A stretch of 40,875 bases of DNA from a virus: IMG/VR virus record IMGVR_UViG_3300042146_000073, positions 1 through 40,875 of that record. The stretch is one strand, 5' to 3'. Positions 1 to 40,875 of the stretch are shown one piece after another. The translations under genes were made by a program, and so were the position numbers. Every line of letters begins with the position of its first letter. Positions within the stretch are counted from its first letter, which is position 1. The notes below the pieces were generated by a model, which saw only the letters and a program-made list of their open reading frames with translations, searched no databases and was not told the origin of the DNA.

Positions 1-200
1 TGGACTTTGTCGATGCTCCGACTCACGTCCAGGTGCAGCCGGACGGATCGACTCCGGAACTGGCGCAGTTTTGCGTGTGGGTCGTTGAATGGCGGCAGGT
101 GGTGCACTTCGGCGAGTTTGAATGGCCGTGGGAGGATGAGGCGCCCGGTTCGCTGGTGTTCGGTCTGGGCGATGATGAGCAGGTCGAGGGAGGGCCATGA
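1..200 (+). CDS. Tail completion/terminator protein, 3' end only
   Basis: This is the last 65 codons of a gene whose full-length counterpart lies at 39971-40495. The reading frame enters at base 3 and stops at the TGA at 198-200, overlapping the start of the spike gene at 197. The encoded tail end is rich in Trp and acidic residues. It differs from the other copy only after base 127, mostly by silent changes. It sits where P2 carries its tail completion genes R and S, directly before gene V. The truncation is caused by the window edge and is not a biological break. Confidence 0.75.
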   Translation, partial: DFVDAPTHVQVQPDGSTPELAQFCVWVVEWRQVVHFGEFEWPWEDEAPGSLVFGLGDDEQVEGGP

Positions 201-580
201 CTCATGCGCTCGCTGAGCATGACCGGATGATCGCCGGCCAGGTCAAGGCCTGCTATGTGGTCGCGCTCGATCTGGCGGCCAGTCCGCCGATGTGTCGGGT
301 GTCGGATGGCGAGTGGACCAGCGCCTGGGTGCGCTGGCACAGCCAGGCGGCCGGCAAGGCGCGGCACTGGCGGGTGCCCAGCATGGGCGAGCAGGGCGCG
401 CTGTTCAGTCCCAGCGGTGACGTGTCACAAGGCACGTTTGTGCCGGGGCTGTACGGCGATGCGGGGCCGGCACCGGACACTCGCGACCATGTCGAGCGCT
501 GGTTGTTCGACGATGGCGGCTCGCTGACCTACGACTGGGAGGCTAATAGTTACAGCATTGTTCTGCCGGTCGGCACGGTG
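1..580. repeat. Terminal overlap, left copy
   Basis: Bases 1-127 are identical to 40296-40422. Bases 128-580 align without gaps to 40423-40875 with 33 mismatches, so the whole overlap is about 94% identical. Most mismatches fall at third codon positions. An exactly 127-base identical stretch equals a common assembly k-mer length, which suggests a circular molecule with strain variation. A true biological duplication remains possible. Confidence 0.85.
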
Positions 581-778
581 GCGATCAAGGTCGCCGGCTC
601 GGATCTGACCGTTACGGATAACGCCGTGGTGGTGAAGTCCGGGGCGATCACTTTGGATGGTCCGGCGACGCTCAATGGTGACGTGCAGATCAATGGCGCG
701 TTACGCGTAACGGGCGACATTCTCGGCGGCGCCTCGATCATCGACACCGCAGGCAATACGCCGAATCACCAGCACTAA
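197..778 (+). CDS. V: Baseplate spike protein, P2 gpV-like
   Basis: This 193-residue protein matches the size and position of P2 gpV, the membrane-piercing spike at the tip of a contractile tail. The N-terminal half looks like the gp5-type OB domain (a conserved stretch around residues 55-95, including PSMGEQ). The C-terminal third is a regular beta-rich repeat, as in the triple-stranded helix of spike proteins. It ends in NHQH, reminiscent of the metal-binding HxH tip. The ATG overlaps the TGA of the tail completion gene (ATGA-type coupling). A second, diverged 5' copy is at 40492-40875. Three dispersed palindromes (417, 610, 699) lie inside it. Confidence 0.85.
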   Translation: MTHALAEHDRMIAGQVKACYVVALDLAASPPMCRVSDGEWTSAWVRWHSQAAGKARHWRVPSMGEQGALFSPSGDVSQGTFVPGLYGDAGPAPDTRDHVERWLFDDGGSLTYDWEANSYSIVLPVGTVAIKVAGSDLTVTDNAVVVKSGAITLDGPATLNGDVQINGALRVTGDILGGASIIDTAGNTPNHQH

Positions 779-793
779 TTGAAACCCTTAACC

Positions 794-818
794 AGCCCGC
801 CGAGCGCGGGCTTTTTTC
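794..818 (+). terminator. Intrinsic terminator after V
   Basis: The stem AGCCCGC/GCGGGCT with a 5-base loop is followed by six T, just after the V stop codon. It would reduce transcription from V into the rest of the baseplate genes, or trim messages. Confidence 0.75.
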
Positions 819-833
819 TGCCTGGAGAAAATG

Positions 834-1160
834 ATGGCGAGCAAATCAACCTCGGCCGATGACTCGGCCGGCGAGGTCACGGTGGACGCCGTGGCTGTAC
901 CGATCACCGTGCATGCCGTGGCGGTGCCAGTTATCGCCGATGCCGTGGCGGTGCCGGTCAAGACGGCGGCCGACTACAGCGAAGAAGAACTGGCGGCGGT
1001 GGTCGTCTATCGGGACAAGCTCTTTGCCTCGCGCAGCCTGGTGATGCCGGGCGGGCGCTTGCTTCAGGTCAGCAAAGGGCACGTCACGGTCAAGGTGCTC
1101 GATGCCCAGGCGCGGACGTTTCTCGATGCCCACCCTGATTTAGAGCTGCTGTCGGAGTAA
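834..1160 (+). CDS. Small protein with a three-fold nine-residue repeat
   Basis: This 108-residue protein lies between V and W, a position where P2 has no gene. Its ribosome site (GGAG at 824-827) favours ATG 834 over ATG 831. Residues about 18-44 are three copies of a nine-residue unit (consensus [DH]AVAVPVxx), encoded by a 27-bp tandem repeat. The rest is a mixed helix/strand segment ending in a FLDAHPDLELL motif that resembles small phage baseplate-associated proteins seen next to gpW. I do not recognise its function. A structural or assembly role is inferred only from the operon. Confidence 0.7.
   Translation: MASKSTSADDSAGEVTVDAVAVPITVHAVAVPVIADAVAVPVKTAADYSEEELAAVVVYRDKLFASRSLVMPGGRLLQVSKGHVTVKVLDAQARTFLDAHPDLELLSE
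885..965 (+). repeat. 27-bp tandem repeat, three copies
   Basis: Units start at 885, 912 and 939 and share the core GCCGTGGC(G/T)GTGCC. The period is in frame, so copy number could change without a frameshift. Confidence 0.85.
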
Positions 1161-1164
1161 CTGC

Positions 1165-1491
1165 ATGATCGGAATGGACCGCCGTACCGGGCTGCCTATC
1201 TCGGGCGTTGAGCACCTGAGGCAGTCCATTGAAGACATTTTGACCACGCCGCTGGGCTCCCGGCTGATGCGGCCGGAATACGGCAGCACGATCCGCCGCT
1301 TTGTCGACCTGCCTGTCAGTGAGGGCTGGAAAAGTGCCGTGCAGGCTGAAGCGGCCCGCGCCCTGAAACGCTGGGAGCCGCGTATTGAGCTGACGCGGGT
1401 TCAAGTCCTGTCCGTCCTTGATGGGCGCATCACCTTTCGCCTGTCGGGCACCTACAAGGGCGACAGCGAGCTATTGGAAGTGACTGTATGA
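1165..1491 (+). CDS. W: Baseplate wedge protein, P2 gpW / T4 gp25-like
   Basis: This 108-residue protein has the features of the gp25-like lysozyme-fold family: an N-terminal GMDRRTG segment, the LRQSIEDILTTPLGSRLMRPEYGS block (around residues 18-41) and the LDGRITFRL strand near the C-terminus. In contractile tails this protein joins baseplate wedges to the sheath. P2 gpW is of similar length. It overlaps the start of J by four bases (ATGA), which fits coupled translation. Confidence 0.9.
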   Translation: MIGMDRRTGLPISGVEHLRQSIEDILTTPLGSRLMRPEYGSTIRRFVDLPVSEGWKSAVQAEAARALKRWEPRIELTRVQVLSVLDGRITFRLSGTYKGDSELLEVTV

Positions 1492-2378
1492 GCACGCTGG
1501 ATCTATCCCGGTTGCCGGCCCCGATGGTGCTGGAGACGCTTGATTTTGAGGTGTTGTATCAGGAGGCGTTGACCGACTTCCGCAGCTTGATGGGCAACAA
1601 CTGGTCGGCGGCGCTGGAATCCGATCCTGTGGTCAAGCTGCTGGAAAAGGCCGCCTACGACAAGATGATGGGCCGGGCGCGGATCAACGACGCGGCCAAG
1701 GCGTTGCTGTTGGCCTTCGCGCGTGACAGCGATCTGGACCATCTGGCGGCCAACTACAACGTCCAACGGTTGTTGGTGGTCGCCGCTGACCCCGCCGCTG
1801 TGCCGCCGATCGAGGCGCAGTACGAGTCGGACGATTCCCTGGTGGAGCGCACCCTGTTGGCGTTTGAGGGCATGTCGATCGCCGGGCCTCGGGACGCCTA
1901 CGTGTTTCACGCCATGTCGGCCGATGGTCGGGTGGCCGATGCTCGGGCCAGCAGCCCGAGCCCGGCCACGGTCGAGGTCAGCATTCTGAGCCGGATCGGC
2001 GAGGGGCTGGCGTCTGAGGATCTGCTGGATGTGGTGCGGCTGGCGTTGAATGATGAAGAGGTGCGCCCGGTCGGTGATCGAGTGATCGTGCAGTCGGCCA
2101 GTTTGATCAACTATCAAGTCGAGGCGGTGCTGTACCTCTATCCCGGTCCGGAAATTGAGCTGAGCCTGACTGAGGCCAAGGCCGCCCTGGAACGCTATAT
2201 CAACACCCAGCGCCGATTGGGGCGGGATATTCGGCGCTCGGCGATTCATGCCGCCTTGCATGTGTCGCGGGTGCAGCGGGTCGAGCTGATTCATCCGGCC
2301 GAGGATGTGGTGGTGCTGGATCATCAGGCGGCCAACTGCACGGGCTTTAGCGTGGTGATTGGTGGCACCGATGAGTGA
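1488..2378 (+). CDS. J: Baseplate assembly protein, P2 gpJ-like
   Basis: At 296 residues this is close to P2 gpJ (302). Order and overlaps (W-J-I) are those of P2-like baseplate operons. The opening residues LDLSRLPAP are typical of gpJ. The central region contains the expected long helix, and the C-terminal third holds paired strands. gpJ forms the wedge edge of the baseplate with gpW and gpI. The start overlaps the W stop, and the stop overlaps the start of I. Confidence 0.9.
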   Translation: MSTLDLSRLPAPMVLETLDFEVLYQEALTDFRSLMGNNWSAALESDPVVKLLEKAAYDKMMGRARINDAAKALLLAFARDSDLDHLAANYNVQRLLVVAADPAAVPPIEAQYESDDSLVERTLLAFEGMSIAGPRDAYVFHAMSADGRVADARASSPSPATVEVSILSRIGEGLASEDLLDVVRLALNDEEVRPVGDRVIVQSASLINYQVEAVLYLYPGPEIELSLTEAKAALERYINTQRRLGRDIRRSAIHAALHVSRVQRVELIHPAEDVVVLDHQAANCTGFSVVIGGTDE

Positions 2379-3006
2379 TGCCAGCCTGTTGCCGTCTAAT
2401 CGCACGCCGCTGGAGCAGGCGCTGGCTCAGGTGTCGATGGAAAAGCCGACGCTGCCGAACGTCCTGCGCCGGATGATTTCACCGGACACCTGTCCCTTTG
2501 AATTACTGCCCTGGTTGGCCATCCAGCGCAGTGTCGATCGCTGGAATCCAGATTGGTCCGAGACGATCAAGCGCAAGGTGATCAGGGATTCCTTTGAGGT
2601 CCACAAGCGCAAAGGCACCTTGGGTGCGCTGCGCCGGGTGGTCGAGCCGTTTGCCGACATCATCGACATCACCGAATGGCACCAGCTGGAACCGATGGGT
2701 CCGCCTGGCACGTTCAGCATGAGTCTGGCGTTGTTTGAGACTGGCCTGACTGAGCAAGGCCTGGCCGAGCTGGAGCGGATTATTGGCGATACCAAGCCGG
2801 TCAGTCGACACCTGGTGGGGTTGCAAATTACCTACAGTCCGACCGGCGAGCTGTTCCTGGGGGGAGCGATTTTCACCGGTGATGAAACTGTTATTTCCTC
2901 CGTTGAGTTGCAGTACAGCGATGAGGATTTAAGTCAGTTGGAAATTGCCGCGAATGATTACAACCGTATCGGCAACGTCCTCATGTCAAAACTTTTTAGT
3001 GTTTGA
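2371..3006 (+). CDS. I: Tail protein I, P2 gpI-like baseplate protein
   Basis: This 211-residue protein has the family signature of gpI: LLPSNRTPLEQAL near the N-terminus, then a CPFELLPWLAIQRSVDRW block around residues 37-56. I choose ATG 2371, which overlaps the J stop, over the upstream in-frame TTG 2359. It completes the P2 W-J-I wedge. The last 45 residues and the following intergenic stretch are visibly richer in A+T than the upstream genes, suggesting a recombination boundary ahead of the fibre genes. Confidence 0.88.
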   Translation: MSDASLLPSNRTPLEQALAQVSMEKPTLPNVLRRMISPDTCPFELLPWLAIQRSVDRWNPDWSETIKRKVIRDSFEVHKRKGTLGALRRVVEPFADIIDITEWHQLEPMGPPGTFSMSLALFETGLTEQGLAELERIIGDTKPVSRHLVGLQITYSPTGELFLGGAIFTGDETVISSVELQYSDEDLSQLEIAANDYNRIGNVLMSKLFSV

Positions 3007-3074
3007 TCTTTTAATTCCCACATCCACTGTTTTTCAAAGTTGGATGTCAGTGTTTAAGTGACAGGAAAACGCAT
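3007..3074 (+). promoter_or_regulatory. A/T-rich spacer with inverted repeat before the fibre gene
   Basis: The spacer contains ACATCCA (3020-3026) and TGGATGT (3041-3047), a 7-bp stem with a 14-base loop. It is followed by the AGGA ribosome site of the fibre gene. No clear terminator U-run follows the stem. Confidence 0.4.
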
Positions 3075-6026
3075 ATGGACTATCAGGCGGAGCGGCTTGG
3101 TTTAATTGTGGATGCGGCAGAACAAAGCATGGACATTGTCCAGCGCTTTTCTAATGATCCGATTGATGCGGGTAATATTCAAACTGCATCAGGTCCGATA
3201 AAGAATCTAAAGCAAGTCTCCGCTGATATTAAGTCTGACGGCCAGTCGGTCATTGATGTGGCGGTGACTGAGTTGATTGCTGAGCTGAAGACCGAAACAT
3301 CGGTTAGCGCCTTGATTGACGGTCTAACGGATTCGGCTGCCGTCGCGGCGAATAACGCCGCCATCGCCGTCGTTGCGGCCGAGCACGCCAATGCCACTGG
3401 CAGGATCTACGACACCACCGCCATTGGTTTGCGTCCAGAGAACACCGTCCACGGGCAGTATTTCAGCGTACCGAGTCCAGATAATCTGGAAAACTTGATT
3501 CTGTATAAGAACAATTTCGGTGTGGCCCTGGATACCGGTAAGCGCTCTCCCAGCGGCGCGGTGACGGCCATCGCCCGGCGTGGCAACTATGTGCTGTCGG
3601 GTCGTGCGACGAAAGTTGAAAAAATCGCCGCGACTTCTGATTACCAAGTTAGCTGGGGCCGTCTCTACATTTTCACCGGAACTGGCAAGGCGCAGGCCTT
3701 CGTGCAAGCCGTCACCGACTTGCCGGTGCCCAATGGCAAATGCGCTTATGTCGACTTGGCTGAGCCGCTGGTGGGGGGTGAGTATGTTGTGCATGTCTCC
3801 GAGCTGCCGTTATCGACCACGGCGAATCCACCGGGCTCCTACATCGACGACAGCAAGATCATCCTGTTCACCTGCCTGAACGGGATCATTGGCGGTGCCA
3901 TCCGGCCTCAATACCATGCCGTGGCGGACGGTGCGGTTAGCCGGTCGGCGTTGGACGCTTCGCTGAAAAACGTTCTTGATCGGGGCAGTTGGAACGTTGC
4001 GGGTAAGGCCACCAAGCTCCAGCCGCTGGTATCGACGCCTTCGACTTACCAGATCAGCTTTCCCGAGCTGACCATCACCGGCGCTCTGACGTTTGCCGCT
4101 AAGCGTGTGGCTCCCGCCACCGACGTGAGCGTGCCGACCGGCGAGGCCATTTATGTTGATCTGGATGGTGTCCCCAATGGCAGCGGCCAGCTGGTGGCTC
4201 AGGTCACCAGTGGCGGTTATACCGCCGGGATGTTGGCCAATGGCGCATTCATCACCGATCGCAAGGTCTATCTGTTCGTCAATGACGCGCGGGGGATTGC
4301 CGGACCACTGGCGCAGCAGCAAATCACCTTCAACTTCATCGATCAGAATTTGAAGAATCGGGCCAACCGCCCGGCCTATGTGGTGATGGGGGATTTAACC
4401 CGGTATTTGGAAAGCGGTACGGCGTGCGTGATGTCGTTCGGTGATCTGCGCATTACCCGGGGAATAGGCAACACCACGATCGTGGTGGCGGGGCTCGCTG
4501 ATGTATCGGTGGCCCGAGGTCAAGCGCTGTATGTGGACCTGAGCGCGGCGCTGGTGGACGGCAAGTTGGTGCCGCAATTGACCACAGGAGGCTATTCCAG
4601 CCCCACGGGTGGCTTGGCCAATGGTGCGTTTGTCGATGACAACAAGCTCTATCTGTTCATCAATGACGCGGTGGGCTATGGCGGTGCGCTGGCTAATCGG
4701 CGTCCGGCCAACCCCTACCTGGGCGAAGTCTGGATGAAGCAGGCGCCGAACAATGTCACGTTCGATCCGGCCACCCGCACGCTGGCGTGGGACAACTATT
4801 TGATCCTGCCGGCGATCGGGGGGCAGGGCCGCATCAAGTTGGCGCCGGGCTCTTTCACGTTCTCCAGCACCACCCTCAATGTGGCCTACCTGGACATGTC
4901 GGCCGTGGTCACAACGGGTGATACGCCGGCCACGGCGGTCAAGGGCGGGACCTACCACGATGGAGCGGTGCCCGATCGCTTTCGGGGTCAGTCGCACCAG
5001 TTACCGATGTTCTACTGGAACGGGGCAAGCGACTACGGCCCGCTCTGTGGTTTCCCGCGCGCTGCTGAGCCGGGGGCCACCGTGGTGTCATCGCTGGCGC
5101 AGGATGACGTGGTAGTCAGGGTCGAAACGGACAACGTCCGCGCCTATATCAAAGGCGCTAAAGCAGCGTCCACCAAGTACCTGGAGCACAACATCGCGCA
5201 CGAGGCCAAGCCTTTCGATCCGACGGGTGCCGATGCTTTTGGCAACGCCGATCTGTGGCGGCTCAAGTTCTCGTATGAAGCCGACATCACCCCTGGTACG
5301 TCCAGCTTCACCCGCAGCCGAGGGGGGTCGCCCCTGCTAAACGGTGGGGAGCTTGTGTGCGCTATCAAAGAGGACGGCGCGCCGGATCACATTGGTGGCT
5401 ACCACGGCGACGAAGTGAAAACCAGTTTTGTGATGCTGCTCGACGGTGTCGAGGTTCCGTTAGGCGTGCCGGCCACCCTGGTGGGCAAGAAGCTGGAATA
5501 CGTGCAGTACGCCAAGCTGTACCGCTGCAATACCCAGGAAGAAGTCGCCACGCACATGATTCGGGCGGTGCTGAGCTACGCAGACGGTGGGACCAAGATC
5601 CACCTGACCCAAAAGGTGGTGTGGTCCAAAGCGCTGGTGATCAGTTCGGCCATGCTGACCATGCTCCCGATCAAGCGCCTGCTGAATGATAGTTCTGGCC
5701 AAGTTATTACCGACACCGCCATGCGCGCGCCATATGCCAGCAAAGAGGATGTGTCGACCACTGGCTTTGTGCAGATCAATACCGTGGGCTCGTTGCCTGA
5801 AGTCAAGTTATGGGGACCTACCGGTATTTCCGCCAGCGCAGAAATTCTCAAGCGCCCGGACATCGCCAATTGCGGTTTTTATATAGCCAATGCAATCAAC
5901 TACAACAAGCCCTATTTCAGCGTGGCCGGTACCAAGGTCAGCACCATGGGCGGTGTCACGCACACCACAACCATCGGTGAAACGTGGGACGTGGAGAGTG
6001 TAATCCGCATGACCACCAACCTCTGA
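3075..6026 (+). CDS. Large tail fibre protein with repeated modules
   Basis: This 983-residue protein sits in the fibre slot after gpI. The first 120 residues are Ala-rich and probably helical (attachment end). Residues about 171-285, 305-420 and 434-545 are three diverged copies of one module. Each copy has a Gly/Thr-rich opening, a YVDL strand and an (I/V)xD(D/N)KxYLF(I/V)NDA-type strand near the end. A partial fourth copy (about 560-660) ends in a MFYWNG segment. The C-terminal 300 residues form a distinct domain likely to bind the host receptor. There is no match I can name to a characterised fibre, so the role rests on position, length and modular build. Confidence 0.8.
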   Translation: MDYQAERLGLIVDAAEQSMDIVQRFSNDPIDAGNIQTASGPIKNLKQVSADIKSDGQSVIDVAVTELIAELKTETSVSALIDGLTDSAAVAANNAAIAVVAAEHANATGRIYDTTAIGLRPENTVHGQYFSVPSPDNLENLILYKNNFGVALDTGKRSPSGAVTAIARRGNYVLSGRATKVEKIAATSDYQVSWGRLYIFTGTGKAQAFVQAVTDLPVPNGKCAYVDLAEPLVGGEYVVHVSELPLSTTANPPGSYIDDSKIILFTCLNGIIGGAIRPQYHAVADGAVSRSALDASLKNVLDRGSWNVAGKATKLQPLVSTPSTYQISFPELTITGALTFAAKRVAPATDVSVPTGEAIYVDLDGVPNGSGQLVAQVTSGGYTAGMLANGAFITDRKVYLFVNDARGIAGPLAQQQITFNFIDQNLKNRANRPAYVVMGDLTRYLESGTACVMSFGDLRITRGIGNTTIVVAGLADVSVARGQALYVDLSAALVDGKLVPQLTTGGYSSPTGGLANGAFVDDNKLYLFINDAVGYGGALANRRPANPYLGEVWMKQAPNNVTFDPATRTLAWDNYLILPAIGGQGRIKLAPGSFTFSSTTLNVAYLDMSAVVTTGDTPATAVKGGTYHDGAVPDRFRGQSHQLPMFYWNGASDYGPLCGFPRAAEPGATVVSSLAQDDVVVRVETDNVRAYIKGAKAASTKYLEHNIAHEAKPFDPTGADAFGNADLWRLKFSYEADITPGTSSFTRSRGGSPLLNGGELVCAIKEDGAPDHIGGYHGDEVKTSFVMLLDGVEVPLGVPATLVGKKLEYVQYAKLYRCNTQEEVATHMIRAVLSYADGGTKIHLTQKVVWSKALVISSAMLTMLPIKRLLNDSSGQVITDTAMRAPYASKEDVSTTGFVQINTVGSLPEVKLWGPTGISASAEILKRPDIANCGFYIANAINYNKPYFSVAGTKVSTMGGVTHTTTIGETWDVESVIRMTTNL

Positions 6027-6063
6027 GGCGCTGAACGCCTATGCCGCTAGCGGCGGCTACAAA

Positions 6064-7386
6064 ATGAGCGAATGTATGGCAGACCAAGATATTTTTTACG
6101 TCGCGATGTTGACCGATATCGGCGCGACACAACTCGCCAGTTCTGTGGCCAACGGTACGCCCTGGGATATCACCCATATGGCCGTTGGCGATGGCAATGG
6201 CGTGACGCCGATCCCGTCGAAACTGCAAACGGCGCTGATCCACGAAAACCTCCGTTTGCCGTTGAATCGGCTGACGGTACGCGCGGATCGGCCGGTGATT
6301 GTCGCGGAGCTGATCTTGCCGTCGAACGTGGGCGGCTGGTGGGTGCGCGAGGTGGGGTTGTATGACTCGGCCGGCCTGCTGGTGGCGGTGGCCAACTATC
6401 CGGCGACCTTCAAGCCGACGCGGGCGCAGGGGACCGGACGGACCCAAGGCATTCGCGTTCAGATCCTGGTGAGCAGCACGGCCAACGTCACTTTGATCGA
6501 TGACCCGACGCTGGTGTCACCGACCCTGGAGGTGGTGCGTGATGAAATCCTCAAGGGCACGGCCGGCTTCGCCGCCCGGCTGAAGACGGCGCGCAAGATC
6601 GCGCTCATGGGGGATGCCACCGGTGAGGCGCAGTTTGATGGGTCGAACAACGCCACCATCAACATGGCGCTGGCCAAATCCGGGGTCACGGCGGGCTCCT
6701 ATGGCAAGGTCACGGTCAACGCGAAGGGGTTGGTGACCCAAGGCCTGGCGCTGGAGGCGGCGGATATTCCGGCGCTGGATGCCGGCAAGATCACCACCGG
6801 CACCTTGAGCCGGCCCACCACCGGCAATGCCGGTACGGCGAGCAAGTTGCAGGCGGGGCGGGCCCTGACCTTCAACGGTGCGGCGACGGGCATCGGCTGG
6901 TTTGACGGCAGCAGCGACCTCAACATTGCGCTGACCTTGGCGGGGTTCGATGCCAGCAAGGTGACCAGCGGTATTTTGCCGGTCGCGCGTGGGGGCACGG
7001 CGGGCAACACGCCGGCCTCGGCGCGGGCCGCCTTGGGCGCCGGGGTGCCGTCGAGCCTGTATCACAGTCCATCTGGCTTCTGGTGGGATAAAGACACCGG
7101 TCTTTTCGTGCAGTGGGGCAACTCGTACCTGGGGGATATGCCAGGCGGCCAGTGGAATGTGCAGTTCAACTTTCCTTATTGGTTTGATACCGCGCCTTTC
7201 ATCGTTCTGCCGGTGATTACCCAGCATGCCGGCGGTTCCACGTCGGCCTCTACGGTTACTTGCGCGTTGAACGAGCCTTCATTGACCACGGCGGGATTTG
7301 TTCTCGGGTTCACTGAATACGATGGCCACCTTCAGGCCTTTGGTGTGCGTTGGATCGCGGTCGGATATCGCGTCACGCCGATGTAA
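6064..7386 (+). CDS. H: Tail fibre, P2 gpH-like N-terminus
   Basis: The first about 150 residues of this 440-residue protein match the tail-collar fibre domain that begins P2 gpH: FYVAMLTDIGATQLA, then WDITHMAVGDGNG and VGGWWVREVGLYD. This part docks the fibre to the baseplate. The middle is Gly/Thr-rich with repeated KxxTGTL and LPVARGGTAG segments typical of fibre shafts. The last 85 residues (from WWDKDTGLFVQWG) resemble the C-terminal tip domain of gp53-type fibres. No tail fibre assembly chaperone gene follows, unlike P2 gene G. The start could also be ATG 6076. Confidence 0.87.
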   Translation: MSECMADQDIFYVAMLTDIGATQLASSVANGTPWDITHMAVGDGNGVTPIPSKLQTALIHENLRLPLNRLTVRADRPVIVAELILPSNVGGWWVREVGLYDSAGLLVAVANYPATFKPTRAQGTGRTQGIRVQILVSSTANVTLIDDPTLVSPTLEVVRDEILKGTAGFAARLKTARKIALMGDATGEAQFDGSNNATINMALAKSGVTAGSYGKVTVNAKGLVTQGLALEAADIPALDAGKITTGTLSRPTTGNAGTASKLQAGRALTFNGAATGIGWFDGSSDLNIALTLAGFDASKVTSGILPVARGGTAGNTPASARAALGAGVPSSLYHSPSGFWWDKDTGLFVQWGNSYLGDMPGGQWNVQFNFPYWFDTAPFIVLPVITQHAGGSTSASTVTCALNEPSLTTAGFVLGFTEYDGHLQAFGVRWIAVGYRVTPM

Positions 7387-7410
7387 ACAAAAGTTCTAAC
7401 GCTGTACCGC

Positions 7411-7433
7411 AACCGCCGATTGGCGGTTTTTTT
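7411..7433 (+). terminator. Intrinsic terminator after the fibre genes
   Basis: AACCGCC/GGCGGTT with a 4-base loop and seven T separate the fibre module from the sheath gene. In P2 the FI/FII genes start a new transcript here. Confidence 0.8.
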
Positions 7434-7451
7434 GTTTCTATGGAGAAAGCT

Positions 7452-8615
7452 ATGAGTTCTACCGACTTCTTTCACGGGATCACGGTGTCGCTGGTGGAAA
7501 GCGGTGCGCGGATCATTGCGCTGCCGTCGTCTTCGATCATCGGCATTGTCGATACCTTTACCCCGGGGCTGGGGTTGGCAGAGTCCAACGTGCCCACCCT
7601 GCTGACCCGTGAGAGTGAAGCGGTGGCCGCGTTCGGCCCCGACTCGGCACTGACCCGGGCCTGCAAGGCCATTTTCAACCAGTCGGCGGCCGCGATCGTG
7701 GCTGTGGGTGTGCCGACCGGCACCGAGGCGGCGCTGCTCACCAGTTCGATCATTGGCGGTGTGGCGGCGGACGGCAAGCGTACCGGCATGCAGGCGCTGC
7801 TGGACGGCAAGAGCCTGTTCAACCTTCAGCCGCGGTTGTTGATCGCGCCCAAGCACAGCGCCACCGAAGCGGTGGCCACCGCCATGGATGTGCTGGCGGG
7901 TCGGCTCAAGGCCCTCGCCATCATCGACGGGCCGAACACCACCGATGAGGCAGCGATTGCCTACGCCGAAAACTTCGGGTCCAAGCGTTTGTTCATGGTG
8001 GACCCGGCTGTCAAGCAGTGGAGCACGGTGACGAACGCTGATGAGGCTGTACCGGCCTCGGCGATCGCGGCGGGGCTGTTTGCGCAAACCGATTCGCGGT
8101 TTGGTTTCTGGGCGTCGCCGTCGAACAAGGAAATTGCCGGCATCACCGGCACGGTTCGCCCGATCGAGTACCTGGACGGTGATCCGACCTGCCGGGCCAA
8201 CCTGCTCAACGCGGCCAGCATCACCACCATCATCCGCGATGGCGGTTATCGCCTGTGGGGCAACCGCACCCTGTCGGCCGATGCGAAGTGGTCGTTTGTC
8301 ACCCGCGTGCGCACCACCGACATGGTGATGGATGCGATCCAGGCGGGCATGAAATGGGCAGTCGATCGGGGCATCACCAAGACCTACGTCAAGGACGTAA
8401 CCGAGACGATCAACGCGTTTATGCGTGACCTCAAGGCGCAGGGCGCGGTGATCAACTTTGAGGTCTACCCCGACCTTGAGAAGACCACCGCCACCCAGAT
8501 CGAGCAGGGCAAGGTGTACTGGACCATCCGCTTTACCGACGTGCCGCCGGCGGAAAACCCGATTTTCCAAGTTGAGGTCACTAACCAGTGGCTGACTGAA
8601 GTTCTGGAAGCCTAA
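7452..8615 (+). CDS. FI: Contractile tail sheath protein, P2 gpFI-like
   Basis: At 387 residues this is close to P2 FI (396). The N-terminal FHGITVSLVESGARII and LPSSSIIGIVDTF segments, and the C-terminal IRFTDVPPAENPIF strand with its terminal WLTEVLEA, are the conserved ends through which sheath subunits interlock. A GGAG site at 7442-7445 supports ATG 7452 rather than ATG 7440. The sheath surrounds the tube and contracts during DNA injection. Confidence 0.93.
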   Translation: MSSTDFFHGITVSLVESGARIIALPSSSIIGIVDTFTPGLGLAESNVPTLLTRESEAVAAFGPDSALTRACKAIFNQSAAAIVAVGVPTGTEAALLTSSIIGGVAADGKRTGMQALLDGKSLFNLQPRLLIAPKHSATEAVATAMDVLAGRLKALAIIDGPNTTDEAAIAYAENFGSKRLFMVDPAVKQWSTVTNADEAVPASAIAAGLFAQTDSRFGFWASPSNKEIAGITGTVRPIEYLDGDPTCRANLLNAASITTIIRDGGYRLWGNRTLSADAKWSFVTRVRTTDMVMDAIQAGMKWAVDRGITKTYVKDVTETINAFMRDLKAQGAVINFEVYPDLEKTTATQIEQGKVYWTIRFTDVPPAENPIFQVEVTNQWLTEVLEA

Positions 8616-8626
8616 GGAGGCGTTCA

Positions 8627-9130
8627 ATGATTCCGCAAACTCTTTTTAACACCAACATGTTTGTCGACGGCAAGAGCCTTGATGGTGATGTGCCGAGCCT
8701 GAGCCTGCCCAAGCTGACGGTGAAAACCGAGGACTATCGCGGCGGCGGCATGGATGCGCCGGTGGGGATGGACATGGGCCTGGAAAAGCTTGAGGCCAGC
8801 TTTACCACCCATGGCATTCGCAAGGAGGTGCTGAAGTATTTCGGTGCCTTCGACCAGACCGGTTTTAACGCCTCCTTTCGTGGTGCCTTCAAGGGCCTGA
8901 AAGGGGCGACCACTGGCGCCATCGCAACCTTGCGCGGCGGTCTGCGCGAGGTCGACCCGGGCGAGTGGTCGGCCGGCACCAAGGCCGAGTTCAAGTACGC
9001 GGTCGACGTGACCTATTACAAGCTCGAAATCGACGGCCGGGTGATGTTTGAAATCGACCCGATCAACTCCGTGCGCGTCATTGATGGCGTGGATCAACTG
9101 GCCGACGTGCGCAACGTCCTGGGCCTCTAA
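8627..9130 (+). CDS. FII: Tail tube protein, P2 gpFII-like
   Basis: This 167-residue protein (P2 FII has 172) begins with the characteristic MIPQTLFNTNMFVDG and directly follows the sheath gene with an AAGGAGG ribosome site. The family polymerises into the inner tail tube. The C-terminal MFEIDPINSVRVIDGVDQL is also typical. Confidence 0.93.
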   Translation: MIPQTLFNTNMFVDGKSLDGDVPSLSLPKLTVKTEDYRGGGMDAPVGMDMGLEKLEASFTTHGIRKEVLKYFGAFDQTGFNASFRGAFKGLKGATTGAIATLRGGLREVDPGEWSAGTKAEFKYAVDVTYYKLEIDGRVMFEIDPINSVRVIDGVDQLADVRNVLGL

Positions 9131-9136
9131 GGAACA

Positions 9137-9460
9137 ATGAACATGACCACTGTGAAGAAACTCCCGAGCTGGCTGGAACTGACCGAGGAAGGCGCGACCA
9201 TCACCTTGCGCAAGGCCACGGAAATCAACCAGATCAAAGTCAATCAGGTTCGCATGCGTGCCCCGACTGTCAGTGATGTGCAGCAGGCCACCGTGCAAGC
9301 CAATGGTGACGCCGAAAAGCGCGAGCTGATCCTGTTCGGCTCCTTGATCGAAGCGGGGTCCAAGGACATCGGTGCGATGACCGTCGTCGACTACAACCGC
9401 ATACAGGCCGGCTATTTTCGCCTGGTCGAAGATGATGAACCTTACTCCTACGACGATTAA
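9137..9460 (+). CDS. E: Tail assembly chaperone, P2 gpE-like
   Basis: This 107-residue protein fits the short tail chaperone made between tube and tape measure genes. It helps wind tube subunits around the tape measure. ATG 9137 is very close to the AGGA at 9130-9133, so ATG 9143 may be the real start. The downstream open frame (E') is in the +1 (equivalently -2) register, so the usual longer product would need an unusual shift. Confidence 0.82.
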   Translation: MNMTTVKKLPSWLELTEEGATITLRKATEINQIKVNQVRMRAPTVSDVQQATVQANGDAEKRELILFGSLIEAGSKDIGAMTVVDYNRIQAGYFRLVEDDEPYSYDD

Positions 9461-9557
9461 GGCAGCGGCCAAGCAGCTGGCCCGGGAGTTCCATTTCTCG
9501 GCCAGCGAAATCGAGGCCATGCCGTTCAATCGCATGCTGTGGTGGCTCACGGATTGA
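9432..9557 (+). CDS. E': gpE' extension, frameshift or separate small ORF
   Basis: An open frame overlapping the end of E encodes the E'-like segment (KQLAREFHFSASEIEAM..MLWWLTD). The frame is open back to about 9383, and two ATGs at 9432 and 9435 give a possible independent start, although no good ribosome site is visible. In P2, E' is reached by a -1 frameshift. Here E is at frame 2 and E' at frame 0 (mod 3), so a +1 or -2 shift would be needed. Confidence 0.6.
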   Translation: MMNLTPTTIKAAAKQLAREFHFSASEIEAMPFNRMLWWLTD

Positions 9558-9569
9558 GCCATTCCCTCC

Positions 9570-9581
9570 GTTACGCGTAAC
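9570..9581. repeat. Dispersed palindrome GTTACGCGTAAC
   Basis: A perfect 12-bp palindrome lies in the 35-base gap between E' and the tape measure gene, just upstream of its ribosome site. It is one member of the genome-wide family described in the findings. Confidence 0.8.
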
Positions 9582-9592
9582 AGGGCATTCCT

Positions 9593-12139
9593 ATGGCAAA
9601 CAAAATGGCGCTCGGCCTGGTGATCGGCGGAGCGGTTAGCTCGACCGTGGGCGCAGCCTTCAAGGACGTGGAAGGTCGCGTCAAGAAGCTGAGCGAGCAG
9701 GGCAAGAAGGCGCGGGTGCTGCAAAGCACCATTGGCGAAACCATGCGCCTGCGCGATGAATGGAAAAAGGCCCACGACGCCGGCGAAAAAGGCGCTGCCG
9801 CGCTGTTGGGGCGACTGGAAAAAAACCTCGGCGTGTTGCGCAAGGAAGGGGTCGAGGTCGGACGGCTGGCCAGGGAATACGATCGGTTGGGTCGGGCCGG
9901 GCGCAGCGCGGAACTGAAGGCCAAGGGCTTCGGCCAGATCGATCAGGGCAAAGAGCGGCTTAAGGCGGGTGTGGCTAAAGGCGTGGTGGCCACCGGCCTG
10001 GTGGCGGTCACGGGCAAGGTCAGCGCGGATTATCAGGCGATCATCCGGGACATCGCGATCAAGGCCGGCGTGGCCCGATCGGCCCAGGAAGACGACATGT
10101 CGCGCGACATCATTGCGACGTCGAAGGACATCGGGATGGGCCGCAACGACGTGGCCGACGTTGTCAACCAGTTGGTCGGCGCCGGCATGGAGCTGAAGCA
10201 AGCGATGGAGTTTGCGCCGGTCGCGGCCAAGTTTGTAATCGGTCAAGGTTCATCCGGTGTCGATACCGCCAAGATGATCCAGGCGCTTCAGAGCAACGCC
10301 AATATCACCGACCCCAAGGTGCTGGAAAAGGCGCTGGAGGCGGTGGCTTTCCAAGGGCAGGCCGGCAGTTTTGAAGCCAGCGACATGGCGCGCTGGTTCC
10401 CGCAGCTGCTGGCAGGCATGCAAAAGCAAGGCATCACCGGCATGGATGCGGTCACCCAGCTGGGTGCGATGCTCCAGGTGCAAATGAAAACCGCCGGCAC
10501 CGCCGATGAGGCGGCCAACAACCTCAAGAACTGGATGGAGAAAATCGGTTCCGGCGAGGTGGTCAAGGCCTACAAGGACGCCGGCATTGATTATCAGGGC
10601 TCGCTCAACACGGGCATTCAAGGGGGCATGTCGACGCTGGAGGCCAGTTTTGGCTTGGCCAAACGCTACATCGAGGCGACCGATCCGAAGAAGGCCGCGC
10701 AGATGGCCGAGGCCACGGCCAAGATCAGTAAGGAAGCGGACCCGGTCAAGGCCAAGGCGATGCTCAACAGTCTGGAGCAGGCCCTGCGCACCGGCGATAT
10801 CTTTGCCGACATGCAGGTCAAGTCGGCGCTGACCGCCTATGTGCAGAACAAGGCGCTGTATGAGCAGTTGAAAAACGAGGCCGCCGGGGCCTCGGGCATC
10901 CTCGATAAGAACCTGGCGGAACGGCGCGACACCTCGTCGCAGAAGTGGGCCGAGGCGATTCAGGCGGGCAACGACGCGTTGCGCAGCGTGGGTGATGCCA
11001 TCCGGCCGGTGACTGATGCGCTGGCCAGCGGCTTGACCTCGGTGGCCAAAAGCATCACCACGCTGTCGGATGAGTCGCCCAAGCTGGTGATGGGGGTTAC
11101 CGCGCTGGGCGTCGGGGCCGGTGTCGTCACCAGCCTTTTGGGTGCGCTGAAGATCGGGCGCGGGGTGTTAAACGTGGCCCGGGGTGGGCTAGGTGGTGCT
11201 GGCTCGCCAGAAGGCGGCCGGGCGGGTGGGGTGGGTTCATTGCTTCGGTGGCCAAGGCGCAAGGGTGGGGCCTCGGCTGGTGCCGGCATTGATCCGGTGG
11301 AGACGGGCCTAGAAGTTGTCGATGCCGTCCGCGATGCGGGACAGGGGGTCGGTGGAAAGGGGGCTCCCGGTGTGGGTTCGGTGCAAAAAGTCTTTGTGGT
11401 CAATGCCCGCGACTTCGGCGGTACGGGTGGTTCGGGCGGCACGGGCGGGGGCGGTCGTCGTTCCCGTCGCCGATCGCGCCGCCCCTCGCAGCCACGCCCG
11501 CCATTGCCGCCGCCATCGCTGCCGCAACGTGCCGGGCTTGGGTTGAAGGGAGTGGTGGGCAAGGTCGGTAAATTTGGTAAGGCCATTCCGGGAGGGTCGC
11601 TGTTTGAGGCTGGCCTGATGGCGGCGGACACCTATCGCACGGCCGAAACCGACGATGAAAAGGCCGAGGGTTATGGGGGCGCAGCGGGTAGCCTGGCGGG
11701 CACGATGGCCGGTGCGGCTGCCGGTGCGGCGATCGGCTCCGTGGTGCCGATCCTCGGTACGGCCATTGGCGGGATGATCGGCGCATACCTGGGCGGCCTG
11801 GGCGGCGAGTCGCTTGGCTCGATGCTTGGTAAGTCTCTGTTTGGCAGTGACTCGGCGCCGGGTGATGTGGTGCGCTCGATGAAGACGCAGACGGACATAA
11901 CGAAAGCGCCGTCGCCGCTGCTGCTCAAACCTCAGGAAAAACCAGCCCCGATCGAGCAGAAAATCACCTTTGCCCCGCATATGCCGATCACGATCGAGGG
12001 CGATGTAAAGGACCCGACTGAGTTAACCCGTCAGCTGGACACGCTGCTTCAGGCCCGGTTCCGCGACTTTTCGCGGGAGCTGGAAGACTCGGCCCGGCGC
12101 GCCGATGACCGCAAGCTGTATGACAGCCCCCATGTTTAG
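9593..12139 (+). CDS. T: Tail tape measure protein, P2 gpT-like
   Basis: This 848-residue protein (P2 T has 815) sets tail length. The N-terminal 150 residues are charged and coiled-coil-like. Residues about 150-450 look like the TP901-type minor tail core (GMGRNDVADVVNQLVGAGM, a conserved block of this family). Residues about 540-650 are Gly/Pro-rich with an Arg-rich stretch (RRSRRRSRR). Residues about 690-755 form a Gly/Ala-rich, membrane-active looking segment with glycine zippers (GTMAGAAAGAAIG), as expected for a protein that can enter the host membrane on injection. It is the longest tail gene and lies between E and U as in P2. Confidence 0.92.
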   Translation: MANKMALGLVIGGAVSSTVGAAFKDVEGRVKKLSEQGKKARVLQSTIGETMRLRDEWKKAHDAGEKGAAALLGRLEKNLGVLRKEGVEVGRLAREYDRLGRAGRSAELKAKGFGQIDQGKERLKAGVAKGVVATGLVAVTGKVSADYQAIIRDIAIKAGVARSAQEDDMSRDIIATSKDIGMGRNDVADVVNQLVGAGMELKQAMEFAPVAAKFVIGQGSSGVDTAKMIQALQSNANITDPKVLEKALEAVAFQGQAGSFEASDMARWFPQLLAGMQKQGITGMDAVTQLGAMLQVQMKTAGTADEAANNLKNWMEKIGSGEVVKAYKDAGIDYQGSLNTGIQGGMSTLEASFGLAKRYIEATDPKKAAQMAEATAKISKEADPVKAKAMLNSLEQALRTGDIFADMQVKSALTAYVQNKALYEQLKNEAAGASGILDKNLAERRDTSSQKWAEAIQAGNDALRSVGDAIRPVTDALASGLTSVAKSITTLSDESPKLVMGVTALGVGAGVVTSLLGALKIGRGVLNVARGGLGGAGSPEGGRAGGVGSLLRWPRRKGGASAGAGIDPVETGLEVVDAVRDAGQGVGGKGAPGVGSVQKVFVVNARDFGGTGGSGGTGGGGRRSRRRSRRPSQPRPPLPPPSLPQRAGLGLKGVVGKVGKFGKAIPGGSLFEAGLMAADTYRTAETDDEKAEGYGGAAGSLAGTMAGAAAGAAIGSVVPILGTAIGGMIGAYLGGLGGESLGSMLGKSLFGSDSAPGDVVRSMKTQTDITKAPSPLLLKPQEKPAPIEQKITFAPHMPITIEGDVKDPTELTRQLDTLLQARFRDFSRELEDSARRADDRKLYDSPHV

Positions 12140-12151
12140 TAAGGAGGTGCC

Positions 12152-12997
12152 ATGGCCTACATGGAGCAGCTGCAAAGCACCGTGAGTTACCTGGCCTCGG
12201 CCGGGGAAGCGGGGCGGCGAAACCTGGACGGCATGATGGGCCCGATGAACGGGGCGATCAGCGAGATTACCGGCGCCGCCTCGGAGCTGGAAACCCTGCC
12301 GATCATTGGCCCGGTGGTCGGCGAGAAAGTGCAGCGGGTCATGCGCAGCATCAGCGCCGCGCAAGCCAAGGTCGGCGCGGTGGTGGCGGTCTACAATCAG
12401 GCCACCCGCGCCGCGTCGCAGATCGAGGAACGCCTGGGGGCCTTTGGCGAGCAGGCGGCCCGGGCCAAAAGCGCGATCAACCAGATTGCCGGCAAGCTCA
12501 GTCCCGCCCTGGGCGGCATTCTGCCGACCAGTGTGTTTGCTACCGACACTACCCCAGCGGTGGAGGCGGTTAAGCCGTTTCCGCACCTGCTGATCATCCA
12601 GCCGCACAAGCATGAGGCGCCGCCGTATTACTTCAACCTGGACACCGCCGCATTTGACGAGTTGAGCCGGCAGACCGGTTTCCGCTGGGCTTCGCAAGAG
12701 CGTCTGACGCGCCGACCGGCGCAGCAGGCGGTGGGCATGGGCGATGAAAAGCTGACGCTCAAGGGCGCGATCTTTCCGGGGCACCGTGGCGGCCTCAAGC
12801 AGCTCGATACCCTGCGCAGCATTGGCGGGTTGCTGTTGCCCTTGGGGCTAACCACCGGCTATGGCCACGTTCTGGGCGATTGGTGCCTGACCTCGATTAA
12901 TGAGGATCAGAGCGCTTTCCTGCAAGGCGGCATCCCGCGCAAGCAAGGCTTTAGTTTGGAGTTTGTCCGTTATGGCGAAGACCTGCAGAACGCTTGA
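12152..12997 (+). CDS. U: Tail protein gpU-like with N-terminal extension
   Basis: The last about 140 residues (from PHLLIIQPHKHE) carry the P2 gpU-type domain: FDELSRQTGFRWASQERL, GMGDEKLTLKGAIFPG and GLTTGYG. P2 gpU has 159 residues and this protein has 281, because about 120 extra residues precede the domain. The extension is predicted helical and Ala/Glu-rich. A strong AAGGAGG ribosome site is 5-6 bases before the ATG, so the extension is real and not a start error. The gene overlaps X. Confidence 0.88.
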   Translation: MAYMEQLQSTVSYLASAGEAGRRNLDGMMGPMNGAISEITGAASELETLPIIGPVVGEKVQRVMRSISAAQAKVGAVVAVYNQATRAASQIEERLGAFGEQAARAKSAINQIAGKLSPALGGILPTSVFATDTTPAVEAVKPFPHLLIIQPHKHEAPPYYFNLDTAAFDELSRQTGFRWASQERLTRRPAQQAVGMGDEKLTLKGAIFPGHRGGLKQLDTLRSIGGLLLPLGLTTGYGHVLGDWCLTSINEDQSAFLQGGIPRKQGFSLEFVRYGEDLQNA

Positions 12998-13181
12998 TGG
13001 CGATCGGCTGTACATCATCTGTCACAACGCCTATGGCCACCTCAACGGCAGCGTAGAGGCGGTGTTGGTGGCCAACCCCGGGCTGGCCAGCGAGCCCGAG
13101 CCATATCGCGGCGGTGTGCTGATCCGGCTGCCGGATCTGGCGCAGGCCAGTGATGACCAGACGGTTCAGCTCTGGAGCTGA
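12972..13181 (+). CDS. X: Tail protein X, LysM-like
   Basis: This 69-residue protein (P2 X has 67) starts inside the end of U (26-base overlap). It has the typical order: GDRLYIICHNAYG, then a conserved VLVANPGLA helix and GVLIRLPDLA. This resembles a LysM-type fold that may touch peptidoglycan or bridge the baseplate hub. GGAG at 12958-12961 serves ATG 12972. Confidence 0.9.
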   Translation: MAKTCRTLDGDRLYIICHNAYGHLNGSVEAVLVANPGLASEPEPYRGGVLIRLPDLAQASDDQTVQLWS

Positions 13182-13182
13182 G

Positions 13183-13196
13183 CGTTACGCGTAACG
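13183..13196. repeat. Dispersed palindrome CGTTACGCGTAACG
   Basis: The perfect 14-bp palindrome begins two bases after the X stop and 19 bases before a terminator stem. Confidence 0.8.
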
Positions 13197-13214
13197 AATC
13201 GAAAAGTACCCCTG

Positions 13215-13240
13215 AGCCCCGCCCTTGTGCGGGGCTTTTT
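13215..13240 (+). terminator. Intrinsic terminator between X and D
   Basis: The stem AGCCCCGC/GCGGGGCT with a 6-base loop is followed by TTTTT. Confidence 0.85.
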
Positions 13241-13253
13241 GTTGGAGCTGGAT

Positions 13254-14297
13254 ATGACGCCTGTGTTTCGTCTCGTTGCCGATGGCAGCGACATTACCCG
13301 CCTGATCAACGATCGATTGTTGCTGCTGCGTACCTCCGACAAGCCCGGCATGGAGTCGGACGAATTTGAGTTGCGCATAGATGATCGTGACAACGCCGTG
13401 ACGCTACCGGCACGCGGCGCCAGTATCGAAATCTACCTGGGTTATGCCGGGGCCACGCTGACGCGGGAGGGCCGCTACATCGTCGACGACATCGAGCTGT
13501 CTGGTCCACCGGACACCCTGGTGATTCGCGGCAAGGCCAGCGACATGCGCGGCAGCGGCAAGACCACCCGCAGCGGCAGTTGGGAAGGTGTCAGTCTGGC
13601 CGCCATCGTCAACACCGTTGCCCGGCGTAACGGCTGGGAGCCGGCCTGTACGGTGGGCACGATCGTGCCCCGGGCTGACCAACTGGGCGAGTCGGATTTT
13701 AATTTCATCACCCGGCTGGCCAGGCAGCACGATTGCACGGCCAAGGTCGCGGACGGCAAGCTGATCGTCATGCCGCGACAGGGCGGTGTCACGGCCAGCG
13801 GCAAGGCCTTAGGCGTCGTGACCATCCACAAGTCCGATGTCAGTCGCTACAGCTTCCGGCTGGGTGATCGATCGGCCCACAAGGCGGTCAGCGCCAAGTA
13901 CCAGGACAAGGCCACCGGCAAGCTGGCGGTGGTCAGCCTGAGCAACGACGACGCCCCGGACGGCCTGCCGCCAGTACATACCGATCGGCATATTCACCCG
14001 AACAAGACGGCCGCCGAGCAGGCCGCCAAGGCGCGCTTGGCCGCGTTCAACCGTTCGACCGCCGGCGTGCGCCTGGAAATGCCGGGGCGTTCCGACCTGT
14101 TCGCTGAACGCGTGATCAACGCCCAGGGCTTCAAGGACGGGCTCGATGGCGAGTACCTGGTGGACTCGCGCGAGCAGGTGTTCACCCAGTCCGGCTGGTC
14201 GACCACCATCGAGTGCAACGGCGGCAAGAGCGGCAAGGCCAAGGCCAAAGGCAAGAAGCCGGCCAAGACCCTGAAGGTTGTTTCCCCGCTGGCCTGA
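13254..14297 (+). CDS. D: Baseplate hub / late control protein, P2 gpD-like
   Basis: At 347 residues this is somewhat shorter than P2 D (387). It starts MTPVFRLVADGSDIT with the D-family strand pattern, then IEIYLGYAG and ELSGPPDTLVIRGKASDMRGS. The DFNFITRLARQHDC segment around residue 145 is the most conserved part of the family. Protein D forms the trimeric hub above the spike, equivalent to T4 gp27. GGAG at 13244-13247 fixes ATG 13254. The C-terminus is Lys-rich. Confidence 0.92.
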   Translation: MTPVFRLVADGSDITRLINDRLLLLRTSDKPGMESDEFELRIDDRDNAVTLPARGASIEIYLGYAGATLTREGRYIVDDIELSGPPDTLVIRGKASDMRGSGKTTRSGSWEGVSLAAIVNTVARRNGWEPACTVGTIVPRADQLGESDFNFITRLARQHDCTAKVADGKLIVMPRQGGVTASGKALGVVTIHKSDVSRYSFRLGDRSAHKAVSAKYQDKATGKLAVVSLSNDDAPDGLPPVHTDRHIHPNKTAAEQAAKARLAAFNRSTAGVRLEMPGRSDLFAERVINAQGFKDGLDGEYLVDSREQVFTQSGWSTTIECNGGKSGKAKAKGKKPAKTLKVVSPLA

Positions 14298-14326
14298 TCC
14301 CTTTCCCCCTTTTGTTAACCCCCTCT

Positions 14327-14348
14327 AACCGCATCGGGCGGTTTTTTT
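14327..14348 (+). terminator. Intrinsic terminator after D
   Basis: AACCGC/GCGGTT with a short loop and seven T lies before the endolysin gene. Confidence 0.75.
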
Positions 14349-14366
14349 ATGCCTGGAGATTGTGAA

Positions 14367-15026
14367 ATGGCGTACACCCCTCTGACCCAGCAGCAGCTGC
14401 TGGCTATCCTCCCCAACTGCCGGCCGGTGGTCGGCGCCTTTCTGCCAGCGCTCAACCGCGCCATGGCCCGCTTCGACATCAGTACCCGGGCGCGTCAGGC
14501 GGCCTTTCTGGCGCAGGTCGGCCATGAGTCGGCCCAGCTGACCAAGCTGTCGGAAAGCCTGTACTACAAGGACGCCGAGCGCGTGGCGCAGCTGTTCAAG
14601 TATGGCTTTGACCTGAACCATAACGGCCGCGTCGATCCGGCCGAGGTCGAGTTTGCCAAGGGCTATTTGCGCAACTCGGAAAAGCTGGCTAACCGGGTGT
14701 ATGGCGCTCGTTACGGTAACGGTCCCGAGGCGTCAGGGGATGGTTTCAAGTACCGCGCGCGAGGGTTGATCGGCATCACCTTTCACGACAACTACCGACT
14801 GTGCGGCAAGGCGTTGAACCTGCCGCTGCTGGAGCAACCCGAGCTGCTGGAGCAGCCAGAATACGCGGCCCTGTCGGCGGCCTGGTTCTGGTGGGATCGC
14901 GGATTGAGCGATAGGGCCGACCTCGGGTTGTTCGACGGCATCAGCAGCGTGATCAACGGCGGCGGTAATGGCCGGGCCGAGCGCCGCGAGCTGTGGGCCA
15001 AGGCCAAGGCGGTGTTATGCGTCTGA
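14367..15026 (+). CDS. Endolysin, glycoside hydrolase family 19
   Basis: This 219-residue protein has the GH19 chitinase/lysozyme fold. AFLAQVGHESAQL carries the likely general acid Glu54. Next come a YGARYGNG loop, the YRARGLIGITFHDNY substrate-binding stretch and the INGGGNGRAER segment near the end. Phage members cut peptidoglycan glycan strands. There is no signal peptide, so it needs a holin. The only holin candidate is 16 kb further round the circle (31016-31342). GGAG at 14355-14358 supports ATG 14367. Confidence 0.93.
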   Translation: MAYTPLTQQQLLAILPNCRPVVGAFLPALNRAMARFDISTRARQAAFLAQVGHESAQLTKLSESLYYKDAERVAQLFKYGFDLNHNGRVDPAEVEFAKGYLRNSEKLANRVYGARYGNGPEASGDGFKYRARGLIGITFHDNYRLCGKALNLPLLEQPELLEQPEYAALSAAWFWWDRGLSDRADLGLFDGISSVINGGGNGRAERRELWAKAKAVLCV

Positions 15027-15580
15027 TCGAATGGATACCCGCCCCTTATCGCGCGTTGGCCCGGGTGCTGGCCTTGGCGCTGCTGGCCGGCCTCAGTGCC
15101 GGCGGCGCGTGGCAGGTTCAAGACTGGCGTTATGGTCAGGCACTCGAAAAGCAGGCGCGGAAGTCGGCCGAGGCGGCGACGGGCCGCGTCGAGGCGGTGT
15201 TGGCCACGCTGGCGATCGAGCAGACCAAGCGCAACGCCCTGGAAGTCCGCCTGAAGACCAACGATGAAACCCACTACAAGGAACTGTCTGATGCACAGAA
15301 AGCGCAGCAACGCCTGGCTGATCGTCTTGCCACTGCTGATGTCCGGTTGTCAGTCCTACTCGCCACCGGACCCGCCGGCCCAGGCGGTGACGGGGTGTCA
15401 GCCGCTACCCGCGCCGGCGGCGTGGTTCATGGAGGCACACGAGCCGAACTTGACCCCTCGCATGCTCAACGAATTGTCGGCATCACCGGCGACGGCGATC
15501 GCGGATTGATCGCGCTCAAGGCGTGCCAGGGCTATGTGCGTGAGGTGTGGGCGTCCAGTCAGCGCCCGGTGCCGCCCTAA
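15017..15580 (+). CDS. Rz: Inner-membrane spanin, Rz-like
   Basis: This 187-residue protein has one N-terminal membrane segment (about residues 12-33, Ala/Leu-rich) followed by a charged coiled-coil region (KQARKSAEAATGRVEAV, then KNALEVRL-type heptads), which is the classical layout of Rz. It overlaps the endolysin by ten bases. With Rz1 it bridges inner and outer membranes in the last lysis step. The C-terminal third is shared in the DNA with Rz1 and is low in predicted structure. Confidence 0.85.
   Translation: MRLIEWIPAPYRALARVLALALLAGLSAGGAWQVQDWRYGQALEKQARKSAEAATGRVEAVLATLAIEQTKRNALEVRLKTNDETHYKELSDAQKAQQRLADRLATADVRLSVLLATGPAGPGGDGVSAATRAGGVVHGGTRAELDPSHAQRIVGITGDGDRGLIALKACQGYVREVWASSQRPVPP
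15291..15509 (+). CDS. Rz1: Outer-membrane lipoprotein spanin, Rz1-like, nested in Rz
   Basis: A 72-residue ORF lies wholly inside Rz in another frame. It begins MHRKRS followed by a hydrophobic stretch and a lipobox LMSGC, so Cys at about residue 19 would be lipid-modified. It then has a Pro-rich segment (SPPDPPAQ), a hallmark of Rz1. Full embedding in Rz is the lambda-like arrangement. Confidence 0.85.
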   Translation: MHRKRSNAWLIVLPLLMSGCQSYSPPDPPAQAVTGCQPLPAPAAWFMEAHEPNLTPRMLNELSASPATAIAD

Positions 15581-15725
15581 TCGTGACCGATCGTCGGCGG
15601 GTCATGCTGCTGAAACCTTTGATCGGTAGCCGCTTTGGGGGCTACTATCGGCCATCTTTGTTGGCCGCTGGATGGCCAGCCAGGCGTAGTGATGCCTCGG
15701 CGGAAGCCAATCGGCGAAAATAATT
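15581..15725. other. Intergenic stretch with two hairpins upstream of repA control
   Basis: No gene is seen. GTAGCC/GGCTAC (about 15627-15647) and CGGCCA/TGGCCG (about 15650-15669) form two short stems that could end the late transcript before the plasmid region. Neither has a strong U-run. Confidence 0.4.
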
Positions 15726-15742
15726 AAACAGTTTAGATGTTC
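15726..15742. promoter_or_regulatory. Degenerate repressor operator-like site before repA
   Basis: AAACAG-TTTAG-ATGTTC matches the AAACAG-N5-CTGTTT sites at 26515 and 30834, with two mismatches in the right half. A -10-like TATTCT lies 18 bases downstream (15761-15766), so a bound protein would cover the -35 area of the likely repA promoter. Confidence 0.45.
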
Positions 15743-15821
15743 AAGGCGGGGCGCCTTTGCTATTCTTTTGGCGTCCGGCGTTAGCTGCGAGACAAGAATT
15801 TCAGGATTTTACAAGGGCTTA

Positions 15822-15902
15822 GAAAAAAGAAAACCCCCAGAGGCCGGCAAGCCTTGGGGGTTCTCGGTGATCGTTCCAAACAGCTCTGGAAGACCTCGAC
15901 AA
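15822..15902 (-). ncRNA. Predicted antisense copy-control RNA of repA
   Basis: On the minus strand, TTGCTT (plus coordinates 15932-15937) and TAAACT (15909-15914) are separated by 17 bases and form a promoter. A transcript from about 15902 would run through hairpin I (15832-15862) and end in TTTTCTTTTTT, a complete intrinsic terminator. The product of about 80 nt would be fully complementary to the repA leader. This is the layout of CopA/Inc RNAs of IncFII and IncB/IncI plasmids. It is predicted only from sequence, and no homolog is named. Confidence 0.7.
15832..15862 (+). promoter_or_regulatory. repA leader hairpin I (antisense target; hides leader-peptide ribosome site)
   Basis: AACCCCCA pairs with TGGGGGTT and AGGC with GCCT around the loop CGGCAA, leaving one bulged G at 15840. 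The right arm (GGGGG 15856-15860) is the only plausible ribosome site for the GTG at 15867, so folding would block leader translation. Confidence 0.75.
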
Positions 15903-15950
15903 GGTCAGAGTTTAGTGGACGGTCCCCTTCGAAGCAAGCCCATTGCTTAG
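15867..15950 (+). CDS. RepA leader peptide
   Basis: A 27-codon frame starts with GTG six bases after the GGGGG in hairpin I and ends with TAG at 15948-15950, inside the repA ribosome site (AGGGGA 15949-15954). The same frame is open further upstream to TTG 15768. Ribosomes stopping here would open hairpin II and let repA be translated. This matches the role of Tap/RepY leader peptides in IncFII/IncB plasmids. The peptide sequence itself looks unimportant, and its identity is inferred from layout. Confidence 0.65.
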   Translation: MIVPNSSGRPRQGQSLVDGPLRSKPIA

Positions 15951-15954
15951 GGGA
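15923..15954 (+). promoter_or_regulatory. repA leader hairpin II (sequesters repA ribosome site)
   Basis: TCCCCT (15923-15928) pairs with AGGGGA (15949-15954), and AAGCAA (15932-15937) with TTGCTT (15943-15948), with a 3-base bulge and a 5-base loop. AGGGGA is the repA Shine-Dalgarno sequence, six bases before ATG 15961. Confidence 0.78.
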
Positions 15955-15960
15955 AGCAGC

Positions 15961-16986
15961 ATGTCCGCCATGATGGCCGAGGACGGCCCGCAGCCATTGC
16001 GCTGGGGCCTCAAGATGTACAAGCACCCGGGGTTATTCCTGGGCACCGGCAATCGCTGTGGGCACGACCCATTGGCGCTGGCCGTTGATCGCCTCAGCCT
16101 GCACACGCCCAGCGGTGGGAAATGGCCGAAATTGATTCAGGCCGGCATTGATCGCATTCAGGCGTATTTCAGCAACGCCGGCTCGCTGGAGCCCCTGGCG
16201 CACCTATCCAAGAAACGCAACAAAGACGGCTCGATGCGCCAAAACCGCAGCGAAGCCCGCGAGTCGCATGCCCTGGTGCTGTCGGTAATCTTTACTTGCC
16301 TCGACCTGAAGTCGTTGCGGGTTGGCTACTACACCAACACCGGTGCATTCGTCAGCATTTCCTTTCTCGACATCGCCCGCCGTTGCGACATGACCTGCCA
16401 AGTGAAGGCGCGCGACGACGCTGGCCAGGTGATCGACGGCCAATTCAAAGAGGTGCCGACCTCGCGATTCTGGCGCGCGGTGCGCGACCTCAAGAAGGCC
16501 GGCGCCATTTCCGTGTTTGAGCAGTACGAAGAAAAAGACGCCGGCAAGCGTGCCCTGACCGCGATCAAGGCCTTTAGCGAAAAATTCCTACGGCTGATTG
16601 CCGGCTGGACCGCCAAGCGCGTAGAGAAAGCCCGTAAGCGGGCGCATCAGCGGGTCGGCAGCTTCCTGCTCGGCGCGATTGACGCGGGTGTCGAGAACGT
16701 CAACCAGCGTAAAAATCTGGTCAAAGAGATCCAATCGGCTAACACGAATCGCGAGTTGTTCGGCGCGGCCCCGGCCAAGAATCGCCAGCCGGCCACCGGT
16801 GGCGCGCGCCAGTCCGTCGAGGCGGCGCTACAGCAGGAGTACGCCGAGCATGAGGCCAAAGTATTGGCCAGCATCACGGCTGCCCTGGGGCGTCCGCCGC
16901 GCGGGCTGGAGCAGCTGAAAATGCAGACCCAGCACGGCTGGATCAGCCGCGACGACTTTATGCGTCGACGACTCGGTGTCAGCTAG
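15961..16986 (+). CDS. repA: Plasmid replication initiator, RepA (IncFII-like organisation)
   Basis: This 341-residue basic protein lies just downstream of a leader with antisense-control structure. Residues about 125-200 look like a winged-helix domain (ISFLDIARRCDM, then SRFWRAVRDLKKAGAISVF), followed by a long Lys/Arg-rich helix (FLRLIAGWTAKRVEKARKRAHQR) as in IncFII-type RepA proteins. It would bind an origin nearby, probably in the gene-free region downstream. The start at ATG 15961 is set by AGGGGA; an upstream ATG at 15943 is inside hairpin II. The family call rests mainly on layout and fold pattern, and the primary sequence is far from R1/R100 RepA. Confidence 0.75.
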   Translation: MSAMMAEDGPQPLRWGLKMYKHPGLFLGTGNRCGHDPLALAVDRLSLHTPSGGKWPKLIQAGIDRIQAYFSNAGSLEPLAHLSKKRNKDGSMRQNRSEARESHALVLSVIFTCLDLKSLRVGYYTNTGAFVSISFLDIARRCDMTCQVKARDDAGQVIDGQFKEVPTSRFWRAVRDLKKAGAISVFEQYEEKDAGKRALTAIKAFSEKFLRLIAGWTAKRVEKARKRAHQRVGSFLLGAIDAGVENVNQRKNLVKEIQSANTNRELFGAAPAKNRQPATGGARQSVEAALQQEYAEHEAKVLASITAALGRPPRGLEQLKMQTQHGWISRDDFMRRRLGVS

Positions 16987-17025
16987 CCCGCCACTCTCTC
17001 CCGGCTTCCCATTTAACCTCCCCTG

Positions 17026-17067
17026 ACCGCCAGGGCGCCCCGCTATGGGCGCGCTCAGGCGGTTTTG
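17026..17067 (+). terminator. Nested hairpin terminator after repA
   Basis: The outer stem ACCGCC/GGCGGT encloses a second stem GCGCCC/GGGCGC, followed by TTTTG. Confidence 0.65.
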
Positions 17068-17843
17068 TGCTTGCCCCTCCCCCATTCCCCAGCGTTGCGC
17101 GCAAAAACGGCCCAAACAGCCCGTGCTGCGCCCAAATCGCCATCCTCCCCGAGCGTTACCCCCTCCTTTTGCCGGCGCGAGCGCCGCGCCTCAGAATTTA
17201 ACTCACACCCTCCAAATATTAAGTCCCCCTAGAGTTGGTTTAAGTCAGTGTTGGTCTTTCCCGCTATACAACTAGAGAAGCCTGGCCAGGCTACGCCTGT
17301 CCTAGTAATGCCTCGGCTATGCCGAGAACGGTTTAGGGGGCTGGTGCTACGCCCCAGCCACACCGGGGCTACTCGCCCCTACCCAGGCATGAGCCTGCGG
17401 CCCCTGCACCCGCATCACAACGTCGCGCTGTAACGACTGCCGCCGTTCCGTCAGTAAGGCGCCTTCCAGTCGCTGTGGCCCGCGCTAACGACAATTACAC
17501 CCGGTAGATCGAGTGGCGGCCCTTCGCTCCTTCACGCGCCGCCTACGGCTGGCCAGTCGCGCAAGCGCTCCGGCTAACAGTGAGGGGGGTGGGGTCACGC
17601 CCAGGGGCGGCCCGCTGGCCACGTCGGTGCCTGACCGATCGCTGGGGCGATTTTCAGGATGGCCAGACCCTGGGTGATGTTCGGTGTGCTGACGATCGCC
17701 CTGGACGGTTGCCGGCGATCTGGCGAGGGTGGGCGATCACGTCGGCGCCTGGCCGATCGCGCGGAAGTCTCCGGGCAGCCAGACCCTGGGCATGTCCGGC
17801 GGCGTGATGTTCACGCCCATGGGCGCCGGCGCTCGATGATGGA
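17068..17843. other. Gene-free origin-like region
   Basis: No convincing gene is present. Open frames here lack ribosome sites and have protein compositions (Pro/Arg/His-rich) typical of chance. The stretch holds a cluster of short hairpins (17287-17396) and a two-copy imperfect repeat of about 117 bp (17621-17850). Lying between repA and parA, it is the best candidate for the plasmid replication origin. Confidence 0.55.
17287..17396. repeat. Array of five short hairpins
   Basis: In order: CAGGC-TAC-GCCTG (17287-17299), CTCGGC-TAT-GCCGAG (17312-17326), GGGGC...GCCCC with an inner CTGG/CCAG alternative (17337-17357), GGGGC-TACTC-GCCCC (17365-17379) and AGGC-ATGA-GCCT (17385-17396). The first, second and fourth have loops starting TAC or TAT. 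The spacing and shared loops indicate a structured DNA or RNA element. Confidence 0.65.
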
Positions 17844-17850
17844 CAAGGAT
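17621..17850. repeat. Two-copy imperfect tandem repeat, about 117 bp period
   Basis: ACGTCGG(T/C)GCCTG(A/G)CCGATCGC occurs at 17621 and 17739, and GCCAGACCCTGGG at 17662 and 17778. The matching order gives a period of 116-118 bp. The copies have diverged and contain small indels, so the duplication is old. Confidence 0.7.
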
Positions 17851-17909
17851 ACTTTTAGGATTGACATAAGGTATTTAATGGATATCCTTTTGGTATCTGT
17901 TAGGTATCT
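17845..17909. promoter_or_regulatory. Partition operator/centromere array 1 with parA promoter
   Basis: Copies of a GGTATC/GGATATCC motif start at 17870, 17880, 17892 and 17903, one helical turn apart, with a further ATAC half site near 17850. A promoter TTGACA (17861-17866) and TATCCT (17883-17888), with 16 bases between them, is overlapped by the repeats, implying autoregulation by the RHH partner. Confidence 0.75.
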
Positions 17910-17923
17910 CTTGAGGGGATTGC

Positions 17924-18580
17924 ATGTCCATTATATTGATTGGTAACACCAAGGGCGGGATCGGCAAATCGACCAACGCGGTGCAGGTCGCGGTGGGGCG
18001 AGCCATCCAGGGTAAGGACGTGCTGCTGGTCAATGCCGACCGGCAATCGTCGTCGTCCAAGGCCATTGGCCGGCGCGACGAGGCCGGTCTTACGCCAAGC
18101 GTGACCCTGGTGGCGTACCCGGATGGGGACCAACTGCGCACCCAAGTGCTGCGCCAGGCGAGCAAATACGACGACATCATCATCGACGCCGGTGGCCGTG
18201 ATAGTTCGGCGTTACGTCACGCGATGATGATCGCCGACGTCATGCTGGTGCCCATTGCTCCGGGTAACTTCGAACTGGACGCGCTGGAGGATGAGCTGGT
18301 GCCGCTGATCAATGAGATTCAAGCATCGCGCGGCGATAACCCGTTGCCGATCTATGCCTACCTCAACATGGCCGAGGCCAATAAATTCTCCAGCGATAAC
18401 CTGGACACCCGAAGGTCGATCGAGAGCTTTCCGGAGTTGCAGTTGTTGGACTTCAATATCGTCAAGCGCAAGGCCATTGCGGCCGCCTCGACCACCGGGC
18501 TATCGGTTCGGGAAATGAAGAACAAGGACTTCAAGGCGGTCAAAGAAATTGACGCGCTGATGGCGGCGCTGTTTAATTAA
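17924..18580 (+). CDS. parA: Partition ATPase, type Ib ParA
   Basis: This 218-residue protein has the deviant Walker A box KGGIGKST (residues 10-17), the A' box VLLVNADRQ (Asp39) and the Walker B-like DDIIIDAGG (about 82-90). The short length and absence of an N-terminal HTH identify the type Ib group, which works with small ribbon-helix-helix partners. It would move plasmid copies apart on the nucleoid. GAGGGG at 17913-17918 supports ATG 17924. It heads a two-gene operon with the RHH gene. Confidence 0.92.
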   Translation: MSIILIGNTKGGIGKSTNAVQVAVGRAIQGKDVLLVNADRQSSSSKAIGRRDEAGLTPSVTLVAYPDGDQLRTQVLRQASKYDDIIIDAGGRDSSALRHAMMIADVMLVPIAPGNFELDALEDELVPLINEIQASRGDNPLPIYAYLNMAEANKFSSDNLDTRRSIESFPELQLLDFNIVKRKAIAAASTTGLSVREMKNKDFKAVKEIDALMAALFN

Positions 18581-18643
18581 GGTATCTATTGGATATCCTA
18601 ACGATATCCAAAGGACCCATTTAGAATATCTGGAAAGTATCTT
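18581..18643. promoter_or_regulatory. Partition array 2 between parA and the RHH gene
   Basis: Related motifs start at 18581 (GGTATCT), 18591 (GGATATCC), 18602 (CGATATCC), 18624 (GAATATCT) and 18636 (AGTATCTT), again spaced near multiples of one helical turn. Confidence 0.75.
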
Positions 18644-18895
18644 ATGTCAGTAATCAAGCGCGCACCCAAGACAGCGGCAGCCGACCCAGCTTCGGAACAG
18701 GCAGCCATCAGAGCGGCGGCCACGGCGCCGGACAGCAACCTGAAAAAGAACGTGCGCGGCAAGCGCACGATGTTCTCGGTAGGGTTTGAACCCGAGCTGA
18801 TGGCCGAGCTGGACGCGGCCCGGGGCAAGGTCGGGCTGTCGCGGCCGGCGTTCCTAAAGTTGGCCTTGCGCCGCCTGCTCGATGCCGGGGTCTGA
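18644..18895 (+). CDS. parB: Ribbon-helix-helix partition protein (ParB/ParG/Omega-type)
   Basis: This 83-residue protein has a basic, disordered N-terminus (about 35 residues) and a C-terminal RHH domain. The strand is KRTMFSVGF, followed by ELMAELDAARGKVG and SRPAFLKLALRRLLD helices. ParG and Omega have the same order of mobile tail and RHH. It probably binds the GGTATC/GGATATCC arrays on both sides and stimulates ParA. The gene symbol reflects function, not sequence identity to chromosomal ParB. Confidence 0.78.
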   Translation: MSVIKRAPKTAAADPASEQAAIRAAATAPDSNLKKNVRGKRTMFSVGFEPELMAELDAARGKVGLSRPAFLKLALRRLLDAGV

Positions 18896-18931
18896 GGTAA
18901 GTCAGGCCGGAGAATCCTCGGGGGATTAAAA

Positions 18932-18987
18932 AGATATTAAAGGGATATCCTTAGGGTATTCCAAGAGTATCTTTATGGTGGTATATT
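18932..18987. promoter_or_regulatory. Partition array 3 downstream of the RHH gene
   Basis: Motifs occur at 18932 (AGATATT), 18943 (GGATATCC), 18955 (GGTATTCC), 18965 (GAGTATCT) and 18980 (GGTATATT). The array lies in the leader of the next gene, so it may also regulate that gene. Confidence 0.72.
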
Positions 18988-19020
18988 TCGGGCATCCCAA
19001 GAATGGCAAGGATGTTCGAA

Positions 19021-20334
19021 ATGGCCCGCAAAACCGCGATGAAGCATGTCCCCCTAGAAGATCGCCCGGAGTTTCTGGCGCTGGTCGCCGAGCTGGCCAA
19101 TGTCCTGCCCGAACAATTCCCCGCCATCGCCCAGCAATGCGTCGACAAGTACGCCGACGCCGTGCTGGCCGGGCATGTCGAGGTGTTGGACCAGATGGAG
19201 CGAGCCTATAAGGCGCTGGTGTACAAGCTCAACGGTGAAACCATGTTCGGCTGCGGCGCGGATGCCGGCAGCGCGGCCAATGTCTTGGCGCGCGCCGTGG
19301 CGGCCGAGCCGGGGCAGGTGCCGACGTGGGGCCGGTGCGGCGAGTTCCTGCTGGAAGTGGAGGGCATGCGCATTCGCGTTCAGTTCAAATCCAACATGCT
19401 GAGCAATCATCACAGCTGCGACCTGCACGCGGTCGATCTGGACCGGCCATTTTTGAGCACGACCGGCTACCGTAGCGCCGGCGTGGCGGCCACGTCCTGC
19501 CTGGGGGAAAGCGTCGAGCAGGCAGTGCGGCGCATGGTGCTGGATCTGCTGCAGAACGAGGGCAAGCCCAAGCCGATCGTCGTGGATCAGTTTTCGAAAG
19601 CGGCCGCCGAGAAGCGTCCGCAGTGGCTGGTTGATGCGCTGGCTGGCGTGCGCACCAATGGCCAGTTGGCCATGTTCGGCGATGCGCCGAAGGACCCTGC
19701 GGCCAAGGTGCCGCTGAGCAACGCCGAGCGGCAAAAGGCCTTTCGCGAGCGCAAGCGTGCGGAGAAAGAAGCGGCCAAGGGCGCGGGCCTGATATCGCTG
19801 TCGCTGGCCCGGGAGGATCTGTCTTATTTGTGGTGGGCCGTGGACGTGTTCCAGACGGCGCGACGGGATCTTGAGCACCTTAAACAGCCGTACGTGCAGG
19901 AGCGGCTGGCCAAGGTGTTTGGCGGTTGCCCGTGGTGGACGCCCGACGCGCTGGAAAAGCTGGGGCAGGACCAAGGGATTTTGAATGGTGAAAAGCGCGT
20001 TGAGGCTGAGCGCAAGCGCGGTTGGAAGAACTACGACGACCAGTGCAAATACACCGACAAACTGGCGGCCGAGCTGGCCGAGGCTCGCGGCGAAATTCAG
20101 CGCCTGCAAAGTGGCCTGAAGGAGATTGCCGCCGAAATGGGCGGTGTGGCACCGGCGCCGCTCGCCCAAGGCGCCGACGTGGCCGAGTTGCGCCGGCGGA
20201 TTGCCTCCCTGGAGCAGCAGAACGCCATGGAGATTGCCGACCGGGCCAAGGCCTTCGACGCCGTGGCGGTGTTGACGGCGCGGCTCAAGGCCGCCGGTCT
20301 ACCGACTGATTACCGCCGGCAGCCGGGCGAGTAG
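19021..20334 (+). CDS. Plasmid-type accessory protein with C-terminal coiled coil
   Basis: This protein of about 437 residues has an unknown function. The middle (about 90-150) holds a domain with GEFLLEVEGMRIRVQFKSN and PFLSTTGYRS, a pattern I associate with plasmid-borne accessory proteins. Around residue 235 there is SNAERQKAFRERKRAEKEA, a basic helix. The last 100 residues (LAAELAEARGEIQRLQ and onward) are a coiled coil. It follows the partition genes with array 3 in its leader, so a role in plasmid stability is plausible but unproven. AAGGA at 19008-19012 favours ATG 19021 over ATG 19003 or 19012. Confidence 0.75.
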   Translation: MARKTAMKHVPLEDRPEFLALVAELANVLPEQFPAIAQQCVDKYADAVLAGHVEVLDQMERAYKALVYKLNGETMFGCGADAGSAANVLARAVAAEPGQVPTWGRCGEFLLEVEGMRIRVQFKSNMLSNHHSCDLHAVDLDRPFLSTTGYRSAGVAATSCLGESVEQAVRRMVLDLLQNEGKPKPIVVDQFSKAAAEKRPQWLVDALAGVRTNGQLAMFGDAPKDPAAKVPLSNAERQKAFRERKRAEKEAAKGAGLISLSLAREDLSYLWWAVDVFQTARRDLEHLKQPYVQERLAKVFGGCPWWTPDALEKLGQDQGILNGEKRVEAERKRGWKNYDDQCKYTDKLAAELAEARGEIQRLQSGLKEIAAEMGGVAPAPLAQGADVAELRRRIASLEQQNAMEIADRAKAFDAVAVLTARLKAAGLPTDYRRQPGE

Positions 20335-20340
20335 CGCCGG

Positions 20341-20354
20341 CGTTACGCGTAACG
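20341..20354. repeat. Dispersed palindrome CGTTACGCGTAACG
   Basis: The perfect palindrome starts six bases after the stop of the coiled-coil protein gene. Confidence 0.8.
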
Positions 20355-20364
20355 CGTCGAGATA

Positions 20365-20420
20365 TTTAGGATCAAAGAGCCTAAATTGTGTTGTACATCT
20401 AGGCTCTTTGAGCCTATAAT
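20365..20420 (+). promoter_or_regulatory. Promoter with two operators (accessory operon 1)
   Basis: TTGTAC (20391-20396) and a perfect TATAAT (20415-20420) are 18 bases apart. The spacer contains the palindrome TAGGCTC-TTT-GAGCCTA (20400-20416), and TTTAGG-N9-CCTAAA (20365-20385) lies upstream. A repressor bound at the palindrome would block this promoter. Confidence 0.8.
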
Positions 20421-20493
20421 TCGTGCTGTTGGTGGCATGCAGAAAGCCACTCGACTCTGAGGGGGCTAGCCATGCCGCCGGCGGAGAACGAGA

Positions 20494-20781
20494 TTGAAAC
20501 TTTCTGAGGTGGCGACCATCCGCACGAACTTTCCCGAGGCGCATTTCTGGTTGGTTCGGCGGGGCTCAGCGGCGCGGTGCGGCGAGCCGATCCGGGTGTT
20601 TAACCCCGAGCATATCGGGGTCCGGGTCGAGCGAATCGACCTGCTGTTACCGGATTACCTGTTCTACTGTTTCGCGGCGATTCATCAGCGGGGCAACTGG
20701 CAGCAGGTGGCCACCGGGACGCTGAGCCTGGTCAATATCCGTGTTTCAGACGTTCGACGTATCGAGCTGTCACCACGGTGA
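20494..20781 (+). CDS. Solitary HsdS-like (restriction specificity) domain protein
   Basis: At 95 residues this resembles a single half-domain of a type I restriction specificity subunit: KLSEVATIRTNFPEAHFW, then VRRGSAARCGEPIRVFNP, LPDYLFYCFAAI and GTLSLVNIRVSDVRRIEL, the usual ending. No HsdM or HsdR is present. The likely start is TTG 20494, served by GGAGA at 20483-20487; an 11-codon frame (20472-20507) overlaps it. It is first in an operon under the strong operator-controlled promoter at 20391-20420. Possible roles are an antirestriction decoy or a DNA-binding regulator. Confidence 0.65.
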   Translation: MKLSEVATIRTNFPEAHFWLVRRGSAARCGEPIRVFNPEHIGVRVERIDLLLPDYLFYCFAAIHQRGNWQQVATGTLSLVNIRVSDVRRIELSPR

Positions 20782-20834
20782 GAAGGGGGCCGCAAGGCCC
20801 CGGACTCTTACCCGGATCATCAAGGAATACAGGC

Positions 20835-21245
20835 ATGCACATTGATTTACCGCCGATCGGCGAACAGCTAGAGCTGGTGTTTGAGCAGGCCACCAAGGCC
20901 GGTATCAGCCAACTGAAAGCCAACCTCAAGGCCCCGCGGCTGCCGGCGCAAACCGAAGTCGACGAAAGCCAATACTCGCGAACGCACCTGGTGCGCGAGG
21001 CCGACGGCTGGGAGCCGCCGCACCCGGACATTGTCGGCGCCTATTTCCGGCACTTTCAGGCGCACTTTCCCGAGTACGGCACCGACGCCAAGCTGGCGGC
21101 CTTGCTCGGGCTGTCGTCGGATCGGCGGGTGCGGGCGTTCAAGGATGGCAGCAAGGCCGCGCCCTATGGCGTGTGGCGGCGCTTCCTGGTGCTGACCGGA
21201 CGGGCGCCGCAAGAGGTGATCCCGGTGCTGGCCTTTATGGCCTGA
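20835..21245 (+). CDS. Putative HTH regulator
   Basis: This 136-residue protein has an N-terminal amphipathic part and a C-terminal helical part (GTDAKLAALLGLSSDRRVRAFKDG) that reads like a helix-turn-helix: AKLAALLGL / DRRVRAF. The family is not recognised. It follows the HsdS-like gene in one transcript. AAGGA at 20822-20826 supports ATG 20835. It may bind the TAGGC..GCCTA palindromes at either end of this operon. Confidence 0.6.
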   Translation: MHIDLPPIGEQLELVFEQATKAGISQLKANLKAPRLPAQTEVDESQYSRTHLVREADGWEPPHPDIVGAYFRHFQAHFPEYGTDAKLAALLGLSSDRRVRAFKDGSKAAPYGVWRRFLVLTGRAPQEVIPVLAFMA

Positions 21246-21262
21246 GCGTGGCGCGTCGCGAC

Positions 21263-21306
21263 ATAGGCACTTGTGCCTATTACCTTGCTTTAGGCACTTG
21301 TGCCTA
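21263..21306. promoter_or_regulatory. Pair of operators, TAGGCAC-TT-GTGCCTA
   Basis: ATAGGCACTTGTGCCTAT (21263-21280) and TAGGCACTTGTGCCTA (21291-21306) are near-identical perfect palindromes 28 bp apart, directly upstream of the next gene. They resemble the 20400 operator in their outer TAGGC/GCCTA arms. Confidence 0.8.
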
Positions 21307-21336
21307 TCCGTCTTTATCTGGCGTAGGTTGTGGAAC

Positions 21337-21573
21337 ATGGATAATCGAACGCGTTACCTACAGCTGTTGAGCGCGCACGGGATCACCCAGGCCTACAGCG
21401 CCGTGTTGATCACCGCCGTCACCCAGCGCCCTTGTTCCGAACGCACGGTGCGCTCCTGGTTGAATGACCCGGATAAGCCCAGCACCCGACCCTGCCCCGC
21501 GTGGGCCGTCGATGCGGTGGAGAAAGGCATAGGGTATATGCAGCGGGCCGTGGCCCGGCGCAAGGAGGGCTAA
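21337..21573 (+). CDS. Small putative HTH protein
   Basis: At 78 residues, the protein has a likely DNA-binding helix pair around residues 25-50 (VTQRPCSERTVRSWLND). This style is seen in small phage and integrative-element regulators. It is preceded by the double operator at 21263-21306 and is a candidate for the protein that binds there. Confidence 0.6.
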   Translation: MDNRTRYLQLLSAHGITQAYSAVLITAVTQRPCSERTVRSWLNDPDKPSTRPCPAWAVDAVEKGIGYMQRAVARRKEG

Positions 21574-21610
21574 GGCCATGGGCCCGACCGAACAGAAAGG
21601 AGCCCCGGCC

Positions 21611-21856
21611 ATGCGCTCCTACCCATTGCAGCCGTGCCCCTGGTGCAAGTCGCCGGCGAAACTGGATCAGGATTGCGACACCGGCTGGTATGTGAGCTGT
21701 TCGCTTGCGCGTTGCCCGGTCCTGCCGATCAGTGCCGGCTACAAGTTTGCGCACATGGCGGCCATGGCCTGGAACTGTTGCGGCCAGCCCGACCAGTTGC
21801 CCGCGTTGATGCCGACGCCGGCCGGAGTCGCCGCCGCGTTACCCATAACGAACTAA
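21611..21856 (+). CDS. Lar-like zinc-ribbon protein (restriction alleviation type)
   Basis: This 81-residue protein has the pattern of the Lar family: LQPCPWCKSPA (first CxxC), then YVSCSLARC and a FAHMAAMAWN helix where Lar proteins have their AWN motif. Lar proteins of lambdoid phages moderate host restriction-modification. AAAGGAG at 21596-21602 supports ATG 21611 rather than ATG 21578. The stop lies just after the palindrome at 21837. Confidence 0.65.
   Translation: MRSYPLQPCPWCKSPAKLDQDCDTGWYVSCSLARCPVLPISAGYKFAHMAAMAWNCCGQPDQLPALMPTPAGVAAALPITN
21837..21850. repeat. Dispersed palindrome CGTTACCCATAACG
   Basis: The arms CGTTA/TAACG surround the centre CCCA. It covers codons just before the Lar-like stop. 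Confidence 0.7.
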
Positions 21857-21874
21857 AGGAAAGGAACCCCCGCC

Positions 21875-22150
21875 ATGAGTACGACCCCCCGGCACCCGCA
21901 GAACCCCGATCACCCCAACGGCACCTGTGAAGCCTGCGGCCAGCCGTGCGCCGTGTGTGGCCCGCGATGGTGCCCGGAGTGCTACTACGTCAACGGCGTG
22001 CCGCGCGATCTGATGCACGGCTACGACCCGGACAACGAACACCCGGGCGCGGATTACACCCTGGCCGGCCCGCTCGATGAGTGCGAAGGCCTGGACGGCC
22101 AGCCCATCGACTGGCAACCCAGCGAGCTGGACGCCGGGCGTTACCCCTAA
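21875..22150 (+). CDS. Cys-rich small protein
   Basis: This 91-residue protein has CEACGQPCAVCGPRWCPEC between about residues 18 and 36, probably two zinc sites. The rest is acidic and ends in a DAGRYP tail encoded by the palindrome at 22139, whose TAA is the stop. Function is unknown. Confidence 0.62.
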   Translation: MSTTPRHPQNPDHPNGTCEACGQPCAVCGPRWCPECYYVNGVPRDLMHGYDPDNEHPGADYTLAGPLDECEGLDGQPIDWQPSELDAGRYP

Positions 22151-22152
22151 CG
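22139..22152. repeat. Dispersed palindrome CGTTACCCCTAACG
   Basis: The stop codon TAA of the Cys-rich gene forms part of the right arm. Confidence 0.7.
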
Positions 22153-22180
22153 AACCCAACTGAAAGGAACCCCCGCCACT

Positions 22181-22411
22181 ATGAGCAAGCCCCCGATCCC
22201 CCGGCCGGCGCCGCTGGTCGAACTGGAGTCAGGCGAAGAGCTGGCCGCGCTGCGCCGGGATGCCGAGCGCTATCGCTGGCTGCGCGAGCGGGCCGTGCGG
22301 GTGCAGGGCAGCGAGATTTGGTATCAGGGCGCCTATCTGGATCTGCGTGCCGATATCGGCTTGGGCCATGCGCGCGAAGATGCGGAACCCAGGCCTGGAC
22401 GAAAAAGGTAG
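22181..22411 (+). CDS. Small phage-type protein
   Basis: At 76 residues it contains LAALRRDAERYRWLRERA, a helix seen in many small phage hypothetical proteins. The C-terminus is Arg/Pro-rich. Role unknown. It is preceded by GAAAGGA. Confidence 0.6.
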   Translation: MSKPPIPRPAPLVELESGEELAALRRDAERYRWLRERAVRVQGSEIWYQGAYLDLRADIGLGHAREDAEPRPGRKR

Positions 22412-22418
22412 CCCGCCG

Positions 22419-22432
22419 CGTTACGAATAACG
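22419..22432. repeat. Dispersed palindrome CGTTACGAATAACG
   Basis: It lies seven bases after the preceding stop codon and 15 bases before the following terminator stem. Confidence 0.75.
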
Positions 22433-22447
22433 CGTTATATGTGAAAT

Positions 22448-22487
22448 GACCCCCGTCGCCTTGCCAGGTGCCGGGGGTCTTTTTTTG
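22448..22487 (+). terminator. Intrinsic terminator of accessory operon 1
   Basis: GACCCCCG (22448-22455) and CGGGGGTC (22472-22479) form the stem, followed by TTTTTTT. Confidence 0.85.
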
Positions 22488-22504
22488 TGCCCAAGATCAT
22501 CATA

Positions 22505-22549
22505 TTGATATAAAGTGATACATCACTTTTAGCCTAAATGATTTTAGGC
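22505..22549 (+). promoter_or_regulatory. Regulatory region of accessory operon 2 (two palindromes)
   Basis: AAAGTGAT-AC-ATCACTTT (22512-22529) is a perfect palindrome. GCCTAAA-TGAT-TTTAGGC (22532-22549) follows. A -35-like TTGATA precedes at 22505. The -10 is not clear. Confidence 0.6.
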
Positions 22550-22585
22550 GCACTCCGACCCTTACGCGAAAAGGAATCCCGACCC

Positions 22586-22795
22586 ATGGCCATGACTGAC
22601 GCGCCGCCGAGCCGCACCTTCCTGCAACGGTTGTTCCGGGGTGGCCTCGGGCGGCCGCTGGTCAATCTGTGGATCGAGACGCGCGGGGGCGGTTATGGCC
22701 AGCGCACCACCGACACCAAGTTGAACCTGGGGCGCTATACGCTGCTGCGCTGGCAAAGCATCACGACCGACATGGATCAATTCGACCGCGACTGA
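22586..22795 (+). CDS. Small basic protein
   Basis: A 69-residue protein of unknown function. It has a basic N-terminal half (FLQRLFRGGLGRPL) and a Tyr/Arg-rich middle. It is the first gene of accessory operon 2, with ATG 22586 after AAAAGGA. Confidence 0.55.
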   Translation: MAMTDAPPSRTFLQRLFRGGLGRPLVNLWIETRGGGYGQRTTDTKLNLGRYTLLRWQSITTDMDQFDRD

Positions 22796-22801
22796 CGCCG
22801 G

Positions 22802-22813
22802 GTGACGCGTCAC
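22802..22813. repeat. Dispersed palindrome GTGACGCGTCAC
   Basis: It lies between two genes, seven bases after the stop of the first. Confidence 0.8.
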
Positions 22814-22842
22814 AACCATCATTGAGAAAGGAGATTCACGCC

Positions 22843-23238
22843 ATGAAAAACAGCCACGGCCTCGACGTCGATTATTTCAGCCGCAAGATGGAGCGCATGC
22901 TCAACGGTGCGTCGAGCTATACCCGCGACGAATGGGCGCGCGAGTGTGCACGCATGGCCAAGGTGGCCGATCCGGCCGTGCTGCATGAGGCCGAGTTTGT
23001 CGGCGAGCCGGCGCCGTTCGCGGCCAAGGTCGTCAGCAAATTGCGCCGCTTTCAAGAATGCGCCGATGACAGTCAAGGCGCCGATATCGGTCGGCACTGG
23101 TTCGACCTGCTGACGCAATTGGCCTTGCTCAACCGGGTGCAGCGCAGCCCGGCGCAGTGGGAACTGTCGCAGCAAGGCGAGGATCTGCTAGAGGCGGATC
23201 GAGTGCGCGCGGTAGCCCTGGCCAAATCCGGCGCGTGA
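22843..23238 (+). CDS. Protein sharing a module with the gene at 23830
   Basis: This 131-residue protein has unknown function. Residues about 7-50 (DYFSRKMERML then YTRDEWARECARMA and ADPAVLHEAEF) match the C-terminal part of the protein encoded at 23830-24267 (GYFKTRL, YTPTELARECARLA, ADPRVLQEDEF). The C-terminal half is helical. AAAGGAG precedes ATG 22843. The TGA stop forms part of the next palindrome. Confidence 0.65.
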   Translation: MKNSHGLDVDYFSRKMERMLNGASSYTRDEWARECARMAKVADPAVLHEAEFVGEPAPFAAKVVSKLRRFQECADDSQGADIGRHWFDLLTQLALLNRVQRSPAQWELSQQGEDLLEADRVRAVALAKSGA

Positions 23239-23246
23239 TGCGTCAC
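23235..23246. repeat. Dispersed palindrome GTGATGCGTCAC (one mismatch)
   Basis: It overlaps the stop codon of the preceding gene (TGA 23236-23238). Confidence 0.65.
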
Positions 23247-23273
23247 CACCCCTATCGAAAAGGAGCTTTGCCC

Positions 23274-23546
23274 ATGACTGCCCCTGTGCGCGATCTGACC
23301 CGGCCGCTGCTGGCCTTTTGGGTCGGTGATGACGACATTTACGCGGCCGAGGATGAAGCCCAGGCCGTCGCCTTGGCCAATGCCATCGCTGGCCCTGGCA
23401 CCTATACCGTCGACGACGTGGTGCCGGTAAGCGCGGACACCCTGGACGATCGCCTGCGCGACGAGGACGGGCGCCTGGTGTGGACCCTGCGCGGGTTGCT
23501 GCTGGACCAAAAAGAACCGGGATATCTGGCGGGGTATGAACAATGA
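23274..23546 (+). CDS. Small acidic protein
   Basis: This 90-residue acidic protein contains PLLAFWVGDDDIYAAEDEAQA, reminiscent of small phage proteins with alpha-beta folds. Function is unknown. AAAGGAG lies upstream. It overlaps the next gene by four bases (ATGA). Confidence 0.62.
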   Translation: MTAPVRDLTRPLLAFWVGDDDIYAAEDEAQAVALANAIAGPGTYTVDDVVPVSADTLDDRLRDEDGRLVWTLRGLLLDQKEPGYLAGYEQ

Positions 23547-23830
23547 CCGTGATTCAGCCATGCCCGTTTTGTGCGGGCCCCGGGGTGGCCAGCGCCTTCG
23601 ACGCCGAGGACGGCACGCTGGTGATGGAGGATGCCAAGTTTAAGCTCCGGGTCAGCTATGAGGCTTATGTGTGGTGCCATACCTGCGGCGCCCAGGGGCC
23701 GCGTGTGGACCCTGACGACGTGGCTATTTTTGAGCGGCGGGAGATTGAGAGCCTGGACGCGCTGCGCGCCCTGGCGGTCGAGCGCTGGAACAGCCGGTGT
23801 GCGCCGCTGCCGATCGAGGGCGGCGAATAA
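23543..23830 (+). CDS. Second Lar-like zinc-ribbon protein
   Basis: This 95-residue protein starts with IQPCPFCAGPG and has a second pair WCHTCGAQGP around residues 49-58. It ends with ALAVERWNSR, the AW-N-R type ending of Lar family members. It is clearer than the one at 21611. Lar proteins counteract host type I restriction. It is coupled to both neighbours by ATGA/TAATG overlaps. Confidence 0.72.
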   Translation: MTVIQPCPFCAGPGVASAFDAEDGTLVMEDAKFKLRVSYEAYVWCHTCGAQGPRVDPDDVAIFERREIESLDALRALAVERWNSRCAPLPIEGGE

Positions 23831-24267
23831 TGGCCGCGAAGAAAGCCAAAGCCCCCGAGGCGCTGACCCTGGCCAGTGCCCAGGCGCTGGAGACGCGCGC
23901 CATGAAACTGGTGGCGGCGATCGAGCAGGTCGACAGCGCCGACGATCTGGAAGAGGCCGGCGATTACGTGCGCTGGTGGGTCGGGCGGATGGTCGAGGCC
24001 GGTTATCACCCGATCGCCGCCGAAGGCTTTGCGGCGGCTGGGCGCAAGGCGGTGGCCGCCGCCCAGGTGCGCCTCGGCGTGCAGCGCGACGCCCCGGGGC
24101 TGCCCAAGAGTGAGGCCGGTGCGCTGGATGCCGGCTATTTCAAGACCCGGCTCAAAGGCATTGTGGCCGTGCTGTCGAACTACACCCCAACCGAGCTGGC
24201 CCGCGAGTGCGCGCGCCTGGCACGGCGTGCTGATCCGCGCGTGTTGCAGGAGGACGAGTTTCAATGA
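23830..24267 (+). CDS. Hypothetical protein with shared AREC module
   Basis: In this 145-residue protein the N-terminal half is helical (ALETRAMKLVAAIEQVDSADDLEEAGDY is a long amphipathic stretch). The C-terminal 45 residues carry the module shared with the 22843 protein. Start ATG 23830 overlaps the previous TAA. Function is unknown. Confidence 0.62.
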   Translation: MAAKKAKAPEALTLASAQALETRAMKLVAAIEQVDSADDLEEAGDYVRWWVGRMVEAGYHPIAAEGFAAAGRKAVAAAQVRLGVQRDAPGLPKSEAGALDAGYFKTRLKGIVAVLSNYTPTELARECARLARRADPRVLQEDEFQ

Positions 24268-24344
24268 GCGCGCGGGGTGATATCGGTTGCGGCGTTACCG
24301 TAACGGCGGTTTACTGCGCGGCATCAAGTGAGGGGGTCGAGTGA
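24264..24344 (+). CDS. 26-residue ORF coupling two genes
   Basis: An ATG-to-TGA frame starts within the previous stop (ATGA) and ends within the next start (GTGA), so ribosomes could pass from one gene to the next. It contains the palindrome at 24293. It may encode no functional peptide. Confidence 0.4.
   Translation: MSARGDIGCGVTVTAVYCAASSEGVE
24293..24305. repeat. Dispersed palindrome CGTTAC-C-GTAACG
   Basis: A perfect 13-bp palindrome inside the 26-codon ORF. Confidence 0.75.
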
Positions 24345-24583
24345 AGCGCAAAGGGTTTGATGAGGGGCAGTTGCTGGAGCTGATTGCCGGCGGTTCGGTG
24401 CGCGAGTGCAAGGCGGCACGCCACGGCGAGCGCTGGGCGGTCTATGTGCGCCTGGGCGGCCCGACGTCGAACTGGCTGGCCGTGCGCTCGCAACGAGAGC
24501 CGGTGCGGACTTGGGCCAGCCTCGACACCCTGGAGCGTTTCACCAGTGGCGCGGGGATTCGTTCGTTTGCCGTCGAGTCGTGA
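24341..24583 (+). CDS. ParC-like partition-associated small protein (tentative)
   Basis: This 80-residue basic protein starts with GTG after GAGGGGG. Its pattern (GQLLELIAGGSVRECKAARHGERW, then NWLAVRSQREPVRTWASLDTLERF and a short AGI-F-VE tail) resembles the small ParC-named partition-associated family seen beside plasmid and integrative-element genes. The assignment is by memory of the pattern only. The stop TGA is within the palindrome at 24580. Confidence 0.55.
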   Translation: MKRKGFDEGQLLELIAGGSVRECKAARHGERWAVYVRLGGPTSNWLAVRSQREPVRTWASLDTLERFTSGAGIRSFAVES

Positions 24584-24591
24584 CGCGTCAC
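24580..24591. repeat. Dispersed palindrome GTGACGCGTCAC
   Basis: It contains the TGA stop of the ParC-like gene and lies nine bases before a terminator stem. Confidence 0.8.
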
Positions 24592-24600
24592 ATGCTCAAT

Positions 24601-24631
24601 AAAAAGCCCCGAACCAGTCGGGGCTTTTTTA
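24601..24631. terminator. Bidirectional terminator between convergent genes
   Basis: AAAAAGCCCCGA and TCGGGGCTTTTTT form the stem. Both strands would have a U-run, serving the plus operon and the minus LuxR-like gene. Confidence 0.85.
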
Positions 24632-24648
24632 TTCTTGGGTGTTGGGGA

Positions 24649-25110
24649 TCAGCTAACGAACTGAAGGGCGGCGGCGAGCTGGAAGCACTGGGCGAGGCGT
24701 GCGCTTTCGTTTTGGCCGCCTGGGCCGCTGGCGGCGCGGTTGATGGTGTTGCGCGCGATGCGCGAGGCGGGAGCAGTCCGGCCGCCACGACGGGTCTGGT
24801 TACGGTTGCCGTCGTCAAGGTGTTCGGTCGCGCACAGCACTGACAGCATCAGGCACAGCGCGCGGGGAATGAGGACGCCGAGGGTAAAGGCGCGGGACAT
24901 CATATGTGGGGCGGTTTTGGCGCCGAGCTTGGCTTTGATGTTGCGTTCGATCAGTCGAAAACTGTTGCTGTCCAGGCCGATCAGCGTGCCGATGGTGTTG
25001 GGACTTTCACCATCGGCGAGGCCTACCAGTACGCGTAACTCGGTGTCATTGAGCGCCTGACCTGGCCGCCCGATAACCTCTTCGCCGTGAATGTCCTTTT
25101 CAGCGTACAT
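24649..25110 (-). CDS. LuxR-type HTH regulator
   Basis: In this 153-residue protein, residues about 19-80 (LNDTELRVLVGLADGESPN and following helices) read as a LuxR C-terminal HTH, with the usual opening of the first helix and IGLDSNSFRLIERNIKAKLG as turn and recognition helix. No sensory domain precedes it; the C-terminal 60 residues are low-complexity. Such stand-alone HTH proteins are common in Pseudomonas prophages. It is divergent from the CI/Cro region and shares its direction with the 25138 gene. Confidence 0.75.
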   Translation of the reverse strand: MYAEKDIHGEEVIGRPGQALNDTELRVLVGLADGESPNTIGTLIGLDSNSFRLIERNIKAKLGAKTAPHMMSRAFTLGVLIPRALCLMLSVLCATEHLDDGNRNQTRRGGRTAPASRIARNTINRAASGPGGQNESARLAQCFQLAAALQFVS

Positions 25111-25137
25111 CGTGTGGTTCCTTGTCCCTGGGATTGG

Positions 25138-25431
25138 TTAAGCGGCTTTAGCGGCTTTGACTGCTTTGAGTTGTCCGGCGATGTTGGACACAAGCAGCAA
25201 ACCTTCGCGCAACTCGGCGGCCAAATTGACGATAAGGTCAAGCGCGGCGTCATGGTCGCCGGTGTCGATCGCGCGCTGGGCAATGGCTTCGATGCCGCCG
25301 GCGGCGGCGGCTTTGCGATTCATGGTGACGCACAGCCGGCGCTGGGTCTCTTCGGTGAAAATGACGATACCGGCGCTAAGGGTAAGCGCGGCGGTGGCGG
25401 TGTCGAGTGCGGTCAAAAGTCCTGGGTTCAT
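25138..25431 (-). CDS. Small Ala/Leu-rich protein
   Basis: This 97-residue protein is of unknown function. It is mostly helical, with FTEETQRRLCVTMNRKAAAAGG and ALDLIVNLAAELREGLLLV stretches. It is upstream of the LuxR-like gene on the same strand and probably co-transcribed. A TTACACTT/AAGTGTAA palindrome lies 24 bp upstream of its start. Confidence 0.65.
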   Translation of the reverse strand: MNPGLLTALDTATAALTLSAGIVIFTEETQRRLCVTMNRKAAAAGGIEAIAQRAIDTGDHDAALDLIVNLAAELREGLLLVSNIAGQLKAVKAAKAA

Positions 25432-25454
25432 ATCAGATTACTACCTTGCAAACT

Positions 25455-25472
25455 GTTAATTACACTTAAAGT
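25455..25472. promoter_or_regulatory. Operator-like palindrome TTACACTT/AAGTGTAA
   Basis: A near-perfect palindrome lies upstream of the minus-strand pair 25138/24649. Its right part AAGTGTAAA recurs at 26461-26469 in the repressor/cro gap. Confidence 0.65.
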
Positions 25473-25492
25473 GTAAATCCATGAGTGTTTAT

Positions 25493-25521
25493 GCCCCATC
25501 TTGGGGCGTTTTTCCTTTTTT
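25493..25521 (+). terminator. Plus-strand terminator
   Basis: GCCCCA/TGGGGC with a 3-base loop, followed by GTTTTTCCTTTTTTT. No plus-strand gene precedes it, so it may shield the minus operon or end a short antisense transcript. Confidence 0.65.
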
Positions 25522-25700
25522 TGGCCGGGCTCTTACCTGGAGTTAAGCCTCTATTGATCCAAGGGCGCCACTATAGAGGTCGATACTCGTGATGGCAAAA
25601 GGCAATTGCGGCAAGGGTTTGCTCGACTTTTGTCGAGTTAAGCGCAGAGTACAGCGCGGAACAAAAGGGTGGAAGATGGATATTTCAGAATTCGTGTTTT
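25522..25700. other. Intergenic stretch without a gene
   Basis: Only a stem-loop CTCGAC-TTTT-GTCGAG (25622-25637) is visible. No ORF with a ribosome site is seen. Confidence 0.4.
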
Positions 25701-25717
25701 AAACAGTTTAACTGTAA
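25701..25717. promoter_or_regulatory. Repressor operator-like site downstream of the repressor gene
   Basis: AAACAG-TTTAA-CTGTAA follows the AAACAG-N5-CTGTTT layout. Inside it ACAGTT-T-AACTGT (25703-25715) is a perfect 13-bp palindrome. Confidence 0.6.
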
Positions 25718-25731
25718 ATTGAAGGCGTGGC

Positions 25732-25752
25732 AAAGCCCCGAAGCGGGGCTGG
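25732..25752 (-). terminator. Terminator of the repressor gene
   Basis: On the minus strand AGCCCCG-CTT-CGGGGCT is followed by TTTG, immediately after the repressor stop codon. Confidence 0.7.
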
Positions 25753-25755
25753 CGA

Positions 25756-26415
25756 TTAGCGTAAATGCGTGATCATTCGGACGCGGCCAAGGACATGCAG
25801 GGTTGCCAGTTCCTCGTCGCTTAGGGTGTGATCGGGGTAGTGGTCGCGGCGCTCGGCCTGGATGACGTAATCGCCGGTAAGGGTCTGGCGAATCCAGCGC
25901 AGCCATAGGCGGTCCTTGACCATAATCGCAAACATATCGTCGCGCCTTACGGTGGTTTCGCCCAGGTCGATCAGGGCGCGGTCGCCCTCTTCAATGATGC
26001 CGGCCATGCTGTCGTCTGGGGCTTGGACCAAGAGGATCTTGTCTTTATCCAGCTTGATGCTGTCGAGGAATTGCAGGTGAAAAGCCAAGGCATTATCGCC
26101 GAGGTCGGTCAGGCCGCCACGGCTGGGGATGACCGATTGCGTCGGAATCGCGTAGTTGCGTGTTTCCGGTGACGTGCCGTCGTCGTCAGTCAGGCCGACC
26201 AGATAAGCACCGGGTTTGCCGTACAGCGCGCCCAAGGCAAAGACCATTTCCAGAGGTGGGACGTTAATCCCCAGCTCCCAGTTACCGTAACGCGACGGGA
26301 TGAACTTGGCCCCGGTGATGCGGGTTAGTTCGGTGGCGCAGTCGGCAAAGGTCCAGCCCTTTTGTGCGCGGCACGCCTTCAGTCGAGCGGATATCGTCTC
26401 TTTGATGTCAAACAT
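25756..26415 (-). CDS. CI-like S24 family repressor lacking the catalytic lysine
   Basis: This 219-residue protein has an HTH (about residues 8-55: ARLKACRAQKGWTFADCATELTRI, with NWELG) and a LexA/S24-like C-terminal domain with APDDSM. Ser136 is at the nucleophile position. The stretch that carries the catalytic Lys in LexA/CI (x-x-V-K-R-L) reads LWLRWI here, giving Arg173. No Ala-Gly or Cys-Gly pair is seen in the linker, so RecA-driven self-cleavage is doubtful. The in-frame ATGs at 26436 and 26457 lack good ribosome sites. It is divergent from cro, which is the classical lysogeny switch. Confidence 0.85.
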   Translation of the reverse strand: MFDIKETISARLKACRAQKGWTFADCATELTRITGAKFIPSRYGNWELGINVPPLEMVFALGALYGKPGAYLVGLTDDDGTSPETRNYAIPTQSVIPSRGGLTDLGDNALAFHLQFLDSIKLDKDKILLVQAPDDSMAGIIEEGDRALIDLGETTVRRDDMFAIMVKDRLWLRWIRQTLTGDYVIQAERRDHYPDHTLSDEELATLHVLGRVRMITHLR

Positions 26416-26461
26416 TGGCGTCTCTATCGGGATCATTTCCAGGTTCTGAATATACATTCAA

Positions 26462-26476
26462 AGTGTAAAAAACACT
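26462..26476. promoter_or_regulatory. Operator-like AGTGT-N5-ACACT in the repressor/cro gap
   Basis: An inverted repeat just upstream of the repressor gene. AAGTGTAAA is shared with the palindrome at 25455. Confidence 0.6.
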
Positions 26477-26514
26477 AAAAAGAACTTGTTTTCTCGTTTT
26501 GCGTCGTCCACGAT

Positions 26515-26531
26515 AAACAGCAAATCTGTTT
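26515..26531. promoter_or_regulatory. Operator AAACAG-CAAAT-CTGTTT before cro
   Basis: A perfect 6-bp inverted repeat with a 5-bp centre, 14 bases before the cro start codon. It is the reference member for the sites at 25701, 30834 and (degenerate) 15726. Confidence 0.7.
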
Positions 26532-26545
26532 AAAACGGAATCGCT

Positions 26546-26809
26546 GTGGAACTGAACGCCTGGATTGATAGCCTTTCGCCTCTATCCGCCTCGCAAATAG
26601 CGGCGGATCTGCTGGGTGAGAAACGCCGCACGGTCGATTCCTGGCGTCGTTTCGAGAATCCGCCGTCCTTTCGTGCCGCCTTGAAAATCGTGGTGGTATC
26701 GGGCGGTCGGGTGGACTTTAACGGCATCTACAATCCGTTTTGGCGCGCCTTGGTCGAAGGTCGCGCCAAGTTCAAATGGAACGGCCCGATTCCGAGTTTC
26801 AAGGAATGA
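26546..26809 (+). CDS. Cro-like regulator
   Basis: This 87-residue protein has a GTG start after CGGAA. Residues about 10-40 (LSASQIAADLLGEKRRTVDSWRRF) form an HTH similar in layout to small Cro/transcription activator proteins facing phage repressors. It lies divergent from the repressor with operators between them, and its stop overlaps the next start (ATGA). Confidence 0.7.
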   Translation: MELNAWIDSLSPLSASQIAADLLGEKRRTVDSWRRFENPPSFRAALKIVVVSGGRVDFNGIYNPFWRALVEGRAKFKWNGPIPSFKE

Positions 26810-27399
26810 GCGGGGCTGTCTTTCCGGTCGGCCTGTCCGACATGGTCATTGGCCGCAAGGTTGAGCAGCGCTTTGGTTTGCTCGGCTTGGCGCGTCTGCT
26901 AAAGCTGGTCGAGCTGGTCATTGATCGGGCCGATCCTTCGACCACGGCGCCGTCTGCCGTGCTGGCCTGGGGCGACTTCCTGGCGGCCTTGCACTGCACG
27001 CAAGAGGACGCCGGTGAGTTCCTCAACTATTGCGATCACGCGCGCGTATTGGATCGCGGCAATGACGATGGGCGTTTGCGCCTCACGTTGGTCGGTGAGC
27101 TGGTCGCACGTTTGGTGCCGGCCGAGGCGCCGCCTCTGGCGGCGGGTGCTCGGCAATTGTTCGACAGTGATAAGCAATGGGCCGAGTGGTTCAAGTCCGA
27201 CCTCAACTGTCCGCCGTACCTGGTTAACGACTCCTCAACCCGGCAACTGTTTCGCCGCTGGTGTGCGACCAACGTCACCACCGATGAGGTCGAGGCCGCC
27301 ACCGTGCGTGCCATTAAGGCCGGTGAGGCGCCGCATCCGGCGATCTTGCACGACCATCTGAAAGCCCTACGGGTCGACAAACTTCGCGCCCTCAGTTGA
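26806..27399 (+). CDS. Putative phage replication protein, O-like N-terminal domain
   Basis: The protein has 197 residues. VGLSDMVIGRKVEQRFGLLGLARLL and VLAWGDFLAALHC/EFLNYCDHARVL match the pattern of the Lin1244-type N-terminal domain found in replication initiation proteins of many phages (a winged-helix-like fold). The C-terminal half has no clear helicase-loader motif. It is translationally coupled to cro, as O is downstream of cro in lambda. If correct, this phage would carry both a lytic replication factor and plasmid RepA. Confidence 0.5.
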   Translation: MSGAVFPVGLSDMVIGRKVEQRFGLLGLARLLKLVELVIDRADPSTTAPSAVLAWGDFLAALHCTQEDAGEFLNYCDHARVLDRGNDDGRLRLTLVGELVARLVPAEAPPLAAGARQLFDSDKQWAEWFKSDLNCPPYLVNDSSTRQLFRRWCATNVTTDEVEAATVRAIKAGEAPHPAILHDHLKALRVDKLRALS

Positions 27400-27420
27400 G
27401 TGCGCAGCAAGGGGAATGCT

Positions 27421-27891
27421 GTGTTTTTGATTGCTCTATCTGGCGGCGAGTCCGCTGACCGCGAACGCATTACCGATTGTCTGGTGGGGTCCGGCAAGGC
27501 CCGCCTAGCCGGCTATGCCCTGAACCCGCCGATGCGGCGGGGTGGTTCAGTCAAGAAGTTGCCGCCGCTGGACGGCAAGACCCGCGCGGCCCGGCTGGCT
27601 CAGGCCATTGATGGCTTGGAGTGCCGGCCGCCGGTGGCCGGTGGGCTGGTGATCTTGCATTGCCTGACTCTGGAAGAGGCCGAGGTAGTTCGTGAGAGTG
27701 GCGGTGAGGTGTGGCACGTCTATGGCGCGAAGCCCTCGGCCCTGGTGCCGATTCGTCGTGCCGATCGCATGGTCACGACCGGGGAAAGTGGTTTCGCGCA
27801 TGTTCTGGCGCCGCTTGAGGCGTTGTCGGAGTACCTGTTGGCCATGGGCTTGTCTGCGCGTTCCGGCGTCCTTGAGCGTGCCCGTGGGTGA
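27421..27891 (+). CDS. Hypothetical protein, nucleotide-kinase-like without P-loop (tentative)
   Basis: This 156-residue protein starts with GTG after AAGGGG. The opening FLIALSGGESADRERI resembles the first strand and loop of phage dNMP kinases, but the GKS/T residues of a Walker A box are missing. The later part (LEEAEVVRESGGEVWHVYG, VPIRRADRMVTTGE) also follows that family's second half. It may be a degenerate homolog that has lost catalysis. Confidence in this reading is low. Confidence 0.5.
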   Translation: MFLIALSGGESADRERITDCLVGSGKARLAGYALNPPMRRGGSVKKLPPLDGKTRAARLAQAIDGLECRPPVAGGLVILHCLTLEEAEVVRESGGEVWHVYGAKPSALVPIRRADRMVTTGESGFAHVLAPLEALSEYLLAMGLSARSGVLERARG

Positions 27892-28096
27892 GCTGAGCCG
27901 GGCGCTACCGGCCTATGCCTACGGCGACCCGGCGCGGATCATCGAAGCGCGGCAGATCCGTGAGGGTGGCTGTTCGTTGTGTGAGCGTGCTGAATCGGTG
28001 TTCGGAGTGCAAGTGTGCCTCAGTAATCTGACGTTTCCGGCCTGTCGTGGTGACAGCAAGAAAGGCCACAAGCTGACGCCTAAAGCCGGCGGCTAG
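27878..28096 (+). CDS. Small putative zinc-binding protein
   Basis: This protein of about 72 residues starts at GTG 27878 or 27884 and overlaps the previous gene. GGCSLCERAES, then VCLSN and ACRGDSKKGH supply four Cys and a His, suggesting a zinc finger-like fold. It sits directly before the antiterminator-like gene. Function is unknown. Confidence 0.55.
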   Translation: MPVGELSRALPAYAYGDPARIIEARQIREGGCSLCERAESVFGVQVCLSNLTFPACRGDSKKGHKLTPKAGG

Positions 28097-28104
28097 GGGA
28101 TGTG

Positions 28105-28524
28105 ATGGCAAGGCGCGGACGGAATCAGGGCGGTGTCGGTTATGAGTTGTGGGCCCGCTGGTGTGAGTCGGGCGGCACGGCCAGCGCTGGGCGCTCGATG
28201 CTGGCCAAGTTGATCGACAACAAGGGCGAAATCTTTTTTGGGGGCTCGGGCGGGTCCAGTGAGCCGGCCGACAGCCTGGAAGCGGCGATTGAGTCCCTGG
28301 TGGTCGCCATGGCCGTGACAGCCCCGCTGTGTGCCGACGTGCTGCGCCTGGAGTATGACGCCGGATGGTGGCGGGTCGCCCAGCGCCGAGGCATCCAGAA
28401 TTACGACCCCCGAAGCATTGGCCAGTTTGAGAAGGCCGACGCGTTGGGGATCAGCTTTGCCACCTATAAGCGCCGGCTGTCTGAGGCGCGCGACCTTATC
28501 GAGACTCAGTTGGGGGCTCAATGA
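28105..28524 (+). CDS. Q-like late antiterminator
   Basis: This 139-residue protein is at the end of the early cluster. Residues about 75-100 hold LCADVLRLEYDAGWW; residues 115-138 (ALGISFATYKRRLSEARDLIETQ) form a sigma-like HTH. This pattern fits the antitermination Q family of lambdoid phages, which lets RNA polymerase read through terminators into the late genes. The late region begins near 30.8 kb. AGGGGA precedes ATG 28105. The stop overlaps the next start. Confidence 0.62.
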   Translation: MARRGRNQGGVGYELWARWCESGGTASAGRSMLAKLIDNKGEIFFGGSGGSSEPADSLEAAIESLVVAMAVTAPLCADVLRLEYDAGWWRVAQRRGIQNYDPRSIGQFEKADALGISFATYKRRLSEARDLIETQLGAQ

Positions 28525-28934
28525 ATCTTCACCCGTTGTTTGCTGGATTCAATGGCGAAAGCCCTTACGCCGTAGGGGCTGCCCTCGGTTTTGCCATTCA
28601 CGTCGAGACTGCGCTGGGGCCGCTGCCGCCCACGCTTGACCCGCTGCAACGGGCAAGAATGCACGAGGGTGGGGATCTGGCCGACTTCCGGTTTGCCGGT
28701 GGCTGGGGCGCACCCGGGGCGCATTGCCTGATGTTCGCCAAGCCGCTGACTCGCAATGCCGCCGTCTGGTGGCAAACCGGGGCGCTGTGCATTGACTGCT
28801 ATGGCTCGGGCTTTTGCGTGTCGGTCATGGGCGACGACATGCGCTGCCCGTGCGGGGCTCCGATCAAGATCGAGCAGCGCGACATTCCCGAATGCGCCCA
28901 GGGCCACCACCACGGCCACGCCACGCCTGTTTAG
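28521..28934 (+). CDS. Protein with DnaJ-type zinc finger at the C-terminus
   Basis: This 137-residue protein has a C-terminal CIDCYGSGFC, then CPCGAPIKI and CAQGHHHGH, giving a pattern of CxxC-xGxG-type zinc binding plus a His-rich tail. The N-terminal half (LGFAIHVETALGPLPP) is not recognised. It is coupled by ATGA to the Q-like gene. Function is unknown. Confidence 0.6.
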   Translation: MNLHPLFAGFNGESPYAVGAALGFAIHVETALGPLPPTLDPLQRARMHEGGDLADFRFAGGWGAPGAHCLMFAKPLTRNAAVWWQTGALCIDCYGSGFCVSVMGDDMRCPCGAPIKIEQRDIPECAQGHHHGHATPV

Positions 28935-29053
28935 CCCTATAGCGAATTAGCCCATTAGCGAACCCGGCGCCTTGCGCGCCAGGGCGTCGCTTTGCCTGAA
29001 GAAAGACAACGCCGCCCGCCGGCTTGGCCGTGGGTGGCTGTGAGGCCTGCACC
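28935..29053. other. Intergenic stretch before the integrase
   Basis: A short direct repeat (AGCGAA, 28940 and 28958) and G/C-rich sequence. It could hold an attachment or resolution site for the recombinase, but no clear core with flanking arms is seen. Confidence 0.35.
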
Positions 29054-30319
29054 ATGACCACCCTGAGCGTTACCCTGTCCGATGCCGTGATTAAGCGGCA
29101 TGCCAGCGACCCGAGCATTACCGAACTCAACGACCCCCGGCACCCGCTGCGCTTTCGTTACCGTAACGACCGGAGCAAGGGCAGTTGGCACGTTGTCCGG
29201 CATAACAAGGGCGACATCTGGAGAAAGGCCGCGAACTGGCCCGACGTGCCGGCCCGGGTGATGCTCGACAGCCTGCCGGCGGTGCAGGCGCGTTTGCTGG
29301 CTGATCCAGCTGCACCGACCACCGTGGATGGCTGGGAGCGAGTCGGCCAGGTGCTGGAGTGGTACGCCGAACGCCTGAAGACCGATAGAAGCCTGTCCAA
29401 GAGCCGGCGCGGGTCGACGCTGTCGGCGATCCGCTGCCAGTTGCTGCCGGCCCTGGGGGATCTGCACCTTAATAAGCTGAATGCCGACACCATCGACGGC
29501 CACCTGATCCGGCACATGCAAGCCGAGTACAGCCTGGCTTACATCCGGTCGATGCTGGACGTTTTGAAAGTGGTGTTCGGTACGGCTCTGGTGCTGAAGA
29601 AAGTCACCGTCAACCCGTTGCTTGGGGTGTCGTTCAAGCACTTCACCAAAGCCAAGATCAAACCCAAAGGTGCGCGCTTGCGGCACGTCGCCGTGGTCGA
29701 CCTGCTGGCTGACTGGACCGAGGCCTTTGCCCGCGATCCGGCCGCCGTGGCGTTGCTGGTGGTGATGCTGACCCATGCGACGAGGATCAGCGAGACGCGC
29801 CTGGCCAAGTGGAAAAACATTCATCTGGAGGCGGGGGAGTGGTTCATTCCGGCCGCTGACACCAAATCCCACCGCGACCACCTGTTGCCGCTGACCCCGC
29901 AAGCCGTGGCCTTTTTGCAGCGCTACCGCGACAACCAAAAAGCCCGGGGCTATGTCGGGGCCTACCTGTTCCCCTCGACCACGCATGCCGGCCGCCCGAT
30001 GTCGCGTAGCCAGGCCTTTGCCGTGTTCACCCGCTACGGGGCCGGCGACTGGACCAGTCATGACCTGCGCAAGCTCGCGCCTTCTATATGGGCCAACCTC
30101 GGCGTCGATTCGTTGGTGGGCAAGCTGCTGCTGAACCATGCCCTGTCCGAATTAGAGCGCACCTACTTCCAAGCCCTGGGCGAGTCGGTCAAGCGCAACG
30201 CCCTGGAACGCTGGCACGCCTGGCTGGATGCCCAGGGGTTTGACGCGTTGCAGGACAAGACAGGAGCAAGACGGGCGGAAAAGCCGAAAGCCCTGGACCC
30301 CTCGGGCTGGCTGGCCTAG
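29054..30319 (+). CDS. int: Tyrosine recombinase (integrase/resolvase)
   Basis: This 421-residue protein has an N-terminal DNA-binding half, a core-binding domain (about 105-215) and a catalytic domain. The active-site set is present: Arg244 (ATRISE), Lys271 (TKSHRD), His336-Arg339 (HDLR), His362 (NHAL) and Tyr371 (TYF). Integrases of P2/P4-like phages share this order. In a phage with RepA and ParA it could integrate the genome or resolve dimers. The palindrome CGTTACCGTAACG (29156) lies in its coding region. GAGG at 29042-29045 sets ATG 29054. Confidence 0.92.
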   Translation: MTTLSVTLSDAVIKRHASDPSITELNDPRHPLRFRYRNDRSKGSWHVVRHNKGDIWRKAANWPDVPARVMLDSLPAVQARLLADPAAPTTVDGWERVGQVLEWYAERLKTDRSLSKSRRGSTLSAIRCQLLPALGDLHLNKLNADTIDGHLIRHMQAEYSLAYIRSMLDVLKVVFGTALVLKKVTVNPLLGVSFKHFTKAKIKPKGARLRHVAVVDLLADWTEAFARDPAAVALLVVMLTHATRISETRLAKWKNIHLEAGEWFIPAADTKSHRDHLLPLTPQAVAFLQRYRDNQKARGYVGAYLFPSTTHAGRPMSRSQAFAVFTRYGAGDWTSHDLRKLAPSIWANLGVDSLVGKLLLNHALSELERTYFQALGESVKRNALERWHAWLDAQGFDALQDKTGARRAEKPKALDPSGWLA

Positions 30320-30359
30320 CGCCCGAAAACCAAATTAAACATACAAGAGGATTTTAAAT

Positions 30360-30794
30360 ATGAGCGACAAGGCGCTGATGGCTGGGGACGGCATGAATCA
30401 CAGCCGCGTTGAAATTCCGGTGCCGTGGCCCGTGACGCGTCACAACGACGCGGAAAGCGAAGTGAGCGCCGAGGCGCAGCGCAAGCGAGAGCAGCGGGAG
30501 CGCGACAAGGCGGCCGGGGTTGGCGAATTGCGCGTGCGCTTGGGGCCTGGCGTGCTGGAAAAATTGGCTGAAGCCCAGCAAATCCGGGGCGGTCAGGCGG
30601 GTGCGTATACAGCAACCGAATACATCGCGACCTTGATACTGCGCGACCACGATTTGCTCCAGCAGCAGCGTGAAAGCATCAGAGGGAAAATCTGCGAGCA
30701 CTGCCGAAAGCCTTTGCCTGCGGGGTGCGGCGGGGTTTGGGTGGCCCAAAAAGGCTGTCCGATACGACAACTAGACCGCGCTTTGGCGCTGTGA
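30360..30794 (+). CDS. Hypothetical DNA-binding-like protein
   Basis: This 144-residue protein has a charged stretch SAEAQRKREQRERDKAAG (about residues 36-53) and then ELRVRLGPGVLEKLAEAQ, which resembles the strand-helix opening of RHH regulators, plus a CEHCRKPLPAGCGG zinc-like segment. It contains the palindrome GTGACGCGTCAC at 30432. The ribosome site AGAGGA supports ATG 30360. Function is unknown. Confidence 0.6.
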   Translation: MSDKALMAGDGMNHSRVEIPVPWPVTRHNDAESEVSAEAQRKREQRERDKAAGVGELRVRLGPGVLEKLAEAQQIRGGQAGAYTATEYIATLILRDHDLLQQQRESIRGKICEHCRKPLPAGCGGVWVAQKGCPIRQLDRALAL

Positions 30795-30816
30795 GCCGCG
30801 GTTAAAAATGGGAGGG

Positions 30817-30850
30817 TTGACAGTTTGCGGGTTAAACAGGATTACTGTTT
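30817..30850 (+). promoter_or_regulatory. Putative late promoter with repressor operator
   Basis: TTGACA (30817-30822) lies just upstream of AAACAG-GATTA-CTGTTT (30834-30850), a site identical in arms and spacing to the one before cro. The -10 element is weak (ATTACT-like at 30841). A second TTTACAG pair follows. Repressor binding here would block the promoter. Confidence 0.6.
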
Positions 30851-30950
30851 TTTACAGGTTTGGTGTTTACAGTCCTGAGCTTTTCCCCTAGTCTTTGCGT
30901 CATTGTGGTGTTTTTGCGATCGCAGCGACCCCTAAAACCACTCCCTTTAG

Positions 30951-30981
30951 CCCCCGGCCCTCACAGGTCGGGGGTTTTTTT
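30951..30981 (+). terminator. Terminator before the holin gene
   Basis: CCCCCG/CGGGGG with a 12-base loop, then TTTTTTT. It lies after the late promoter and fits an early stop that a Q-like antiterminator would overcome. Confidence 0.75.
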
Positions 30982-31015
30982 ATGCCCCATTCCCCGTGCT
31001 TCGGGAGAAAAAGAG

Positions 31016-31342
31016 ATGCCGACCATGCCCCCAGAAAAAGACCCGACTTTCTGGGTCATTGTCGCGACTGCTCTCAAGGATCACGGTTTGGTTGGCCTGC
31101 TGGCCTTCGTGTTGAGTTATCTGCGCAGTCTCTACGACGACAAAGAACCGCGTTGGGATCGCCAGTTGCTGGAGGCCGCCCTGGGCGGTGTGCTGGTGTT
31201 TATGGTCGGCGTCGGCGCCGAGAAATTCGGTATGTCTGGCGGGTATTCCTACGCCGTGGCTGGGGCGGTTGGTGTCTTTGGTGTTGAGCAGGTCCGCCAG
31301 TACGCCCGGCGAATTGTTGAGCGCAAGGCGGATTCGCTGTGA
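31016..31342 (+). CDS. Holin
   Basis: This 108-residue protein has two to three hydrophobic segments (about residues 10-30, HGLVGLLAFVLSYL; 55-70, AALGGVLVFMVGVG; 75-95, YAVAGAVGVFGV) with a short charged C-terminus, as in phage holins. It would make inner-membrane holes that release the GH19 endolysin. It is 16 kb from the endolysin on the circular map. GGGAG at 31003-31007 supports ATG 31016. The stop overlaps the next gene. Confidence 0.78.
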   Translation: MPTMPPEKDPTFWVIVATALKDHGLVGLLAFVLSYLRSLYDDKEPRWDRQLLEAALGGVLVFMVGVGAEKFGMSGGYSYAVAGAVGVFGVEQVRQYARRIVERKADSL

Positions 31343-31467
31343 GTCGGCACCCGCTGGTGTCGGTGTTGGTGGTCCTGCTGGCTTACGCCGTCCTGGGCCA
31401 TGTGGATTGTCGAGAGTCGGAAGCCTGTCAGGCGCCGGCCGTTACGCATAACGAGGTGTTTCAGTGA
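31339..31467 (+). CDS. Small membrane protein next to the holin
   Basis: A 42-codon frame with a GTG start overlaps the holin stop (GTGA) and ends inside the start of the next gene. Residues about 6-20 (VSVLVVLLAYAVLG) are a transmembrane segment, followed by a short Cys-containing periplasmic or cytoplasmic tail (VDCRESEAC). A role in lysis, for example a second spanin-like or antiholin protein, is possible but only inferred from position. The palindrome at 31440 lies near its 3' end. Confidence 0.55.
   Translation: MSRHPLVSVLVVLLAYAVLGHVDCRESEACQAPAVTHNEVFQ
31440..31453. repeat. Dispersed palindrome CGTTACGCATAACG
   Basis: It lies at the end of the small membrane-protein gene, just before the next start. 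Confidence 0.75.
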
Positions 31468-31637
31468 GCGATAAAGCTGAGTATTACCAGCTCCGGGGCA
31501 TGGTTGGTGAGCTGCCGCCGGAGCAGGCAGCTGAAGTTGAGCAGGCGAGGGCTGAAATTGTGGCCATTGCCAAGCGTTCTGATTTGGCCTTTATCGGGCT
31601 TTGCTTGGCGGGTTCCGAGCTGGCTTTGAAGGGTTGA
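31464..31637 (+). CDS. Small phage protein
   Basis: A 57-residue protein starting with GTG and overlapping the previous stop. KAEYYQLRGMVGELPPEQAAEV matches the pattern of small hypothetical proteins next to lysis genes in Pseudomonas phages. The C-terminus contains a hydrophobic run (LAFIGLCLAGSELAL). Function is unknown. Confidence 0.6.
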   Translation: MSDKAEYYQLRGMVGELPPEQAAEVEQARAEIVAIAKRSDLAFIGLCLAGSELALKG

Positions 31638-31953
31638 GTTTTTTTCCGAATGGAGTCTGCCGCCATGAAGTAATCAGCCCCGCCAGTGTTCGGACTGGCA
31701 CGCCACGCGTTCCCTGCCAACCCCCAAATCGGCCGCCATGAGCTGTAGGGGCGCGTGATTTACCTGTATCCCATGACCATCGCACGGCAGCCGATTGCCT
31801 GCGATGAACAGGAAAGCTCCAGGCCAACACAAGCAGCGCTGATCTGCCATCGGTGGCAGCAGGCGCGAATTCAGGTGCAAACAATTCGACGCTTCAAGCC
31901 CGGCCGGTCGCCAGTAGCGCGGCCGGGTTCTATTTCTGTTTCAGGGGGTGGCC
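31638..31953. other. Intergenic stretch before the morphogenesis genes
   Basis: An open frame (31755-31982) has no good ribosome site and runs into the next gene, so I do not call it. A stem CCCGGCCG/CGGCCGGG (31899-31927) followed by TTCTATTTCTG may be a terminator. Nothing else is clear. Confidence 0.5.
31899..31940 (+). terminator. Possible terminator upstream of 31954
   Basis: CCCGGCCG/CGGCCGGG with a 13-base loop is followed by a T-rich stretch, but not a pure T-run. Confidence 0.5.
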
Positions 31954-32694
31954 ATGTTCAAGCTCGACATCGGCGTCGATGACGCGCCGCTGACCAAGTC
32001 GGCGATGGAGTTGCAGCGCAGGCACATCCCCTTTGCGTTGGTCCTGACGGCAACCCGTTTGGCTCAACGGATCAAAAAGGGCGAACTGGCCGTGATGCGG
32101 CAGCGCCTCGATCGGCCAACCCCGACCACGATGAACAGTCTGTTTGTGAAGGCGGCGACCAAGGCCCGGCCGGCGCAGGTGTATTTCAAGGATTCGTGGA
32201 CCTCGGGCATTCCTGCTGATGCCTACCTGCAACAAGTGGTGATCGGTGGTTTGCGGCCGCATAAGCGCTTCGAGAAGTCGTTGATAGCGCGGGGCATCAT
32301 GAAGGCGGGCCAGTACGCGCTGCCCTCAAAGGCATTCCTCAACCAGTACGGCAACGTATCGCGCGGCACGATGACCAAGGTGCTGTCGGGTCTGGGTGCG
32401 GCCGAGACGGTTAGCGGTTACAAGGCGAACGCCACGGGCAGCAAGCGCAGTACGCGCAAGGGCAATGCCAAGCGCTTCTTTAGCGGCGTGGTCGGTGATG
32501 AGGCGGGTGTGTGGGAGCGTAAGGAAATGGGGCACGGCGATGCCATCCGCCCGGTGTTCATCTTCAGTGATGGCGCACCTGGTTACCGCACCATCTTCCC
32601 GTTTTTCACGATCGCGGAAAACATCGTCAAGGCCAACAAAGCGCAGGAGTTCGGCGATGCACTGGCTCAGACCATGGCCACGGCTCGACCCTGA
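31954..32694 (+). CDS. Phage structural or morphogenesis protein (unassigned)
   Basis: This 246-residue protein is basic. KLDIGVDDAPLTKSAMELQRR at the start and RPVFIFSDGAPGYRTIFPFFTIAENIV near the end resemble minor virion proteins that sit next to terminase genes, but I cannot name the family with confidence. A GKSKRSTRKGNAKR-like basic central segment suggests nucleic acid contact. AGGGGG at 31943-31948 supports ATG 31954. Confidence 0.6.
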   Translation: MFKLDIGVDDAPLTKSAMELQRRHIPFALVLTATRLAQRIKKGELAVMRQRLDRPTPTTMNSLFVKAATKARPAQVYFKDSWTSGIPADAYLQQVVIGGLRPHKRFEKSLIARGIMKAGQYALPSKAFLNQYGNVSRGTMTKVLSGLGAAETVSGYKANATGSKRSTRKGNAKRFFSGVVGDEAGVWERKEMGHGDAIRPVFIFSDGAPGYRTIFPFFTIAENIVKANKAQEFGDALAQTMATARP

Positions 32695-32881
32695 TGCCCG
32701 TTCGTGAAAAAAGATCGAAAAAAGCCGCTTTTCGATCGTTTTTTGCTTGACGGTCGGGGTTTGGTCGGATCTGCCCCGTGGGCAATGGGTCCTCCCGAGG
32801 GGGTGGGGCATAGGGGGTAATTCGGGCCCCGCCCGTTCGCTACATATGACCCATTTTTGAATCGAGGTTGTTGTTTCGATC
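32695..32881. other. Candidate cos region before terminase
   Basis: The 187-base gap holds a long hairpin (32707-32744) and a G/C-rich block (CCCCGTGGGCAATGGG, CTCCCGAGGGGGTGGGG, CGGGCCCCGCCC). In lambda-like phages the cos site lies just upstream of the small terminase gene. Exact nicking sites cannot be told from sequence alone. Confidence 0.5.
32713..32744 (+). terminator. Hairpin upstream of terminase
   Basis: GATCGAAAA/TTTTCGATC is flanked by A6 and (after one G) T6, so it could act on both strands. Confidence 0.7.
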
Positions 32882-33436
32882 ATGACTACGAAGTCCATTG
32901 CCCAGCAACCGGGCTGGTTGAACAAGTCGCGCATGGCGGCGAGCCTCGGAATTTCCGTCCAGGCCTTTGATAAATGGAAGGTTGACCCGGTTGCGCGGAT
33001 CGGTCGCGAGGCGTTCTACGACGCCAAAACGGTGTTGGCCAATCGCCTCAAGCATCAGGGCGCGAAAGACCAACCTGTGGACGATGACGGCAATCCCCTC
33101 GATCCGCTCATTGAGTACAAGCAGGCGCAGCAGAAATTGCGCCTGACAACCGAGCAGGCCGATGGTCAGGCGATGCGAAATCAGGTCAAGGCCAAGAAGT
33201 TGGTGCCGGTCGATTTTGCCGTGTTCGCCCTGGGCAAGTTGAGCGCCATGCTCGGCTCAACGCTGGATACCGTACATGCCAAGGTCAAGCGCAAATGCCC
33301 GGATATCGAAGTGCGCCACCTTGAGGCTGTACAGCGCGAGGTCGCCATAGCGCGAAACGACGCCGTCAAGTTGGCGGACAAACTGCCGGAGTTACTTGAT
33401 GAGTTCGTCGATTCCCTGGATGAGGGCGCTGATTGA
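32882..33436 (+). CDS. Terminase small subunit, Nu1-like
   Basis: This 184-residue protein starts with an HTH (MAASLGISVQAFDKWK, about residues 18-33) that would bind cos DNA, followed by a central linker and an oligomerisation/large-subunit contact helix (LADKLPELLDEFVDSLDEG). Size and layout fit lambda Nu1-type proteins. The large subunit gene overlaps its end. Confidence 0.87.
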   Translation: MTTKSIAQQPGWLNKSRMAASLGISVQAFDKWKVDPVARIGREAFYDAKTVLANRLKHQGAKDQPVDDDGNPLDPLIEYKQAQQKLRLTTEQADGQAMRNQVKAKKLVPVDFAVFALGKLSAMLGSTLDTVHAKVKRKCPDIEVRHLEAVQREVAIARNDAVKLADKLPELLDEFVDSLDEGAD

Positions 33437-35486
33437 AAGTGTCCGTAAGGGGCTAGAGGGGCTTTACAAAGAGCCGCCGTTGACCGCGACAGAATGGGCG
33501 GACAAACACTTTTATCTGTCGTCTGAATCGTCCTACCAAGAAGGCAAGTGGACTACAGCCCCGTTTCAGATCGCGATTCTCAACGCGATGGGCAACGACC
33601 TGATCCGCGAAGTCAACGTGCTGAAATCGGCGCGGGTTGGATACACGAAAATGCTGGTAGCCAACATGGGCTACAAGATCCAGCACAAGAAACGCAACGT
33701 GCTGACGTGGTGCCCGACTGACGGGGACGCGGACGGCATGATGAAGCGGCACATCGAAACGATGATCCGCGACGTGCCGGTGGTGAAGGCTTTGGCGCCT
33801 TGGCTGGGCATGAAACATCGGGACAACACGCTCGACGAAAAACGCTTTGATAACGCCAAGATGCTGTGGTGCTTGGGCGGGACAGCGGCGAAAAACTACC
33901 GGGAGAAAAGCCCGGACGAGGTGATCTACGACGAGCTGTCGAAGTTCGACGCGGACATTGAAGGCGAGGGTGCCCCGACCATCCTGGGCGATAAGCGCTT
34001 GGAGGGGGCCACGTTCAAAAAGTCTATTCGCGGATCGACACCCACGACCATTGTTCCTACTGTCGAAGGTGAAGAAACGACCGGCGAGGGCTGTCAGATC
34101 ACGCGGGCGGCGGATGATTCGCCGCATCTGCTGCGGTTCAACATCAAGTGCCCCCACTGCGGCACTGAGCAGCATTTGAAGTGGGGCGACCCGGATACGC
34201 CGTTCGGTATCAAGTGGCTTCTCAACGACCTGAAGCAAGTTGAAAAGGCGTGGTATGCGTGCGAGTCCGGCCACGGCTGCACCTTCGAATATCACGAAAT
34301 GATTACGGCGTCGGTGAGTGGTCGCTACATCTGCGAGCGTTCCGGGATCTGGACGCGCGACGGCATGGAGTGGTTCACCAGTGCGGACAAGGCCATGCAG
34401 GCGCCGCGCTCGGTGACGTTCCATATCTGGACGGTGTATTCCGAGTTCGTGACCTGGGCGGAAGTCGTCAGCGAGTGGGTCAAGGTCAAGAAAGACCGGG
34501 GCAAGCTCAAGACCTTTATCAACACTACGTTGGGCGAGGCTTGGGAAGAAGACCAAGGCGAGCAACTGGAGTGGCAACAACTACAGGCTCGTCGTGAGGT
34601 ATACCCCGAGGTGCCGGCCTGGGTGGTCGCGATCTTCGGCGGCATCGACACGCAGGACGATCGTTACGAAGGCCGTTTCTGGGGCTTCGGTGCGGGTGAG
34701 GAAGCTTGGCTGATTCACAAGTTTGTCTTGCAGGGTGATCCGGGCAGCGTCGAGCTGCGCAAGAAGGTCGGTGTTGAGTTGAAAAAGCGCTTCATCCGCG
34801 CCGATGGCACGGTGATGACGCTGGAGCGTGCGTGCTGGGACCAAGGCGGTCACTACTCGGACGAGGTGCGAGAGGAAAGTATCAAGCACGGCGTGAACTG
34901 GATTATTCCGGTGTTTGGTGCGTCGACCTACGGCAAGCCGATTGCGACATGGCCACGCAAAAAAACCAAGGTGAAGGGCGGTCGTGTCTATCTCGTTGAG
35001 GTGGGTACGGATAACGCCAAAGAGCTGATCTACGGACGCCTGACGATTCAGCCTGACGCGCCTGGTGTGCGTGTTCCTGGCTGCCTTCACTTACCTGCCA
35101 ATGACGAATTGTGCGGCGAGGATGAGTTGCGGCAACTGACCGCCGAGCGGCGCAAGTGGGTGATCGTCAAGCATAGGCGTGTCCAGCGTTGGGACGCCGG
35201 CGGTCGTCGAAACGAAGCGCTCGACTGCTTGGTGTATGCCTTGGCCGCGTTGCGCATCAGTCAGGCGCGTTTCGGTCTGGATCTGGACCTACTCGCGCAG
35301 CAATTGCCAAGCGGTGAGTGGCATGTTCCGACGCCTGTAGAGCGGCCGGAGCCTGTCGCCGAGCCGCTACCCGTTGAACCTGCGCCGTTACCCGTAACGG
35401 CTGAACTACCACCCCCCCCACCACCGGCATCGTCGTCTGACGAGTCCGGCGCGTGGATCAATACAGGACAAGGCGCATGGCTGTGA
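33399..35486 (+). CDS. terL: Terminase large subunit, lambda gpA-like
   Basis: This 695-residue protein has a Walker A-like KSARVGYTK (76-84; lambda gpA has a near-identical box), Walker B DEVIYDEL (173-180) with catalytic Glu, and a zinc-ribbon-like CPHCG...CESGHGC. The nuclease half has GGIDTQDDRYEGR (Asp), ACWDQGGHYSD and RRNEALDCLVYALAALR at the end. It packages DNA and cuts cos. The C-terminal about 60 residues are Pro-rich. GGAG at 33388-33391 supports ATG 33399. lambda gpA has 641 residues. Confidence 0.94.
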   Translation: MSSSIPWMRALIESVRKGLEGLYKEPPLTATEWADKHFYLSSESSYQEGKWTTAPFQIAILNAMGNDLIREVNVLKSARVGYTKMLVANMGYKIQHKKRNVLTWCPTDGDADGMMKRHIETMIRDVPVVKALAPWLGMKHRDNTLDEKRFDNAKMLWCLGGTAAKNYREKSPDEVIYDELSKFDADIEGEGAPTILGDKRLEGATFKKSIRGSTPTTIVPTVEGEETTGEGCQITRAADDSPHLLRFNIKCPHCGTEQHLKWGDPDTPFGIKWLLNDLKQVEKAWYACESGHGCTFEYHEMITASVSGRYICERSGIWTRDGMEWFTSADKAMQAPRSVTFHIWTVYSEFVTWAEVVSEWVKVKKDRGKLKTFINTTLGEAWEEDQGEQLEWQQLQARREVYPEVPAWVVAIFGGIDTQDDRYEGRFWGFGAGEEAWLIHKFVLQGDPGSVELRKKVGVELKKRFIRADGTVMTLERACWDQGGHYSDEVREESIKHGVNWIIPVFGASTYGKPIATWPRKKTKVKGGRVYLVEVGTDNAKELIYGRLTIQPDAPGVRVPGCLHLPANDELCGEDELRQLTAERRKWVIVKHRRVQRWDAGGRRNEALDCLVYALAALRISQARFGLDLDLLAQQLPSGEWHVPTPVERPEPVAEPLPVEPAPLPVTAELPPPPPPASSSDESGAWINTGQGAWL

Positions 35487-35692
35487 ATGCACAGGCGATG
35501 GTCGACCGCTATCTGGAGGCCGAGCTGGCCGTGCTGGATGGCAAGGAAATCATATTTGCCGGCCGCAAGCAGGTCATGGCTGACCTGCCGCAGATTCGGG
35601 CGGGTCGGCTGGAATGGGAGCGCCGTCTGGCGGCCCAGCAGAATGCCGCCTGCGGGGGGCGTCCGGGTTACTCCCTGGCGACGTTTGAATGA
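35477..35692 (+). CDS. Head-tail joining protein, lambda gpW-like
   Basis: This 71-residue protein (lambda gpW has 68) overlaps both terminase and portal. AMVDRYLEAELAVLDGKEI and LPQIRAGRLEWERRL match the gpW pattern. It seals the portal before tails join. Confidence 0.85.
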   Translation: MAVNAQAMVDRYLEAELAVLDGKEIIFAGRKQVMADLPQIRAGRLEWERRLAAQQNAACGGRPGYSLATFE

Positions 35693-37230
35693 GCCGCATG
35701 AACCTGCTCGATCGGGTATTGGCGCCGGTGTTTCCGGGCGCCGTGGCCGAGCGCTTGCGGGCCCGTAATGTGATCCAGGCGTTTGAAGCGGCGGACGTGA
35801 CTCGCACGCACAAGGCCAAAAAACAATCGGGGAGTGCGGACAAGTCGTTGCAGAAAGCGGCGGTTTCCCTGCGCGAGCAGTGCCGCAAGCTCGACGAAGA
35901 TCACGACATTGTCACCGGCTTGTTTGATCGTCTGGAAGAACGCGTGGTGGGCGGTCCGGGCATATCGGTCGAGCCGATTCCGCTCAACTATGCCGGCGAC
36001 GTGGATCTGGAGTTTGCCGCCGCGATCAAGGCGCTGTGGTCGGAGTGGTCGTTGTCGCCGGAAACTTCGGGCGAGTTGTCACGGCCGCAGGTGGAACGGC
36101 TGGTGTGTCGCACCTGGTTGCGCGACGGCGAGGCGCTGGCTCAGAAGTTGATTGGCAAAGTGGCCAACTATGAGCACCTGCATGCCGTGCCGTTTGCCCT
36201 GGAGCTGCTGGAGCCCGACTACCTGCCGTGGAATTACACGGACCTGGCCAAGGGCATTGTCCAGGGCATCGAGCGCAACAGCTGGCGGCGGGTCAAGGCC
36301 TATCACCTGCTCAAGCAGCATCCGGGGAGTGGTCAGGGTTATGGCATGGCGCTCGATACCAAGCCCGTTCCGGCGGATCGGATGATTCATATCGCGCACC
36401 GCAAACGGATTGGCCAAAACCGTGGCCAGCCCTTGCTGCACGCGGTGTTGATCCGCTTGGCGGACATCAAGGATTACGAGGAAAGCGAGCGCGTGGCTGC
36501 GCGGATCAGTGCGGCTCTGGCGATGTACATCAAGAAGGGTACGCCGGATGACTTCGTGCCGCCGACGGGTGAACAGGCAAAGGCCCCGGCCCGGACTTTT
36601 CCGATTGCCCCGGGCGTGGTGGTCGACACCCTGATGCCGGGTGAAGACATCGGCATGATCGAAAGCAACCGGCCCAACCCGTTCCTGGAGGGTTTCCGTA
36701 ACGGTCAGCTCAAGGCGGTGGCGGCCGGTACTCGGGGCACTTACTCCAGTGTGGCCCGTAGCTATGACGGCACCTACTCGGCGCAGCGTCAGGAGCTGGT
36801 GGAGGGGCAGTTGGGCTATGACCTGCTGCAACACGAATTCATCGACTACTGGTGTCGTCCGGTGTTTCGCGAGTGGTTGCGTATCGCGATCACCAGTGGG
36901 GTGCTGGTGGTTCCGAAGACGGTCGACCCGCGCACCATCTATGGGGCGATCTATCAGGGGCCGGTGATGCCCTGGATCAACCCGGTGCATGAGGCCAACG
37001 CCTGGAAAATTCTTGTGGAGGCGGGCTTCTCTGATGAGGCCGAGGTGGCTCGGGCGCGTCAGCGAAACCCTCAGGAGCTTAAGCGCACGCGCACGGCGGA
37101 GATTCAAACCAACCGGGAGAAAGGGCTGGTGTTCAGCTCGGACGCCTATCACCAGTACTACGGGAAAAACCAACTCAATGAAACGAAAAAAGAACCAGAT
37201 GACGATGACGCCGAGGGGGTCAACAAGTAG
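35689..37230 (+). CDS. Portal protein, lambda gpB-like
   Basis: This 513-residue protein (lambda B has 533) forms the dodecameric ring for DNA entry. Characteristic stretches include RNVIQAFEAAD near the start, LEERVVGGPGISVEP, WLRDGEALAQK and LLEPDYLPWNYT. A Lys/Arg-rich C-terminus faces DNA. ATG 35689 overlaps the previous stop (ATGA). Confidence 0.93.
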   Translation: MSRMNLLDRVLAPVFPGAVAERLRARNVIQAFEAADVTRTHKAKKQSGSADKSLQKAAVSLREQCRKLDEDHDIVTGLFDRLEERVVGGPGISVEPIPLNYAGDVDLEFAAAIKALWSEWSLSPETSGELSRPQVERLVCRTWLRDGEALAQKLIGKVANYEHLHAVPFALELLEPDYLPWNYTDLAKGIVQGIERNSWRRVKAYHLLKQHPGSGQGYGMALDTKPVPADRMIHIAHRKRIGQNRGQPLLHAVLIRLADIKDYEESERVAARISAALAMYIKKGTPDDFVPPTGEQAKAPARTFPIAPGVVVDTLMPGEDIGMIESNRPNPFLEGFRNGQLKAVAAGTRGTYSSVARSYDGTYSAQRQELVEGQLGYDLLQHEFIDYWCRPVFREWLRIAITSGVLVVPKTVDPRTIYGAIYQGPVMPWINPVHEANAWKILVEAGFSDEAEVARARQRNPQELKRTRTAEIQTNREKGLVFSSDAYHQYYGKNQLNETKKEPDDDDAEGVNK

Positions 37231-39232
37231 CGCCGGAGAGAGCTGGTACACGTTGCGCGCCAAGGCGCGGGGCGTCGTGGACCTGATGCTTTACGGCGAC
37301 ATTGGCGCCTGGGGAATCACCGCCAACCAGTTTGCCCGCGACTTGAAAGCGCTCGGTGACGTGTCACAGATCAATCTGCATATCCACTCCCCCGGCGGTG
37401 ACGTGTTTGAGGGGATGGCCATGTACAACCTGCTCAAGGCCCATCCGGCGCGGATTGAGGGCTTTGTCGATGGTCTGGCCGCGTCCATGGGCAGCGTGAT
37501 CCTGATGGCCTGCGACACGATCAGCATGCCGGAGAACGCTTTGATCATGGTCCACAAGCCTTGGGGTATTCAGGGCGGGGATGCGGACGATCTGCGCCGC
37601 TATGCCGAACTGCTGGACAAGGTCGAGGACTCGCTGGTGATGGCCTATGTGGCCAAGACCGGCAAAACCGCCGAAGAAATCCACGCGTTGTTGAAGGATG
37701 AAACGTGGATGAACGGCGCCGAGGCCGTCGTGGCGGGCTTCGCGGATACCGTCATTGAGCCAATCAAGGTCGCCGCTCACATCAACTCTAACCGCATGCA
37801 GGAGTTCACCAACATGCCAGAAGCTTTTAAAAATCTGTGGGGCCCGCGCGGCTCGACTAACCCAGCACCTGCTCCAGCACCGGCGCCGGCCCCGGCTCCA
37901 GCGCCGGCCCCCAGCGGTTCGGTCCTGACCCCTGAGCAGATCCGCGCGCAGGTGCTCCAGGGTGAGGCCGATCGACGGACTGCCATTACGGCGGCTTTCG
38001 GTGGCTTCAACGTGGGCCATGCTGAATTGCTCAACACCTGCCTGGGCGACATGGAGTGCAGTGTGGAAAAGGCCCGTGAGCAGCTGCTGGTGGCGCTGGG
38101 CAAAGACACCACTCCAACCGGTGGCCCAGCGCCGCGTCACCCGGGCCACCTTACCAACGGCAACCTGGTGGGCGACTCGGTGCGTGCGTCCTTGGCCAGC
38201 CGTACCGGCCAAGCCGAAGCCCAGGCGGACAACGCCTATAACTACATGAGCCTGCGCGAGCTGGCCCGTGCCTCGCTGCAAGATCGCGGCATTCTGGTGG
38301 CGACCATGGCGCCGATGCAGATGGTCGGCATGGCGTTTACCCATGACACCAGCGACTTCGGCAACATCCTGGTCGATATTGCCGCTGCGTCGGTGTTGCA
38401 AGGCTGGAACGAGGCGGAGGAAACCTTCCACCTGTGGACCAAGACCGGACGCTTGAGCGACTTCAAAACCGCCAAGCGGGTGGGCATGGGTGAGTTCCCG
38501 AGCCTGCGTGAAGTGCGCCCAGGCGCCGAGTACAAATACATCACCACCGGCGACCGTGGCGAAACCATTCGCTTGGCCACCTACGGTGAATTGTTCTCGA
38601 TCACCCGTCAGGCCATCCTCAACGATGACCTGGACCAGCTGACCACCGTGCCGAAACGCATGGGCGAGGCGGCACGCGGCACCATTGGTGATTTGGTGTA
38701 TGACACCCTGATCAACAACCCGAACCTGAGCGACGACAAGAAGTTGTTCGAGGCCTCGCGCAAGAACCTGTTCACCGGTGCTGGTTCGGCGCTGTCGATC
38801 GACGCGCTGAGCAAGGCAAAGACCGCCATGGCGCTGCAAAAGAATCAGGTCGAAGGTGGCAAGGCTCGTACCTTGAACATTCGCCCAGGCTTCGTGCTGG
38901 TGCCGGTGGCGTTGGAAGACAAGGCCAAACAATTGATCCGCTCGGCCTCGGTGCCGGGTGCCGACACCAATGCCGGCATCGACAACCCGATCCGCAACTT
39001 TGCCGAAGTGATCGCCGAGCCGCGGCTGGACGATGCGTCGGCAACGGCGTGGTATCTGGCGGCCAAGAAGGGCAGCGACACCATCGAAGTGGCGTACCTG
39101 GACGGCGTGGAATTGCCTTACCTGGAGCAGCAGCAAGGCTTCACCAATGACGGTGTGATCAGCAAGGTGCGGATCGATGCCGGTGTGGCGCCGTTGGATT
39201 CTCGCGGCCTGAACAAGTCGAACGGCGCCTAA
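37178..39232 (+). CDS. ClpP-like prohead protease fused to major capsid protein
   Basis: This protein of about 684 residues is a two-domain fusion. The N-terminal part is a ClpP/S49-type protease: IHSPGGDVFEG, then GLAASMGSV with Ser103 and MVHKPWG with His126. A Pro-Ala linker (about 228-246) follows, then the capsid domain (from about 330: LREVRPGAEYKYITTGDRGE, TRQAILNDD, RPGFVLVPVAL). Similar fused proteins occur in other phages, where self-cleavage would free the capsid. Start choices are ATG 37178, 37199 and 37205, none with a strong ribosome site; all overlap the portal end, and translation is probably coupled to it. Confidence 0.9.
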   Translation: MKRKKNQMTMTPRGSTSSAGESWYTLRAKARGVVDLMLYGDIGAWGITANQFARDLKALGDVSQINLHIHSPGGDVFEGMAMYNLLKAHPARIEGFVDGLAASMGSVILMACDTISMPENALIMVHKPWGIQGGDADDLRRYAELLDKVEDSLVMAYVAKTGKTAEEIHALLKDETWMNGAEAVVAGFADTVIEPIKVAAHINSNRMQEFTNMPEAFKNLWGPRGSTNPAPAPAPAPAPAPAPAPSGSVLTPEQIRAQVLQGEADRRTAITAAFGGFNVGHAELLNTCLGDMECSVEKAREQLLVALGKDTTPTGGPAPRHPGHLTNGNLVGDSVRASLASRTGQAEAQADNAYNYMSLRELARASLQDRGILVATMAPMQMVGMAFTHDTSDFGNILVDIAAASVLQGWNEAEETFHLWTKTGRLSDFKTAKRVGMGEFPSLREVRPGAEYKYITTGDRGETIRLATYGELFSITRQAILNDDLDQLTTVPKRMGEAARGTIGDLVYDTLINNPNLSDDKKLFEASRKNLFTGAGSALSIDALSKAKTAMALQKNQVEGGKARTLNIRPGFVLVPVALEDKAKQLIRSASVPGADTNAGIDNPIRNFAEVIAEPRLDDASATAWYLAAKKGSDTIEVAYLDGVELPYLEQQQGFTNDGVISKVRIDAGVAPLDSRGLNKSNGA

Positions 39233-39250
39233 CCCGCGCTGCGATCCCTG

Positions 39251-39278
39251 AGCCCCGCAATATGCGGGGCTTGTTGTT
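39251..39278 (+). terminator. Terminator after the capsid gene
   Basis: AGCCCCGCA/TGCGGGGCT with a 3-base loop, followed by TGTTGTTT. Confidence 0.7.
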
Positions 39279-39301
39279 TCTGAAGAAAGGAGAAAGTGGC
39301 C

Positions 39302-39616
39302 ATGGCCAAGAATTTCGTAAGCAGTGGCAAGACCCTGGACTTCACAGCCCCGGCCGGTGGCGCGGTGGCGGGTGTGCCGGTGGCGATCAAAGACCTGGTG
39401 CTGATCCCGATCAGTGGTGGCCCGGCCGGCGCGAAGCTGGTCGGGCATACCGGGGGTGAATGGCGCGTGGCGGCGAACGGCGCGCTGACGGCGGGGCAGA
39501 AGGTCAGCGTCAAGGACGGGGTGCTGGTAGCCCCCGCCACCGCTGATTCAGTGCCGTTCGGCAAGTTGACCAGCGACATGGTCAGCAACGTGGCCACCGC
39601 GCTGTTAATCAACTGA
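39302..39616 (+). CDS. Head decoration/stabilising protein (DUF2190-like)
   Basis: The protein has 104 residues. FTAPAGGAVAGVPVAIKDL and AGQKVSVKDGVLVAPATA match the family of capsid-cement proteins located just after the major capsid gene. It would bind the outer capsid surface. AAGGAGA at 39287-39293 supports ATG 39302. Confidence 0.82.
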   Translation: MAKNFVSSGKTLDFTAPAGGAVAGVPVAIKDLVLIPISGGPAGAKLVGHTGGEWRVAANGALTAGQKVSVKDGVLVAPATADSVPFGKLTSDMVSNVATALLIN

Positions 39617-39996
39617 TGGCGGCTGATCGCTTTCGCGAGCGAGCGGCGCGGATGGACGCGGTGCTGATCGATCGCCTGGGCGATCAGGCCACCCTGGAAG
39701 ATGGCACGACGATTCGCGGCGCGTTCGCGTCGCCTTTCCTCGGTGCGCAGATCGGCGCCAAGGCGAGCGGTTATCGCCTTGGCGCGGCGATCAATACCGA
39801 CCAGATCAAGGAGCCCACCTTTACGGTGCGCTCGGTGGATGCCGCCAAGGTGCCGCGCGGGGCCTTTATCACCATTGACCTGCCGGCCGACGACGGCGGT
39901 GGGCGTTACAAGCTGGTCAGGCCCGAGCCGGATGGCGCGGGCATGGTTGATCTGATTTTGGGGGCGGACAATGAGCGATCAGACGACATCAAGTGA
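39616..39996 (+). CDS. Head-tail joining protein, gpFII-type
   Basis: This 126-residue protein starts within the previous stop. Its layout (ERAARMDAVLIDRLGDQATLEDG, then FTVRSVDAAKVPRGAF and DGGGRYKLV) resembles lambda gpFII-type attachment proteins, small beta-rich proteins between capsid genes and tail genes. It overlaps the next gene by 26 bases. Confidence 0.78.
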   Translation: MAADRFRERAARMDAVLIDRLGDQATLEDGTTIRGAFASPFLGAQIGAKASGYRLGAAINTDQIKEPTFTVRSVDAAKVPRGAFITIDLPADDGGGRYKLVRPEPDGAGMVDLILGADNERSDDIK

Positions 39997-40495
39997 GGCG
40001 GTCAGCGAGCTGACGGCATTGCATGAGGCGATTGAAGCGACGTTTCGCGAGCGTATTCCGGCCTTCAAACATGTCGAGCCTTATCCCGAGCTGAACAAGG
40101 AAATGGGCGAGCCCGCCCTGGTGTTCGCCGTTACGGGCATGGGGCCCGCTGAAGAAACCGGGACGGGTAAAACCTCCTTGACGTGTCGGCTTCAGGCGGT
40201 GGTGCTGGTCGATGCCACCCGCAACCGGGCACCGCTTCAGGCGGCCATTCTGGCCAGTCGGGTGGCTACCGTGCTGCATGCGCAGTATTGGGATCTGGAC
40301 TTTGTCGATGCTCCGACTCACGTCCAGGTGCAGCCGGACGGATCGACTCCGGAACTGGCGCAGTTTTGCGTGTGGGTCGTTGAATGGCGGCAGGTGGTGC
40401 ACTTCGGCGAGTTTGAATGGCCATGGGAAGACGAGGCGCCCGGTACGCTGGTGTTCGGCCTGGGCGGTGATGAGCAGGTCGAGGGCACACCATGA
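39971..40495 (+). CDS. Tail completion/terminator protein
   Basis: This 174-residue protein lies between the joining protein and the baseplate spike gene. [26 protein letters not shown] at the N-terminus resembles small phage tail terminator proteins, and the C-terminus is Trp/Glu-rich. It occupies the position of P2 R/S. It ends over the V start (ATGA). The 3' half is duplicated at 1-200. Confidence 0.75.
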
Positions 40496-40875
40496 CTCAT
40501 GCGCTCGCTGAGCATGATCGGATGATCGCCGGCCTGGTCAAGGAATGTTATGTGGTCGCGCTCGATCTTGCCGCCAGTCCGCCGGCGTGTCGGGTGTCGG
40601 ATGGCGAATGGACCAGCGCCTGGGTGCGCTGGCACAGCCAGGCGGCCGGCAAGGCGCGGCACTGGCGGGTGCCCAGCATGGGCGAGCAGGGCGCGCTGTT
40701 CAGTCCCAGCGGTGACGTGTCACAAGGCACGTTTGTGCCGGGGTTGTATGGCGATGCGGGACCGGCACCGGACACCCGCGACCATGTCGAACGCTGGCTA
40801 TTCGACGATGGCGGCTCGCTGACTTACGACTGGGAAGCCAAGCGTTACAGCATTGTCCTGCCGGTCGGCACGGTG
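40296..40875. repeat. Terminal overlap, right copy
   Basis: Partner of 1-580. The first mismatch is at 40423. Codon-level changes are mainly silent, so both versions encode working proteins. Confidence 0.85.
40492..40875 (+). CDS. V: Baseplate spike protein, 5' part (variant copy of V)
   Basis: 128 codons of the spike gene up to the window edge. Compared with 197-580 it has a few amino-acid changes (for example Gln15 to Leu, Ala18 to Glu, Met32 to Ala and Asn-Ser to Lys-Arg near residue 117) amid mostly silent differences. The gene is cut by the window, not broken. Confidence 0.8.

Follow-up and report, generated by a model that had tools for sequence, protein, structure and literature searches.

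A candidate antisense RNA-gated copy-number control region upstream of a pRA2-type repA gene in a phage-plasmid of Pseudomonas-like bacteria

The replication control module REx-C is an exchangeable antisense module of Pseudomonas plasmids, and the RepA family of plasmid pRA2 is among the Rep families found behind it (Bardaji et al. 2017, PMC5304414). Incompatibility maps to this control module, and in a published RepJ replicon the deletion of the leader gene repI had no effect; the module was found in Pseudomonas only, phages were not mentioned, and the 2017 study did not settle how it acts (PMC5304414). Phage-plasmids must hold a low copy number as prophages and escape when induced. Antisense copy control in these elements is hardly described: our literature searches found no case, and the RNA-based origins of mycobacterial prophages (PMC7157519) differ from the antisense system considered here.

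We analyzed the 40,875-bp virus record IMGVR_UViG_3300042146_000073, which at its full length is called the window; feature coordinates are given in Table 1, and related loci carry numbers with the prefix L. The contig ends (1-580 and 40296-40875) overlap by 580 bp at 94.3% identity, indicating that the record is in essence a single complete genome, circular or permuted, whose assembly combined two close variants, mixed at its ends. The genes for terminase, portal, protease-capsid fusion, tail sheath, tape measure, baseplate and tail proteins confirm the complete myovirus structural set that had been predicted, and a holin, a Nu1-type small terminase, a tyrosine integrase and an S24-type repressor are also encoded. 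Two closed circular plasmids, pPL-38ph of Pseudomonas lundensis and pHN2, are close relatives with the same gene set, and more distant relatives include the closed circular Delftia plasmid pHQS1 and phage PARCL1pr. The complete virion genes, the plasmid replication and partition genes, and the closed circular relatives together indicate that this genome is a phage-plasmid of Pseudomonas-like bacteria. The integrase gene (29024-30319) coexists with the ParA gene, and pPL-38ph and pHN2 likewise have an annotated integrase, with dimer resolution or integration as possible roles. Plasmid pHN2 (NZ_CP085886.1; loci L003 and L098; 81,985 bp) repeats a unit of about 41 kb head to tail, with identical protein accessions in both halves, and is either a true dimer or an assembly artefact.

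Table 1. Features of the repA control region and its surroundings in the window.
Feature	Coordinates	Strand	Remarks
Element X, CAAGGGCUU	15812-15820	+	directly 5' of hairpin I; beyond the antisense RNA 3' end; predicted to pair with Y
Predicted antisense RNA, ~80 nt	15822-15903	-	conserved promoter; two predicted stem-loops with 3' terminator
Hairpin I	15832-15862	+	predicted antisense terminator on the minus strand and recognition stem-loop on the mRNA
GTG leader ORF, earlier proposal	15867-15950	+	ends inside AGGGGA; judged non-functional as a leader
Antisense promoter -10, TAAACT	15909-15914	-	AGTNTA invariant in 29 aligned leaders
Short ORF, VDGPLRSKPIA (stop)	15915-15950	+	GTG start, AAGG at 15901-15904; possible alternative leader
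Hairpin II	15923-15954	+	holds the repA ribosome site AGGGGA (15949-15954)
Antisense promoter -35, TTGCTT	15932-15937	-	GCAAG invariant in 29 aligned leaders
Element Y, AAGCCC-A-UUG	15936-15945	+	5' arm and loop of hairpin II; beyond the antisense RNA 5' end
repA, 341 aa replication initiator, pRA2-RepA family	15961-16986	+	homology to pRA2 RepA; phrog_20951
Non-coding stretch 3' of repA, probable origin region	16987-17923	.	inferred; relatives also have a long gap there
parA-type partition ATPase	17924-18580	+	AAA_31 and ParA_partition matches

The repA frame is open over its whole length, and by homology its product is a replication initiator related to pRA2 RepA, in agreement with the original prediction of a Rep protein. 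The two proteins match in blastp at 2e-16 (31% over 182 aa), and an HMM of the window's RepA family scored 152 bits on pRA2 RepA and at most 4 bits on the other proteins tested. Aeromonas plasmid relatives are annotated as plasmid replication protein repA, and a structure model (pLDDT 72) has winged-helix-like secondary structure. RepA had no Pfam or NCBIfam match in searches where control proteins did match; PDB sequence and fold searches returned nothing significant, and a viral fold search gave one strong match, A0A219YAM3, which has no name attached. The proposed kinship with the IncFII RepA family was not borne out, as the protein scored 14.1 bits against NF040977 RepA_IncFII_LM (cut-off 70; control R64 RepA, 313 bits), and comparing profiles against six IncFII/I/L/M RepA proteins gave E 0.006 and a probability of 6%, which is no evidence of membership. 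In the stretch 3' of repA, no DnaA box was found with up to two mismatches allowed and there were no iterons, two-copy repeats being the only repeats. Some relatives have small ORFs of 69-78 aa located 5' of repA (L004 3189-3425, L020 2512-2748, L022 2476-2688, L023 762-971); these had no family match relevant to replication control, and it is possible that they encode transcriptional repressors of rep. A CopB-like gene was considered for the window and rejected, with no ORF of that size seen between 15580 and 15830. The Aeromonas myophages Ahp2 and 32 (L025 and L026; linear records) have a RepA homologue without the antisense module, and in Ahp2 the annotation of this homologue is split and partly on the wrong strand.

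To place the upstream region in context, we compared 32 repA leaders from related loci, whose Rep proteins range down to 35% identity. Each of the 32 has a minus-strand promoter consisting of a -10 box (TAAACT, TAGACT or TACACT), a spacing of exactly 17 bp and a -35 box starting TTGC; a terminator hairpin with a T-rich tract follows on the same strand. The predicted TTGCTT-N17-TAAACT promoter facing hairpin I is thus recurrent, and the antisense terminator that had been proposed, which in the window consists of the minus strand of hairpin I followed by TTTTCTTTTTT, is likewise conserved in related leaders. A sigma-70 scan did not list the promoter, its hexamers being poor consensus matches, so that the support for it comes from conservation. 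The antisense RNA would start near 15900-15905 and end in the U tract at 15833-15823, and is presumably made. At the level of sequence, these results support the proposal of an antisense-RNA-controlled rep gene on a phage-plasmid. The leaders of Aeromonas plasmids (L021 1600-1990, L024 800-1200) are laid out differently, with a hairpin carrying a UUUGGCG loop about 300 nt 5' of repA and no 17-bp promoter motif.

Hairpins I and II were found where they had been predicted and are conserved across the 32 leaders, and thermodynamic folding supports the suggestion that the repA ribosome site is locked in hairpin II. The leader folds more stably than its shuffles on both strands (z -2.58 on the plus and -2.13 on the minus strand). 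Hairpin I recurs in all clades although its sequence varies; the four pairs of its upper stem are paired in 100% of cases, and three of the four show compensatory changes on both sides. Its loop is CGGCAA in the window and UUGGCG, CGCCAA, CUGCAA or the reverse UUGCCG in relatives, and such variation between groups is expected where the loop sets antisense specificity. For hairpin II, 87-92% of cells were paired, and a hairpin holding the Shine-Dalgarno (SD) sequence is predicted in each clade despite differing sequences. RNAalifold gave no consensus structure on a broad plain sequence alignment (A4), and pairs were therefore counted on a closer leader set with slide and shuffle controls; because the leader sequences are interrelated, the covariation counts do not represent independent events.

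In single-sequence folds, the start of the leader was paired with the 5' arm of hairpin II. This pairing of X with Y and the formation of hairpin II are mutually exclusive, and the predicted antisense RNA spans what lies between the two elements. Across 21 leaders, 94% of X:Y cells were paired, compared to 30-51% for slid versions, and compensatory changes occur at two pairs (A-U to G-C in L070 and L094; G-C to A-U in L005 and L002). Part of the conservation of Y has another cause, since Y overlaps the antisense -35 box. The mean computed SD accessibility in these leaders was 0.65 when free, 0.12 with the antisense target blocked and 0.25 with X shuffled, and the corresponding values for the window were 0.81, 0.01 and 0.14; composition-shuffled leaders had an accessibility difference of -0.06, none reaching 0.5 or more. 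The computed switch was clear for L002 as well as for the clades of the window and of PARCL1pr, and less so for L048/L049 and L069; the mid clade (L010-L015), the Halomonas clade (L055-L060, L022) and L061 did not show it. Within the core set it was weak in L005, L019, L076 and L096. A cognate/non-cognate test gave mixed results, in that X from other clades often paired as well as the cognate X. The modelling suggests that an X:Y switch is likely to operate in the window, while as a general rule it is unproven.

The region is probably the copy-number control region of a phage-plasmid replicon, in which an antisense RNA breaks the X:Y pairing and thereby lets hairpin II close. This reading draws on sequence and comparison, namely the antisense promoter and terminator, hairpins I and II, the X:Y complementarity with some covariation, the homology of RepA and the plasmid relatives. 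An antisense RNA of about 80 nt, complementary to the repA mRNA leader, would be transcribed from the minus strand at a concentration that tracks copy number. In the free mRNA, X would pair with Y and keep it off the ribosome-site arm of hairpin II, so that AGGGG would be exposed and RepA translated. Binding of the antisense RNA to the leader would create a long duplex between X and Y and force them apart, whereupon the freed Y would complete hairpin II, shutting off the ribosome site and halting the production of RepA. RepA would consequently be made only when the antisense RNA is scarce, and a leader peptide would not be needed. We infer that this switch operates in the cell and that the antisense RNA sets the copy number. 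More tentatively, the locus could be one of a widespread, leader-peptide-free class of antisense-gated translational switches, in which the 5' arm of an SD-sequestering hairpin is paired with an upstream element, the antisense RNA spans exactly the distance between the two, and its binding separates both; the module would have been exchanged among phage-plasmids and plasmids of several genera with differing Rep families.

Control by leader-peptide coupling, as in IncFII (tap) or IncB/I (repB/repY) plasmids, would have the antisense RNA block a leader ORF whose ribosomes would otherwise open hairpin II, and we consider it unlikely here. The original prediction assigned this role to the longer GTG ORF, which is indeed present in the window; of 10 close relatives, 4 retain its frame as far as the TAG in hairpin II, whereas in the other six, +1/+2 indels end it early or lead it into repA, and the assignment is not supported. 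The likelier leader under coupling would be the short GTG ORF, whose AAGG would be covered by the 5' end of the antisense RNA. Its start codon and frame are kept in all 10 close relatives, an ATG stands in its place in clade L010-L015, and RepJ-type members such as L070 have a short ORF of their own whose end overlaps rep in the sequence ATGA, suggesting that leader coupling may have arisen in RepJ-type members. However, a start is absent from that position in L002, L004, the PARCL1pr clade, L048, the Halomonas clade, L061 and L069, and the short ORF lies across both hairpin II and the antisense promoter, which accounts for its conservation with no need for a coding role. The frame of the longer ORF being mostly lost, and other clades having no start at the short one, leader coupling is not a feature of the family.

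Long perfect RNA duplexes are general substrates of RNase III, and an antisense RNA that only blocks the leader or triggers RNase III cleavage, with X:Y merely closing the structure and hairpin II constitutive, would accommodate the clades in which the switch is not computed. The large computed change in SD accessibility in the window's clade and the covariation of X:Y argue against this, making it quite improbable. A pseudoknot of the IncI/IncL/M type, in which loop I would pair beside the repA start and activate translation while the antisense RNA competes for loop I, is brought to mind by UUGGCG in loop I of several relatives, the motif of the ColIb-P9 target loop (Asano 1998, as cited in PMC10724649). 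In all 10 clade representatives tested, loop I was nevertheless no more complementary to the downstream region than expected by chance, the PK-repZ and PK-repBA models match R64 and pOXA-48 and not the window's family, and Bardaji et al. argue against a pseudoknot for REx-C (PMC5304414); such a mechanism is very hard to credit for this locus.

Mutually exclusive upstream/middle and middle/downstream pairings, set by antisense binding between them, are characteristic of pT181-type countertranscript-driven attenuation. The window resembles that system in having such pairings decided by antisense binding in between, but its predicted output is ribosome-site sequestration, and no U run follows hairpin II. 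With CopA/CopT-tap-repA of IncFII plasmid R1 it shares a predicted two-stem-loop antisense RNA with a 3' terminator opposite the rep leader and a sequestered rep SD; it differs in a RepA that is unrelated by profile, a leader ORF that is not conserved and the lack of a CopA match in Rfam. Likewise, an antisense RNA against a leader stem-loop, and in some relatives the UUGGCG loop, recall RNAI-repBA/repYZ of the IncI/IncB/IncL/M plasmids R64 and pOXA-48, whereas the window's family has no pseudoknot, no PK-repZ or PK-repBA match and no conserved leader ORF. Neither the window nor any of seven relatives matched the Rfam models CopA, PK-repZ and PK-repBA, whereas the Hafnia IncFII, R64 and pOXA-48 controls did; sub-threshold Rfam matches in the window were incoherent and were discarded. 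The RepA score, the RNA families, the leader ORF and the pseudoknot all speak against IncFII, IncI or IncL/M membership, and the IncFII/IncB-type circuit that had been predicted does not stand. By analogy, the system can be regarded as a replicon under antisense control in the broad CopA/RNAI sense.

On the present comparison, the locus is best filed as a phage-plasmid variant of the REx-C/RepA-RA2 arrangement of Pseudomonas plasmids. The order of elements (A tract, terminator hairpin or SaL 1, central hairpin, third hairpin with the antisense promoter, rep) is the same, and in pRA2 and pA506, the plasmids used for comparison, as in the window, the promoter has the -10, 17 bp, TTGC layout, lies in the third hairpin, and is accompanied by a terminator hairpin between A tracts. 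The Rep family is that of pRA2, swaps between RepA-RA2-type and RepJ-type rep genes occur in both systems, and pRA2 lacks a leader gene, as in the leader-free model proposed for the window. Unlike REx-C as described, the window's module is found on phage-plasmids and has relatives outside Pseudomonas (Delftia, Halomonas, Aeromonas). Nucleotide homology to the published REx-C cores is only suggestive: blastn with the module returned no described REx-C plasmid among its matches, nhmmer gave E 0.14 for pA506 and 0.086 for L028 over the hairpin I part only, and a covariance model found the correct places at E 0.15 in pRA2, 0.16 in pA506 and 0.008 in an IncP-11-like plasmid. Relative to PMC5304414, the occurrence in phages and outside Pseudomonas is new, as is the proposed X:Y/hairpin II switch, which offers a mechanism for REx-C modules. 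Changes in the loops of the module would explain incompatibility, and the module provides a concrete, small and testable control point in phage-plasmids.

A pattern scan for the antisense promoter core was used to search for the module elsewhere. The same module lies 5' of a non-homologous, RepJ-family rep gene in L070, L076 and the closed plasmid pPAC1.3b, and is also present in L094, where rep is cut off by the contig end. This alternative initiator has a homologue in RepJ of pA506 (E 9e-21 and 8e-27), and pPAC1.3b, a Pseudomonas aeruginosa plasmid, combines the module (141.7 bits with the covariance model) with a RepJ-like gene and phage tail genes. In L017 (1810-2811) and L018 (5001-6002), RepA is about 46-47% identical to that of the window, while the leader and the first codons are nearly identical, suggesting recombination near the start codon. 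The placement of the module is best read as the swapping of control and replication modules known from Pseudomonas plasmids, with copy-control modules here exchanged between plasmids and phages. At L099, as at L070, L076 and L094, the antisense module precedes a RepJ-family rep. In L076, the short ORF that precedes rep resembles a decayed RepA N-terminus (MTDATPTLGRPSVMRG...).

Follow-up and report, generated by a model that had tools for sequence, protein, structure and literature searches.

The circular, low-copy P1 prophage encodes Rep and Par as well as a tyrosine recombinase, and its dimers are resolved by Cre. N15, VHML and VP882 are temperate phages kept as plasmids that are linear and depend on a protelomerase. 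The DNA analysed here (referred to as the window; 40,875 nt, IMG/VR record IMGVR_UViG_3300042146_000073) is an essentially complete Pseudomonas virus genome, and very probably that of a temperate phage whose prophage is a low-copy circular plasmid and whose tyrosine recombinase serves in resolution or the lytic cycle and not in integration. It resembles N15, VHML and VP882 in its probable maintenance as a plasmid, and its contractile-tail sheath is related to that of VHML (41%); however, no protelomerase (PF16684) is present in the window, and its relatives are circular. It differs from P1-type elements in its size of ~40 kb, its virion and its replicon type, and its recombinase is a candidate resolvase.

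A search for circular relatives among plasmids, proposed in the initial annotation, identified two complete circular members of the window's family with a common gene set, pPL-38ph of Pseudomonas lundensis (38.4 kb; NZ_CP062157) and pHN2 of Pseudomonas sp. HN2 (NZ_CP085886), which bear out the description of the window as a phage-plasmid. Their RepA and Int proteins are 77–83% and 69–80% identical, respectively, to those of the window, and the tail, head type, CI, holin and gene order are alike. HicAB is present in both but was not seen in the window, and pHN2 further differs in having a type B partition locus and in its record, a head-to-tail dimer of ~41 kb that may be an assembly artefact. 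The window's most probable state in its host is that of a small circular plasmid, without insertion into the chromosome.

Two other circular plasmids, Aeromonas caviae pACil-blaVCC-1 (NZ_OR552796), which carries a carbapenemase gene, and Edwardsiella ictaluri pEI-2083-2 (NZ_CP054061), have a P2-type contractile tail, a gpA terminase, a RepA homologue (about 31%) and a related recombinase (about 40%). Where the window has ParA, they carry a locus with the annotation 'chromosome segregation protein ParM', and their protease and capsid are separate genes. Pseudomonas phage PARCL1pr and Delftia pHQS1 are also circular and match the window in the order of their RepA (38–39%), CI, O-like protein and recombinase (44%) genes, but lack contractile-tail genes and have a P27-type small terminase and an HK97-type protease; ParA is type A in PARCL1pr (64%) and type B in pHQS1. 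The earlier proposal that a P2-type tail and lambda-type head with this replicon form a new combination is too strong, as pPL-38ph and pHN2 share it and the Aeromonas and Edwardsiella plasmids join a P2-type tail to a RepA homologue. A search of one literature library found no paper naming pPL-38ph or PARCL1pr, and megablast of positions 15961–30319 against phages gave no matches.

The ends of the window overlap, so the contig closes on itself, giving a circle of ~40.3 kb and a complete or nearly complete phage genome:

1–580, no strand: left copy of an imperfect terminal overlap, pairing with about 40296–40875 (blastn of tail against head)

The overlap runs in the same order at both ends, with the first ~120 bp identical and scattered mismatches thereafter; we read the mismatched ends as two alleles of the gpV region, mixed at the ends of a metagenomic record. 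These alleles point to several strains in the sample, as would be expected if phage and plasmid sequences had been joined in a chimeric assembly, but gene order is identical in the isolates' circular plasmids and in other IMG/VR contigs. This refutes chimerism as the source of the gene combination, and a chimeric window is exceedingly improbable. Pseudomonas sp. Au-Pse12 carries a further close relative as a free circular replicon, a 37.6-kb contig whose two ends each hold part of Int; among other relatives, G007 and G008 have terminal repeats of 127 and 123 bp, and G641 C39 has one of 95 bp with TerL across its ends.

The virion genes lie in two modules, with a holin gene apart from the other lysis genes, and are identified by Pfam:

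197–15580, plus strand: contractile tail and lysis module
197–778, plus strand: gpV
1165–1491, plus strand: gp25
1488–2378, plus strand: gpJ
2359–3006, plus strand: gpI
3075–6026, plus strand: fibre
7350–8615, plus strand: sheath, 68% identical to phage PS17
8627–9130, plus strand: tube
9593–12139, plus strand: tape measure
12152–12997, plus strand: GpU
13227–14297, plus strand: GpD
14349–15026, plus strand: GH19
14993–15580, plus strand: Rz
30860–31342, plus strand: lambda-type holin (Phage_holin_3_1)
32882–39232, plus strand: lambda-type packaging and head module
32882–33436, plus strand: TerS
33396–35486, plus strand: TerL, sharing about 62% identity with phage F10 and its relatives
35689–37230, plus strand: portal
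36989–39232, plus strand: protease-capsid fusion

The tail is of the P2/R-pyocin contractile type (baseplate V/W/J/I, sheath, tube, tape measure, GpU and GpD) and the head is of the lambda type (Nu1 TerS, gpA TerL, lambda portal and ClpP protease-capsid fusion). The packaging, structural and lysis set is complete with all frames intact, and the frames of RepA, ParA, the RHH protein, CI and Int are intact too, confirming the initial annotation of a full myovirus structural set joined to replication and partition genes. In one P. aeruginosa relative the sheath gene is interrupted by a transposon, as might be expected of a domesticated plasmid that carries phage genes and makes no virions. Such a defective state is very unlikely for the window given its intact genes, the recurrence of related contigs in IMG/VR, and PARCL1pr, which has the same replicon layout and was deposited as a phage.

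The replicon lies to the right of the tail and lysis module:

15817–15865, minus strand: putative antisense-RNA terminator in the RepA leader
15961–16986, plus strand: RepA, plasmid replication initiator (ATG start; 341 aa)
16987–17850, no strand: 864-bp non-coding region 3′ of RepA

RepA has no Pfam match and is identified by its homologues, which are annotated 'plasmid replication protein repA'; identity to free circular relatives is 77–87%, and the motifs GTGNRCGH and RSEAR are conserved. Foldseek, run on the RepA model, gave nothing in the PDB at E<=0.001, and winged-helix matches in a second PDB comparison were set aside, their Z scores of 6.4 or less being in the usual background range. 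The suggestion of an IncFII-like replicon holds weakly: RepA_IncFII_LM (NCBIfam) gives remote matches in 9 of 29 RepA family members, the best (6e-5) below the cut-off, and the leader contains an antisense hairpin (15829–15865) followed on the minus strand by the U-run TTTTTTCTAAG (15817–15828). Of 31 RepA homologues, 29 have a minus-strand hairpin terminator 183–215 nt ahead of the conserved start; the corresponding counts are 2/31 for the sense strand, 5/107 for random windows and 1/62 for shuffles. It is a putative terminator of a copy-number antisense RNA and is consistent with IncFII-like control. The covariation count in a plain alignment is weak because the hairpin stems vary in length. 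Complementarity between the RepA leader loop and the start region, as in the pseudoknot control of the IncB/IncI/IncL-M type, is not above that of shuffled loops, and Rfam gave only a sub-threshold Trp_leader match in the whole window. No iteron array was found near RepA, and the 864-bp region downstream is a candidate origin from its position. RepA would initiate replication, with low copy number probably held by the short antisense RNA. Distant RepA homologues (27–34% identity) occur on two whole chromosomes, where the tested phage genes are absent within 19 kb.

A partition locus follows:

17862–17908, no strand: par repeat cluster 1 (AGGTATC / GGATATCC), operator/centromere candidate
17924–18580, plus strand: type A ParA, Walker ATPase with KGGIGKST (Pfam AAA_31 E=9e-17; PHROG 164 ParA-like E=9e-38)
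18580–18642, no strand: par repeat cluster 2
18644–18895, plus strand: RHH protein, ParG-like partner (83 aa; RHH_1 E=9e-4)
18930–18974, no strand: par repeat cluster 3, with a 22-nt imperfect inverted repeat

The locus contains 13 motif matches (1.0 expected), and the repeats are kept in all five type A members. ParA is 97% identical in pPL-38ph. The RHH_1 match is just under the Pfam cut-off; all type A members that were compared have an RHH gene beside ParA. The small ParA, RHH partner and candidate operator/centromere repeats match a type Ib (ParF/ParG) system, in which ParA and the RHH protein would act on the repeats around their genes to partition copies at division. Each complete member tested has one of two unrelated ParA types (A or B), with ParM-annotated loci instead in the Aeromonas and Edwardsiella members.

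Further right are putative regulatory and replication genes:

25756–26457, minus strand: CI-type repressor, S24 fold (Peptidase_S24 E=1e-6)
26546–26809, plus strand: Cro/CII-like regulator, from position and conservation across relatives
26806–27399, plus strand: 'O-like' protein

CI has an arginine at the usual catalytic lysine position (WLRWIR) in an alignment of eight sequences. The third protein, first described as an O-like phage replication protein, has no Pfam match; its AlphaFold model (pLDDT 84) has a helical C-terminal half and a winged-helix N-terminal half nearest to RepA_N initiators (Z scores of 9.0 to 4pql, 8.6 to 4pt7 and 8.2 to 5kbj). The protein is a candidate DnaD/RepA_N-like replisome organizer. 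CI would keep the lytic genes off, and induction would express the operon of Cro, the DnaD-like protein and the recombinase together with the head, tail and lysis genes, yielding a contractile-tailed virion.

The recombinase gene is preceded by two short repeats:

28931–28962, no strand: two repeats of 16 nt each before Int, similar to type B par sites
29024–30319, plus strand: tyrosine recombinase Int (Phage_integrase E=3e-17)

The 16-nt repeats are likely the leftover of an earlier partition module. Int has all of its catalytic motifs (RISE, HDLR, NHA and TYF), PHROG assigns it as an integrase and its homologues are annotated 'site-specific integrase', all of which would suit a phage that either integrates or persists as a plasmid. 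We consider this dual mode unlikely. In both chromosomal regions read, the Int homologue sits within a prophage, after DnaC/DnaB genes; another tyrosine recombinase lies 10–19 kb away in 9 of 14 chromosomes (P about 1e-9), and 17 of the 18 chromosomal stretches examined have no tRNA near the homologue. Searches of 398 Pseudomonas genomes and 398 genomes from the family, with one pattern scan of GTDB contigs, turned up no RepA-bearing phage or relative in an integrated state. Relatives are not always integrated, nor are the replicon genes degenerate in all of them. Judged by its homologues, Int is probably not an integrase and is likelier to be a multimer resolvase or a lytic-cycle (nin-region) recombinase; the window encodes no second tyrosine recombinase and no serine resolvase, and no substrate site for Int was found. 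In the plasmid prophage favoured here it would most likely resolve genome multimers, or act in the lytic cycle. The initial annotation counted three maintenance systems, of which RepA and ParA/RHH stand; Int is not included because its chromosomal homologues lie inside prophages in the regions read, and often near a second integrase.

Sequence comparison shows that RepA, head, tail and the ParA locus have been exchanged independently between members, and the family is a little-described one in which plasmid and virus parts are freely swapped. This separate swapping bears on the origin of phage-plasmids. The chances seem about even that these elements constitute an undescribed family, widespread in Gamma- and Betaproteobacteria, of circular phage-plasmids of ~40 kb whose replicon, partition system, head and tail would be exchanged independently around a stable core of CI, Cro, the DnaD-like protein and the recombinase; the core repressor would be unable to self-cleave, making induction independent of SOS. 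P. lundensis 2T.2.5.2, Pseudomonas sp. HN2 and Pseudomonas sp. Au-Pse12 are isolates in which plasmid life can be tested directly. PADLOC identified no defence genes among the cargo; genes for mercury resistance and for a carbapenemase are already found in relatives.

The window, a 40,875-base virus record of IMG/VR, is a Pseudomonas phage-plasmid of circular form. Bases 1–580 align in the same order with the final ~580, with ~120 identical bases followed by scattered differences, so that the ends join to give a circle of about 40.3 kb; the gpV region has two alleles, one in each overlapping end, which points to a mixed population. The full set of expected phage functions is present with all frames open, including packaging and head genes of lambda type, a contractile tail of P2 type, a holin, a GH19 endolysin and Rz. 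The sheath is nearest to that of phage PS17 (68%) and the terminase to those of F10-like phages (about 62%), and the head and tail are thus of different source. Proteins of the family members are largely 'hypothetical' in databases.

The main point of the initial annotation, that this is a phage-plasmid, is borne out by the RepA and partition genes, the complete virion set, free circular relatives and the lack of an integrated copy among the 398 Pseudomonas genomes and 398 genomes of the family searched. The relatives include two complete circular plasmids, pPL-38ph of Pseudomonas lundensis (NZ_CP062157) and pHN2 of Pseudomonas sp. HN2 (NZ_CP085886), and the suggestion that the combination is new was too strong because both have the same combination. 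The pHN2 record (L002/L043) is a head-to-tail dimer with copies 99.97% identical, one with a ~500-base deletion; the dimer may be genuine or may have arisen in assembly. The integrase gene of the Pseudomonas sp. contig Au-Pse12 is split over both ends, and terminal repeats are present in contigs G007 (127 bp), G008 (123 bp) and G641 C39 (95 bp). At E<=1e-10 only two RepA matches are found in the 398 Pseudomonas genomes, one on a 37.6-kb contig and one on a 30.1-kb contig. A profile search of the 398 genomes of the family gives 14 matches in 13 genomes, two of them on whole chromosomes (G434 and G479; 27–34% identical), with the tested phage genes absent within 19 kb of either. A further record, IMGVR_UViG_3300044878_000205 (76588 bp; L123 and L124), is a single contig with a pair of O-like genes separated by about 38 kb and is possibly a second dimer.

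The replication and repressor features of the window are:
15961–16986, RepA
15817–15865, minus strand, strong hairpin followed by a U-run in the RepA leader
25756–26457, minus strand, CI repressor

RepA has no Pfam match, is 77–87% identical to proteins of the free circular relatives, and is about 32–42% identical to a wider set including Aeromonas proteins with the annotation 'plasmid replication protein repA'. The proposed IncFII-like label holds in a weak sense. NCBIfam RepA_IncFII_LM matches 9/29 aligned family members, all under the curated cut-off (best E 6e-5). A minus-strand hairpin and U-run lies 183–215 nt upstream of the conserved RepA start in 29/31 homologues, a set extending to about 35% RepA identity with many close relatives, such that these are not 29 independent events (controls: sense strand 2/31, random windows 5/107, shuffles 1/62). 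On the same strand, the loop reads CGCCAA in several distant members. IncFII-type replicons control their copy number through a short antisense RNA that terminates in a hairpin of this kind, and by this resemblance we infer putative antisense-RNA control of the window RepA. An IncB/IncI-type loop-to-start pseudoknot at the leader was tested and is unsupported.

The O-like protein is plausibly a replication protein, although the 'lambda O' label is unsupported. Its AlphaFold model (pLDDT 84) is a winged helix in the N-terminal half and helical in the C-terminal half; the best second-look structural matches are RepA_N initiator domains (Z 8.2–9.0, little above the level of background winged-helix regulators), and DnaD is also matched (Z 7.1, rmsd 15.7).

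Describing three maintenance systems was too generous, since RepA and ParA/RHH are present but the third, Int, the sole tyrosine recombinase of the window, fits better as a nin-region recombinase or multimer resolvase than as an integrase, judging from gene context and phylogeny. Besides two close matches (79–83%), about 90/398 Pseudomonas genomes have Int homologues 37–49% identical. Gene-by-gene reading of two chromosomal regions (G292 and G229) places the homologue after DnaC-like and DnaB genes inside a prophage, and among the matches listed 9/14 chromosomes, tallied by eye, have a second tyrosine recombinase 10–19 kb away (about 4% expected by chance). In a rebuilt tree the sister of the window Int is that of G147, and the sequence upstream of the G147 gene is similar to the DnaC-type context. 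No serine resolvase or protelomerase was found in the window, nor was a resolution site for Int found.

Around the window ParA and RHH genes (type A) lie three clusters of AGGTATC/GGATATCC repeats (13 hits vs 1.0 expected), which are enriched at the same place in 5/5 type A members; the motif was picked from the window locus, so the other four are the fairer test. Type B members (pHN2, G001, G002, G003, G008, G065, G641, the Delftia element pHQS1 and Halomonas) have, adjoining the CI operon, a ParA of unrelated sequence and its small partner; the complete members that were tested for the two types all have one, never both. The Aeromonas and Edwardsiella plasmids (pACil-blaVCC-1 and pEI-2083-2) have ParM-annotated loci instead. 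Type B elements contain TTAGCTAATTCGCTAA-like repeats at par and, in several, upstream of int and elsewhere; a similar pair precedes int in the window (28931–28962), whose own par is type A, and is read as the leftover of a par swap. In L077 and L078 such repeats are also near int and TerS, resembling the dispersed centromere sites of N15:
near 2458–2547, 7049–7067 and 10614–10632, type B par-like repeats in L077

A conserved 443-aa ORF (19003–20334) follows the window partition genes and is present in most relatives, with no Pfam match above cut-off.

Eight CI proteins (window and seven relatives) were aligned: the position taken to be the catalytic Lys of the S24 family is Arg in all eight (W-[LVI]-R-W-I-R), and in pHN2 and Halomonas the Ser position is Ala. 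Self-cleavage is predicted to be lost, and induction may therefore be independent of the SOS response.

Modules are variously combined among relatives. RepA at 82–87% identity occurs with contractile-tail genes in the window and G001–G003, and also in Au-Pse12, G007 and G008 without detectable contractile-tail homologues. G003 and G065 also have this tail, joined to a different head (TerL 27%). In G065 the tail and core are the same, and an unrelated ORF of 328 aa stands in place of RepA; this ORF is 51% identical to ORFs of two P. aeruginosa phage-plasmids and 31–34% to ORFs on P. syringae-group plasmids. In the P. aeruginosa phage-plasmid L077 (CP124676), the tail sheath gene is interrupted by a Tn3-family mercury-resistance element (region 25562–32962), and virion formation has thus probably been lost. 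The Aeromonas caviae relative (NZ_OR552796) has the carbapenemase gene blaVCC-1 (26321–27175) between tail genes.
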